64,000 nucleotides of DNA from Panagrolaimus kolymaensis (taxonomy: Eukaryota; Nematoda; Chromadorea; Rhabditida; Panagrolaimidae). The notes under the pieces were generated by a model. It did not search any database, was not told where the DNA came from, and saw only the letters and a program-made list of their open reading frames with translations. Position 1 is the stretch's first letter; every line of letters starts with the position of its first letter. Shown piece by piece: positions 1-64,000 of this stretch. Location: assembly GCA_028622995.1 (NCBI GenBank), contig JAJQJQ010000019.1, positions 3,162,001 through 3,226,000 of the forward strand. The letters are read 5' to 3'. The position numbers were made by a program, and so were the translations under genes.

Positions 1-2390
1 ACCCGTCTCTGACTCAATTTTGCAGTTTCATTTTAACAATAAATTTTTTTTCTCTCACCTAGCTTTAATTAAATAACAATTCAGCATTTAAAGGGCTTAA
101 AAGGGTTTAATTTTAGTTTTACTTTTTAGACCGAATATTAAAAAATAAATTTATAAAAGTCATAATTTTTAACTCAGTTTTTAATTTTAAATGACTCCTA
201 GCTTTGTTGGAATATTTTATTTAAGAAAAACGAAAGCACATAAATGCAGTTTAAAAAAAACATATCTATTTTTTATCGAGGATAAATTACCAAAAGATTA
301 AATATCACTTTTTTCCTTCTTACAAGATGGGTGGTGGTCAGTTATTTAAATTACGAAGAAAAAAATCTTATTTTTCCAAAAACCCCTACTTTTTATTCTC
401 TTTTTTCCCACATTCTTTTTGTTTTATACATCTTCTCCGCCTACTTAAAGTTACATAATTTCCGGCTTTCAACTTTAAAATAATTTATTACCCATTATTT
501 TTTACTTCTTCAAAGCAACAACAGCTTAAAACAATCTGTCTTAAATAAATTTTTTTTCTTGCTGCTGCTATTGCTTCCTATATATTCCATTCCATCCACA
601 TTTTTTTTCTTCTTTAATATTTTTTGATTTAATTATTTTTATGACCTCTCTCTTTCTATTTTTCAAAAATAGGATCAATAGCAATAGCCACTCTGACGCA
701 AAACTTAAATAATAAAGTTTAAAAAACACCAACAACCACCATTTCGCCGCTGCTGTTGCCAGTTGGCTGCTTTTTTTTTGCATCTTAAAACAACCAACCA
801 CCCTTTTTTTAATGCAGCATTAAAAAATAAAATAAAAAATAGCAAAGAAAAAACACTTTTTTAAATGCAGAAGCATTAAAAAAGTGCAAAAATAAAAAAA
901 AGTTGAAAAATGACATGATGTTGGACCTCATTTTGATGGCTCACTCTTTTTTCTTTCTATGCAGTTTTTTTGTGTTGTTTTGCGTTAAGTCAATAAAATA
1001 AAATGTAAGCTAAACAACAATAAAAAAAAGATAAAGAAAAAAAGGACAACGGGAGGAGTAGCAGCAAAAAAAGAAGGGAATAAATCGAAAGATCAATCAC
1101 AATTTTTTTCCTTCCATTATTTCTTTGCGTTCAGTTTTTTCTCTCGCTTTGATTTAATTTTAATTCTTTTAAGCAAACAAATTCAGTTTAAAGTGTTTTT
1201 TTAATTAAGTTTGTGGTTTGGGGAATATATTTTAATTTTGAGTAAAATACTACTCCAGCAATTTTTTATGCAGTTTTTTTTATGAAATTAATTGTAAAAT
1301 TCCCAAAATTTCTAGAATTGAATTCAGCGCTCTTCAGTTTTTTTTTATCATTAAAACTTTTAAGATTATATTCAACAGAGCTCAGTTATTTTTTTATGCA
1401 TTATTTGCTTGCAACAATTACAATCTATTGGTGCAAGGTTTTAACACAGTTTATAATTAAAAATAATAATATTTTTCCATCATTTTACACGTTCCTTTAT
1501 CTTTTGATGGAAATCAATCTTTCCAGTTTTTTTCTTCAATTATGAATTAGTTTTCGCTCTCAAAATTTTAAAAACAAATCATTGTTATAAAAATACAGAA
1601 GATATCAGTGTTTTGGCTTTTGCAGTTTTTTTTTCTACCGAAGATATCGGTATACAGTTTTTAAATGATCAACAAGCCTATTACTGCTCCTTTTTAAATT
1701 TTTTTGTTTATTTGACAAATATTATTCCACCTACACAGTTTTAAATTATTTTCAAAAAGTCTTTTTTCTTATTTAGAAATTATGCGTGGTCAATTTAAAA
1801 CAGAGTTATGTGCGTTGCTTCATGTTGATGAATCAACGCAGAGGGATACAGTTTTTATTTAGACCCCATAAATTTTATATTTTCTTGGTCCTCAGTTATT
1901 TTTATTAATTTAATTATATTATTAAATACTCAGTTAACAAAATATTAAATCCAAAATTATTAGGGTTTAAGAAACGAGAATTTTTCTCAAATTTTAAAAA
2001 ACCTGCAAAAATTCCATATTTTGCTTTTTCTAAAGCCTTTAATTTTTGTAATGTTTTTTGAAAAGCCACCATAAAAATTGATCATCAGTTTAAAAAAATT
2101 TATAATTATTCCAAAATGGAACTATTCACAGTTTTAATTCTAAGCAAAAAATTTTTTGTTAAATATGTTTATGAAGCTACAATTACAGGTATACAGTTTC
2201 ATACTTTGTATTTTTTTAATATAAGTTCTTTTTATTTAATATTTGGTTTGCACATCAAACAACCAACCCGCCTCAGTTTTAAAAAATAACATAAAACGTA
2301 AACTCCAAGGACCAGTTTAATAAAAATATTTTTAAAAATAAAATTTTCTAAATTTTTCTGAAACCACAAAAATCAACATGGACAGTTTTT
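1..2390 (-). repeat. Minus-oriented AAACTG-word array (reads CAGTTT on +)
   Basis: The word CAGTTT, usually followed by a T or T/A run, recurs through this stretch; the last copy is at 2383-2388. On the minus strand this is T/A-run + AAACTG followed by a non-repeated segment. Before many copies (on +) there are about 20-30 nt of richer composition, for example ending at 24, 345 and 1848. No open reading frame here looks like a gene. By analogy with the egl-8 introns, it may be introns or 5' region of a gene transcribed leftward out of the window; that is inference. Confidence 0.75.
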
Positions 2391-2399
2391 TAAATTTTA

Positions 2400-3480
2400 A
2401 AATTAATTATATCGACGCTTTTACAAATGCCATTACATTTCTAAATTAAAAAACATTATATTTTTTTTTATTGCTTTTATTTACATATTTATTTCTTCCT
2501 TTCCCTTTTTCTATGTTTTAATATATCATCTCCCTCTTCATTTTCTTTCTTTTTTTTTTTGAGCAAAGCTTGGTTTCCTTTTTTTTTGCTTTTTAAAGCT
2601 TACTTTTATCTTATGGCGGCGGGCGTTAAGCAACAAAAAAAAGAAGGAAAAAAAAGGATAAATCAATATGCTCTTGGTTAAAAAAAAAAATATGCGCAGC
2701 AGCAGCGACTAAAAAAACTGACTTTACATTTTTCTTTCTTTTTTTTTCATGGCACTTGTGCGTCTGTTTGTGTTTTTTTCTTTATGTCTCATGGTTTCTG
2801 GTGAGTAAAAATGAGTGCCATAGCCGCCGCCAAAGGGCATCATCATCATCAACTCTACTGCAAAAGCAGCAGTGAGTGAGTGAGCGCATGAAAGCAACTA
2901 GTTGAATACTTTATATTTTTTCTGTGCCTCTGGCTCTCTCTCTCTTGAAACAAGAAGGGGAGAAATGATGAAATTTCTGGATGTCAGTCTTTCACTTTTT
3001 TTAAAGAATTTTCAGCCAGTCTAGGAAAAAAAAAATGGAATATTTCATAAAAAGAAAGAAAGAGCTCTTTGGCATGCCATCCAACTTCCCTTCCTGTTGT
3101 TTTCTTTCTTCTTTTTTATTCGATGAAGCAGTTGAAGCAGAAATTCAGCTGTGTGCTGCTTCTTTGAAAAAAGTCTGCTCTTTTTTTGAAGCTTTTTTTG
3201 ATCTCTCCACATTTTTTTAAATTTCTTTAGTTTGTCCGAAACTCCTGGAGAATTCAATTTTACATATTTTATTTTGCTTTCCTTATTTTTTCTGCTAAAA
3301 TACATATATCTCTCATTTTTTTTATCATCGTTTTGTTTTTTCATAGTTAGTCTTTAAGTGTTTTTTGTTGTTGGTTTTTTTTTTGAAATTTGCTATCATC
3401 TTTGTTTTATTTTTTGGGCAAAACCAAAACCAAAACTTTCGATTAATATATTTTTCTTTACTTATATTTTAAAATTTTTT
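2400..3480. promoter_or_regulatory. Word-poor strip between oppositely oriented arrays; candidate divergent promoter
   Basis: Almost no CAGTTT/AAACTG words occur here (one AAACTG at 2715-2720). The sequence is T/C-rich with a GC-richer core at 2810-2900 containing CAT and GAGT repeats. Two good donor-like sites lie at 2801 (GTGAGTAAAA) and 2873 (GTGAGTGAGT). An ATG at 2749 followed by 17 hydrophobic codons runs into the first of these. The word array changes strand across this strip, so the simplest reading is a bidirectional promoter, with egl-8 (or an upstream exon of it) going right and an unseen gene going left. Confidence 0.4.
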
Positions 3481-3892
3481 ATCAATAAACTGTCATTAAT
3501 TTTTTTTTCCTCAAAACTTTGTTGAGAAAAGCGGTTTATTAAATTTTTTATTTAGACCTTTGATTTATTTTAACTGTCATACCATTATTTTTTCGAACAA
3601 ATCTTTCTTTGAAATATTAAAACCTCTAAATTTTATAATATAAAAACTGATATTGATTCATACGAGCAAATTTCATTGATTATTAAACCATCTTCATTAG
3701 AATTTTTGATTTTCTTTTAAATGCTTTTTTTAAATATTGTTTATAAAGGATTTTAACTGCAGCTTTGGTGAAGGTACTAATTTCTTTACTAAATTTTTTT
3801 TTCGGTTTAAATGTTTCGTGAATTTTTTCGATTTTATGTTTATCAAATTAGGAATGAAATTGAGTTTTATGATATCAATGGTTAGTGCATAA

Positions 3893-5469
3893 AAGCCATT
3901 TTTTCTAAAAATCGAACTTTGCTGGAATTTATCGAAAATTTTTAATTTCCCAAATTGACTTTTCTTTGACTACCCATAGGTTTTCGAGGTCGCTGATCAC
4001 GAATCTGATCTCAGTTTCATTGGTTTCGAAGCGAAAAGTCGTATCCAGAGGTCTCTAAACGAAAACCCAACTTTTTTTTAAGACGATTTTTTTAAAAACT
4101 GTTTACATGGAAAAATAGTAAAAAATACGCTGGTTATTTTCGTAATTGATGCCGATAATAGAAGTATAGGTACAAATGGGTCAAAAGTCCATTTTAAGGA
4201 AAAATTCAATGTTTCGCTTGGGAAAACTCGAAATCTGTGGCTCGTGCATGGCCATTTGAAGACATATTCGGATTCCTCATGAAATTTCACCCTAGAAACT
4301 TTGAAATGTAAAAAAAAATGCGTGGCCAATGGGAAACGGTGACTGGCTGAATGAATTACATCAATATGAGGTATATCAACAAGTAATTAATAAACACATG
4401 TGAAAAATACAAACTCTTAGCCAAAAACGTAGAAAAACTCATTTAATGATTTTACAAATCGATAAAACTTCATATTGATATGCTTTTCGATTTTTCCCAC
4501 ATTTTTAAAGTTTAATAGTGGCAAACGATGGTCAAAAAAATAAAAATTATAAAAATGAGGTATTTATTTTTAAAACTCTTCATTTCTAGCCCTAATTTGG
4601 GTCGTAGAAACCGAATTTGACAATTAAAAAAATCTATCATTAGTTGGTTATTGAGTTATGAATTTTTTAAATATGCAAATTTTTCACTATGCTATTACTC
4701 AGTTTTAAGCTAATCATTCGTAGAAACTGTTATCAAATTCGGTTTCTACGACCCAAATTAGGGCTAGAAATGAAGAGTTTTAAAAATAAATACCTCATTT
4801 TTATAATTTTTATTTTTTTGACCATCGTTTGCTACTATTAAACTTTAAAAATGTGGGAAAAATCGAAAAGCATATCAATATGAAGTTTTATCGATTTGTA
4901 AAATCATTAAATGAGTTTTTCTACGTTTTTGGCTAAGAGTTTGTATTTTTCACATGTGTTTATTAATTACTTGTTGATATACCTCATATTGATGTAATTC
5001 ATTCAGCCAGTCACCGTTTCCCATTGGCCACGCATTTTTTTTTACATTTCAAAGTTTCTAGGGTGAAATTTCATGAGGAATCCGAATATGTCTTCAAATG
5101 GCCATGCACGAGCCACAGATTTCGAGTTTTCCCAAGCGAAACATTGAATTTTTCCTTAAAATGGACTTTTGACCCATTTGTACCTATACTTCTATTATCG
5201 GCATCAATTACGAAAATAACCAGCGTATTTTTTACTATTTTTCCATGTAAACAGTTTTTAAAAAAATCGTCTTAAAAAAAAGTTGGGTTTTCGTTTAGAG
5301 ACCTCTGGATACGACTTTTCGCTTCGAAACCAATGAAACTGAGATCAGATTCGTGATCAGCGACCTCGAAAACCTATGGGTAGTCAAAGAAAAGTCAATT
5401 TGCGAAATTAATATTTTTCGATAAATTCCAAATTCATCGAAAAAGTGTGATTCTTAGGAAAAATGGCTT
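3893..5469. repeat. Long near-perfect palindrome (fold-back element)
   Basis: Positions 3951-4620 and 4733-5402 are inverted copies of each other. Position x pairs with 9353-x without any indel, with at least one mismatch (near 4519/4834), around a 112-bp loop (4621-4732). Weaker inverted similarity continues out to about 3893 and 5469, where the ends read AAGCCATT and AATGGCTT. ATAA flanks both sides (3889-3892 and 5470-5473), a possible target duplication. The two identical 83-codon open frames in the arms (4078-4329 minus, 5024-5275 plus) are a consequence of the palindrome and not a recognised protein. No transposase is visible, so it is a non-autonomous fold-back element. A transcript across it would form a stem of about 670 bp. 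Confidence 0.93.
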
Positions 5470-8400
5470 ATAAACTGTTGATAAATATGATAAGTTAGGA
5501 ATATGTTTCCAAAATATTCAAATTTTGTAATTAAAACTGCATATGCGTAATTATCTTATTTTCAAATAGATAATTTCTTAAAGATTTTATAGGCAATTTT
5601 CTTTGAATATATATTTAAACTGAGACCGGCCACTTGAAGCGGCTTAAAATGATTAAAAAGGAAATAAAAAATTTTTCAAATTAAACTGTTTAATTTGTGC
5701 AAATCCTTTGTGAGATGTTTCCATTTAGACCTTTTTTAAATTTCTTTTAAACTGTAACATTGTAAATTAAAATGAATCCAAAGTCTAACTTCATTTTTCA
5801 ACTTTTAATTTTAAATATTTTATTAACTGGGAACAAAAGGATTTCGGGTTTAGATGAAAACAAATAACAAGATTGTAGTTTTAGCTAAAAAATGTTTTTT
5901 TGGTCTGGCGATCACGAACAGAATTATATGGCATTTTTAATTGTGGATGTATGAAACTGGCTATTGCAAATTTTTATTATAAAAACTGAGATCTTGATTT
6001 CCATCTTGCTTATTTTATTTTTATAATTTTTTGGTAAAATTTAGACTTTTTTCTTAGCTGCCTTACATGTGGGTTGATTTCCTTTATTTTTAAAAACTGT
6101 GGATCAAGAAAATCTTTCAAAAAGCTGTTTTAGTTTTTTTCATTTTCCTTTTCACCAATCAACTTTATTTTTTACTTTTTATTAGACATTTTATTTTTTC
6201 GGTTACACTTTTTTTAACTTTCAATTTTGTTTTTTTATTTCCTATTCCCTTCAATTAAGCAACAAAACGAGAGGACGACATCTTGTCAAAATTGATTTCC
6301 ATCTTCTTTTTTTCTCTTCATTTTCTTTCATTTAATTTTTTTATTTTCTGACTACTGGGAAAGTAATTGAATGAAAGTTAATTCTTTAAGACGTTTTTTT
6401 GTTTTGACTTTTTACTTTTTAAAAAACTGAACATAGTTGTGTGCTGCGGTTTTTTATTTTTTTAAACTGGGTAACCATGATGTAGCGGTCCAATAGAAAT
6501 TTATGTTTAAGAAAAACTGGTGGCAATTACGATGATCGGTCATATTTTTAACTTCTAATTTAGAAATATTCCTTGTTTTAAACTTTTTAAACTATTTTGA
6601 ATTTTTAAAAACGCTTTTGCAAATATTCATACTTTAAAAACTGATTGAATTTGGCAAATTTTTTGCATTTTTATATTTTATTTTTTGAACTTAAGCTTCT
6701 TTATTTCAATAAAAAACCAGAAATTATGTTTATTTTAATAAAAACTGTAAATTCGTCTTTTTTGCTTATTATCTTTAATTTTTAAGTAATGAAGAATCAA
6801 CAAATTTCTTCTCTTTTAAACTGTTCTGGATTATATGTGGTTCAAAAACTTATTTGTGACTGTCTTCCCCGTTTTTGCCATAGAGTTTTTTTAAATGTAT
6901 GTCTGTCTACTTTTGACAATCATTTGATTTTTTTAAATTATTAAACTGTTTCTTCGTTTTTACTATTTTTTAAAGATTCATTTTTAAAACTGCATTTTCA
7001 CATTCTTCCACTTACCTTTTTAACCTTTCCACAATAAAACTAATAAAATTAAATAAAACTGCGCAGGAATGTTGGAGTTCGTAATAGGTTAGCATTTTTT
7101 CTCTCTTTTTTTAAACTGTATCCTTTTGAGTTATATGATATATTCTCTTACTTCAAAACTGTAAAAGTATATATTTATTCTCGATAAATTTAATGGTTGA
7201 TTTTTAAAAAAGAATTTTGCTTTTGTAAAAATATTTATTAGATTTAAATTTTAAAAAAACTGTACGATTTTGAACGTATTTACAAATTTTTATGCACTGA
7301 ATCGGATGTATTCTTGCTTCTTTAAAGTAAAAAAACTGTATTAAAAGAAATGCATATATTAGAACAAATTTTTTTCTTAACTGCTTCTTTCTTAGTTTTT
7401 TAAATTTTTAAGAAATTTTTTTTTCTTTGTATCAACTTTTGATACGTTTGTAACGTTAATTAACTGTATTTAAGCTTTGGATTTTTTTAATAACAAAACT
7501 GTAAAATTTTTAAGTTTTTCGCACACAAAAAATATTTAAAACTGACTTCTGATATTCTCGACGGTAAAACACGATCTGAATTTTCCAGATATTTACCAAC
7601 TGCACTCAAAAAATATATATGTTTTTTCACAATAAAATTTTTTTCATTTTCTCATTTCTTCCATTTTTTTTTGCTTTTTCTGCTTCATCCCATTATTTCT
7701 ATTTTTCCCTTTCTCTCTCCATTTTTTTTTTCTAACCCCGCAAATTCTCTTCTTCATTTCCATATTTAGAATATTTAAAACATGAGAAAGAAGGAAAAAA
7801 ATAAATAAAATAAGATAGAAAAAACCCTTTTTTAGGGTTTCTCTCTCTCTTTTTTTTCTTCTTTAAACTAAACTAAAATAAAAAAATAAAATAATGGAAT
7901 TTGTCACTCATATTTTTTTTTCTTCCATTTATTTTTGTGACTGTCTCCAAACATACAACCCAAAAACAAAATAAAAACATTTCCGTCTTTTTTTTTTGTT
8001 GCATTCGTATATTTTTATTTTTTTCTTCGACTTTAACTTGTTGATTTTTTGTTTTGAAAAAAACAAATTCAATGTCAAATTTTTTTTTAATTTAGTTTCC
8101 CAAAAGGCTCTTTCTTCGCTGAACGCATTTTTTTCTTCTCCATATTTGTTAACGCTCAAATAGTTTTTTGTTTTATCCCAGAAAAATAGTTTTATTTTTT
8201 TATGATTGTTGAAATTTAATGAAGCAAATTTTTTTGGGCTTTTATTGTTTTTTGATTTTCAAGAAGGAGGCGAATGTAATGAATTGAATGTAAACTGTTT
8301 AATCTTGGGAATCTTTTTTTTCTGGGGCTTTTATACTTTTTCTTTAATAAAACTGCATAAATTGAATTAATCTTGTTAGAATTTAAAATAAACTGAGTAT

Positions 8401-11400
8401 CAGAAATCTTTTTTTGATTTAATAACCATTTTATTTTTTATGTAAATTTTCTTTTACTCTTAAAATAGAAGATTAAAAAACTGGTGAGATATCTATTTTT
8501 ACGTTCATTGTGTTGGCAAAAATCTTTATTTTAATTAACTCATGTTACTGAGAGATAATAAAAATGGGAATTTTTTAAACTGTATTATATTTTAAATACC
8601 TAAAGAAACACATATCGAAACTTATCGAAATTTTTCGCTACTTTGAAACTGAGCTTCATTTACTATACTTCATTATTTTTACTTTTTTAAAAAGCTTCAT
8701 AAACTTTTAATATTAAAAAAACTGTAACAGATTCTTTTGAGTTTTACCAAAAGATTATAATAACACAAGTTTAAACTTTATGTTTTCATGATTTTCTTTT
8801 TTCCTTTCTTTTTCTTATTCATTGTTCTTACTTAAAACTGATAACCATTCTTTTTATTTAAGTTGATTTATTCTGCCTTTTTTATCCTTTCATATTTTAA
8901 TATAAAATTTATTTCAATTATTTTTTTCTTTTTTTTCTTTAACAAAATAATAAACTGTGGCTCATGAATAGAAGTGGTACAAATTGTTGCAAGACCTCTC
9001 TAAATATTTTACTTTTTAACTGTCGAAGCAAATTCATTTTGCTTTTTTATTAACTGTCAAATTTGGAACTTTTATATATCTTTAATTTTGGTTAAAAAGA
9101 CAGTAGCATAACTTTAACATAAATTTATTTTTATTAAACTGTGCAAGAGTGTCGCCAACTTTTCTTTTTTCTATTCTACAGTTCTTTTTATTATTATTAT
9201 TATCCATGACGAAACTTTTGTCACTAAAAATAATATTTTTAAAAAAAAGTTATATTTTGAACTCCACGCAAAATAAAAAAATCTTTAAAGAAAGAAAGAA
9301 ACGTAATTTTTTTTTTGTTGTTATTCGTTATTAACCTTTTTTTAGAAGTTTACTTTCTATTTTAAGAAAAATCTTTGCACGGCAGAAAAAAAAAGGTTTT
9401 TTTTTGTTTTTTGAATATCTTTTTTCAATATTTTCTTCTTTTTTTTCTGCAAAGGAAAAAAATAAAAGTAAAAAAAGGGCAAAAAAATTTACGTCATTGC
9501 TTCATTGAAAATTTGATTAGTCCCTTCTCTCCTTTTTTTTTCTTCTCTCGATTCTCAAAACACAACAACTCAGAAAAAGAAGTTTGCGTGTTTAAAAGTT
9601 TTTTCTCTTTTTTTTCTTCATCTGATGTTTGGCAAAAAAGCTTTAACTGTAGCCTCAGAAATTGTTGTAAAGTTAGTAAATGTATATTTATTTGCCAACA
9701 ACACACTGCAATTAGAAATTTTTTGTTCTTGGATGGGAAAAGAAAGTAAAAACTGAAAATATAGGATAATTTGTAGAATTGTTTTTAGTTTTTAAATTTT
9801 ATTTTTTATAAAAAAATAAAGGTATAAACTGGATCCCAATTCTGAAGAAGGTTTCTAAAAATATTTTCACCAAAAAGACTTGGTTTTTTCGATCTAAATA
9901 TCCAAATTTAATTCAAAAACTTTATCGATTTGGCTCTCTCTTTTTAAAATTTTTTATTTATATTTTTTAAACTGGCAGACAATTTCACGAATTTCTCGAA
10001 AATTTGGCAACAACTAACGTTTTTATTTAAATAAAACTGTCTTAGGAGATTTCGTTTAAACTTTTTATAAAAAATTATTTGTTTTAAATTGTAAAAAATA
10101 GTTAAACTGAGTTACTTAAAAAGATTTGTATTAAATTTATTTTTATGATTTTTATGTATTTTTCATTACATTCAAAAATTAAAACTGTTGACTTCTTACA
10201 TATTTTGTATGTCTTTCTATTTTTTTCTTTTTCAAAACTGTCAACATTCGTGTTAAAATTAGGCCATAAGCGAAATTTTATATCAATTTTTTGAAGCCCA
10301 TTATTTTAAAATAAACTGTAAAAATTTTTAATATTTCTTTTATTTTGACATTCAAAACTGTGGGATATAGCCTAATTCAACTTTATATAATTAAAAAATA
10401 ATAATATAAAACTGTGTTTTGTTTAAACATATTTGGCAGTTACCAATAGGTTTTTCAATTGATATGCATTTTTACGAAACTAAAAAACTGGACTTTTTAG
10501 TTTATGCACATTACCTTTTTCTTAAATTTATATCATTAATTTAAAACTGTATCTTCGGATAACGACAATATTCTATCATTACAATCTTGAAAATAGTCTT
10601 ACAATTGGCATAAAAAATACCATAGGTTAGAGTAAATTAAAAACTGCATTTTGGGCCGATGTCATAAATAAAAATACAATTTTTTTTAACATTGAGAAGA
10701 ATGATACGGTTATAATTTAATTTTTTCCTTCTAAATATTTACTTAGTTTTATTTTTTATTTGATCCTGTCTTTCATTTAAAAAATTGGTATATTTTGAAA
10801 AGTTCTTTCTTTTTTCATGTTTCTTTTTTTATATAACTATTGACCATATTTTTGTTGTAATTTCAAATAAGATTTATTCTTCTTTTAATAAGAAATAATG
10901 TTATTTTTATAACTGAATAACGGGATAATTGAGGGTTGATCTCCATTTCATTTTTTTCTATATAACTTAAATTTATTTTAAAAATGAAGTGGTTGTTTGC
11001 CACAGGCTTCCCCAAAATGCGACAATTTTTTGATAAATTTGACAAAATAAATATAATTTTTTATTCTAAAACTGTAGCAGGAGTTTTATTAATATACAAA
11101 ATAAATATTCTTAAAATTTTTTAACTGACCACTTGAAAGATAGGGGGTTTAAAGCTAGATTTAAAAGAAATTTTTAACTGCCTTCAATAGCTTAAAACTT
11201 TTTTAAAATTAAACTTTAAAAAAAAAAGATTTTTCTTCGTTATCTGTACTAAAAAAAATTGACAGTAATCGTATCATTGGAAATTTATGTTTCAACCCAA
11301 ATAAAAAAATTTAAACTGAGTTCAATAAAAAATTTTTTAACGGTTATGTTTCATAAAAAGGAAATTAAAAACAGATAATAAAAAAGATATAATTTAATGA

Positions 11401-11450
11401 AAAAACTGTCGGATAATGTTTTCTTTTTCTTTTTCTTTTATCTCTTTATT
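5470..11450 (+). repeat. Plus-oriented AAACTG-word array upstream of egl-8
   Basis: T/A-run + AAACTG recurs on the plus strand. In 6800-7600 I count copies near 6819, 6944, 6985, 7055, 7113, 7156, 7257, 7333, 7378, 7461, 7496 and 7539, about one per 65 bp at irregular spacing. The opposite orientation is nearly absent. Isolated plus copies begin earlier at 3487, 3572, 3654 and 3755. Word-poor T/C-rich islands interrupt the array at about 7560-8290 and 9150-9740, with a sparser stretch at 10,690-11,060. No coding exon is recognised; the small open frames are low-complexity translations of A/T runs. Probably the long 5' intron or upstream region of egl-8. Confidence 0.85.
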
Positions 11451-11479
11451 CTTGCGTTTTTTTATGCAACCACAACAAA

Positions 11480-11829
11480 AACATTAAACTAACTCTTCAC
11501 TCAGTGGACAAATAGGAGGAAGGGGAGAGGACACTACTGCTGCAGTAGTCTTCGTCCTCGTCGTCATAGCGCAGCAGGAAGAAGAAAAAGGAAGGGAAGG
11601 ATAAAAAAAAGAAGAGGAGAGAGAAAAATAAAAAAAGCTCATCGACTGCTTTTTTGAACGAAACAAAACGGAAAAGTAGCCAGCGAGTCAGTCGTATATC
11701 GACGACGACGACGACGCCAGAGGGAGAAAAGAACGAAACAGAGCCAACTAACCCAGCAACGCGCGAAAAAAGCAAAAAAAAAAAAAGACAGAGGACAGGG
11801 AAATAATAAAAAAAAGAAAAAGAGGACGA
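11480..11829 (+). promoter_or_regulatory. egl-8: GA-rich island; candidate promoter/5' non-coding exon of egl-8
   Basis: This is a purine-rich, GC-richer island with a run of GAC repeats around 11,700-11,715. It lacks the AAACTG word, which flanks it on both sides. It ends at a good donor (ACGA|GTGAGT, GT at 11,830). A matching acceptor (TTGTATTCAAG, AG at 12,460-12,461) lies 68 nt before the egl-8 ATG, and three or four AAACTG words lie between them, as in the other egl-8 introns. I infer a first non-coding exon here spliced to 12,462. Open frames on the opposite strand are antisense to GA repeats. Confidence 0.4.
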
Positions 11830-12461
11830 GTGAGTGTGCTGCTGCGTATGTATGAGAAATTTGTTTACTTCGGAGTTTTATTTTTTTCCCCAACAAAATA
11901 AAAAAAAAAATGGACAAATCCTTGCAATGGCGGAATAAAAAAAACTGAGAGAGCGCGAAAATATTTTTATATGTACACTTTTTTTTTCTTCGTTTTCTGT
12001 TTTGTTTTTTTCATAAACGTGTGACATCGCTTTCTTGCGGGTTTCAAACCATTTTTTATTTCATTGTTTTTAAAACTGAGTTTTGTTGTTTTTTCACAAA
12101 CGTGAAATGGCTTTTTAATATTCGCGTTTTTTTGTTGTTGCTGGAATTAAACCATTATTTGTTTTTTTAAAACTGAGCTTGTAATTTTGCGTTTTTCAGA
12201 TTTCTCAACGATTTTATTAGTTATTTCTTTTTTTCGCCGTAGATTTAATTATTATTATTTAAATTTATAATTTATTTGTCAATTTTTATTATTAAAAAAA
12301 AGAAAAACATTCCTTCCAAATATATTTTTTGGATTTTATTTGATTTTTACTTTAACTGAAAGATTTCAACATCATACGCAACAAAAAAATTAGATTTACA
12401 AATTTCATAATTCTGGCTGATTTAATTAAATATTTTTTTGGTTTAATTCTTTGTATTCAAG

Positions 12462-12529
12462 CCGGCCGTCCTTAATAAAAAAGGAGCGGCCGAGCACCTA
12501 TAAATCAATAAATCAATCAATAAATAATT
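12462..12529 (+). promoter_or_regulatory. egl-8: 5' UTR segment of egl-8 with GC-rich hairpin
   Basis: Just downstream of the putative acceptor, GGCCGTCCTT (12,464-12,473) pairs with AAGGAGCGGCC (12,481-12,491) across a short A-rich loop with one bulged base. In a region of about 20% GC this is conspicuous. It ends about 39 nt before the start codon, where it could affect leader splicing or translation; that role is inference. Confidence 0.45.
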
Positions 12530-15500
12530 ATGGCAAAAGAATATAATTTTAAATTTTGTTCATCCATTCCTAAACTTTTATTGGAAGGTGATACCTTTGA
12601 TCGATACGATGATGAAACGTGCACCTTGGATATAGGATGCTTTGTTAAATTTGAAGAAAGTGGATTTTATATTGTTTGGGAACCCAAAAGCAAAGATGCG
12701 GGTTTATTAGATATTTCACAAATTTGGGAAGCTCGTCAATCAGGAACAATAAAAGATGCTAAAATTATTTTTGATTTGGAACAAAGACCAACGAAAGAAA
12801 GTGTGGAAGATCGAACGATTTGGATTACATATGGATGGGATATAGTTACAGTGAATTCATTATTTTTAATTGCTAAATCTGCTCAAATTGCTAAAGATTG
12901 GAGGGATGGAATAAATAGTATTGTGCATAATTATAAATTAAGGCATGCTTGTCCCACCACGGCTTTACAGAAACAGTAAGTTATTCTTTTTATATTTAAA
13001 ATAAAACTGGGGAAACTTTTTGAAGAAAAAATCACAAAATGTCAATAAATATAATATTGATTTTTTAAACTGGGCGTTGATTTCTTTTGTATCCAAGATT
13101 CTCGTTAAAATCACGTAAAGAAATCATTAATTTTTTATAACTGTGTTCTTTAATTTTAAAACAAGAAGCTTTACGAAAAGGGTTTTAGTTTTAAAGAAAT
13201 GAAAAAATAAAAACTGAATTCACTAAAACGATTTGTTGTGAAAAGACAAATATTATTTCGTTCAAATTTTTAAATTTAATAATACAATTTTTTGAACTGA
13301 TATCGATTATTTAATTTGATTCAAGAGTTTGTTTGTTAAACATCATCAAAAAAAATTATTAAAATTTTAAAACTGCGCTGAACGAAAATACTTAGCCTTA
13401 GAAAAGGGTTAAAAAAAAGAGTAATATTGTAAAAACTGTAACACTATTTGTAACACGGCTTGTTGCAAGACAAGAAGTTTTCTTGATAAAAAAGTGAAAA
13501 CTGCATTTTAAAACAGAAAATATATATAAAGATTTATACCTTAAAAACTGTGCGATGTTTTTGCCCATTCTAAGGTAGAATTTGGTGCATGCAATTTTTT
13601 TTATTAAATATATTTTTATTTTTAAACTGAGGTTTTTTGTTAGAGTTTGTTCAAATTAAAGAAAGCATTAAACTGGAGGAGATGATACATTACTGATTTT
13701 TTTAAACTGCAGTAAATTTTAACCGCCTGTAATCTTACAAAAAACATTTAATTTTAAGAAAGAAAAAAACTGAAAAATGAAAGTTTTTATTTTTCGGAAA
13801 AACTTTAAAATATAAACTGTATCAGTACTTGATCTTCGGAAAGTAACTATTCAAAAGCTTTTTTCAATAAAATAATCAACTGCGTCAAAACTCGTATTCT
13901 TATTTATGAATTAATTGCAAAAATAAATAAACTGACAAAATTTTTATTCTTAAATCAAGCAAGCATTCGATTATATTTTGCATAGTTATTAAAACTGCGA
14001 TATAATTTTTTAAGCCTTAACTATATTTCTTCAAAAAAATGAAAAAAGGTTTTTCACTATCAATAAAAAAAAAGAGAAAAAAACTGCAACTTGATTTCGT
14101 TAGCGGCAAGTTTCTTGAAGTTCATACAACAACAACAAAAAATTAACTGCGAGCTTTGTTGATAATTCAACAAATTATTTAGAATATAATGAACTAAAAA
14201 TTTATAAACTGTGACAGTTGAAATTGCTGGCTAATTTCTAAGAAATATTCATGTATTAAAAAGCTTTTTAAAAAGGCGTTATAAATATTTTTTTAAATGT
14301 TACGTAAGAGCATTTTATAACAAAAAAAACTGAAACAGTAGGTGGTTCAATTGAGTTTTCCTACATTTAAATAACAAAACTGTGTTTTCTGCTTCGTTAC
14401 TTTTAATTTTTAGTAAAGAATTTAAAAAAAAACTGTATTTAGAAGCATTATAACATTTATGGTAATTTTTTCAAAAAGAAATTAAACAAAAAACATTAAT
14501 ATTTGAGTATTAAAAAAATTTAAAACTGTTCATTTCCTTTTTTTTGGAACAGAATTTTGCTTTTTGAGATAATTTTATAACTGTATTTTTTCATTTTTGG
14601 AATTTTTCAGTTGGCGTTCATTATGCCTTGCAACGAATGATCGAGGAAAGATACCCCTTCGAAATATAATTAAAACATTTTCAAGTGGAAAACCTGAACG
14701 CATGGTTCATAAATGTTTGACTGATTTGGGTTTAGCTGGAGATAAGGTAAGTTCAAAACTGTCCAGCTTCATGTTGTTTTTGTAAACCCATTGTAAAAAT
14801 AATTTTTATTTTGATTTATTTTTTACCGAATTTTAAAACTGTTTTGATCTTTTTTTTTGATTTTTGTGAATTATTATTTGTGTTTGTGGTTGTTTGTTAT
14901 TTTTTATTTTATTTTTTACTTCAGTTTATTGTTCGTCGATTGAATGGTAAATGGTCTAAACGTGTATCAAATGTTTATAAATGTCGAAGTGGTCGTAAAC
15001 GCGCTAAAAAGGTTTGAATGTTTTTTTAGTTAAAAAATTTTGTTAGTGTGGTTTTTGAAAAAGTTTTGTGATTTAATGGTTGATCGATTTATTTGCATTT
15101 TTTTTTATTAAACTGTTAAAAGCAATATTATTCGTTTTTATTTTTAGGAAAGGGAAGAACTGGATGTATCATTATTTACATTTGAAAAATTTTTGAGATT
15201 ATATCATAAAATTTGTCCCAGAACTGATGTGCAAGAACTTTTTGTTAAATTGTAAGTTAACATTACAAAAAATTTTTAAACTGCATTCGGCAAAGGCTGA
15301 TTTAAAAATAATTCAAAAATTTCTCATTTTTTGATTTTTTTCTAAAAAAAGTAAAAAAACTGTGTTTCTTTATCAAAGATTTTTTGGAAGTTTAATTACA
15401 GCAACAATTTCATGCTTTTTGGTAATTTTCTAAACTGTCATGTAAAAGTAGAGAAATAAAATAAAAGATCTAGAAATTTTCTTCTTTTTATAATTGCTTG

Positions 15501-18500
15501 ATTTATTAAAGAAACAGTGAAGAAAATTGAAAAGAATATTTAAAATATTGTTTTTTGCTTATTTTAACTGTCATCATCGTACTTCTTGTCTTTCATGAAT
15601 ATTAAATAATTTCCATTTATTTATAAAAAAACCTTTTTTTGGTTAATTAATTATATTTTTTAACAGGCTTCTCAAAAAATAAACTTTTAAATCATTTTTA
15701 AATATCGAAAAAAACTGAATCTTATTGTAAATTCCATGGATAGTATCAAATAAAAATATTAGAAAAAACTGAATTACATTGATTTTTAACCAAAATAAAA
15801 AACATTGTTAACTGTACTGAAAAACATAAATATTTCTTAAAACTGAGTCAAAATGTATATATTTGTTTTTTCAGATCAGGACAAAAAGAATATTTGACTC
15901 GAGATAAATTAATAACATTTTTAAATGATGAACAACGAGATTTAAGATTAAATGAAATATTATTTCCATATTTTGATAATGCAAGAGCGGATAAATTAAT
16001 TGCTAAATATGAAACGGATGAAAGTTATATTGCTCAAGGTAAGATAATTAATTATATTATTATTGGGGAGGAAAGGGATATATGAAACTGCAACATCGCT
16101 TGAAAATTAGCTTTTAATGAGATCAAACTGAATATCTTTTGGATTGTCTTATTAAAAAGCTTTTCGATTAAAAAAATAAATTAAGCTGTTGCTTGATAGC
16201 TATTTGTAAAACAACAAAACTGTCACCAATAATTTTTTTCGTTAAAATTTTAAAAAAAGAAGAAAAAAAGTAGGTTAAAAAACTGAGCAGCAAGTTAAAC
16301 TATATGTCTTTAATCAAGGCAAAGTGATTAACTATAATTTAAAAATTTTTTTATAACTGTAGCCTTTTTTGGTTAGCGGTGGCTTTAAATTATTAGTGTC
16401 TTAAAATTAAAATATAACTGTGTTGAATGAAACTGTTAGGACGTTTCATAATGGTTTAAACTGATTTATCAAAAAAAAATTTCGAATAAAAAAAGCTTTA
16501 AAATGCATAAATTAAATAATTGTCGCGCATAGTTTAAAAGGCGACATAAAAAAATAATAAAAATTGCAATCAGTTCAATTTAAAACTGATAATTTTGGCA
16601 AAAAATATAACTGCGAAGTATGTTGTTTTGAGGAAGCCACAAAATCAGCTGTATTTTTTGTTTAAATGCAAATAAATTTTTAATAATTTGACATTTTAAT
16701 CAGAGTAATTTCCAAAAAAAAACTGAGTCACATGATAGATCAACGAAAATAATTAAAACAGTTCCAAGATTTCTTTTTTTTTAAATAAAGAAAAGTTTTT
16801 ACATTCCAAAAATCTTTAAACTGTTTAGTTTTGCTAACATGTTGGAACAATATTCAGCCCAATCAAAATTTAAAAAATTAACTGAATAAAAGATTTTTTT
16901 TTTTTGCTTTTTTCTTTGAATAAAAAACTGAATTACGACCACCTTCATTTTAATATTATAAAAACTGTATAGAACATGAATAATTGTGATAACAAATAAT
17001 TATAACCTTTTTTGTGCGATAAAATAACTAACCAAGTGTACTATATAGGGAAGCGACAAATCAACTGTTTTTTTTAATTTAAAATAAATCTTAATTTTAC
17101 ACCATTAATTCGAGAAATCGGCGATATAAAGTTTTATAACGTTCGAAAAAAACTGCATCGCATTTTTTTATAATTAAAAAAAGAAAAGTTTTTTTACTTT
17201 AAAAATATTTTAAACTATTTCTTCTTTTGAGCTTACTTAACAAAAGTTTCCTTAACTTTTATTTTTGTTAATTCTCCGAATCTTTTTAAAAAATAATGCT
17301 TCGAAATTGAAACATTATTTTTGTGTATCAATCAAAACAGTCAGTTGTCTCATCTTTTTGAAAAATTAATTTTTGCATTTTTTTAAAAACTGTTTCATCT
17401 TTTTTTTATCAAAAAAAACCAATATTAATAATTTATTTTTATAGGTAAAATGTCGGGTGATGGATTCTTGCGATTTTTAATGTCAGATGAAAATTCCCCG
17501 GTATTTCTTGATCGAACTGAAAGATATCAAGATATGGATCAACCCTTGTGCCATTATTATATAAACTCTTCTCATAATACTTATCTTTCGGGAAGGCAAT
17601 ATGGCGGAAAATCTTCCACAGAAATTTATCGACAAGTCCTTCTTTCCGGTTGCCGATGCGTAGAATTGGATGCATGGGATCGAGAAAATGAACCCATTAT
17701 AACTCATGGAAAAGCAATGTGCACAGATGTTTCATTTAAAGAAGTTTTATATCAAATTCGAGATACAGCCTTTCTTCGAACTGATTTCCCAGTAATTCTT
17801 TCATTTGAAAATCATTGCTCTAAATCAAATCAATTAAAAATGGCAAAATATTGTATGGAAGTTTTTGGAGATATGTTATTAACGAAACCATTGGATGATT
17901 TTCCCGTAAGTTTTATTCTTCTTCTCTTTTTTTAACTGCAAATACATTTTAATACAAAAAATTAATAATAAAAACTGAACTTTCATGAGCTTTTTTTGAT
18001 TTAATATATGAGAAAGTTTTTGGGTGGACGAAGAGGGAAATATAAACTGTATATATTGTCAAATTTGTGATTAAAGCAAATATTTATTTTAAATTTATTT
18101 AAAAAATTTTATTTATAAAACTGCGAAAGAGAAAAATTCGCTGCGTTATTAAACTATTTTTTCAAATCAAAAAAAAATTAAAACTGTCAAGAATTTTTTT
18201 TCACTGCAATATTTTGAAAATTCAAGGTTTTTATCAATAAAAAATGTGATTCGCATTCAGCGAGTGTTTAAATAAATAATTACATAAAACTGGAGCATGA
18301 AAAATATTTATTTATATTTTTTGAAAATAAGATAAATTTTTTTGATAGCAAATTTTGCCTTTCTAAAACTAAGCGAGATCAAGTTTTTTTAAATAAACTG
18401 GTAATAGAAAAATGAAGATTAGTCAAATTAGTCATATAAAACTGGTATCCATGAATAGCATTTGTTTACAAAATTTCAAAAAAACTGCATATGAGGTTTT

Positions 18501-21500
18501 CTTCATTTTTGATTTTAACTGTAATCAATCAACGACTCTTTAAAATCTTTGTATATTTACATAAACTGTAAAAGGATTAACCCACGCTGCATTTTTTAAA
18601 GCTTTTTTTTGCATTTAAAAGCGTGAATAATATTTAACTGCATTCGGCATTGTTTACTTTAATAATTTTATAAATTAAAAAAACTGTTCTTTATTCCGCT
18701 ACGCCTAAAGGCATTTAATAATTTTTAACTGAACTTCGTGAACATGGAGCATAGAAAAACTGTGTTTTTTTAACTAAAATTAAGCTTCTAAAAAATAAAA
18801 GAAGACATAATTCACGAAGTAAATTCGCAAAAAAAATATATTTAAAACTGATTTTGGATCATCTCAGTATATGTTTAAAAATTATTTTTATTAAAAACCA
18901 AATAACCAAGAGTAAAAACATTTATTTATTTGCTTTTTAAGAATAAACTGGCAGCTTTGTTTTACGTTAAAATTTTGCAGGAATGTAAACTATATTTTAA
19001 AAAATTATAAACTGAGTTAAGCTTGAATCATTTTTTTGGATTTAAGTATCCTATTTTTGGAATAAAAAAAAACTGCGGTTTGTAATAAGCGGTAGCTTAT
19101 TTGCTAATAAACCCACTATAAAAACAGCATCTCCAATGAATAAATTTTAAAAACTGCAACATAAAAAAGTGTTCCATTTAAAAAAACTGTGCTGCAAAAA
19201 CCAAATTTGAATCAAAAATTTAAAAATGTTAAAAAATTCTTTGATAAAAATAAATATTTGGTAAAAGTTAACTGTCACGGATGAGATTATTATTATATTT
19301 CCTTAAAAATAACACAACTTCCAAATTTTGCTTTCACAAAATAAAAAAAAAACTGATGTGAATGTTGAAAAGGAGAAATAAAAAAAAATAATAAAAATTT
19401 ACTCTTTTGAAAGAAAAAAAACTGTTAAATTCAATTTTAATATTTTCAATTTCATTTCAGCTTGAACCAGGCGTGCCTTTGCCTTCACCAAATCGATTGA
19501 GAAGAAAAATATTAATTAAAAATAAACGATTGAAACTCGAAGTTGAAAGGCATCAATTGGATCAATTTATAAGAGAAGGTCGATTGGATGAAGATGATGA
19601 TTTTCTTGAAACTCCCGAAGTTGTGGGAGAAGATGCTGTGGTAGTTCGTAAGTTTTTTAAGGCTAAAATTAAACTGAATAAAATTTTAATAGAAGAATTA
19701 ACATTTTTTAAATTTATTTTTTCTTACAATTTTTTATTATTGCAAAAACACATTTTTTTAATCAACAATTTTTTTATTGCCGGTTTGCATTTTTAAATTT
19801 TTTTATTTCACACGATTTTTTTTTGCTTCTCTATTTTTTATATAAAATTGAATTAGTGGGTCTTTTTTGGGTTATAAATCACTAATCTTTTGGGAAATTT
19901 TTTTTAAAACGGTTAAATGTCTCAGACATGGAACATCACCTTCAACAACATCGTGGATCGCCTCATCAACATTTAGTGGATGAAATGATGTTAATTGGAA
20001 CGAGCGATGATGAATATGAATCATCCCAATCACAAAATCAACACCATCGAAATAATTCAGGACATGGTGGAGGAGGTGGAGGAGGACAAGCTCAATCTCC
20101 ATCCACCACAACTTCTGGAATTGTTTCTCAATCATATAGCGGCAGTGGAATAGCCTCTTCAGGAGGAGTGTTTTCATCGTCATGGTTTTCAAGTGGCCGA
20201 TTAACTCCATCCAGCAGTCGATCCCTTCAAGGTGGAGGAGGAGGAGGTGGCGGCGGCGGTGGGGGTGGAGGCTCGTCATCGAGGAATTCGTCAAGAAATT
20301 CATCCCCAAGAAATTCCATTGATTCCAGATCTTTGCTGCTCGCGGCATTTGATTCTAGAAGACAAAAATTCGCGAAAGAACATTCCCTCAAAGCTTCACA
20401 AGATTTGGGAACTCCAACTACGACAACTTCAGGTGGATGTGGAGGCGTTATTGGAATTCCACAAAGTTCATCCATCATTGCTGGAATGGATCGCTCAAAC
20501 TCATCAAAATCAATTGGAAGATCTCCAAGATTTCCATTTCGATCTATGACTTCTTCAGTTAAATCTAATTCAACCTCATCTCCTCCTACATCATCTCGAC
20601 CTCCAACAGCTCAAGGTTCGGATAATATAATTTGTCAAATAATCGTCAATTTAGTTCAGTTCAGTTGTCGTCGTTTCTATTCTTCCAAAAAACTGAAATT
20701 TCATGTGTCCTGGGTTTATTTTTTCTCTTCCCAATGTTTTTTTAATAACCTTAAAATATATTGAGTTACTTCTTAATCTTTCTCTCTCTATTTTTCTATT
20801 ACCACGATGTTTATTTTTTTTTAAATAATTCACTGCACTTTTTGAGTTGACAACATTTTTGTCTTTGATTTGTTTTCTTTGCACATTTTATTTTTAAATT
20901 TTTTTACTGCACCAAACAATACTCCTCTGATCTATTCTCTTTTTTATATTTTTTAACAATTTTTAAACTTTTAACTGCGTACTTCATTTTTTTTGGTTTT
21001 TAAAGAAAAAAGGCAATTTTAAAAAGTCAAAGTTTGAACATGAAAAAAACTGGGTTAATTTATAACACGGTTAACCTCAATTTTTTGGAATAAAACAAAA
21101 AAGGAACTTTTAAAAAAAAATTATTTAATTAAAAGAAAATTTAACTGAAGAAGCTGTTCTAGTTTTTTTTTAAAACTTTAAGGAATTATTTATTAGATAA
21201 AGTAATTAAAGAGAACTGAATGTCTTTTTTTTAGATTTAAAACTGAATTTCAAAACAAACAAAAATGATTTGGAAAAGTTCAAAAATTTCTGAGGTTTTT
21301 TGAATTTTATGAAAAAACAAAACTGTTGCGAGAGTTTTAGAGTTGGTTACTTTTTGGGAAATATAAACAGCCACTGGATAATATATCATTTTGGTTGTTG
21401 CTTATGAACATATTTTAAAGTATTTTATTTAAACAAAACTGAGTAATGAGATGGCCATTTGAGCCTTATTTTGCATGTTTATTGTTGCAAAAAAACATAA

Positions 21501-24500
21501 ATTTTATCAAAACTTTTAAAAAAACTGAGTGCCTTTGTTCTATTTAATTCAAAAAATATTTTAGTTATTTTTCTAATAAACTGCAATGGATACAATGTTG
21601 CCAAATACAATAAAACAACCATAAATTTTAATCTTCAAACTTTGCCTTTTTTTAAATCCTTTTCACGTTTACTTTTCTTCCAAAACTTTTTAATTTACAC
21701 AAAAAAAGCAAGCACAACAAAGTTTTTGTAATTGTTCGTTTTTGCAGTGCAAAAAAAGCTTCAAAAAATTTATTTGAAGCAAATTATTTTTAAACTGAAT
21801 TAGTCAATTATTTATTTTTCAGCTGGTGATCAACGAGCTCATCCCGAAATGGATCCTCCATCAGTGAGCCAAACTCCGCCACCTTTGGGACCAGGTAAAT
21901 TTATTTTTAATTTTAATTATTTTTTAAACTGTCTTTAACTGATTTAATTTTAGACCTCAAAGACCCAGATGAAGTTCACGCGGAAATTAAAACGAATTTA
22001 ATATCCAAATTTAAGCCTCTTTCATTTGCAAAGAAACCAGCGGTTAGTTTTTATTTTTTAGTTTTTTAAACTGCATTTTCCTGCAAAAAAAAATAATACT
22101 TACCATTTGTGCTTTCTTCTATAATTCCATTACAAGAAAAAGTATATTATTTATTCAAATTTCTTTCTTTTGAATCACTACCAATGTTTTTTATTTATTT
22201 GTCTTTCTTCGCTTTTTAGTTTTTTCTTTTAAAGCCTCCGTTCTTCTTATTTCCTCCTTTTTATTATTTAATTTAAAAAAAAATAATATTTTCTAACACC
22301 GCTAAAATCATCATTACTTGCTTCTCTTTATTATTCTTTTTTTTGAATTCCTTCATTTTTTGCACCCTCGCTTTCAAAACTGTCATATGTTAGTTATTAC
22401 ATGATGAAGAAATTCTACAAAAAAAATATATCATCGTTTTTTATGTTAATTAACAATTTTAAGAAACTGAGCATTTTCTTTATATTTTTAAGATACATTT
22501 TTTCTTTCAAACTTTATAAAACTGGCGGCTCCCAATAAAAAATTTCTTTTTTTTATAGTTCAAAAACTTTATTTATTTTTTTATTATTTTTTTGAAAACT
22601 GTTAACCCCGGAGATAATTGGGTGCTTTAACTGCTTGGCAATTTAACAAATTTTAAACTTTATATAAGCATTAAAAATAATTTCGTTTTTTACATTTCAT
22701 TTAAAAAACTGTCTTTGAGTCATTTTAAAACTGAATACCACTTCAAAAAGAAAAAAGAATTTCATTTTCTTTTTCACTATAATATTTTTTTATTTAAACT
22801 GAAGCTTATCTATTTAGAAAGTTGATAAGAAATCATTAAATATGATTCAAAAAATTCTCGAGAGCTTCACTTACTGTCACTCATCCTGGATGCTTTTTTG
22901 CATGCATCTTTTAATTTAGAATTAACTGAAAAAATCCATCATCATTTTTCTTTTCTTTTTTATTTATAAACTGTTTCTAATCTTTGAGGGTTTTCGGATT
23001 TTATAAAATTCATAAACTTTTGTTAATTAAGAGGAATACTAATTTTTAAAAAAACTGTGGATAATTGTCAAAGTATTAATATTTTTATGTTAATATTTTG
23101 ACTTTGAAAAATATAACATCAACCATAAATAACTAAAATTAGTAAGTAATTTCTTGTAAAATTTATTTTTTCTAAACTGTCTTAATTTTTGACACCATAA
23201 CTCACTCTTTTAATTTTTTACTTAATTCCTTTAACACATTTCAACTTTAAAAAAAACTTTTAACACAACACCCAAATGTCACATATATTTATTTTTCTCA
23301 ATATTCATCTTCTTTATTCTATTTTCAAAAAATCTATATTTATTTTACTTCTAACTTTTCTAAACCCTAATATAAAAATTTAAGTTAAAAAAAACAGAAA
23401 ATATATTTATTTCTAACCAAACAAAAACAAAATCTTTCTCTTAGTTAACACCCGCCGCCTCCGTGACGATGATGGACCAACAACAAGAAATTCTACAGAA
23501 TCCTGATATAATTGAAGATCCAAATCTGTTATTGATTGGCCGAGATAAACGTTCATTTAGACGACCATCGGGAACCCCAGCGGATCATTCCATCTCGGCT
23601 GCTCTTTTGGATGCCACACCCAAACGAATGGCATCCACTCGACAAAAACAAGGAAAAAAGGCACTAATTTTTTTAACCTAAAAATAATTTATTAAACTGA
23701 AACTTACGATTTTCGATGGTTTCTTTTCTCACTATCTAGTGCATGTATTTTTTTGCATTTGTTTCTGCACAAAATGTTTTTTGTCTTTGTTGTGATGTGA
23801 AGCATGTCAGCTACTTTAGGCTTTTTTTTATCTTTTTGTGGTTGGTGTCTTTTTTTTCATTCTCGTTTTTGCTTTGCCTCTTTTTTGGTGGTTTACACAA
23901 TTTTTAAATTTTTTATTTTAACTGTTCATTTTAAAGATTTCTTCCTAAAACCGTTGAAGTAAAATTATTTTTACCAAAAAACGTTCAAAAAAAATGGAAA
24001 GACAACTTTTATTTTTTGACACAATCTCAATAACTTATGGATTTTTTAGGAATTTAAAAAACTAACGATAAAGGTCGTTAATAAATATATTTCCTTAAAC
24101 TGAAAAAAGAAAAAGCATAAACAAATGAAAAATAAATCCAATATTAAAACCAAAAATTCATATAAACTGATTCTGAGCTTTCTTTTTCTGATTTTAATAA
24201 TAATAAATAAAAATTTTATAAAGAAATAAACTGAGCAAACACTGTAATCATTGTTTTTTCGAAAGAGTTCCATCTAAAATGATAAAAAAAATTATGGACC
24301 TTTAATCCAATTGCTTTAAAAAAAATTTTTTCGTTTAACTGTCAAACATAAAATATGGCTAAAATTTACTTCAGCAAATATATTATATATTTAAAAAAAA
24401 CTGAGATAGCGTGTCATTTTTTTGCTTCTAACTTTTTAAATTTTATTATTGCTTTTGTTAAGCAAAATATTTTTTTTCTGTGGTTCAAGTATTTATTTTT

Positions 24501-27500
24501 TTCGATGGTTGCTTCCATATTTTATTTGCTTTTTACTTTTTTGCATTTTTTTCCATTCATTGTCTGTACATAGTTAGTTAGCTTTTTTTGTACACTTTTT
24601 TTACAAAATTAAAAACATAAAATTAAATATTTCAAATAAAACTGAAATTTATTGTAATTTTGTTTTTCAGCCACTTTTAACTAAAGAAGAGGAAGAAAAA
24701 ATATTTGCTGAATATAATTACACTGGAGCCACAACGAATATTCATCCATTATTATCGGCAATGGTTAATTACACGCATCCCGTAAAATTTGCTGGTTTTG
24801 ATGTCGCAGAAATGAATGATTTACATTTTCATATGTCTTCATTCTCAGAATCCACGGGTCTTGGATATTTAAAACAAAGTGCCCCAGAATTTGTTAATTA
24901 TAATAAACGTCAATTAAGTCGAATATATCCTAAAGGTGCACGGGTTGATTCATCTAATTTTTTGCCTCAGGTATCGTTTTTTTGTTTTGCTTTTATTTAT
25001 TTATTAAAAACTGCAGTTTGATAAGGTTGAAGAAAAGTTAATCATTTCTAAAAAAAAGTTTATTCTTTAAATTCTTATTTTTAAAAATCTTTGGTTAAAT
25101 ATTAAATTATAAACTGTAAATTCCTTTTCTTTCACGACATATTATTTTATTTTATTCTGAGCGTTTCAATCATTTTTTTTTTCTAAAACTGTCGACTTTT
25201 ATGCATTTTCGCAGATTCAAAACTGCGTTTATAAAATAATATAGTTTTATAAAACTGTAGACTTCAAAATAATCATAGCTAAAAACTTTTCTTTTATTTA
25301 TTTTTGCAAAAAAAAACATTCTTTTTTGTTTTTTTCTGTTTTGTTTTAAACTGAGTTTGACAAATGAACACAGAATAAAATATAACTTTTAGAATTAGTC
25401 ATATCAAAAATATAATTTAAAGAAAAAACTGTTGTGATTTTGAATGTGTCAAAATTAAATAAAAAATTACATCATTATTTCCATAGATAAAAAAACTGAG
25501 AATTGGGTAGAATGGTTGAAAAAAAAATATTTAAAAAAAAAATTGTATTTTTTTAAACAAAATTTTACTGAATTTGAAGAAAAAATAGCAAAAAATATTT
25601 AAATTTTAAAACTGTTATCTTGTTTAATTAGTTGGAATCATTTACAATTTTTTTTTGCTACAAAAACTTTATTTTCTGAAACTGTAATAATTAACGCATT
25701 TTTCCAACTTTTGCATCTTTTTTTTATCTATTAAACTGAACGAGCCAATTAATATTTTTTCATATCCAAAATATTTATTTTTTTAGGATAGCAATTCTTT
25801 CATCAACGTAGTTTCTTTTCACTGAGATATTTAAAATGGTCAAAAATGTTCTTTAATTTTTTAATACACATCAATAAATCTATTCCCTTTTTTCTATAAA
25901 GTATAAAACTGACCAACTTTTTAAAAAGGTTAAATTAAAAATTTCTGATTTTTTCTTTCAATAAAAAAAGAGTTCCATAAACTTGAAAAAAAAAATAACT
26001 GTATCTTTTTTTTATTAAAAATAAACTGCATATGCAAAAGACGTATTTATAAAAATATTTAATTTGTAAAACTGATTTTTGAAGCAACGTGTTGAATAAT
26101 TTGAAACGTCTTTTTGGTACAAAGGTTTTATTTTTTTAAACTGTGATCAAGAGCATTTACTTTACAACTTTTTCTTTCTTTTTATTATTTAACTGTTCTT
26201 CCATGCGCAAAACTTTGGTTCATACCTAAAAGGTTTATAGAGAGAAATTTTACACGTTGAAGTATATTTTTTTGTTGATAAAAACTATTAAAGAATATTC
26301 TTTAATGTTAAAGCGCTTCGATAAATTTATGAGCTTTTTTGATATAAAGTATAAAACTGATACGTAGTGTCGATAGATGAAATCAAATATATTTAAAACT
26401 TCTAACTCTGATCTTAATATATATAAAGAAAACTGCATTGTATCAATGTGGCTTATTTAAGGAATTAAAAAAAACTAATAAAAAAATATTTCTGATAATT
26501 TATTGTATAAATAAAAATTTAAAAAAAAAATTATAACTGTGGCGATGAAATTTTAGATTTTTAAAGGAAATTTTTTAAAATCAAAACTACAAATTTTTTC
26601 ATATACTTATTATTAAAACTGTAAAGACAATTATTTTTTTATAGATATTTTGGAATGCGGGTTGCCAAATGGTATCATTAAATTTTCAAACCCCCGATGT
26701 TTATATGCAACTGAATCAAGGAAAATTTGATTACAATGGAATGTGTGGATATTTACTTAAACCAGATTTTATGAGAAGACCCGATCGAACTTTTGATCCT
26801 TTTTCTGAGTCCCCCGTGGATGGAGTGATTGCGGCACATTGTTCGGTTCGAGTTATATCTGGTCAATTTCTATCAGAAAGAAAAGTTGGAACTTATGCCG
26901 AAGTTGAAATGTATGGACTTCCAACCGATACAATAAGGAAGGAACATCGAACTAAAACGGTTCCGGGAAATGGATTGAATCCAATTTACAATGAAGAACC
27001 TTTTGTATTTCGAAAAGTGGTCCTACCCGAATTAGCTGTGCTTAGATTTGCGGTTTATGATGAAAATAATAAACAATTAGGTCAAAGAATTTTACCTTTG
27101 GATGGACTTCAAGCTGGGTATCGACATATTTCACTTCGAACTGAATCAACCATGCCCATGACTTTGCCAACTTTATTTGTTCATTTAGTTCTTAAAACTT
27201 ATGTTCCTGATGAACTTAGTGGCTTGGTGGATGCCCTTGCAGACCCCAGAGCATATTTATCCGCTCAAGAAAAGAGGAAAGAAGCCCTTCATAATATGGG
27301 AGTGGATGATAGCGATATTATTGAAGTCCAAGAACAAACTGAAAAAGGCACAGCCACAGGAACAACTGGAAGTGGACCCATTCATGGTGCCATAGCTAAA
27401 AAAGCTAGAGAAGAAGCCGCCAAACAAAAAGCTAATGGAACTTTGAGTAACGAGTAAGTTTTTTTTTACAATTAATAAATTTCATAAAATCTTGGGTTGA

Positions 27501-30500
27501 TCATGGAAAATTTTGTGGAAGTTAAACTGAAAAAAACAACGCAAATTTGGAAAATGTTTTTTTTAACTGTCACCCTTGAAAACAATGGTAAATATTTGCA
27601 TTAAAAAAACTGTACCATGGTAGGACATTATGATTTTTCTAGCCAAGATGAAATCCTTAATTTTTTTCTTTTTAAATTCAATAAACTCTTTGAAGGACAA
27701 GCTCGCAAATTTTTTTTTATATCTCGAAACTGAAGTTACGCAGTTTTTCTTTTTCCGAGTAAATTTATTACACTTAGATCCTTGAAATTTGCAAAAATTT
27801 TGATAATTTTAAAAATGGAGGAACTTTCTTTTTTTTATTTTCTTTTTCGCTAATTAACTGTGGTAATTTTAATTAAATCAAACTGGATAAGGAGTTAATA
27901 TTTTATTTTTTATAACTAAATTTGTTTTATAATTTAGTAAATAAAATTTTGGGAAATTATTTTTAAACTTGACAATGCGAATCGGACCTATAAATTTGAA
28001 TAAAAGGAAATAAAACTGCATACACATTTTCAGCGATTTTTTTAAAATTAAAATTAAATAAATTGATGTAAATTGCTTTTTCTTGTATTTAAAAAACTGA
28101 AAATCTCCATTACATATTTTTTATGCAATAAGTAACTGGCATCCAATTGTACACGAGTTTTTTTAATAATCATTTTCAAACTGTTTCCAAAGAACATTAT
28201 GTTTTTTTTTGCGCATTTAGAAGTTAAACTGAAACCAGATAAGATTCGGTGACTTTAGATTGTTTGGGTTTAAAAGAGAGAAAAACTGACACTTAAATTT
28301 CTCTTCAGGGTTAATTTATTAAGTAAAAGCGTCATCGCTAAATAATAAATGACACTTTTATTAAAAAAGAAGAAGTAAAACTGAAGTTTAAGCTCATTTG
28401 AATTTGAAAAACTTAACATTTGTTGAAAACTGTAAGAACGAAAGATAGATAGTTCGATAAAAAAATACACTTTTGATATTTTAATTCTTATTTAATATTA
28501 AAGATGCTATAAAACTGGCATTAAAATAGTTGATTGACAAATCCAAAATTGAAAAAATTGAGCACCAACGAATCTCCGAGATTAAAAAAACATATACTGT
28601 TTCTTCGTCTGCCACCTATCGGTGTCTCACAAGTTAGTTCAAATAAAATACAAAAAAATTGGGTTGCTTAATCTCAAAGTTTGTAAAATTAAATAACTAT
28701 ATGTTTAAAATATATATTCTTTAATTAAACTGTAAACAATTTTTTCAATGGAAAATAACATTTTCGAATAATATTTTATGAAAAAATTGTATAGGCTTAT
28801 ACAATTCGTGAAATTAAAGCGTTATTATAATTGTTATAATTATTTTTAGGCGCCAAAACAATGTCGCCACGCCAACTCAAGAATATAAAGATAATCAAAT
28901 GGCTTCAACTTCCACAAAAACTGCAACAGATGGATTTGAAAATAGATTTAAGGTTGGTTTTAAAAAACTGTCTTCAAAACTATTTTTGTTTCTAATAATA
29001 ATCCAAGTTTGTCTTTTCATCAAATTTAACTGATTCTCACTTTTTTGCTTTTTAAGAAACTGTCAGCTTTTTTTAACAGTTCTTTAAAATTCTCCAAAAT
29101 ATAGGAAAAAAAACTCTTTTTAACCCTTTAAAATTAATAATCGTAACAGAGAACTGCTCGTTTAACTGCTTCCCTTCGTCTTGGTTTTACTGCAGCAAGA
29201 AATCGACATAAAAAACTCCCGAAAATTGATATATCTACGCCCGAATATGATGAACATCAACTTCATCAAAAGCATTCAACGTCTTCTTTGTCTCCAACAA
29301 CCATGAGTAAATTGGTTTTGTCTCCAGACTCGAATAATCCCCGAAAAAAATCAGGGCTTGCAGAAGTATCAAGAAAATCTTCTGCAGCGAGTCAAACTTC
29401 AAAAAAAGCATCGATAGCGGCCGCGTCGGATCAAGCTAAAACACAATTTTGTAAAATTGCCACCGAAGTTGCTTTACCTTCTACATCGTCTGCTTCTCTT
29501 CGACCAGTTGCGGGAAATCAAAAGCCTCGACTTTCCATTAATGCGACTTTAGCTTTGGAAGATACTAAACGGGAATGGACTAAACGACTTTCGCATGATA
29601 TCACTCCAGCCTCGATTGCAACAGTGGTGGCTCAGCAACCAAAAAAATTCCAGGTTATTAAAAAATATATATTAAAAAATGGATGTCGTTTCACCTTTTT
29701 TAAATTTTTTTTTGCTGCCAGAAAACTAAAATGAAAAATTCTAACATGCTTCGATTTTGCTTTAATAATTCTCGCTTGTATTTTATTTTATTTTTTCTTT
29801 CCTCAAAGTTTTTTTTGCTTAATAATTAACTGACTTCTCCATTCCCAACATTATCCTTATTAACTCAAATTGCTTAATAACATATTACTTCTTCTTCTCA
29901 CGCATTTATTTTTATCTTCCTCCATCCCATTTTTTATTTTATAATTTCCCGCAATTTTTAGTTTTGAGAAAAGAAAAAAAGGTGGTGTTAAGATTTGATG
30001 TGGTGTAAAATTGCTTTTCTCGAGAAAATACATACAGGACATGAAACTAAGAAAAAAACTAATAATTTTATTTTTATTTTAAACTGCATATTGATAAAAA
30101 GATTTTAAAAAAATAAACTGTTCATTTTTTTAAAATTTTTTAAAGGGTTACCAGCTGAGTTTCGTCTGCTTTTATTAAAATACAATATTTTATATTTTTT
30201 TCTATTTAAAAATAACTGTTAAGAACTTTATTTAATTTTATACCAACATTCATTTTTTTGTTTTGTTGCTATTATTTGGAATGATAGCTATTTAGAAATA
30301 TAAAATAAACTGCATTAAATGAACCCGGAATTACATTTTGTTGAGAGATAATTTTTGGCGAAAAATTTTTTGGAAAAAATTAATAAACTGAAAGTTGGCG
30401 TATTGGTTGACATTATTTTTTTAAGCATTCAAAGCTTTATTTTTGATATTTAAAAATTTTCTTAAAAAATAGCATTTAAGTAAAAAATTTATTTAATTAA

Positions 30501-33500
30501 ATATAAATCTTTAAAAAACTGTAAACTTTCACGCTGATTATTCCAAAAATCCTCTTTTTTGTGTTAATATCCAAACGAAACTAAACATTTAAAAAATAAA
30601 GGTAAAAACCAAAATTTTCCAAATGAAAATAAACTGAATGTGAGAAAAATAAAATTAAAACTTTCATGACAAAAATAATAAACTGCAATATGTTTATTCA
30701 TTTTATTTTTTTTTAAATATAAAAGGCTTTGTTTATAGACAAAAAAATATTATAAACTGCAACCAATTAATTTTAATTGGAAAACTGTCTCGTTTCAAGG
30801 TTATTTTCTCGAAGCAAGCAAACCCACTCATTTTCTTAACACTGCTCCAAATCAAACATTTTTTTAACTCTTTCCATTTTTTTTCCAGCTCGATCCAATA
30901 ACAATTTTGACATTGAGAAAAGAAAAAATCTTTCATAAAACAGCAAAAAAACTTAAAAAAGATATGGAAGAATTAAATAAGAGGCATCAAAAGCAGAGAG
31001 ATGCCATACAAAAGCAACAACAATCAAACGTGGATAAATTAATTGTGGATTCACAAAAAATGTCTAAGAAACGAAATAATTTAACGAGTCGAGAATCCAC
31101 TGGTTCAAGGCATTCGTCTCTTGGAGGACGAGCAAGTGATCCAGCATCATCAACCGTGTCTGATATGTGTAATGATCATAAGGTTTGATTATTTTTTAAA
31201 CTGTCAATTTGATAATTTTGGGGCGAAATAATTGCTTTTAAACTGTTTCTTCTTGAAATTTTAGGGAGTGTATGATCAAATTAAAACTGTCAAAATCCAA
31301 TAACTTTGATGAGAATAAAATAAATTTTTTTAAAAACTGTTCTTTCGAATTTAATTTTAATGATGGAAAAAAATGAACAAAAGATAAAATAAATAGAATT
31401 TTTATTTTTAAATTCATTTTTATGAAATTGTGCTGCCATATTTGTAATAGATCTAGGGAATTAAAGATTCTTCCAAAATGAAGAAAAAATTCTAGTTTTG
31501 ATTTAAAAACTGGACTTTATTTCTAATAAGCGAATTAAAAAAAATTAAGGTTTAATAAAAATTATAAAACTGTGCAACACTCACTTCGTTGGTTAATAAA
31601 ACTACCACCCTCTCCATTAATTTGGAACAAAACTGGATCCTTCGGCCCACAGTTTTTAAAAACCATACCGTATTTTTAAAGAAAAAACTGTAAAGATATT
31701 TAGCAACATTTCAAAAATATTCGAAAAAATTATTCTTTTAATAAAATATAAGTTTTTATTAAACTGTTTTTTAAAAGACACATTTCTGCTTTGTCTTAGC
31801 TTTAAATTTAACGTTATTTTTTTTAAAATAAAAACTGTATTTCTTTTTTCTTCAGATTCGATCATTGGTATCCAATCAAACGGATGAATGGTCAACGTTA
31901 ATTCGTCGACAAGAAAATGAATTATTTGAAATTAAAAAGCAACAAATCACGGACGAGTATGATCTTCTAAAAAAATTGTTGCTTGATGCACAAAAAACTC
32001 AAATGGATACTTTGAGAACAAAATTGGAGGTGGAAACGCGAGAATTAAAACAATCCCAAACTCGAAAATCCATGGAAGATACCCGCCAAATAGAAAATGA
32101 TCGAAGTATTGCGAGTCGAGCGGAAAAAGAGCGAAGAATTAAAGAAACAAAAGAGAGAAATTTAAAATTATTTGTTGAAGAACGAAAGCGATTGGCGATG
32201 AAGTGAGTCTTTGAAGGAAATAAAAAATAAGAAGTTTTAACTGTGAGAATTTTTTTTGTAGGGCGGAAATTCATCAAGAACAATTAACTAAAAGACACGC
32301 GGAACAAGTAGATACTTTGGAACGTGAAAAGGCAAAGGTAAGAATTTTTAATTAAACTGAATAAAATCACAATCATAAGAATTCCATTTTAAAAAATCCT
32401 TTAAGTCAATATAAAAGCTTCTCGACTACCTATACTAAATATTAGATTTTTTTTGGCTATTGGGGTTGGGAATTAAATATAAACTGAGATTTTCTGTTTG
32501 AAATTTTTTTGAAATAAAATTAATACATGAAAAAGTTTGGGTCAAAAGAAAAAACTGAGGCGCCATTTCAATATCGGATATCCTTTGAACTATTATGTCA
32601 GAGAATAAAATACAAAAAACTGAAAACTCAAAAAAGCTTTTGAATATTGATTATTTACATAATAATATAATTAGGGTTATAAACTGCCACAAAAAAAAAA
32701 ACAATACCATAGCAATCACTTTTTTATTAAATAAAACAATTTGCTCACAAAAAAATAAAAACAAACTTTGAGAATTATGTTTTGCTAATATAAATAAAAC
32801 TGACATTCAATTTTGAGGACGGAAAAAATTACTTTATTATTATTTTTGAGGAAAAAAATGAGTAATATTTGACAAATTTTTTTAGTATTTGTTAAATTTT
32901 AACTGATTCTTTTGAAGATTTTTGGAATAAATACATTTTATAATTAATTAACTGCGGGTCATGACGTACTTGGAAGCTTTTTGGTTATTAATTAAATTAA
33001 AATTTAAAAAATTATGTGTTGCAAAGCAAAAGGAAAAAAAGGATGGGCAAGAAAAAATAATAACTGTCGACCGAATTTTCGTTGGTTAAAATAATTTTCT
33101 TTTAGCAAAAATATAAAAAACTGCCATTTAAAAAATCATATTCTTGAGTTTAACAAACAGTAAAATTTTAAAGAAAAAAAGAAACTGAAAAAAAAACCAA
33201 AAGCAAATAATAATCAGTCTTTGATTAACTTTGATTTTGCTATCGTTTGGCTTGAAGAATATAAAAATTAACTGAACAGATTCACGAATCCAGGATTCAC
33301 CAAAGACTTTTTGAAATCTTCGTTAATAACATAAAACTGCAAACCGTTGCAAAGGGAATCGTTGGAATAAATCCAGGATGCTTTAAAAAAAGATGGTTTT
33401 TTTTCTTTAATATAAATAAATTTTAACTGTAAAATGATTAATAATGATAATAAAATTAAATAAAACTGATGCTTACATTCTTTTTTTGGTTTAATATTAC

Positions 33501-34101
33501 AAACTGTATTCATAAGAAAAACTTTAATTGTTTTTTTTTTTGTAAATAAAACTTTTCAATGTTTGGGTTTGAAACTGTAAACACTTTAAAAAAGCGGGCG
33601 CCAATTATTTTATTTAAAATTAATATCACAATTAGCTCACACGAAAAAATTCAAAATTAAACTGTGTATTTCGTTTCATGGTTTGAACAAAAAACTTCCT
33701 TAATTATGAATAATTTAAACAAAAACTGCCATGATTTTTTACCAAGATCAGAAGAAAAATCGTGTTTTTTCTTTTTTGAGAAAAATTTTCGGGTCTTTTT
33801 TTCAAAAGTAATTTGTTTTTATTTTAAACTGAATTGAATAAATTTCGAACAAAAAAATCTTATTTTTTAATAGTAAATAAACTGTAGGATTCTGTTTGAT
33901 TTTTATATTTCTTCTCATAAGTTTTTTTAGTGGCACAAAATCAGTGAGAAAATAATTAAATAAAAACTGAGATTTATTATCCAATTACAAAATTTTTTTG
34001 ACAAATTTTTAAATTTATCTCTGAATTTTTAGGTCCTTGAACAAGAAGATATGAATCATCGAGAATCCATACTTGCTTCAAAACCTGAAAGCGTCGTTTA
34101 A
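12530..34101 (+). CDS. egl-8: Phospholipase C-beta (EGL-8), 19 coding exons, about 1717 aa
   Basis: Hydrolyses PIP2 to IP3 and diacylglycerol downstream of Gq at the plasma membrane. Exons by splice consensus and phase: 12530-12975, 14611-14746, 14925-15011, 15148-15251, 15875-16038, 17445-17905, 19461-19647, 19926-20615, 21823-21894, 21954-22042, 23445-23660, 24671-24970, 26645-27453, 28850-28952, 29150-29653, 30889-31182, 31856-32202, 32262-32337, 34033-34101. Layout: PH domain (about 1-149), EF hands (150-312), catalytic X (313-466) with His356, Asn357, Glu386, Asp388 and His400 in the expected motifs (SSHNTYL, CVELD, THG). Then a long acidic/Ser/Gly-rich X-Y linker (467-884), Y (885-about 1035), C2 (about 1037-1165) and a charged, Lys/Glu-rich coiled-coil C-terminus ending ESVV, a class I PDZ-ligand form. 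Longer than the usual 1.2-1.45 kaa, mostly in the linker and C-terminal region. The start has the expected MAKEY context. The exon ending 23,660 needs a GC donor. Introns are packed with the AAACTG word. Confidence 0.93.
12976..14610 (+). repeat. egl-8 intron 1: dense AAACTG-word array
   Basis: The word recurs roughly every 50-80 bp on the sense strand (for example near 13,004, 13,067, 13,371, 13,434, 13,545, 13,625, 13,815, 14,156, 14,206, 14,330 and 14,377), each after a T/A run. No coding potential. The same texture fills the other long egl-8 introns: 16,039-17,444, 17,906-19,460, 20,616-21,822, 22,043-23,444, 23,661-24,670, 24,971-26,644, 27,454-28,849, 29,654-30,888 and 32,338-34,032. 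Confidence 0.85.
29673..29743 (+). repeat. Short dispersed repeat, copy 1
   Basis: A segment of about 65-70 bp centred on AAATGGATGTCGTTTCACC followed by a T-run and CTGCCAGAAAAC. It is repeated with a few differences at 35,257-35,323. It lies at the start of the egl-8 intron that begins at 29,654. Confidence 0.75.
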
Positions 34102-35256
34102 CTGAAACACAATTAATTCATTTTAACATTTTTTATGGATTTTAACTGCATCGACCATTGCTATCTTAAATATTCATTTAAAAGCATTCCTTTTTTTGTT
34201 GAAATTTATTTTTATTTTAAAGTTTTTTTTTGTTTGTTCTAAAATTCAGATATATTTGCTCACTTTTTTCCTTTTCCTTTTTTTGCATGAAAAACACTCC
34301 AGATTTTTTGTTTATTTGAAAAAAAGCCATTTTGATCCTATATTTTTTTTTAATTTACCGATTTTACATATTTTAACGGGCAGAAAAAAAAGAAAAAGAA
34401 AAGTTATGATTTTTTATCGAAAAAAATAATAATTCCATTCTATTTATAAAAAAAACTGTTGACGTCATTTTGGTTTTGTTTTTAACCTTTAATATCACAA
34501 TTATTTTTACCAACCATACTTTTCTTCTTCTTTTTTTTAAATGGAAGAGAGACACAGTAATTAATTAGCTAATTTAAAAATTCGGGCATGTCTAAAATAT
34601 TTTTTTTAACTGTTTTGTTTTTATAAACTGATTTCCATTTTCTTAATTTTGTTTTTTACTTTTGTTTTGTTTTTCTTGGAAATAAAAATATTATTATTAA
34701 ATTTAACTGATGGTTTATTTTGATTAATTGCGAATGATACACAAATGGGGAAACTGTGTCGAATCATTAAAAGCCAACGCTGGAGATAAACTGCATTTGT
34801 CAATATGTTACTGGACAAAAAAGAAATTGTGCCATTAAATTTTATAAACAATTTGATCGTATTTTCGATAGTCTTACTTCTGACTTTTAATATTTTATAA
34901 TCTAAAAAAACTGTAATGTTTATAACATATATAACAGAAAAAAACTGGACACAAAGAGCCAAATGCTTAAAGTTATAAATTTTATGGTTTTCCAATTAAA
35001 ACAGAATTTGTAAAATTGTTAATGGCTTGGCTAATTAATTTTTAAAATAAAACTGTCCCAATTGTAGATGTTCGGCAAAGCAGATGTGCATATGTACACC
35101 GAGATAAAAATAAATTTAAAATAAAACTGATTTGCCGTAAACATTAAAGGCAAAAATATTCTTTTTTAAAAATTAATTTTTTTATTATTGTATTTAAACT
35201 GAAGCTTGCAGCGGTGATTGCTCAAAAACAAAAAAATCTATGTTATTTAAAAATAC

Positions 35257-35323
35257 TAAAAAATGGATGTTGTTTCACCTTTTTTAAATTTTTTATTTGC
35301 TGGCAGAAAACTGAGAAATTCTA
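35257..35323 (+). repeat. Short dispersed repeat, copy 2
   Basis: Same segment as 29,673-29,743 in the same orientation, with scattered substitutions (GTTGTTTC for GTCGTTTC, CTGGCAG for CTGCCAG). This copy contains an AAACTG where copy 1 has AAACTA. No terminal inverted repeat is visible, so its origin is unclear. Confidence 0.75.
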
Positions 35324-36049
35324 AAAACGGGTATTATAATTAGTTGCCAAAGATATGAAAATTTTTACACTGTGATCCTTTTATTGTCATAAAAATCAAA
35401 CGAAGAAAATAAACTGAAATTGGTTATTATCGATTATTTTTTTATAACTTAAGAAGACTGCACTATTTCTTTTTAATTTTCTTCAAAACAATTATACCAT
35501 TATTTAAGAAAGTTTTATTCTTGACAATTAATATTATTATTTCTAGAAAAACTGATTTTATTGATATAAACAATAGATAAAAACTGTGCACAAAAAAGCC
35601 TCTGCTTTAGCCCAAAGGGAAAAACTTTCATAATTAATTTAATTAAAACTGATACTTGATGATTATGGGTATTACTTATTAACTTTTAAAATAAATCTGT
35701 TCATTATATACAAGCAAAGCAAAGCTTCAAAGCTTAGGAATCTCGTAGCAATAATAATATTAATAAAAAAAACTGTTGCTTCTGTAATTAAACGGCATAA
35801 ATATATATTTTTAAAATTTTATTAATTTTATTTAGTATATTTTAACTGTCAACATCTGCCATATATTAACCAGAAATATATCACATCTATAATCGTATTC
35901 ACTTTTAACTGAATAAAAACTTGCTCACTTTTTAATAAATTCAATTTTTTAACTGCTTTGCATGATGTTCTTTGAATCAATAAATTAACTGTCAATCCAC
36001 AAAAATTAGTTTAAAAAATTTCTAACAATATTTAAAGAATGGTTTACAA

Positions 36050-36483
36050 TAGGGTTCCTGTACCCCCCCGCGGGGACGGGGATCCCCGATTCCCCGTCCC
36101 CGAATCCCCGTCCCCGTACCCGTCCCCGAAGAATTTCGTCCCCGTCTTCATCCCCGAATCCCCGTCCCCGAAAGAAATTGTCCCCGATGAAAATTTTGTG
36201 GACATTTTCATGATTTTTTTTTTCATTTTTCTCTTTTGTTCTTTACATGATTGCCTTACGAAAGATTAAAACAAACATTATTCGACAATGCCATATTGAA
36301 AAAAAACTTAAAAAAATTGTTTTAAATCGAAAAAAAATCAAAAAAAAATTTTTCTTCTATACCCGTCCCCGTCCCCGAAAAATTTGGTCCCCGACGGGGA
36401 TGACGGGGACAAGATTTTGGAAAACGGGTATGTCCCCGTCCCCGTTTTTTTCGAGATTCGGGGGGGGGGGTACAGGAACCCTA
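36050..36483. mobile_element. hAT-type MITE, 434 bp
   Basis: Terminal inverted repeats TAGGGTTCCTGTACCCCC (36,050 onward) and its complement ending at 36,483 are flanked by a perfect 8-bp duplication GTTTACAA (36,042-36,049 and 36,484-36,491). Eight-base target duplications and such short TIRs are the hallmark of hAT transposons. The interior consists of CCCCGTCCCCG-type tandem repeats on both sides of an A/T-rich centre; no transposase is encoded. The Pro/Ser-rich open frames across it are translations of the repeat and not genes. Confidence 0.93.
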
Positions 36484-36742
36484 GTTTACAACCCATGTGT
36501 CAAAGTAAAACACAAAAGAAAAATATGCTGTGTTCAAAAATAAGAATGTAGGTTAAATCTCTTTTTAAGAAATTTTTTAATTTACACTGACACAACATTT
36601 GATTTTTGGTTTTCATGAAAAAAATTAAAAATCAAAGGGTAAATTGATACTAATTACAAAAATAAAGTCAGCAAAAAAGTAAATAAAAATATTTTTTAAC
36701 GATGGTTTCGACATAAAATGGTAAAAAAAACTGCGAAGATGC

Positions 36743-37384
36743 TGTTAGGTAACTCCGTTTATGGGAGCGCTCTCCTTTTAATGTCACACCAGCTTGTGCA
36801 CTGCAGGCAAGCATGGAATAGAAACTGCAGCCATTGTAAGCGCCTACGTGCGCGTGCCTCACTTATTTATTGCAACCTCTGCAAAACATCCAGGCCTAAA
36901 GCATATTTAACTCAGCTTAAACCTCAACAACGTTACACTCAAGGCAGCGAATACATTATATTATAATTATACTTCCTTATTCATTCCTGCAAACCCTGCA
37001 AAGCATCAAGCCTGAAACTATATTTGAAGGCGACATGAACTTGGATTAGCACACGACTTTCTGCTCCACGTTAAACGACATTCAAGACCAGTTAAACATC
37101 ATCCAAGCATCAACCCAAGAAACTATATAAGCAGCCACACTTTACTCAATCCTTTGTCGATGGCCCGCCGTCAGCAAGAAGTTGAGCGAGAGCATTATAA
37201 TACTTCCCAAGCTCCACTCTGATGTCCCCTTATAAGTCTATAGCCTAGGATGTTTATATTTGTATGTAGCTACTTATTTATTTATATGTATGTAATTGTT
37301 TATCATAAAGCATTAACACTAACATCGGAGACCGTCTCGAGGGATAACGTGGGCTGTAGTTTGCGCAGACTATAGGACCTAACA
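36743..37384. mobile_element. Solo LTR, 642 bp
   Basis: Begins TGTTAGGT and ends ACCTAACA, the TG...CA form of a long terminal repeat, flanked by ATGC on both sides (36,739-36,742 and 37,385-37,388), a 4-bp target duplication. The composition is clearly more GC-rich than the surroundings. A TATA-like ACTATATAAGCAG lies near 37,123, where an LTR promoter could sit. No gag, pol or second LTR is present, so this is a recombination remnant of an LTR retrotransposon, probably Gypsy or BEL/Pao by duplication size. Orientation is not certain. Confidence 0.8.
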
Positions 37385-38859
37385 ATGCGTTTCGCCTCTG
37401 ATTAGTTAACTAAAAAAACTTTATTAAAATAAGCAAAAGTCAACCCATACCCAGCCATGAATAACAAACTGTGGAAAACGTTAAAATGTCAATATTTACA
37501 TTTCATAAACAAAACTGTTTTAAAAGAACACATTCGGCTTCTTAATTCATCGTAGTTAATTTTCTTTTTTTTCTTTCTTTTTTTTTAAACTGACCAGGTG
37601 AATTCATTATTTTTTGGGAGATAAAACTGTAAGCTTCAAAATATAGAGGGAAAAAAGGAGATCAAAGTTTTTTTGAATCAAAAAAAATTTGATATAATTC
37701 AATAAAAATATAAACTGTGCCATATTGTTTTTTTTGGTATTTAGTAAAATTTGGGAATGTTTTTAGAAAACTGAGAACGTGAATCCACAATCAATTCATT
37801 ATCCGAAAAAAGACTTTCAAATTTGTTGAAACAATTCTCTGAAAGAAAAAAGATTCAAAAAAAAAAAACATTTGTATGTAATTTTGTTAAAACTGTTAAC
37901 AAAAATTGGGTTTATGATCTTGTTAGATATGCAAAAAAAAAATTTAACTGAAAAAAAATTTAATAATAAATTAATTCATATTTTTATATTTTGAGAAAAC
38001 TGAGTCAAAACAAAAAAGAGTATACTTTTTAAAGCTTCGAGTAAACTGTCACTGATCGTTTTATTATTTGCAACATTTATAAAAAAATTAAACTGCTTTG
38101 GAGAAAAGTGTTGGATAAAACTGTGTTTATGTTATTTAGCGGTAAAATAAAGTCAAATGAAGCAAAGCATAAAAATGGTGATAATTTTGCAAAGTTATAT
38201 GAAAAATTTAGAATAAAAACAATTTCGCTTTTTTCCTTTCTCGCGCAAAAAAAATTTAAGCAACAATAAACATCCACAAAAATTGCATCAAACTTCGACA
38301 CTTCTTTTAAAGTTAAATCGACGATCAATGGAAGAAAAAAAATGCCAAAAAGATATTTTAGATAACGAAATAACTTTGCTAACGAAATTTCATAATTGTC
38401 GTGAATCTGCAACGAGTATGAAATAAAAGCAAAAACACCATAAAAAAATTTGTTTCAGGAATTTCCAAAAATCGCCTTCTCTTGCACGGATTATTACTGT
38501 AAGAAGAAAGGGAAAAAGCTTCGAAGACGCCTTCGTTCAATCTTTTGACAAAAAAAAGTGAATGTTGCTAATTGTATTTATTAGCTTATTTCGTGCTTTC
38601 ATAAAAATGTAAAAAACGTTGTTTTCGAAATGTACCGTGTTATTATTTAGCGTGATTGCTTTATCCGTTCTTGTTGTGGTTTAACTTTTATTGTTTTAGT
38701 ATCGTTTTTCTAAAAAGGTTATTTGGTGCTTGGTAATAAACTGTGATTAGGCTACGCGAATGCTTAAACTCAATCGACTGTACGTTTTCATCATTTTTGT
38801 CTTTTTTTTATTCATAGTTTTTGTTTTTCAGATTCAACGAAAACGTGCATGAACAAAGG

Positions 38860-40659
38860 ATGAGTTCGGAAGAAGACGTGGAACAAGTCAATATGTAAGT
38901 ATATTTTTTGATTATGCTAATGCTGTTTTGATTATTGGTACTTTACAAATTGTATATACACATTACCCAGCTAAATCTTGACTTCTTAGTAAAAAAAATG
39001 CATGCTTTATGTTTACTTTTTAGGACTGAACATCGGGATCCTACACCTGAACACTCTGATGTCTTCGATGAAAATGGAAATCTTTTCCAATCAAAGTATT
39101 ATGGAATGGCAGAAAACGTTTTTGATAACTATGCTGATTATGTCAATAACAAATACTATGATCCTAATGATTCTGAAATGAAAGCCCAAAATTTAGCAAA
39201 GTTTTTGGAAGAAAAGAAAGCTATTCCTATTGCAAAAGAAAACTTCAAAGAAAATGGTAGGAATTCAATAATCATCTTTGATGATGGTTCGCTTGGTAAA
39301 GAATACAATAAAGAAGATCGATCAACATGGATTTGTAAACGCTGTTTCAATGCTCATGTCTATTTTGAAGAATACGTTTACTGTGAAACTGAAAACCATG
39401 AATGTGTACCGATTGAAACGAATCCTAAACCTCGTCATGAACTACAAACTGCGTGCAACCCTAACATCAAGTTCGCTTTTTGCATACTTTTTATCTCACA
39501 TACTAATATTATGCTTTTTAGACATCCTCAAAACAAAAGCACTGAATCATCTGGCTCAAAGAATACTTCTCGAGATTCTCTTAATTCAAGGTTCGTTTTT
39601 CATGTTGTATCGATTCTATGTGTAATGATTAACCCAACAATATTTAGCGCTGCTAAAAGTCCTGACAGTAATGCTTCTGCTGCTTCTCTCTCAACTCGTT
39701 TAAGTTCCAATTCTAATCAATCAAAGAGGCCATTACAAAGTAATACTGCTGCTAAACAAAGCAAATCACGAGCTAAAAAGCGAAGTAACCCTTCATCAAA
39801 CACAACATCTACTGCTGGATTAAGGTAAATTTATTGTAGTAGCTGTAATTGCTTTATCTTTAACGTTTTTAGACTTTCTCGCAGTTCTCAAGATGATGCT
39901 CAATCAAAAAGTATGGATTCTCAAGGTTTTCAATCTTCCTCAATTACGCCTCAACCAATTCATCATCCTGATGATAATGAAATAGAAACCTTAGATGAAC
40001 CACCTTCCAAGAGAACTCCAACTTTACATCATATGGAAAATAATCAATCTAAAGCACCTCAAGCAGCAACCCAATCTGAAGCTTTGGATGGAATTGTTTC
40101 TGTTGGTCTTGTTCCTTCTCCATTGCTTATTCCAGATGCAGATGTTTTGAGAGAAGCTTGCAAAGAATTAGAAATTGAATTCAATCTTGCTGCTTATGAA
40201 TATTGGCCAAAAATTAAGATCTCTTCAATTCCATCAAAAGTTGTTTCATTTGAAACTTATCCAACTCAGCATATTGATGGCTTCAAACTTCTTTCCATGC
40301 TGCTCACTGGTTCAGACAATCCTGTTGATTCAAATCATTTAGCTAAAAATGTCATAACTAAACTTTATCAACATTACAAGAAATATCCACAAGGTTTGTT
40401 ATTGTTTGCTATCTCCTTAACTAATGGATTTTCTTTAGATGAACCAAGTGAAAATCCTGAAGAGTTTCTATTTTTTGACAAACTTACAATTCATCATCTC
40501 AAATTTATCTCTCAATTGCTTTCCTGCAGAATTGGTATCTATGTTGAAGATGGAACTTTGAACAAATATGGTGCTTGGAACAATGGCAAAGATGTTATGA
40601 CTTTTCTTTTATCTGTCAAGAATGAAAAATATGCTTTTGTTACAAAAGTTCATGGATAA
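38860..40659 (+). CDS. Zinc-finger plus degenerate OTU-like protein, 504 aa (paralogue A)
   Basis: Exons 38860-38894, 39024-39470, 39522-39590, 39648-39824 and 39873-40659; phases join throughout. A likely trans-splice acceptor (TTTTTCAG, AG at 38,830-38,831) precedes the ATG by 28 nt. The N-terminal half holds a C-x2-C...H-x-C module (STWICKRC ... ENHEC), resembling FLYWCH/WRKY-GCM1-type fingers in nematode gene families. A Ser/Lys/Gln-rich linker follows, then a C-terminal domain with the OTU pattern LLTGS...H...(40-50 residues)...FISQLLSCRIGIYVEDG. The catalytic Cys loop (DGNC in active OTUs) reads DGFKLL, and the usual terminal His motif is absent, so it is probably a non-catalytic OTU. 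Family assignment is inference; gene reality and homology to the gene at 48,566-50,484 are direct. Confidence 0.75.
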
Positions 40660-41668
40660 ATGATTATATGGTTATTTTTGCTTTGATTGTTCGTTATTTT
40701 GCTTTCGTTTTTTGTTTGAGATTTTGACATTTTGTTATTATTATGACTATGTTGTTTCTATGTATTAAATATTATTTTTGTTAATGTTAATATAAATTGT
40801 TTTATGTTTGATAATAAATATGGATGTAATGAAGTTGTTCGATTTTCCTACCATTGTTTTAAAAGCAGAATTACATTGTTTCTTTGAGTTTTTTGGCGGT
40901 ACATACCAAAGCTTTAACTTTTTTTGTCATCACAGAAGCAAACATTTAGTTGTTGCTTTTTATAACCAATTTTTTTTCTTCTTTCAAATGTTTAGTTTCA
41001 TGATTGTCGAAGAAGCTAAAACGCAATTGGTGGAAGTAATATTTTTTTGCTGATAATAATCAATATCAATCACAAAAGCTTTCTTTGTTTTCTTGAAGAA
41101 TTAATCAATGAAAGCAACAACAAAATAAAAAAGATTATTTTTTTAGAGAGAAAATGGAACCAAAGATTTTTATGAAACTGCTTGAAAAAAGGTAAATGAA
41201 GAAGAAAAATCGGGATGGATATTAGTGATTTTCTGTTTCTTGTATTATATTTTTCATTTACAACAAAGTCCAACAAATAAATGACAAAAAAAAATTGCAA
41301 CAAAATATTTAAACTAAATTTTTTAACTTTAAAAAAATCAGAATCGAAAGAAGAAGAAAGTGTTCAACCAACAAAAGCAAATTTTCTTTGAGTTTATTTT
41401 GTTTTTACTGAAGTGGAAATTTTATTTACTTCAATTTTCTTCAAAGATTTTTTTATGCTTTCAAAAAGTTTTGTTTTTCTCTTGAAAAAAATCAAATGCT
41501 TGGAAACACACAAAGTTTTTTTTATGATTGCTTCATTTATTTATTATTCTTATGAACTACAATAAGAATATTACTACATGAATTGAAAAAGTCAAAATAC
41601 AAAAAATTAAATGGGGATATGACTTTTTTTAAAGGGGAGATAAGCTTGCTGCCGCTGCTGCTTTTTCT
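40660..41668. other. Convergent intergenic region
   Basis: Holds the 3' ends of paralogue A and of the vitellogenin gene. A minus-strand AATAAA (complement of 41,536-41,541) lies about 130 nt past the vitellogenin stop and is its likely poly(A) signal. I see no gene; small frames here are A/T-rich and unrelated to anything recognised. Confidence 0.6.
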
Positions 41669-44600
41669 TTAAGCGCAAGTGCGGACAGTTCGAACAGTGT
41701 CGACGAAGCTGGGTTTAAGTTCTTGAACTTTGGTGGTGATGTCCTTGATTTGAGCTTCACGAAGGAGGCGACGAGCTTGGGTGGATGAACGATTGAGGCA
41801 TGCAAATTGAACCTTCATGGTTTCAGTTCGTTCTGCATAAGTTCCACGAGGGCATGCTTTGATTGGTCGAACTGAGAAGCAAATCTTGTGATTGAATTCT
41901 TTGGTGAGGGTTTTGCTGATGGGTTCTAAAAAAAATTTGAATAAAATTAATTTTTTTGAAGTAAATTAAATAAATAAATTTTACCTTGAGTGTTTTCTTT
42001 TTCATCATCATCGTTTTCATCTTTTGAGGAGGAAGCAGCTTCTTCTTTGCGATCGAACATTTCATAATCGTTGACATCTTCATCATTTTCAAGATCCCAT
42101 TCATCTTCTGAATCACGATTTTGTTGTTGTTGTTGATTGCGGCGAGAGTTGGATGATTTTTGGGATGATTCTAATCCGAAGAGGGTGGCTTTGTTGTAAA
42201 TGGTGCTATCGCATTCATCATCAACCATGGAATAAGAGCGATGGAAATCTTTGACATCATCAGTGAGGGTGTTATTATTCATTCGGAATTCATCAGATCC
42301 TTCACCATCGAAATGACCGCAAAGTCCACATTGGGAATTTTTGTAGTAATGAGACATTTTGATGCTGGCTTGTTTACCATCAAATCGAATTGAAACACCT
42401 TGGGGCAAATTGCATCGAACATAATCTTCTGAGTATTCAATGTCATGTTGTTCGCGAAGTTGGTCAACATCATCAACTTTTTCACCATCAACTTTAACGA
42501 CGAGTTTGTTGCGAATGAGTTCAACTTCAATAGTTTTTTTAGCGGTAACAATTTTGAGGGCTTTAGCATCGGTGTCTTCGCTGATGGATTTCATGAGAAC
42601 GACAAAGGATTTCTTTGCACAATCTTTTGCAACAACTGAATAACATTTTCCAATGGGTGCTTTGTATGTAACGGCATCAAAGGTTTTAATGCGGCGTCCA
42701 TCGATGCGGCATTCAGCTCGGCTGGAATCAGAATATTCGGTGGCGGCATCTTCGATGGAATGGATTTCAGATCGGCGGCCTTGTTGTTGTGGTCGAACAA
42801 GAGTGAAGGGCTTGATGGTCATTGGAAGTTGGACATTAGTAAAACGAACTCGTTCGGATGGAGTTTTAACTGAGATGTTGAAGTGTTGACGGGTGCGAGG
42901 ATCAATGATTAAAGTGGCAGAGATACCATTTTCACGTGCTTCCATGCCTTCACCATTAACATTCCAGAAGTTCCAAAGACGGAGCAAATCAAAGTATCGT
43001 TCCATATAGTTTTTGACTGATGGAGAAAGTTGATAATCGGCAACGAGGTCATATTTGTTGATGAATGCTGTGGCAAGTACTCGGCGCCATTCATCTCCGG
43101 ATGATTTTTGAATCCATTTTTGTGGAACTGCTCGTTCACCTTGAAGTTTGAGATTGATTTTTTGCATTTCTTCAGCTCCCCATTCAACTTTAAGAGTGGT
43201 TGCAAGTTTGGTATGGCGGCGAGATTTTTCTTTATTCAATTCAGAAACGTCGCTAACATATTCGGGAAGAAGGATTTGGGATTGAGCTTTAAGATTCCAT
43301 TCACTTTTTTCTTCAGCAAGCATGGGAGTTCGTTGAAGATCAGCATCAACTTTGCAGAAAGACATTTGAGAATCGCAAATAGCAACGATTTTAGCAGAAG
43401 CTTGATGGGTGACAGGGCCTCCAACAGTTTTAATTGAAGTTGTAAGCATGTGGCGGTAGGATGAACGAGGTTTATATTCATCGCTAAGATAATTGTTGAG
43501 TCGAGTTCGGCGTTGTTCATGGTTATCGAGGTCATCCATATCTTCAACATCTTCATCATAAACGGATTCGAATTTTTTGTTGTTTTCATAAAATTCTTCA
43601 AAGCGGGGTTTAGCTGTTGATGATTCGACACGTTCAAAGGTTGAACCACCGATAGTCATTTCGATTCTATCAATGGATTTACGGCTAGTAGGGATATGTT
43701 CGATATGAAGGTTATTTTCAGTGGCCCAAAGCATATTCATGAAACCTGCATAGCTCATTTCAGCTGGAATATGATAATGGCCTTCGATTTTGAGAAGAGA
43801 TGATTGGCTTTGGCTTGGATGAAGTTCAACAAATCGGGATTCCATAGCAATGTTTCGGATGGATTTAACATGAGTTTTGCTATGAAGATTCATTTTAGCA
43901 TCATATTGGCGGATGAAGGTAATTGGAAGTGAACGAAGTCCAACAAGCCGAGTTTTTCGATTAGGAACATTAAGGATAAGTTTGACTTTTTCTTGTTCAT
44001 ATGGAGTAACGATGGCTTCCATGTCGATTGGAAGGTTGAATTCAAATGAACGAAGAGATTCAACTCCGGTGTTAACAATGGGGCACCATAATTCCATTTT
44101 GCGGGTGTGGACTCCAGAGATGAGTGATTGAACTTTGATGGTGGCAAGATATTTGGTGGATGATTTAATTTCAACTTTGTATTCACCATCCATTGAAGCG
44201 ATAACAGGAAGAGTATGCATAACTCGAAGAGGCATTCCTGAGCTTGTAGCAATTTTAAGGCTGCGTTCATGGAAGGAAAGAGCTGAAGCAAATCGAAGTT
44301 GTTTGCCTTGGAAGATGCTTGAATCAAAGGATTTAGCGGATAAACGTTCACCATTAAGAAGAGATTTAAGGATGGTTGGCATGTATTCTTCACCAAGAGG
44401 AATGATAACTTGATCAACATCACGAATTCGAAGGTTGATTAAACCGAATGGATTTTTTTCAAATGATTCACGAGCTTTGATTTTAAGGTCATCGAAGATG
44501 GAGCCAATTTCTTCTTCACCAGAGCGACGGGATGATCGTCGAGCACGGATTTTATCATTATTTTCAGAAGTCATTCCATAAAGGGTTTCCATGATTTGAT

Positions 44601-47045
44601 GGTAAAGGGTTTCAATGTTATTTTGAGTGAGGGAGATGCTGACAGAATCTTTTTCAAGAAGTCCATTGAAAAGAGAATCAATTGAAAGAGCCATATGTTT
44701 TGGCATGGCATCGGTGGTGGAGAAGATGCTGGCCCAATTGAGGAAAAGACCTTCTTGTTTGTCGGATGAATAAATTGGAATTCGATGATAACGGCATTCA
44801 GCATCAAGGTCAACTTTAGCCATCAAAAGAACGGATCGAAGATGAATGGCAAGTTCACGTTCTTCTGGGATGGGTGAAACTGAGTAAGCTTTGAAGCATG
44901 AAACAACAAATGATCGAACATGAGTTGATTGTTCTTTAAGAAGGGTGTAGGCGATGGAATCCATGGTGTCCTTTTCAGGAATGGTATGCATCAACATGGA
45001 GAAAGAAGTCAAACGGATTTCTGGAGCTTCAAGAGTGTTGGTGAAAAGAGGAAGAAGGATGCGTTGAATTTTGCGTGGAGCAACATTTCGAAGTCGACGA
45101 AGAGCATCGATGGCTTGAACTCGAACGGTTTTGGATTCTTTGCGATCAACGATGATTCGTTCAAGATTTTGGATGGAAACATCAAGAGCAGAATTTCCGA
45201 TGGCTTTGATGGCAAGGATTTTTTCATAATGGCTTTCAGCTCGTTTGTATTGATCCCAAAGGATTTGTTCATATTTTACTTTTTGAGAGCGAGGACACAT
45301 TTGATTTTCTTCAACGGTTGTTTTACAAACTTCGCTAATCATTGATCCAGCGGTAAGCCAGCAAGCTTGTCGAAGGGCTGCGGATTTTTCCATAACACCA
45401 TGTTGGCAAAGACCAAGAACGTTGTTGACTTGTTTTTCAGAGATAGCTGGAAGGCTGCTGAATTGGCGGAGGATAACAACGGCTTTGGTGGAAGTGATAT
45501 CGCCTTTTTGAATGCGTTCAACAAGGGCGTGGATGGTGTTGCGGGTGCCAGCGATAGCACAAACATCAACAAGAATTTCGTATACTCGTTCATTGGATTC
45601 ATTTTTAGCTTCAGTGAAAAGTTGTTTGATTTCATGAAGAGAGCACATACGAAGAAGTTCAACAGCTTGTTGGAGCATAAGGGTGGTTTCAGTTTCAATG
45701 CCATGGGTTTTATCTTCAGTGGATTCAACAATTTTACGGATCATGGCTTGGATTTTTGTGACTTTATCTTCAACGCGGGCAAAAGGTGAGCTTTCGCGAG
45801 TGAATTCATCATCTCCATATTGGTAGAAGCGTTTTTCAAGAACATCCCATTGGGTGGAGTAAAGGATGGATTCCTAGAAAAAAATAAAAATCAGTAAAGA
45901 AAAATCTATTTTTTAAATTTTTCTTACTTCTTTAGAATCAATTTGGCCAATATTGGAACGTTCTGATTGGGCTTGAACAGATTCAATAACAAGGCGGCCA
46001 GCAACAACGGTTTGCATAGCATCATCACCAAGGGCATTATAAACATATTGGGAAAGAATTTCAACATTGGCTACACCATATTTATCTTCAGATCCAACAA
46101 GTTGATAGCGGATTGTGGTGGATCGATCAAGTTGTTGTTCTTCAAGTTCATGAATTTTGGAATTGAATGTTGGTTTTTGGATGCGAGAACCATAATAAAT
46201 TGTTGGAAGTTCAGAACAATTTGAGAAGCTAATAGTTTTGGTAACATTAAAAACTTCGCTATCTTGATCGTTGCTGGAAAGCTTGTTGACGGTGTATGAG
46301 ACTTTGCATTCACCTTCAAGAGTGACCTAAAAATGAAAAAAAAAATTTAGTTCAAAATAAATAATTAAGGGCTAATTGCTTACTTCTTTGACATCAAAAA
46401 CTTTATTCAAAGAAGGCAAATCTTGACGGGATTGTTGTTGTTCAAATTCGGTGGTTTCAAGGCTATTGCGTTGTTTCAAATTGACTTGAATAAGATTCAA
46501 AACTGCTCGTTTGATATTCATTGACCAAGTATCATCTTTAGTATCAAAGGAAATGCGTTCAACGAGGCCATCGACGAGTTCAAATCTGCATGACATTTGG
46601 AGTTGTTCGAGTTTTTTGCTGTCGATTTCTTCATCACGGAAGAGTTGCATGGGTTGAACATTGCGGATTTCACGAAGTTCACCATTTAATGAAGCAACGC
46701 GGATATCTTCAAGTCGAAGGAATGCAGATCGATCAGTTTCAAAATGCACATTGGCAATAGCAGAAAGACGATGGGTGGCTTGTTGTGATCCCGAGTTCTA
46801 AAAAAAAAGACAAGGGTAATTTTTTAAAATTTTGGAAATAATTTTTTCTGACTTACAAAGTTGGTTGATCCAAGGCTGGAAGAAACTTGGGAATCATAAC
46901 GGAAGCTGTAAACATTTCCATTGGTGAAAGGCTTGGCGGTGGAGATAGATTCATCATTTTTCCAACTGCGTTGATTTGATGATGACCATGATGCAACAGC
47001 CGAAATTGCCACAAAGGCGAAGAAAGCAAAGGCGAAGAGCTTCAT
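41669..47045 (-). CDS. vit: Vitellogenin (yolk protein precursor), about 1715 aa
   Basis: Large lipid-transfer protein secreted from the intestine and taken up by oocytes. Exons (minus): 47045-46857, 46797-46384, 46326-45928, 45873-41985, 41925-41669; phases join. The protein starts with a signal peptide (MKLFAFAFFAFVAISAVAS) and has the lipoprotein N-terminal/helical region (about 40-750). A basic cluster near residue 777 (RARRSSRR) is a plausible RxxR-type processing site. A DUF1943-like beta region follows, then a vWF type D domain (about 1388-1560) with CRIDGRRIKTFD and CGLCGHFDGE. After a Gln stretch and an acidic Asp/Glu-rich linker (about 1575-1630) comes a Cys-containing C-terminal tail in its own exon. 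Length is close to the usual 1600-1750. One exon of 3.9 kb dominates. Strong codon bias leaves long spurious antisense frames. No AAACTG words in its introns. Confidence 0.95.
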
Positions 47046-47133
47046 TCAATTCTTGTTTTTAGGAAGAATCGAAATGAAGGGAGTAAAGAAGAAAGAAGAG
47101 AGTACTACGAATTTAATGGAAAACTTCAAACTG

Positions 47134-47141
47134 CTTTTATA
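47134..47141 (-). promoter_or_regulatory. vit: TATA box of the vitellogenin gene
   Basis: Minus-strand TATAAAAG, 89-96 nt upstream of the ATG, so transcription should start around 47,105-47,110 and leave a leader of about 60 nt. A strong TATA fits a very highly expressed gene. Confidence 0.75.
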
Positions 47142-47209
47142 CTCAAAAATTTAAGCAACTTAAAAGCATGACCTTTGGGTTAAAAGAATAAAATAGCATG
47201 TGAAATCTT

Positions 47210-47216
47210 TTATCAG
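47210..47216 (-). promoter_or_regulatory. vit: VPE2-like GATA site CTGATAA
   Basis: Minus-strand CTGATAA, an exact match to the vitellogenin promoter element VPE2 described in Caenorhabditis and bound by intestinal GATA factors (ELT-2 type). It lies about 165 nt upstream of the ATG. A further copy reads on the plus strand at 47,700-47,706. Confidence 0.65.
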
Positions 47217-47286
47217 TGAATAATTGGCTTTTGCTGCTTCCAATAGCTGCTCGATTTTGCCTTGATTTTTTTTTTATTTTCAAACC

Positions 47287-47293
47287 TGTCAAT
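47287..47293 (+). promoter_or_regulatory. vit: VPE1-like element TGTCAAT
   Basis: Exact TGTCAAT, the vitellogenin promoter element VPE1 of Caenorhabditis, about 240 nt upstream of the ATG. A second copy is at 47,534-47,540. Two VPE1 plus VPE2 in the right place support intestine/adult-specific yolk expression. Confidence 0.6.
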
Positions 47294-48565
47294 CTCGAAG
47301 TGGCGCCTTTGCCTTTTTTTCCCCATCGGTTTATTCCTTTATCACTCGTTTCTTTAATGTTTCTAAAATGAAACATGCGCTGATTGTTTTTTTTTTTCAC
47401 TTCAAAAAAGAATAAAATCAAAAATTTTGACAGGTTTCAAGGATTATCAAAAAAATTTGGTGAAGATAAAAATAATTAATGCATTCTTCTTTTTTTTGTA
47501 GCCGCCAAATTAATGGCGCCAGTATTTTTGAGATGTCAATCTTCCAAAAAAGAAATCATCCTTTTTTTCCAGCGGTTACTGTAACTTCTTTTTCCTTAAT
47601 CGAATTCTGGCATCTTTTTTGTTTGTTTGTTTGAAGCAAATTTTAAGCTTATTTTTGCAAAGAAAGTTTGAAGAAGCGTGTGTTTATTGCTGATTGCTGC
47701 TGATAACGAATGAAATGCTTGACTGGTTGCTAGTTGCGTTGATTTTCTCTCCATCTCATTTTTTTCTTTATTTTATTTGTTGCAGCATTTTTATTGATTT
47801 AGAATTGTTAAAAGTTTTGGTTCTTGTTGAAATTATATTTTTATTAAAAAAATTAGGCAAATTTTTATTATTTATTGTTTTTCTATGAAATCTAGTCTTT
47901 TTGGTGATAAAATAGCAAAAAAACTCCTTAAAAATCGAAATTTTATAAACTCGACTTTCCATAAGTTTTTGACGCTTTTTTAAAATCAAATTTGACTAAA
48001 AAGAAAGCCACCATGTTTTAAAAAGTAAGATTTATTTATTTTTACTTGCAACATAAAAATCAAAAAAGATATTTTAAAAAAATACAAAAATAAAATAAAA
48101 TTCTTCACAAAGAAAATTTTACTGTTAGCGAAACTTTGCGTCACAAATTTATGTAAAAATTCAAGGCTTTGGACTTCAATTTTGATGTTTTTGACAGCCA
48201 ATTCAAATAAAAATTAGTCCGTGGCAAATGTTTTGTTTTTCAAGGAATTGATAGACAAGAAAAAATTGAATAACTTCCAAGAACAAAAAGAAAAATTGAA
48301 ACTATGTAAAAGTTTTCAAACACAAAAATGCAACATTTAAAAAAAGCTTTCACATTTGCAAAAATAAAAAAATGGCTTTTTTAGTGTTTTTACAGTAACT
48401 TTATATCTTCGCAGAACAAACAAATTAAAAAATTATAAGCTTTATTATTTCTTACGCAAATTATTTTAAGTAAAAAAAACGCAACAATTTCACAGTGTGA
48501 GTATCATTAAAAAAACAAAAAGTGAAGAAAAACAATAATACTAAATTTAAATTTATTATTTATAT

Positions 48566-50484
48566 TTATACTTTGATAATAGGTAAATAACCATTAATGC
48601 CATCATTAACCTTTTGAAATAAAATTGTTAATATATCGTCGCGATCATTATTTTCCCAACTTTCAACACTACCAAATTTTCTTAAATTTCCATTTTCATA
48701 TATTCCAATTCGACATGAAAGAAATTCACAAATAAAAGCAAAATGAGTTTCAGTGATGGTTGAAGAAAATAAAATATCGCCGCCTAAAAAAATTAAAAAA
48801 ATTATGAAAAAAATGCTTTTAAAAAACATACTAATATTTGGATATCTTTCCGACATTTGTTTATTAATCGATAAATTAATAAAATGAAAAGCATCTAAAC
48901 TTCCAGTAAATAAAATGCTTAAACCTTGAAATCCACCCATGGGTTCCATATTTTTCATGGGTTTTATTGAATTTGAAAAAGATTTAATAATTTCAATATT
49001 ATTCATAGCTGCCCAAATTTGATATGCTTTTCGATCATATTTAATATTTAATTTTTTGCAGCATTCATTTAATTTGAATTCTGAAGGTCGATAAAATTTT
49101 AATGATTCATTATTTTCATCGGCTGCTACTTGTTGTTGGTGAGCAGCAGCGCCAAAAGTTTGCTCTGTTGTTAATCCTTGAGAAAATTGTTCAGCTTTAA
49201 CGGGAATAATTTCAATAGTAATTTCAGGTAAAGCTCCAGTTGAAATTTCTCGAGGTGGAATATTTTTCATTTCTTCGTCATCATCCTCTTCTTCACCACC
49301 TGCACCATTTTCAGCTCCTTCAGTTATATTATTAATATTGGTAACTTCAGCAGCTGCTGCTTCTGTGGCGGCTTCAGGGACATTTGGGCTAATTTCCATG
49401 GGTGTTGTTGTTGTAGTAGTTTCATGATTGTCCGCTGCTGCTGTTGCTAAGCTAAAATTATACGAACGAAAATTATATATTCTATTTTGTGTAAAAGAAA
49501 ATTTTAAAAGGTTACAATTGGTTGATTTGATTCAAAATTTCATCATCCCTTGGAATTATGGATGGCTGAATGGTAGCCGAATTTGAAGCAGCTGCCTTTA
49601 TTACTGAGGAATTTTCAGAAGACGCACCACTTCCAATAGGTTTGAAATTTATGGTGGTTGTAGTAGTTTGAGCATTTTGATTATTTGACCCTTTTGGGAC
49701 GACGACAATATTTTTAGCAACTGCAGCTGCAGTTGATGGACCTGGAGTAGCAATGTTTGGAGCTGCAGCTGTTGATGGCAGACTAAAAATATTCCTCTTT
49801 AGTTTTACTTCATCAAAAGAATATAAAAAAATTAACAAAAAAAATTGGTTTGATGAAACTTACTTTGAGAATTCAGAATCATTGGCAGAAAAGGGTTTGC
49901 AACAAGTAATTGAATGCTTTTTTGAAACAAACAATAAATTATCATTTCCAAAATAATTTGCAATTTGAATCTTCTTTGTTTTTGTATCAAAAACATATCC
50001 TCTGTTTTTCTTAACCTGTTCGGTTTTAACTTCTTTACAACGTTGACATTCAAATCTTTTATTTTGAACTAATGAATATTTTCGAATTTGATTATTTGGA
50101 AGATTGGGTTCTCGAACTATCATAGATGAAAGTTTTCCATTTTTATAAACTTTTTGAAAATTCTTTGGGAGAATTAAAATATGATTTTTTGAAGCCCTAA
50201 AAAATGAAAAAAAAGAAAGTTATTATTTTTAAAAAAAAAATTTAAACAAAAAAAAATACCGTAATTTTGTTATTTCTGTGATACTTTTAGGTCCACTTCC
50301 AGGTTTACAAACTTGTCGTGGAGTTGCGGGCTGAAATTAAAATATAAATTTCATTGAGAAAAAAATCCAAAATTAATTAACAAACTTTTGAAGTTGATCT
50401 TCGCGATGTTTCACTTGTTGTTGGTGCATCGGGTGACACATCATTAATAGACCTTGTAACGGACCCATCAGAATTATTTCCCAT
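48566..50484 (-). CDS. Zinc-finger plus degenerate OTU-like protein, 535 aa (paralogue B)
   Basis: Exons (minus): 50484-50386, 50330-50260, 50196-49864, 49782-49516, 49451-48832, 48783-48566; all phases join, giving 535 codons. Residues about 65-168 contain the same finger as paralogue A (RFECQRC ... KKHSITCC), followed by a low-complexity Ala/Thr/Asn and acidic stretch. The C-terminal domain (CKKLNIKYDRKAYQIW ... FLSCRIGIYENGNLRKFGS) aligns with the end of the gene at 38,860-40,659. The OTU nucleophile loop is replaced (GGFQGLSILFTGS) and no terminal His motif is seen, so enzymatic activity is unlikely. The two paralogues flank the vitellogenin gene on opposite strands. Function unknown; DNA- or ubiquitin-related binding is only a guess from the folds. 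Confidence 0.75.
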
Positions 50485-52724
50485 TTTTTTGTGATATAAA
50501 ACTTTAAAATGAAAGAAAAATAAATAATTTAATATAAAAGGAAAGATTTTTAAAATCGTCGAAAAAAATTATGTTGAAAGCTTTTGTTTTTAATTTTTTA
50601 AACACAAAAAACAATAAAATAAATTTTCAAGCGCGCTAAACTAAAAAAAGATAACAGTTTCCAAGAAAGTGAAAAGTAAACAGATTCAAAGGAGGGAAAA
50701 AAAGTATCCAAAAAAAAAAAGAACGCAAAATTATTATTTTTTATTTATTGACATCCAAAAATTATGGAAGACTTTTGATTAACCTTTTTTAAAAAAAGAA
50801 AAATTTGAATTTCAAAGAATTCCCGCTTTTTAATTCCAAGAACTGGATGCGTGAAAGACCCGACCCGTAAGAGATGAACCTGAATACGCGACGATAAACA
50901 TTTTTTACTTTCATTTAAAAAAAACATGAAGAAAAAAGACAATCAATAAAAAAAACAGAGAGCGCGCTCACTACTTTTTTTTAATGGACCTAAAATTTAT
51001 TCCCCTAAGGCATTGTGTGTGAATCAATGATTTCGTTTCGGGATATGAATTTAATTCTGTAACAAACACACACACATATCTTTCTTTTACGAAAATTGGT
51101 GGACATGAAAGAAGAACGATTCAACACACATTTTTAGATGGAATTAATTACACTAAGAAAAAAATGGAAGAACACGGATAAAAAAAAGTTTCGTAATCGC
51201 AAAATAAAATCATCCAACAAATGTTTAGCAGGGAAACAACAAAAACAGACACACATAAATCTTGGAGGATAAAAAAGAGAAGAAGAAAAATTACAATCCA
51301 AAAAATACTATAAAATCAATTTATTTTGGGGCATCTTGCGAAAAAAAAGTGCTAACACTCACTTGTTTTTTTTCTTATGCATAGAAAAAGTTTTTTTTTA
51401 TTGCTGAAGAAAGTCCATTTTTTTTTCTTCTGTTGTAATAAAAGAAGCAACAACAACAAAAAATGTAAAAACAATAACTTTGGAAGGAACACGAATAAAC
51501 AAGCCATCAGCAAGTAATGATTTTTGTGATATGAGTCATTACAAGAAAAAAATTGCATTATTATCTTCATGGAAAAAAAGCAATCAAGAAAACGTAAAAA
51601 TAAAAGAAAAAAATTCGAGAAGAAATAAGCAAAAAAAATTTTGGTTGTGTATATTTACAAATTTTTCTGAAGATTTTTTCCAGAAAAAAATTATCGATTT
51701 TTTTCTCTTCATTTTATTAGCCCTTAAAAAATGCTTTTAATTAATGGTTTTAGTAATTTTTTTTTATATTAGTATGAAAAAAAACTACAGTAAAAAAGAA
51801 TTCTAATAATAATCCGCTTAAAGAATTATTAGCAAGCGAGTAAATAAATATCAAATTATGTAAACAAAAGTGTCTCTCTTTTTTCTCTCTCTCTCATCCT
51901 CTTTAGAATTTTTTTATAGTTCAAATTCTTTTTTTTTATTGTTGTTGCAAGAGTTTGTATTTTTTTTCTATGTAAAAAATTGATATATTTCACGAAAAAA
52001 GAGTGATAAATATTTTTGTGAATAATCAATCAATCAATAAATTGATTTATGAAAAGAAAAAGCTTGGATCACTTTGAGTTACTCTTGTTTTTGTTTTACT
52101 TAAGTGACCCAGAAATATGAATAACAACGACGAACTTAAGGGTGACGATCACTAAAAAAACATTTTAGAAATAAGCTCTAACAGAATTTAAGTGGATGTG
52201 ATCGAAAGAAGCGAATCAAATAGAATTTTTCTTTTTGAATAAATTTTTTTACTTTTCAGAATTTTTTTTGAACTAAACTTTCAATGTTTACATGTTTTGA
52301 AAAAGAAACAAAAAAAAATGCATTCTCTCTTATTTCAGAAAATCTTAAAACGAAAATTTATGCTTTTTCTGAGTTGGCGAACTACGGTTCGATTATATAT
52401 TTTTTTCTGTCTCTCTCTCTCGAATTGCGTGGTAAATCATTCGTGGATGATAAAAATCAAAAATAAATAATTATAAAAATTTGAATTCTTTATTTCAATC
52501 AATAAAGCTACGTGTTTTATAAAAGTTTTGGAATCACAAATAGCCAAAAATTTCTTTTAACACTCGCTCGAGTTTGCGAACATTTATTTTTCCACATCGC
52601 ATATATTTTTTTGAAGCTGACGTGTCTTTTAATTTATCGTGGATTTTGACAATTTTTATTATTCATTCTTTAATTATTTTAATTTCTTAGGGCTTCAAAA
52701 CCACGAAGAATAAATACAACAAAC
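50485..52724. other. Divergent intergenic region between paralogue B and COPB2
   Basis: About 2.2 kb of A/T-rich sequence with CT microsatellite patches (around 51,880-51,900 and 52,410-52,420). The stretch 52,338-52,432 is copied, diverged, at 58,953-59,045. A trans-splice acceptor (TTTCTTAG, AG at 52,689-52,690) lies 35 nt before the COPB2 ATG. No gene is supported here. Confidence 0.6.
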
Positions 52725-55700
52725 ATGAAATTAGAAGTAAATCGTAAACTTCTGGCTCGTTCGGATCGAGTAAAGTCCACTGATATCCATCCAACGGAAT
52801 CATGGATGTTGGTTTCACTTTATAATGGAAATGTTCATATATGGAATTATGAAAATCAACAATTGGTTAAATCATTTGAAGTATGCGATTTACCTGTGAG
52901 AGCAGCAAAATTTATTCCAAGAAAAAATTGGGTTGTTACTGGTTCAGATGATATGCAAATTCGCATATTTAATTATAACACTCTTGAACGGGTACATCAA
53001 TTTGAAGCTCATTCAGATTATCTTCGTGCCATTGCTGTACATCCCACTCAACCTTTTCTCATTACATCATCGGATGATATGATGATTAAATTATGGGATT
53101 GGGATAATAAATGGCAACTTAAACAAACTTTTGAAGGTATGGTTTTTTGTTTGTTTATATTCCTTATTCGCCTAGCTACTTGCTATTTTTAACTCCATAT
53201 TTAACTATGAATTCTATATATACCATTTTTTAGGTCACACCCATTATGTTATGCAATTAGTTATCAATCCCAAAGATAACAATACCTTTGCTACAGCTTC
53301 ACTTGATAAAACTATTAAAGTTTGGCAATTTGGTAGTACTACACCTAACTTTACTCTCGAAGGCCATGAAAAAGGTGTAAATGCTGTGGATTATTATCAT
53401 GGTGGAGATAAACCATATCTTATTTCGGGAGCTGATGATCGTTTAGTTAAAATTTGGGATTATCAAAATAAAACTTGCGTTGCTACTCTTGATAGTCATG
53501 CTCATAATGTTTCGGCTGTATGCTTCCATCCTGAATTGCCTATTATTATTACAGGATCTGAAGATTCCACGATTCGTCTTTGGCACTCTAATACATATCG
53601 GTAAAGGTTTTCCAGTTTTTAGTTAAGCTAATCGGGAGTTTTTCTAGGCTTGAAACAACTTTAAATTATGGTTTAGAACGAGTTTGGTGTATTACAGCTT
53701 TGAAAGGATCCAATACCATTGCAATTGGATACGATGATGGAGCAGTTACAATTAAACTTGGCCGTGAAGAACCCGCAGTATCTATGGATGGATCAGGAAA
53801 AATTATTTGGGCTAAACATTCTGAAATGCAACAAGCTAATTTAAAAACTCTCGATCAAGCCACTCTTGATAATGCTCAAGATGGTGAACGCCTTGCTGTA
53901 TCAGTAAAAGATATGGGAGCATGTGAAATATATCCTCAAACTTTACAACATTCCCCAAATGGTCGATTTGTGGTTGCATGCGGGGATGGAGAATATATCG
54001 TTTACACTGCCACCGCTCTTCGAAATAAGGCTTTTGGCTCATGTTTGGAATTTGTTTGGAGTACCGATCCAAATATTTATGCAGTTCGTGAAAGTGCAAC
54101 TTCCATTGCTATTTTTAAAAATTTCAAGGTTTGTTGTTCTTAGCACTTTGAAAATTTAAAGTTAAATATAAGTTTGTTTTAGGAAGTTTCAAAACTTAAA
54201 CCCGATATCATTATGAGCGGCATTGATGGAGGCCCATTGCTTTCAGCTCGTTCATCAAGTTCCCTATGTTTCTTTGATTGGGAAACTCAAAACCTTATTC
54301 GTCGAATTGAAATTTCTGCCAAACATGTTTATTGGTCAGAAAATGGTGAACTCGTCGCCATTGCTGGAGAAGAATCATTCTTTATTTTGCGTTATAATGC
54401 CGAAGCCGTCACCAATGCTTCACCCGCTGATGCAACCATTGATGGAATTGAAGATTCTTTTGAAGTTATTGGTGAACAAAATGAATCCGTAAAAACAGGA
54501 ATTTGGGTTGGAGATTGTTTTATTTTCACCACAGCAAACAATCGAATTAATTATTATGTTGGTGGCGAAATTGTTACCATCGCTCACTCCTTCCGAGCTT
54601 TATATTTGGTGAGTTTCAAAAACAGACTTTTTCTAAAATGGAATATATAAATTTGATTTTGTATTTTTTTAGTTGGGTTATGTTCACAAAGATAATCGAC
54701 TTTATCTCTGTGATAAAGATCACAATATTCTCTCATACAAACTTTTACTTTCGGTATTGGAATATCAAACAGCGGTAATGCGACGAGATTTTGATTCTGC
54801 TGATAAACTTCTCAATAAAATCCCCAAAGATCAACGACCTCGCGTAGCTCATTTCTTAGAAAAGCAAGGCTTCAAACGTCAAGCTTTAGCTGTGAGCACC
54901 GATCTCGAACATCGGTTTGAATTAGCTCTAAATTTGGGCGAACTCGACGTCGCGTACGAAATAGCTCAACAAGCTCAATCCGATGAAAAATGGAAGCAAC
55001 TTTCACAAGCAGCAAATCTTAAAAGCAATTTACTTCTCGCAGCTGAATGCATGGGACGTGCAAGAGATTATAGTGGCTTGCTCGTGCTTGCTTCATCTTC
55101 GGGTTCTTCACATTTAATGAATAAACTTGCTAAAGATGCACACAGTGCAAGCGAAGATAATATTTCATTTTTTGCTCATTTACTCACGGGAAATGTTGAA
55201 GAATGTTTAAATGTTTTAATTGGAAATGATCGACTTCCTGAAGCTGCATTTTTTGCTCATACATATTGCCCTTCCAAAGTTCCATTGGTTGTTTCACAAT
55301 GGCGTGAAAAAGCTGCTCGTTCATTAGCAGGTGTTAGTCAACGGGTAAATTTACTTTTTTTTATTTTTTAAAAAGTTTGAGCGTCAATAAATTTAAAAAT
55401 AGGGTTGCCCAAAATTTTAGGCAATAACTTTCAAAAATTGTTTACTGTCTTGTAAAGGATAGTAACAAAATATAAGCAATAATTTTCCAAAAGTGATTAC
55501 TATCCTTGAAAAATTTGTTATAATTTTGAGAAAATCAAAATATTTCATTTAAAAAAACTCTTTGATTCGGATACTGCCATTTTTTGTTTTTATTTGCTAA
55601 ACTTCAATAATTTTTTTCTTCTTCAGAACATTGGTGAAAGCCTTGCAGATCCAGTAAAATATGAAAATTTATTCCCAAATTATAATGAAAGTTTAAAAGC

Positions 55701-56633
55701 TGATAGTTATCTTCAACAATTATTAGCCATTCCCGTTCCGGCTTCTCGTCGACAACCAACATTAAATGAAAGAAATTTGATTGCTGAAATGCAAGCCGCT
55801 GTGGATGCCGGGAAATTAACTTTTGATGATGAAGGCCATGCACATTTACACGGAGTATCATCGGATATTAAAATTTCCAGTGAACCTCCAATGGATATTC
55901 GTTCGCCTGCTCGAATCGCGGAAGAAGGAATTCAAAAGGCTGAAGAAACCGATAAAATTCCATATAATAAACCAATTTCGCGTCCAACAACTCCGCCTTC
56001 GGCTTCATCTAATTCTGAACATTTAAATATTGAAAATGGCGGTGGCGGCGAAAATGATGACGACGAGGATGAAGTTGACGAAGAGGAGGAAGAAGACGAT
56101 GACGATGAAGCTCCAATTAGACGCAATCAACCCAATGTTGTTAATGCAAGACCAGATTTATTGCCACCATCTGGAAGTGGCAGCAGCGGCGGTGGGCATA
56201 CAACTAATGTAGCTGCCACTACTGCTGCAGCTAATCCTCCACCGGTAAAATAATTTTTATTTATAATTAAAGGCTAGTCGATAGTTAGATTAATCAAAAC
56301 CGCGGTTTTTATATTTATATTTTTTGATATCATAATCAAAAAATAATTTGAAGTCTGCTTGAGACATTATTAATCTTTTTTTTATTTTCTCGACATCAAA
56401 ATTTTGACACGTCTCTCTTTCTAAAAAAATGTCGACGTAGCTCAGATATAATTTTAATAAAATAAATAATCAACTTAAAATTTTTGAAGGCTAAAAATGA
56501 ATCTCAATGGAGTGATGATGATGATGATTTTATGGATCCTCATTCAGATGCAGCAAGCAAAACCACAACGGGTGGAGGACAAGATGATATCAATTTAGAT
56601 GATCTTGAATTTGGTGATTCTGAACAAGATTGA
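52725..56633 (+). CDS. copb-2: Coatomer subunit beta' (beta'-COP), 1039 aa
   Basis: Subunit of the COPI outer coat in Golgi-to-ER and intra-Golgi transport; its propellers bind dilysine cargo signals. Exons 52725-53136, 53234-53600, 53648-54128, 54183-54608, 54673-55344, 55627-56244 and 56490-56633, all in phase. The N-terminal two-thirds are WD40 repeats forming two beta-propellers (residues about 1-560), starting with [20 protein letters not shown] as in other beta'-COPs. An alpha-solenoid follows (about 563-800), then a Pro/Ser and Asp/Glu-rich tail with a long acidic run (about residues 922-945) ending in [13 protein letters not shown]. Slightly longer than animal orthologues (about 900-1000 aa), the excess being in the tail. 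Introns are short and lack the AAACTG word. The 55,165-55,342 part of exon 5 has a duplicate at 59,051-59,228. Confidence 0.96.
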
Positions 56634-57590
56634 CAATTACTTGACGATCGATCCACCGCGACCACTTCCTCAAAATCATCTTCTAAATCATCTACCAATC
56701 CACCAGAGAAAAAAGAATGAACAAAAAGATTAGTTTAAAAAAAGAAAAAGATTTGTTTTGTTTGTGCCTTCCATGTTTTTTATTTAATTTTATTTTTAAA
56801 TTTTTTTGTTGAAAAAAAAACTTGAGTGGATCGATCGATCGTCGACAACAACAACAATAAAAATTAATATTTATGAGTTTAAAATTTTTTAAACTTATTT
56901 TTCACGTTTTTTATTTATTGTATTTTTGTTTCTAACTTTTCCCCACAACTTTTTTTTGCTTACTAACTTTTTTTTCTTATTGGCTTTTTGGTGAAGGCAT
57001 CTTTTTAAAAAAAAACTTTTCTCTAGCTGTTTCTGGATTTTTTCGTTTAACTTATTTTAACTTATTTCTTCTTTTTTTTTGTATTATGATTATTTATATA
57101 GTGGTTACCAGTGTGCCGCGCCTCCACCTCCGGAGGCGCCTCCATCGCCTCCGGAGGCGCCTCCATCGCCTCCGGAGGCGCCTCCACCTCCGGAGGCGGA
57201 GGCGGAGGCGGAGGCGAAAAAATTAAAAAGCGGCACACTGGTGGTTACATACATATTATTAAACCTATCTATTATTTATATTATTTTTTTCTGATATGAC
57301 GACTATTGTAAATTTTTTTATTTACAATTTTTCATTATTTATTTGCAAAAAAATCAACTTTTTTTATTAGTGTTTTGTAATTTGGATATGGTGTTTCGAT
57401 GAATAAATTAAATTAAATAAAAATCTTTCAAACTTCGAACAACAATTTAATTAAACAGGAATGAAGAAAATGAGGCGACCTACAATTAAAAACAACAAAG
57501 CAAAAAATATGATAAAAGGTGCAAAAGAACAAAGTAAAAAATAAGAGAAGCAAAATTAGAGGATTGTATTGCACGATGAATTAAATTAAT
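56634..57590. other. Convergent intergenic region with COPB2 3' UTR
   Basis: Contains the COPB2 3' UTR (AATAAA-type signals near 56,857), poly-T/poly-A stretches and the 132-bp hAT element. No gene is seen. Confidence 0.6.
57109..57240. mobile_element. Miniature hAT element, 132 bp, GC-rich
   Basis: Terminal inverted repeats CAGTGTGCCGC (57,109-57,119) and GCGGCACACTG (57,230-57,240) are flanked by a perfect 8-bp duplication GTGGTTAC (57,101-57,108 and 57,241-57,248). Both features are typical of hAT transposons (CAG/CTG ends). The inside is a GC-rich minisatellite of GGAGGCG/CGCCTCC units, mostly palindromic, which could fold into a strong hairpin. No coding capacity; the Pro/Ala frame across it is repeat translation. 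Confidence 0.93.
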
Positions 57591-58907
57591 TTACTTTAAA
57601 ATTCCATCTGCAATCCCCATAAGATAATTTGCTGGAACGATATGAGAATACGATGGTTGTGATAATTTGAGTTTTAACGATTTTAAATGTTCGCAGAGAG
57701 TATTATTATTTACGGACCAATCAAGCTTTCCAGCGAAACATATTCCTAAAAGATGACCGAACGTATTGAACACTCCTCCACCGCTGCATCCATCAGTAGT
57801 TCCGGGAGATCCTATTACAAAGTTTTGATTTGGGAGAATCTTTGTGTTTCTAAATCGCCCAGAAAAACAGCTTAGATGAGAGACATTAGGATATTCCGCA
57901 TCATAGCCCTAAATTTTAACATTAATTAATTTCATCATAAAAGATTCAATTCTAAGACTTAAAATTTCTTGTACTTACCAAAATAAAATATCGTTCTCCA
58001 TCGGTTGGCATCGCCAAACAATTTGGAATGTTTGTAAAACTTCCTTTGACAATTTTTAGAATTGCATAATCATCATTTTGTTTCCCCACTTTTATAGCAT
58101 TTACAACATAAATATTTCCACTTTCATCATAGAGTTTTATGGGGTAATCATTAGGTAAGTCATCCGGAAAGCAATGGCCTGCTGTTAAAGCAATGCTTTC
58201 AGAAGCAATTGTAGCACATTTTCTTTGAGTGCCTTCAGCAAATTCACCGGAACTTTGTTTTTCCAAAAGAATGTAGAGCATCAAGTCTCGGCAGCGCATT
58301 ACGGCGGAATTTTCATCTAAATAAAATAAATTTAGTCAAAATTTAAGATTTAAATAATTCGAAATTATGATTTAAATATTTGCTTATATTCGTCTGTGAT
58401 TTTTAATTTAAAAGCAACGAAGAAAATTTTTCAAAAAAAAAAAAAGAAAAAAATATTAGTTCTAAATATGCTTTCAAAACTCAAACCTTTGATGTCCATA
58501 GGTTCATCGACTCGTCTTCGCTTACGGCCACTAGCTAAAATAATAACTTTGATAATTTAAAAAAATGTTTTAAATAAAATAAATATATGCAAATGTACCT
58601 TCATCAAATGCAAAAGTTCGATAGATGTAAAACATTTTAATTTTATTCCATCCACCATCGGGCGGAAGCAATCTTTTTGTTGTTTCTTCTTCTTCATAAC
58701 TAAAAGTAAATTAAGTTTAAAAGTATTGGAGAGTAGATGAAAAACTTACAGAACAGCAATTTCTTGCTTATTATCATCTTCCCCAAAGTAAGTGAGTCCA
58801 GCCGCTCCAGGAAAATACTGTTTTAAATTGGCGAGTGGAATTTGCCCTTTTTGGTCAAGAGAAATCGAGAGAGTCTTTTCATATTCACGATCTGTGACTT
58901 GAATCAT
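57591..58907 (-). CDS. TDP-43-type N-terminal domain fused to trypsin-like (HtrA/FAM111-like) serine protease, 320 aa
   Basis: Exons (minus): 58907-58750, 58699-58599, 58534-58487, 58316-57979, 57908-57591; all phases join. Residues 1-86 match the TDP-43 N-terminal oligomerisation domain: VTD at 4-6, FPGAAGLTY at 32-40 (TDP-43 has FPGACGLRY at nearly the same place) and PPDGGW with Trp70 (Trp68 in TDP-43). A basic patch GRKRRRVDEP (89-98) looks like a nuclear localisation signal, also as in TDP-43. No RRM follows. Residues about 105-320 form a trypsin-fold protease: LTAGHC with His150, NDDYAIL with Asp185, GCSGGGVFN with Ser257. The 35- and 72-residue spacing suits HtrA/Trypsin_2/FAM111 enzymes, not digestive trypsins, and no signal or zymogen peptide is present. 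A putative trans-splice acceptor is 2 nt before the ATG. Predicted intracellular, probably nuclear. Domain calls are from motifs by eye. Confidence 0.8.
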
Positions 58908-58952
58908 TTCTAAAAAAAAAAGCGTTTAAAAAAAATTGCACTCACTATATTC

Positions 58953-59228
58953 ATAAAATCTTAAAACGAAAATTTATGCTTTATTTGACTTTAGCGAACT
59001 ACTTTTTGATATATATTATTTTCCCCTGTGTATCCCTTTTTTGCGGCAATTCATTTTTTGCTCATTTACTCACGGGAAATGTTGAAGAATGTTTAAATGT
59101 TTTAATTGGAAATGATCGACTTCCTGAAGCTGCATTTTTTGCTCATACATATTGCCCTTCTAAAGTTCCACTGGTTGTTTCACAATGGCGTGAAAAGGCT
59201 GCTCGTTCATTAGCTGGCATTAGCCAAA
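58953..59228 (+). pseudogene. Mosaic duplicate of COPB2 promoter and exon 5 fragment
   Basis: 59,051-59,228 repeats COPB2 exon 5 positions 55,165-55,342 with only a handful of substitutions and an intact frame ([17 protein letters not shown] ... [11 protein letters not shown]). Directly before it, 58,953-59,045 resembles the region upstream of COPB2 at 52,338-52,432 (shared CTTAAAACGAAAATTTATGC and GCGAACTAC). The original exon's donor (CAACGGGTAAAT) is replaced by CAAAGCATAAAA. So two COPB2 pieces about 2.7 kb apart were joined and moved about 3.7 kb downstream. Probably non-functional, though an open frame of 90 codons remains. Confidence 0.88.
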
Positions 59229-59422
59229 GCATAAAATTTTTAAAATGATAATTTTTCGTAGACAAAAATTTTTAAAATACATTTATAATAATTCTTTCGA
59301 AAACAAATCGAAAAATTCTGAGCCATTGAAAATATGTTAATTTTTGTTTTATTTACCAATATTAAAAATTTTTAAAAATACATTCTTTGATACTGAAAGC
59401 GTATTTTTTCTTTAAATTTTAG

Positions 59423-59593
59423 ATTTTCGAAGAAAGTTTTATAAATGAAAAACTACGAATGAATTATATTTTTTTGATTCTGGTGCGCCATAATGCAAAA
59501 GGATCTTCAATGATTTCGACCGGACTTTTAGCTCTTGTATTGAAGGAGAGTGAGGAGTTTATTGAATTGCACAACAAACTTTGGGGTAATTAA
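59423..59593 (+). CDS. Possible terminal exon of an unrecognised plus-strand gene
   Basis: After an acceptor-like TTTAAATTTTAG (AG at 59,421-59,422) there are 56 codons and a stop at 59,591, starting IFEESFINEKLRMNYIFLIL and ending FIELHNKLWGN. Composition is more protein-like than the surrounding A/T sequence. No upstream partner exon with a proper donor was found; the COPB2 fragment just upstream is one possibility. Not recognised. Confidence 0.25.
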   Translation: MFEESFINEKLRMNYIFLILVRHNAKGSSMISTGLLALVLKESEEFIELHNKLWGN

Positions 59594-59936
59594 CCTATCT
59601 ACGAAATATTCACAAACAAGTGAGATTCGATCAATAAACTTTTTGGAAAAAATATAAAATAAAATTGGACTTAAAACTTAAATGAACTTAGATAGTTTTT
59701 GCCTAAACTAAAAGATAAAGAGAAAAGACGCCTGCTTTTCAAAGATTTTATTTCATCAAAACAAAGCAAAATAAAACAATGCTGCGTTCCTCTTTCGTGG
59801 GATATATGAATTTTTAAAGGAGATAAATATGTGAAAAGAAACCTTTGCGTATCTTAGTTTCAACTTCAAAAACAGAAACAAACCTGCGGCTTTTGCGACA
59901 TCAGCTACCACCGACATTCTGATCAGAAGTGGGACA

Positions 59937-60461
59937 TCAAAGATGAATTTCAATTTCTGAATTTGGTACAATTACTTTTCTGACAATTTCTTTAACAGCG
60001 ACTTGAGAGCGATTTTCAACTTGCTTTAGACACAAAAGTGAATAAATGGGATCTAACAATTTTATTTTACAAAAAAATACAGAACATACAAAAACAGATG
60101 AAGTAAAAAAGAGAGAGAAAAATAAAAAATCAGGCGGAGCTTGATCATGCCATTTTCTTGCTTCCGTCGATGATTGGAGCTTTTTCAAAACAAAATAAAA
60201 AATATGCATTAAAAGTTTCACAACAAAAAAAAAGGCAAAGAATGTGATTTCAAATAAAAATAAACTTAAAGCATTTTTACAATAAAAAAAAGGGATCAAG
60301 CAAATAAAACAAGGATTATAATAAAATTTACGAAAATGATAATGTTTTCTTATTGGTGAAACTTGGGTTGAATGAGGGTAATTAGCATTTGATGGACCGT
60401 TGATTGCAAAGGGTTGTTGGTCATAATAAAGTTGATGGACTGTTAAACCAGAGTCTAACAT
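59937..60461 (-). CDS. Possible two-exon small protein, 81 aa
   Basis: Exon 60461-60332 (MLDSGLTVHQLYYDQQPFAI...) ends at a GTAAAT donor in phase 1, and 60052-59937 follows a TTGTTAG acceptor in the matching phase. Together they give 81 codons ending VIVPNSEIEIHL. The intron between (60,331-60,053) translates only to hydrophobic low-complexity sequence. No family recognised. A head-to-head plus-strand frame begins at 60,500. Confidence 0.35.
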   Translation of the reverse strand: MLDSGLTVHQLYYDQQPFAINGPSNANYPHSTQVSPIRKHYHFRKFYYNPCFICLIPFFYCKNALSLFLFEITFFAFFFVVKLLMHIFYFVLKKLQSSTEARKWHDQAPPDFLFFSLFFTSSVFVCSVFFCKIKLLDPIYSLLCLKQVENRSQVAVKEIVRKVIVPNSEIEIHL

Positions 60462-60499
60462 GGAATTTCTTTAGTGCAACGAGCTCGCTCGTTTCAGCA

Positions 60500-60775
60500 A
60501 TGAATATAATTTGCTCTATCCCCAAGCCGAAAAAAAGGACAGGTAAAAAACTGCCGAAAAATAATTGGGATGGACTTTCATCTTCACTATTTCAATACAA
60601 ATTGGAGAAAAGCAAAGATCATAATTTTGTTTATTTAAATTCATTTTTTAGCAAAGAAGATTTTGATGAAAAACATTTAAAAAAAATTAAATGTCAAAAG
60701 ACGATATCCGCTTTTTCAGTGCAAACAAAAATAGGAAAAAGTGCAGAAGGAAAACGACGTAAACAAACTTATTGA
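60500..60775 (+). CDS. Small basic hypothetical protein, 91 aa
   Basis: A single open exon with ATG two bases after a CGTTTCAG acceptor, the arrangement expected for a trans-spliced mRNA. The protein starts MNIICSIPKPKKRTGKK, is rich in Lys/Phe/Ser throughout and ends EGKRRKQTY. No domain recognised; the basic ends could direct it to the nucleus. It might instead be the last exon of a longer gene. Confidence 0.4.
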   Translation: MNIICSIPKPKKRTGKKLPKNNWDGLSSSLFQYKLEKSKDHNFVYLNSFFSKEDFDEKHLKKIKCQKTISAFSVQTKIGKSAEGKRRKQTY

Positions 60776-61096
60776 AAAGAAAATGTTATCTACCGTAGCC
60801 GTGAGAAAGAAAAGAAATAAAATTAATCAGAAATAAAAAAAAGTTTGAAAAATAAATTAAAAATTTACAATTCAAACATAAATTAGAATATTCTTTCAAG
60901 AGCAACCACCTCTCAAAAAAGGCACAATTTTGAGGTAAAAGAAAAATATAAAAATAACTTAATTTTTTATTTTATTTTATAACAAATGTTTTTACATTTA
61001 AATTTGCAATAAATTTTCAAATAAACACTTTTGACTATTTTAGTCTTACAACTGCGTTGTTTTATTGCTCTTGTTACTATTTTGAAAATTAATTAT

Positions 61097-61588
61097 TTAC
61101 ATTTTACAAGGAGACATAGTTTTAGCGAAATCATATAATGAATCATCGCAATATCCACATGAATGTCGACAAGTACGCATTGCAAATTCAGAGTCTAAAA
61201 AAATTTAAACAGCAAATTTAGAAACCTTTTTTGAGACACAAAAATCGATCAAACCTTTGCAAGAATATTTTCCAATTCCATGATCTTTAAATCTTCGACA
61301 AAAAGTAATTGACCGAACATCTTTACAAAGGATTGGAGCTTTAAAAATTAATTTTGCATTTTCTGGATGGATTTTATCTAAAAAATTGTTTATTTAACGA
61401 ATCAATAAAAATTTGAATAAAATGTTTACGAGTTTCAATATAATTTCGGCATTCCATGCAACAAAGAGTCGTGTGGAAATCGTGATCTTTGAGGCAGCGA
61501 AGTTCAAAAAATGCTGCTTGATATTTTCGTAATCCCTGGCATGCAAGTTGACCAATTCCATCTCGGCAACATGGAAGTTTGGCTAAAT
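61097..61588 (-). CDS. Cysteine-rich protein with two ShK-like modules (5' end unresolved)
   Basis: Three exons (minus) 61588-61430, 61377-61255 and 61194-61097, all separated by phase-1 introns, as is common for exchangeable extracellular modules. The first carries CCRDGIGQLAC...C...CCMEC. The other two carry CKDVRSITFC...C...CRHSCGYC, i.e. the six-Cys ShKT spacing (C-D-C...C...C-x3-C-x2-C). The exon at 61,588 begins in phase 1, so at least one more 5' exon, presumably with a signal peptide, must exist upstream; I could not place it with confidence. ShK modules are abundant in nematode secreted, cuticle-related and protease proteins. Function unknown. Confidence 0.6.
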
Positions 61589-64000
61589 CTAAAAAGATTT
61601 CTTTTTTAGGAATGTTACTATTTTTAATTTTTTGAATTTTAAAATTTGTCAAACTATTTTTTTTTTCTGCAAAAAATTGTTTGCTTTTTTATAAAAACAA
61701 AGTAAAAATTTTAAGCTCCTGATATCACCTGGCACCTTTAATTCCTTGACCCTCTTAGTTTATTTTTTTGATAAAACATTGACTTAATTTTTTTTTATTT
61801 CGCTGATTTACACATTGTTTTTTGTTTTTTTGATCCGACTATTTATTTCTTATCAAAGTTTTTTTCTTCCTCCATCGAATCGCTTAAAATCAAAAGCGTG
61901 CTTTGATTTTATTTTTGAACAATAAAAAATACAAAGTTTTTTTTTGATGTGATTGACGACGATTGTTCATTTCTTTTTTCATCACTCTATTAAAATAAAA
62001 TGAAGAAAAGAAATGAATCATAAATTTAAAAGAGAGAAGCTCGCTTGAAAAAATATTATTGTTTGATATTTTAAAAAGTTTATTTTATTTTCCTTAATTT
62101 TTTGTTGTTGAAAAAAATAAAATATAAAAAACTTTAAAAAGAAAATAACTGTTTCTTAATTTTTTTAATATTCTGTAATTTTACATTCTTTATTTCCCTC
62201 ACCGGTTTTTATTTTAATTAAAATCTAATAACTTTGGCCCTTTAAAGTTAAAATAATATTTTTTCCAAAACTTTTACCAACCAATCAAGCTTGAATGTGT
62301 CAAGTAATATAAACTTTCTTTAAGCATCAAGAAGATTATTTGAATAAAAACCAGTCTTTTGCAACTTACAATCCTTTTCTTTTTTTCTTGGTACTTTGTA
62401 CCTTCTTTTTTTTTCTTTGACGGAGAAGGATGGATAAATGTTATTTGATGATGATGATCTAGTATTTTATTATTTGCGCAATTATTTTAACTTTTTTTAA
62501 AAGTTTAAAACGAAAAAACGAATGTAAAGTGAAGCTTTTTTTGCGTCATGCTTGCTGTAGTTGTTAAATTTTAAGTAAACTATTACTTTCAAGTTTCTTT
62601 ATGAGCAGGAGGCGATTGAGAAAGAGGCTTGACTAAGCATGAATCAAAAAAGAGAGAGAGAGATGAGATGAAAGTTGTTGTAATAAAGTTGTTAAAATTA
62701 TTCGTTTTAAAAAATTGGATTTGGGTTAAAACTTTTGTTCTAATATTGTAAATTCGTTTTTTTGAGATTCATTCTTGCAATTCCCAAAAAAACTCAAGCT
62801 GAAGAGCAAAATTTTTTTTATAGAACCTAGCGTTCCTTTACAAAACTCATATTTTTTGTTATTTTTTTCGTGAACACCACCGCCACCACATTCATAAAAA
62901 GGAAAATGAAAAAATCAATCTCAAGCTGATGATTAAGATTGTGACAATTTTGAATGATTATCATCATCGTCATCTTTGCTGCCATCATTCCTTCCATCGT
63001 CTGCTTCTGTTGGTTCATTCTTCAAAAATGACACAACACAGACAAGAAAGAAAAACCCTTCTTTTTTCTTTCTTTCCTTTTTATCCATAATTTTTTCATT
63101 TTTCATTTTACATTAAACTTTTATTTTGTTTTGAAACAATGAAATAGCAAAACCCGAGAAAAAAAATATTTTGTCTATCAAAAATAAAGAAAAAAATTTT
63201 TCTTGAAAAAAAAGCATTCGACTGAACCACCAAACCGAACGCGAAGAAGGATAGCGATGAAGATAGAGAAGAACGGGTGATCGTCCCACTTTATTCATTT
63301 TTCTCTTTGGATGGAAAAAAAATGAGAAACGTCAAAAATGGTGATTCTTCCAATTTTTTTAGTGGAAAAAGAAAAGATATAACCCAAAACCATTTTCCAT
63401 CCTTTTTTTCTCGATATAAATCCTATAATTTTAAAAATTCTCCACCGTCACCGAAATAAAAACATTCTCGCCTCAAGGCGTTTTAAAATATTTTTTATAT
63501 TTTTCCAAATTTGATGATTGAAAGTCTTTTGTATAATAATAAAAGTTTTTCTTTCTTTCTACTTTGTCTTTTTGATTTTAGTTAAGAAGAAGAAAACGCC
63601 GGAAAGCTTTTTGCTTTTTTGATTTATGGCATTGTTTTAGGTTTAAAAAAGTTATTAGTGAAATTTAAACGAAATAATAAATAAAAAAAGTGAAAGGAAA
63701 AATCAAAAAGATGACGCGGTAATAAGAAAAAAGTTTGGGTTAAAAAAAAGATTTTTTCCATTCAGAACATATGCAAATTTCTGAACTTTTCGAAAATCTG
63801 GTAATTTTAAAAACATGGTTTTATTGGTTTTGATCCAAAAAAGTTTTTGTTAATACTAATTTTGGTTTTCTTGCGCTTTTATATGTATTTTGGGTTACAA
63901 AATTTTGTAAACTTTGTTTTGAAATTAATGGTTTTATAAATTTTTCGATTTATAGTCGCTTTGTATTAATTCTCTCGCCTGCTTATAACACCAACACCAA
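61589..64000. other. A/T-rich region without a convincing gene
   Basis: Poly-T/poly-A-rich sequence with CT and GATGAT microsatellites (near 62,450 and 62,655). A short acidic minus-strand reading (EPTEADDGRNDGSKDDDDDN, stop at 62,933) might be the last exon of a gene to the right but lacks a firm acceptor. A missing 5' exon of the ShK-like gene may also lie here. Confidence 0.5.

Follow-up and report, generated by a model that had tools for sequence, protein, structure and literature searches.

Judged from word counts and from comparisons between homoeologous copies, the genome of Panagrolaimus kolymaensis carries arrays of short units that keep to one strand over long domains; the word WAACTG and the AT-rich tract before it are conserved, and the 19 nt behind the word diverge faster than synonymous sites. 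On balance, we favour reading these arrays as loci for 21U-like small RNAs in a lineage from which PIWI is reported to be missing. The lineage at issue is that of a free-living nematode from a group thought to have lost its piRNA defence, and the arrays bear on the piRNA-free silencing of mobile elements in nematodes outside clade V. P. kolymaensis belongs to Tylenchina, and we take Panagrolaimus to be placed in clade IV. The species is triploid with a 266 Mb assembly, according to the accessible text of its genome report (PMC10374039). The genome examined here comprised 265.8 Mb in 807 contigs, of which the window, i.e., the whole stretch of DNA under analysis, covers 64,000 nt (C18:3162001-3226000).

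A one-strand array in and around a PLC-beta gene

The sense array lies at 3487..38743 on the plus strand, where AAACTG occurs 245 times, compared to 7 times on the minus strand (read as CAGTTT). In 200 dinucleotide-preserving shuffles of the same interval, the means were 18.6 (plus) and 12.1 (minus), with maxima of 30 and 21, respectively. The one-strand AAACTG array of about 35 kb described in the initial annotation is thus real, its plus-strand count lying far beyond the maximum of composition-preserving shuffles, at an excess of ~13-fold where a tens-fold excess had been claimed. The average gap between plus-strand words is ~144 bp (245 in 35,257), and the spacing of ~65 bp given earlier holds only locally; similarly, the 12 copies counted in 6,800-7,600 consist of 10 AAACTG and two TAACTG. 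Among the 18 words that differ from AAACTG by one mismatch, TAACTG alone comes near its strand bias (sense:antisense 1246:26 for AAACTG and 273:11 for TAACTG in arrays totalling 156 kb) and the remaining 17 stay within about twofold; we therefore take WAACTG as the functional word. By this word, the array contains 303 units in sense, including the 245 AAACTG, and 10 in antisense (~9.9 units per kb outside exons). A tandem satellite was rejected, in agreement with the initial annotation, because the tandem scan was negative and 1,199 of the 1,244 21-mers that follow the word in sampled arrays are distinct.

The start of a neighbouring array of opposite polarity occupies 1..2400 on the minus strand (24 antisense WAACTG, 0 sense), and a nearly unit-free island with 1 sense WAACTG (2401..3486) separates the diverging arrays. 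The remainder of the window (38744..64000) is without an array (WAACTG: 9 sense, 7 antisense) and contains one uncharacterised, one vitellogenin-like, and one beta'-COP-like gene, the latter two named from translations alone. By eye, two uncharacterised ORFs for which Pfam gave no match, at 39829-40659 (+) and 48566-49531 (-), resemble paralogues with a common C-terminal motif around CRIGIY, and an ORF at 58898-59248 is nearly identical to a portion of the beta'-COP-like exon at ~55.2 kb, which suggests a partial gene duplicate.

ORFs between 12.5 and 34.1 kb carry PH_14, PI-PLC-X, PI-PLC-Y, and C2 domains and identify a PLC-beta gene, which we take to be egl-8-like (hereafter, egl-8). The AAACTG word sits in its introns and flanks: exonic WAACTG number 4 compared to 44.2 expected over 19 exons, whose limits are approximate because they derive from ORFs. 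The first coding exon found (PH_14; 12533..12976, +) and the PI-PLC-X exon (17446..17903, +) are free of units, and one of the four exonic words falls in the exon that encodes the end of PI-PLC-Y and C2 (26646..27456, +). The last coding exon, located by eye from the sequence, is at 34033..34103 (+), and the units run ~4.6 kb further. Three copies of the PH exon exist in the genome, on C18 (the contig of the window), C3 (98%), and C40 (97%).

Other features were seen within the arrays. A foldback (inverted-repeat) element at 3894-5469 is missing from the C3 copy, where its flanks nearly meet, and has a relative with ~80-82% identity in another locus (L027). The array tail includes a GC-rich element (36036-36480) with TCCCCG-type repeats that are seemingly inverted. 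Outside the units, the sense strand of the arrays has slightly more G than C (skew 0.054), and purine-rich words such as GGAAAA are in excess.

Genome-wide extent and polarity domains

Triples of AAACTG with gaps of 40-70 were found 2296 + 2319 times genome-wide, compared to 81 + 87 times for the reversed pattern. All but three of the triple matches listed lie at C3:6.777-7.178 Mb, and these are all on the plus strand. Eight 10-kb loci on C3 contain 664 AAACTG on the plus and 12 on the minus strand. To the left of the window, four loci, two of which (L025 and L026) have 4 kb in common, contain 314 on the minus and 10 on the plus strand. Sampled stretches further left, to C18:3.102 Mb, are dense on the minus strand, as is 1..2400 of the window, and five non-array loci (50 kb) have 19 and 16 AAACTG. 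Three loci (L017, L018, and L027) contain an array flip or an array end; right past the array end in L027 (5173-10000) lie 206-bp and longer tandem repeats. Based on stretches of C3 sampled at intervals, clustering spans ~1 Mb, and the sampled stretches of C3 and C18 together with the listed matches show thousands of unique loci clustered on the Mb scale. In the sampled arrays, 1,246 units include 137 triples, from which we estimate ~40,000 units over the three copies, presuming equal spacing everywhere. A recent segmental duplication on C3 comprises ~9.6 kb of array (L014 139-9749 and L034+L015; 98.8% identity); its copies are near-identical, with 1 substitution over the ~8 kb middle and differences at one edge.

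Polarity flips at 2.4-3.5 kb of the window. The island at 2401..3486 has an identity of 0.87-1.00 per 100-bp bin between C18 and C3, compared to 0.82-0.90 over C18-C3 array alignments, and is perhaps a candidate divergent promoter region. Units in the egl-8 introns are in sense in all three copies. In a second array, on C3 and C18 alike, the units lie on the strand opposite to an ORF that encodes a BAH domain (E 3e-8 to 4e-8). Four segments with third-codon-position change are on the BAH strand, antisense to the units, and one more coding-like segment is in sense; because the four are adjacent and share its strand, the BAH-domain gene is apparently multi-exon. Since this gene is antisense to the units, polarity belongs to domains and not to genes, and the idea that it follows gene sense only was not supported.

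Unit structure and divergence between copies

Based on the composition profile of 1,200 units, GC content is 0.07-0.19 at -16..-1, averages ~0.30 at +6..+25, and is 0.19-0.24 at +27..+46 (offsets counted from the first letter of the word). A GC-richer stretch followed by an AT-rich drop, as in a pausing signature, is thus present in base composition. Weak preferences occur for R at +7, C or G at +10, and T or G at +24 and +25. No column in -60..-19 had a marked preference for any base (|z| > 3.3, 1,200 units), and no Ruby/SNAPc motif was found in this interval. There were no stable hairpin precursors among 80 sampled units (mean z 0.05) and no Rfam match in the 134 kb searched (8 source sequences), and on these two grounds a miRNA hairpin cluster was rejected. 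The PATC-type period was absent: power at 10 and 10.5 bp was 0.17 and 0.15 in the arrays, compared to 0.27 and 0.33 in five non-array loci.

Nine pairwise alignments of copies (45.6 kb aligned, three among egl-8 copies; identity 0.82-0.90) were used to follow the units. With egl-8 exons masked and either side of each alignment taken in turn, AAACTG was retained in 490/638 cases (77%) and its other letter orders in 973/2136 (46%), which places it first among the 272 words that have 50 cases or more; without masking, it ranks 4th of 229. Per-offset divergence is low over the AT tract and the word, rises sharply at +6, remains high up to ~+24, and is lower again from +25. Relative to the nearby background outside units (bootstrap over 321 units; the egl-8 C3-C40 comparison omitted as redundant), the word diverges 0.62x [0.47-0.78], the 14 nt before it (-14..-1) 0.82x [0.71-0.93], and the 19 nt at +6..+24 1.95x [1.79-2.13], or 1.77x [1.58-1.94] where the word is retained (247 units). 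Divergence at -60..-21 was not lowered (1.28). In the egl-8 region of the window alone, +6..+24 diverges 1.97x [1.73-2.24] (156 unit comparisons) and the AT tract 0.79x [0.65-0.95]; the word, at 0.77x [0.53-1.04], does not reach significance on its own. Retention of 63 AAACTG in the window extends to all three copies in 35 cases and to two copies in 21, and 7 are found in C18 only.

Overall array divergence is close to synonymous divergence (dS 0.12-0.16 in seven egl-8 exons, the frame being assumed for one of them), and therefore the 19-nt window exceeds the neutral rate. Seven near-miss words retained in both copies (172 cases) gave 0.51x over equal offsets, where retained AAACTG gave 1.6x and retained TAACTG 1.41x; conditioning these controls on retention of the word favours low rates. 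Within the 19 nt, over all units, the rate is 2.14 at +6..+13, 1.66 at +14..+16, and 1.97 at +17..+22, with intervals that meet or overlap; if T(+4) were guide nucleotide 1, these classes would match seed, central, and supplementary positions, which is suggestive only. The 19-nt distances of 272 paired units comprise many zeros and a broad hump below the random value of 13.3. Because they are mixed, ordinary substitutions and indels fit better than wholesale replacement of the 19 nt, which was rejected. As for indels, a shift test suggests an excess and gap counts show none. The substitution spectrum of the 19 nt has no marked mutator signature, G-T and C-G being somewhat commoner in a comparison uncorrected for composition.

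Proposed interpretation as small-RNA loci

As we read it, a unit would begin with a ~14-nt AT-rich tract, followed by WAACTG and 19 hypervariable nt, and end in an AT-rich tail. The T-G is fixed and the following 19 nt are fast, thus T(+4) to +24 delimits a 21-nt window that begins with T-G; for example, in the unit at 7113..7137 (+), with AAACTG at +0..+5, the candidate 21-nt RNA corresponds to 7117-7137. We infer that this window is expressed as a 21-nt RNA from the sense strand, with the T of AACTG as its 5' U (UG + 19 guide nt), so that an array would group minute non-coding RNA loci by the thousand. We judged transcription of the RNA from the other strand unlikely, since its product would mostly start with A or C, +24 being depleted in A and enriched in T and G. 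Of the explanations offered in the initial annotation, intronic loci of the 21U/piRNA type fit best, but not with a Ruby-type promoter, for which neither base preference nor lowered divergence was found upstream; moreover, the candidate RNA would start inside the word (AAAC, then TG + 19 nt). The PATC-like code suggested there is not supported by the A/T runs, which have no raised 10-bp period. Nor, as a general rule, is a signal for splicing or in the nascent RNA of the host gene, given another array antisense to the BAH-domain gene.

Each unit could initiate its own capped transcript: a capped start at the A two nt before T would put U at position 3, as required by PUCH in C. elegans according to the accessible text of its description (PMC10567574). 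Alternatively, the RNAs could be cut from long one-strand precursors, an option favoured by the domain-wide polarity. The 21-nt RNAs would presumably direct an Argonaute to RNA of foreign or mobile origin. In the available parts of two surveys (PMC6436959, PMC4323106), PIWI is reported absent outside clade V except in Plectus, as are 5'-U small RNAs, so WAGO or another Argonaute would have to load the guides. The accessible text on small-RNA surveys reports no 5'-U class outside clade V and none in Panagrellus (PMC4323106), and in the portion available for P. davidi, the best prg-2 match (e-29) falls on the contig of the alg-1 match (PMC4123951). The reported absence of PIWI and 5'-U RNAs, the lack of a Ruby motif, and the unusual strand coherence stand against the small-RNA reading. 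No description of such arrays was found in the titles and opening abstract lines of the matches listed for piRNA and small-RNA literature on Panagrolaimus and Panagrellus, preprints and most subscription papers being outside the scope of that search.

We infer diversifying selection from the excess divergence of the 19 nt, which could also be mutational; if selection is the cause, an arms race would be directly visible in the guides. A wider proposal, possible but decidedly more tentative, is that of a PIWI-independent second guide-RNA system, in which one-strand arrays would comprise 21-nt guide genes by the tens of thousands, with a 6-nt start word and with guides whose diversity positive selection maintains, and which would have replaced the lost piRNAs of clade IV. 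The DNA signature, readable without RNA data, names thousands of exact 21-nt candidates and their start word.

The core AACTG is a Myb recognition word, and the main rival to small-RNA loci is a protein-binding array with local hypermutation: WAACTG would be the DNA site of a protein that coats chromosome domains (in pairing, silencing, or licensing), with the bound protein or a nick raising mutation in the adjacent 19 bp, and no RNA would be made. A short and strict word, a domain-wide polarity regardless of the host-gene strand, and weak preferences at +7, +10, +24, and +25 that could be contacts all suit such a site. We nevertheless consider it unlikely, since a one-sided 19-nt window of raised GC that ends at +6 and +24 is hard to obtain from binding alone and its spectrum (uncorrected for composition) lacks a marked mutator signature.

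Less probable still are RNA-level signals, in which WAACUG would serve the binding of a protein to very long nascent transcripts, or their processing, and no stable small RNA would result. The switch of polarity at a better-conserved, nearly unit-free island resembling a divergent promoter speaks for these, as do units in sense to egl-8 in all three copies, but the array antisense to the BAH-domain gene argues against them and the fast-evolving 19 nt are left unexplained. That the arrays are a decayed or dispersed repeat or a compositional artefact is very improbable: the DNA is AT-rich and a foldback element lies within the array, but the word is 13-fold above dinucleotide shuffles, the 21-mers after it are mostly unique, its retention between copies ranks first of 272 words (exons masked, at least 50 cases), and neither the tandem scan of the window nor the comparison of fetched loci gave a consensus element.

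Comparison with known small-RNA loci

PATC (periodic A/T clusters) share with the arrays A/T runs in introns, but the raised 10-bp periodicity is missing here. Type I 21U-RNA (piRNA) loci of C. elegans are likewise short, unique, and present in thousands, with Mb clusters and AT-rich flanks, and they resemble the units in the 5' T, the fast guide beside a conserved signal, and the A two nt before U, known here from DNA only. However, they carry a Ruby motif ~42 nt upstream of the 5' U, which 1,200 units lack, whereas the signal of the units abuts and includes the proposed 5' end. Their clusters also hold loci on both strands, whereas units keep to one strand per domain (664 sense : 12 antisense AAACTG in the eight C3 loci), in a lineage reported to be without PRG-1. 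Both strands are also used in the piRNA clusters of C. briggsae, for which the accessible text gives 25,883 loci (PMC9683057), a number of the same order as the ~40,000 units estimated here. Pristionchus-type intronic piRNA loci lie in introns of ordinary genes, as do the units, and have a GC-richer window followed by an AT-rich drop, but they are dispersed, about equally sense and antisense (P. pacificus intronic loci), and have a Ruby-type motif. The composition profile of the units also resembles the drop in melting temperature described for nematode piRNA 3' ends in the available part of one study (PMC6436959).

The units come closest to the 21-22U RNAs of Strongyloides ratti (clade IV), described in the accessible text as clustered and AT-rich upstream, without a Ruby motif (PMC9203780). 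Within that text, no WAACTG unit is reported, and the S. ratti loci mostly overlap on the same strand, whereas the units seldom do so (2.2% of 1,503 gaps are <26 nt, compared to 22.9% expected). As in S. ratti, the units are same-strand loci in Mb clusters of a clade IV genome, AT-rich upstream and without a Ruby motif, and the 5' U and length of 21-22 nt reported there, known from RNA where the units are known from DNA only, would match the proposed product.
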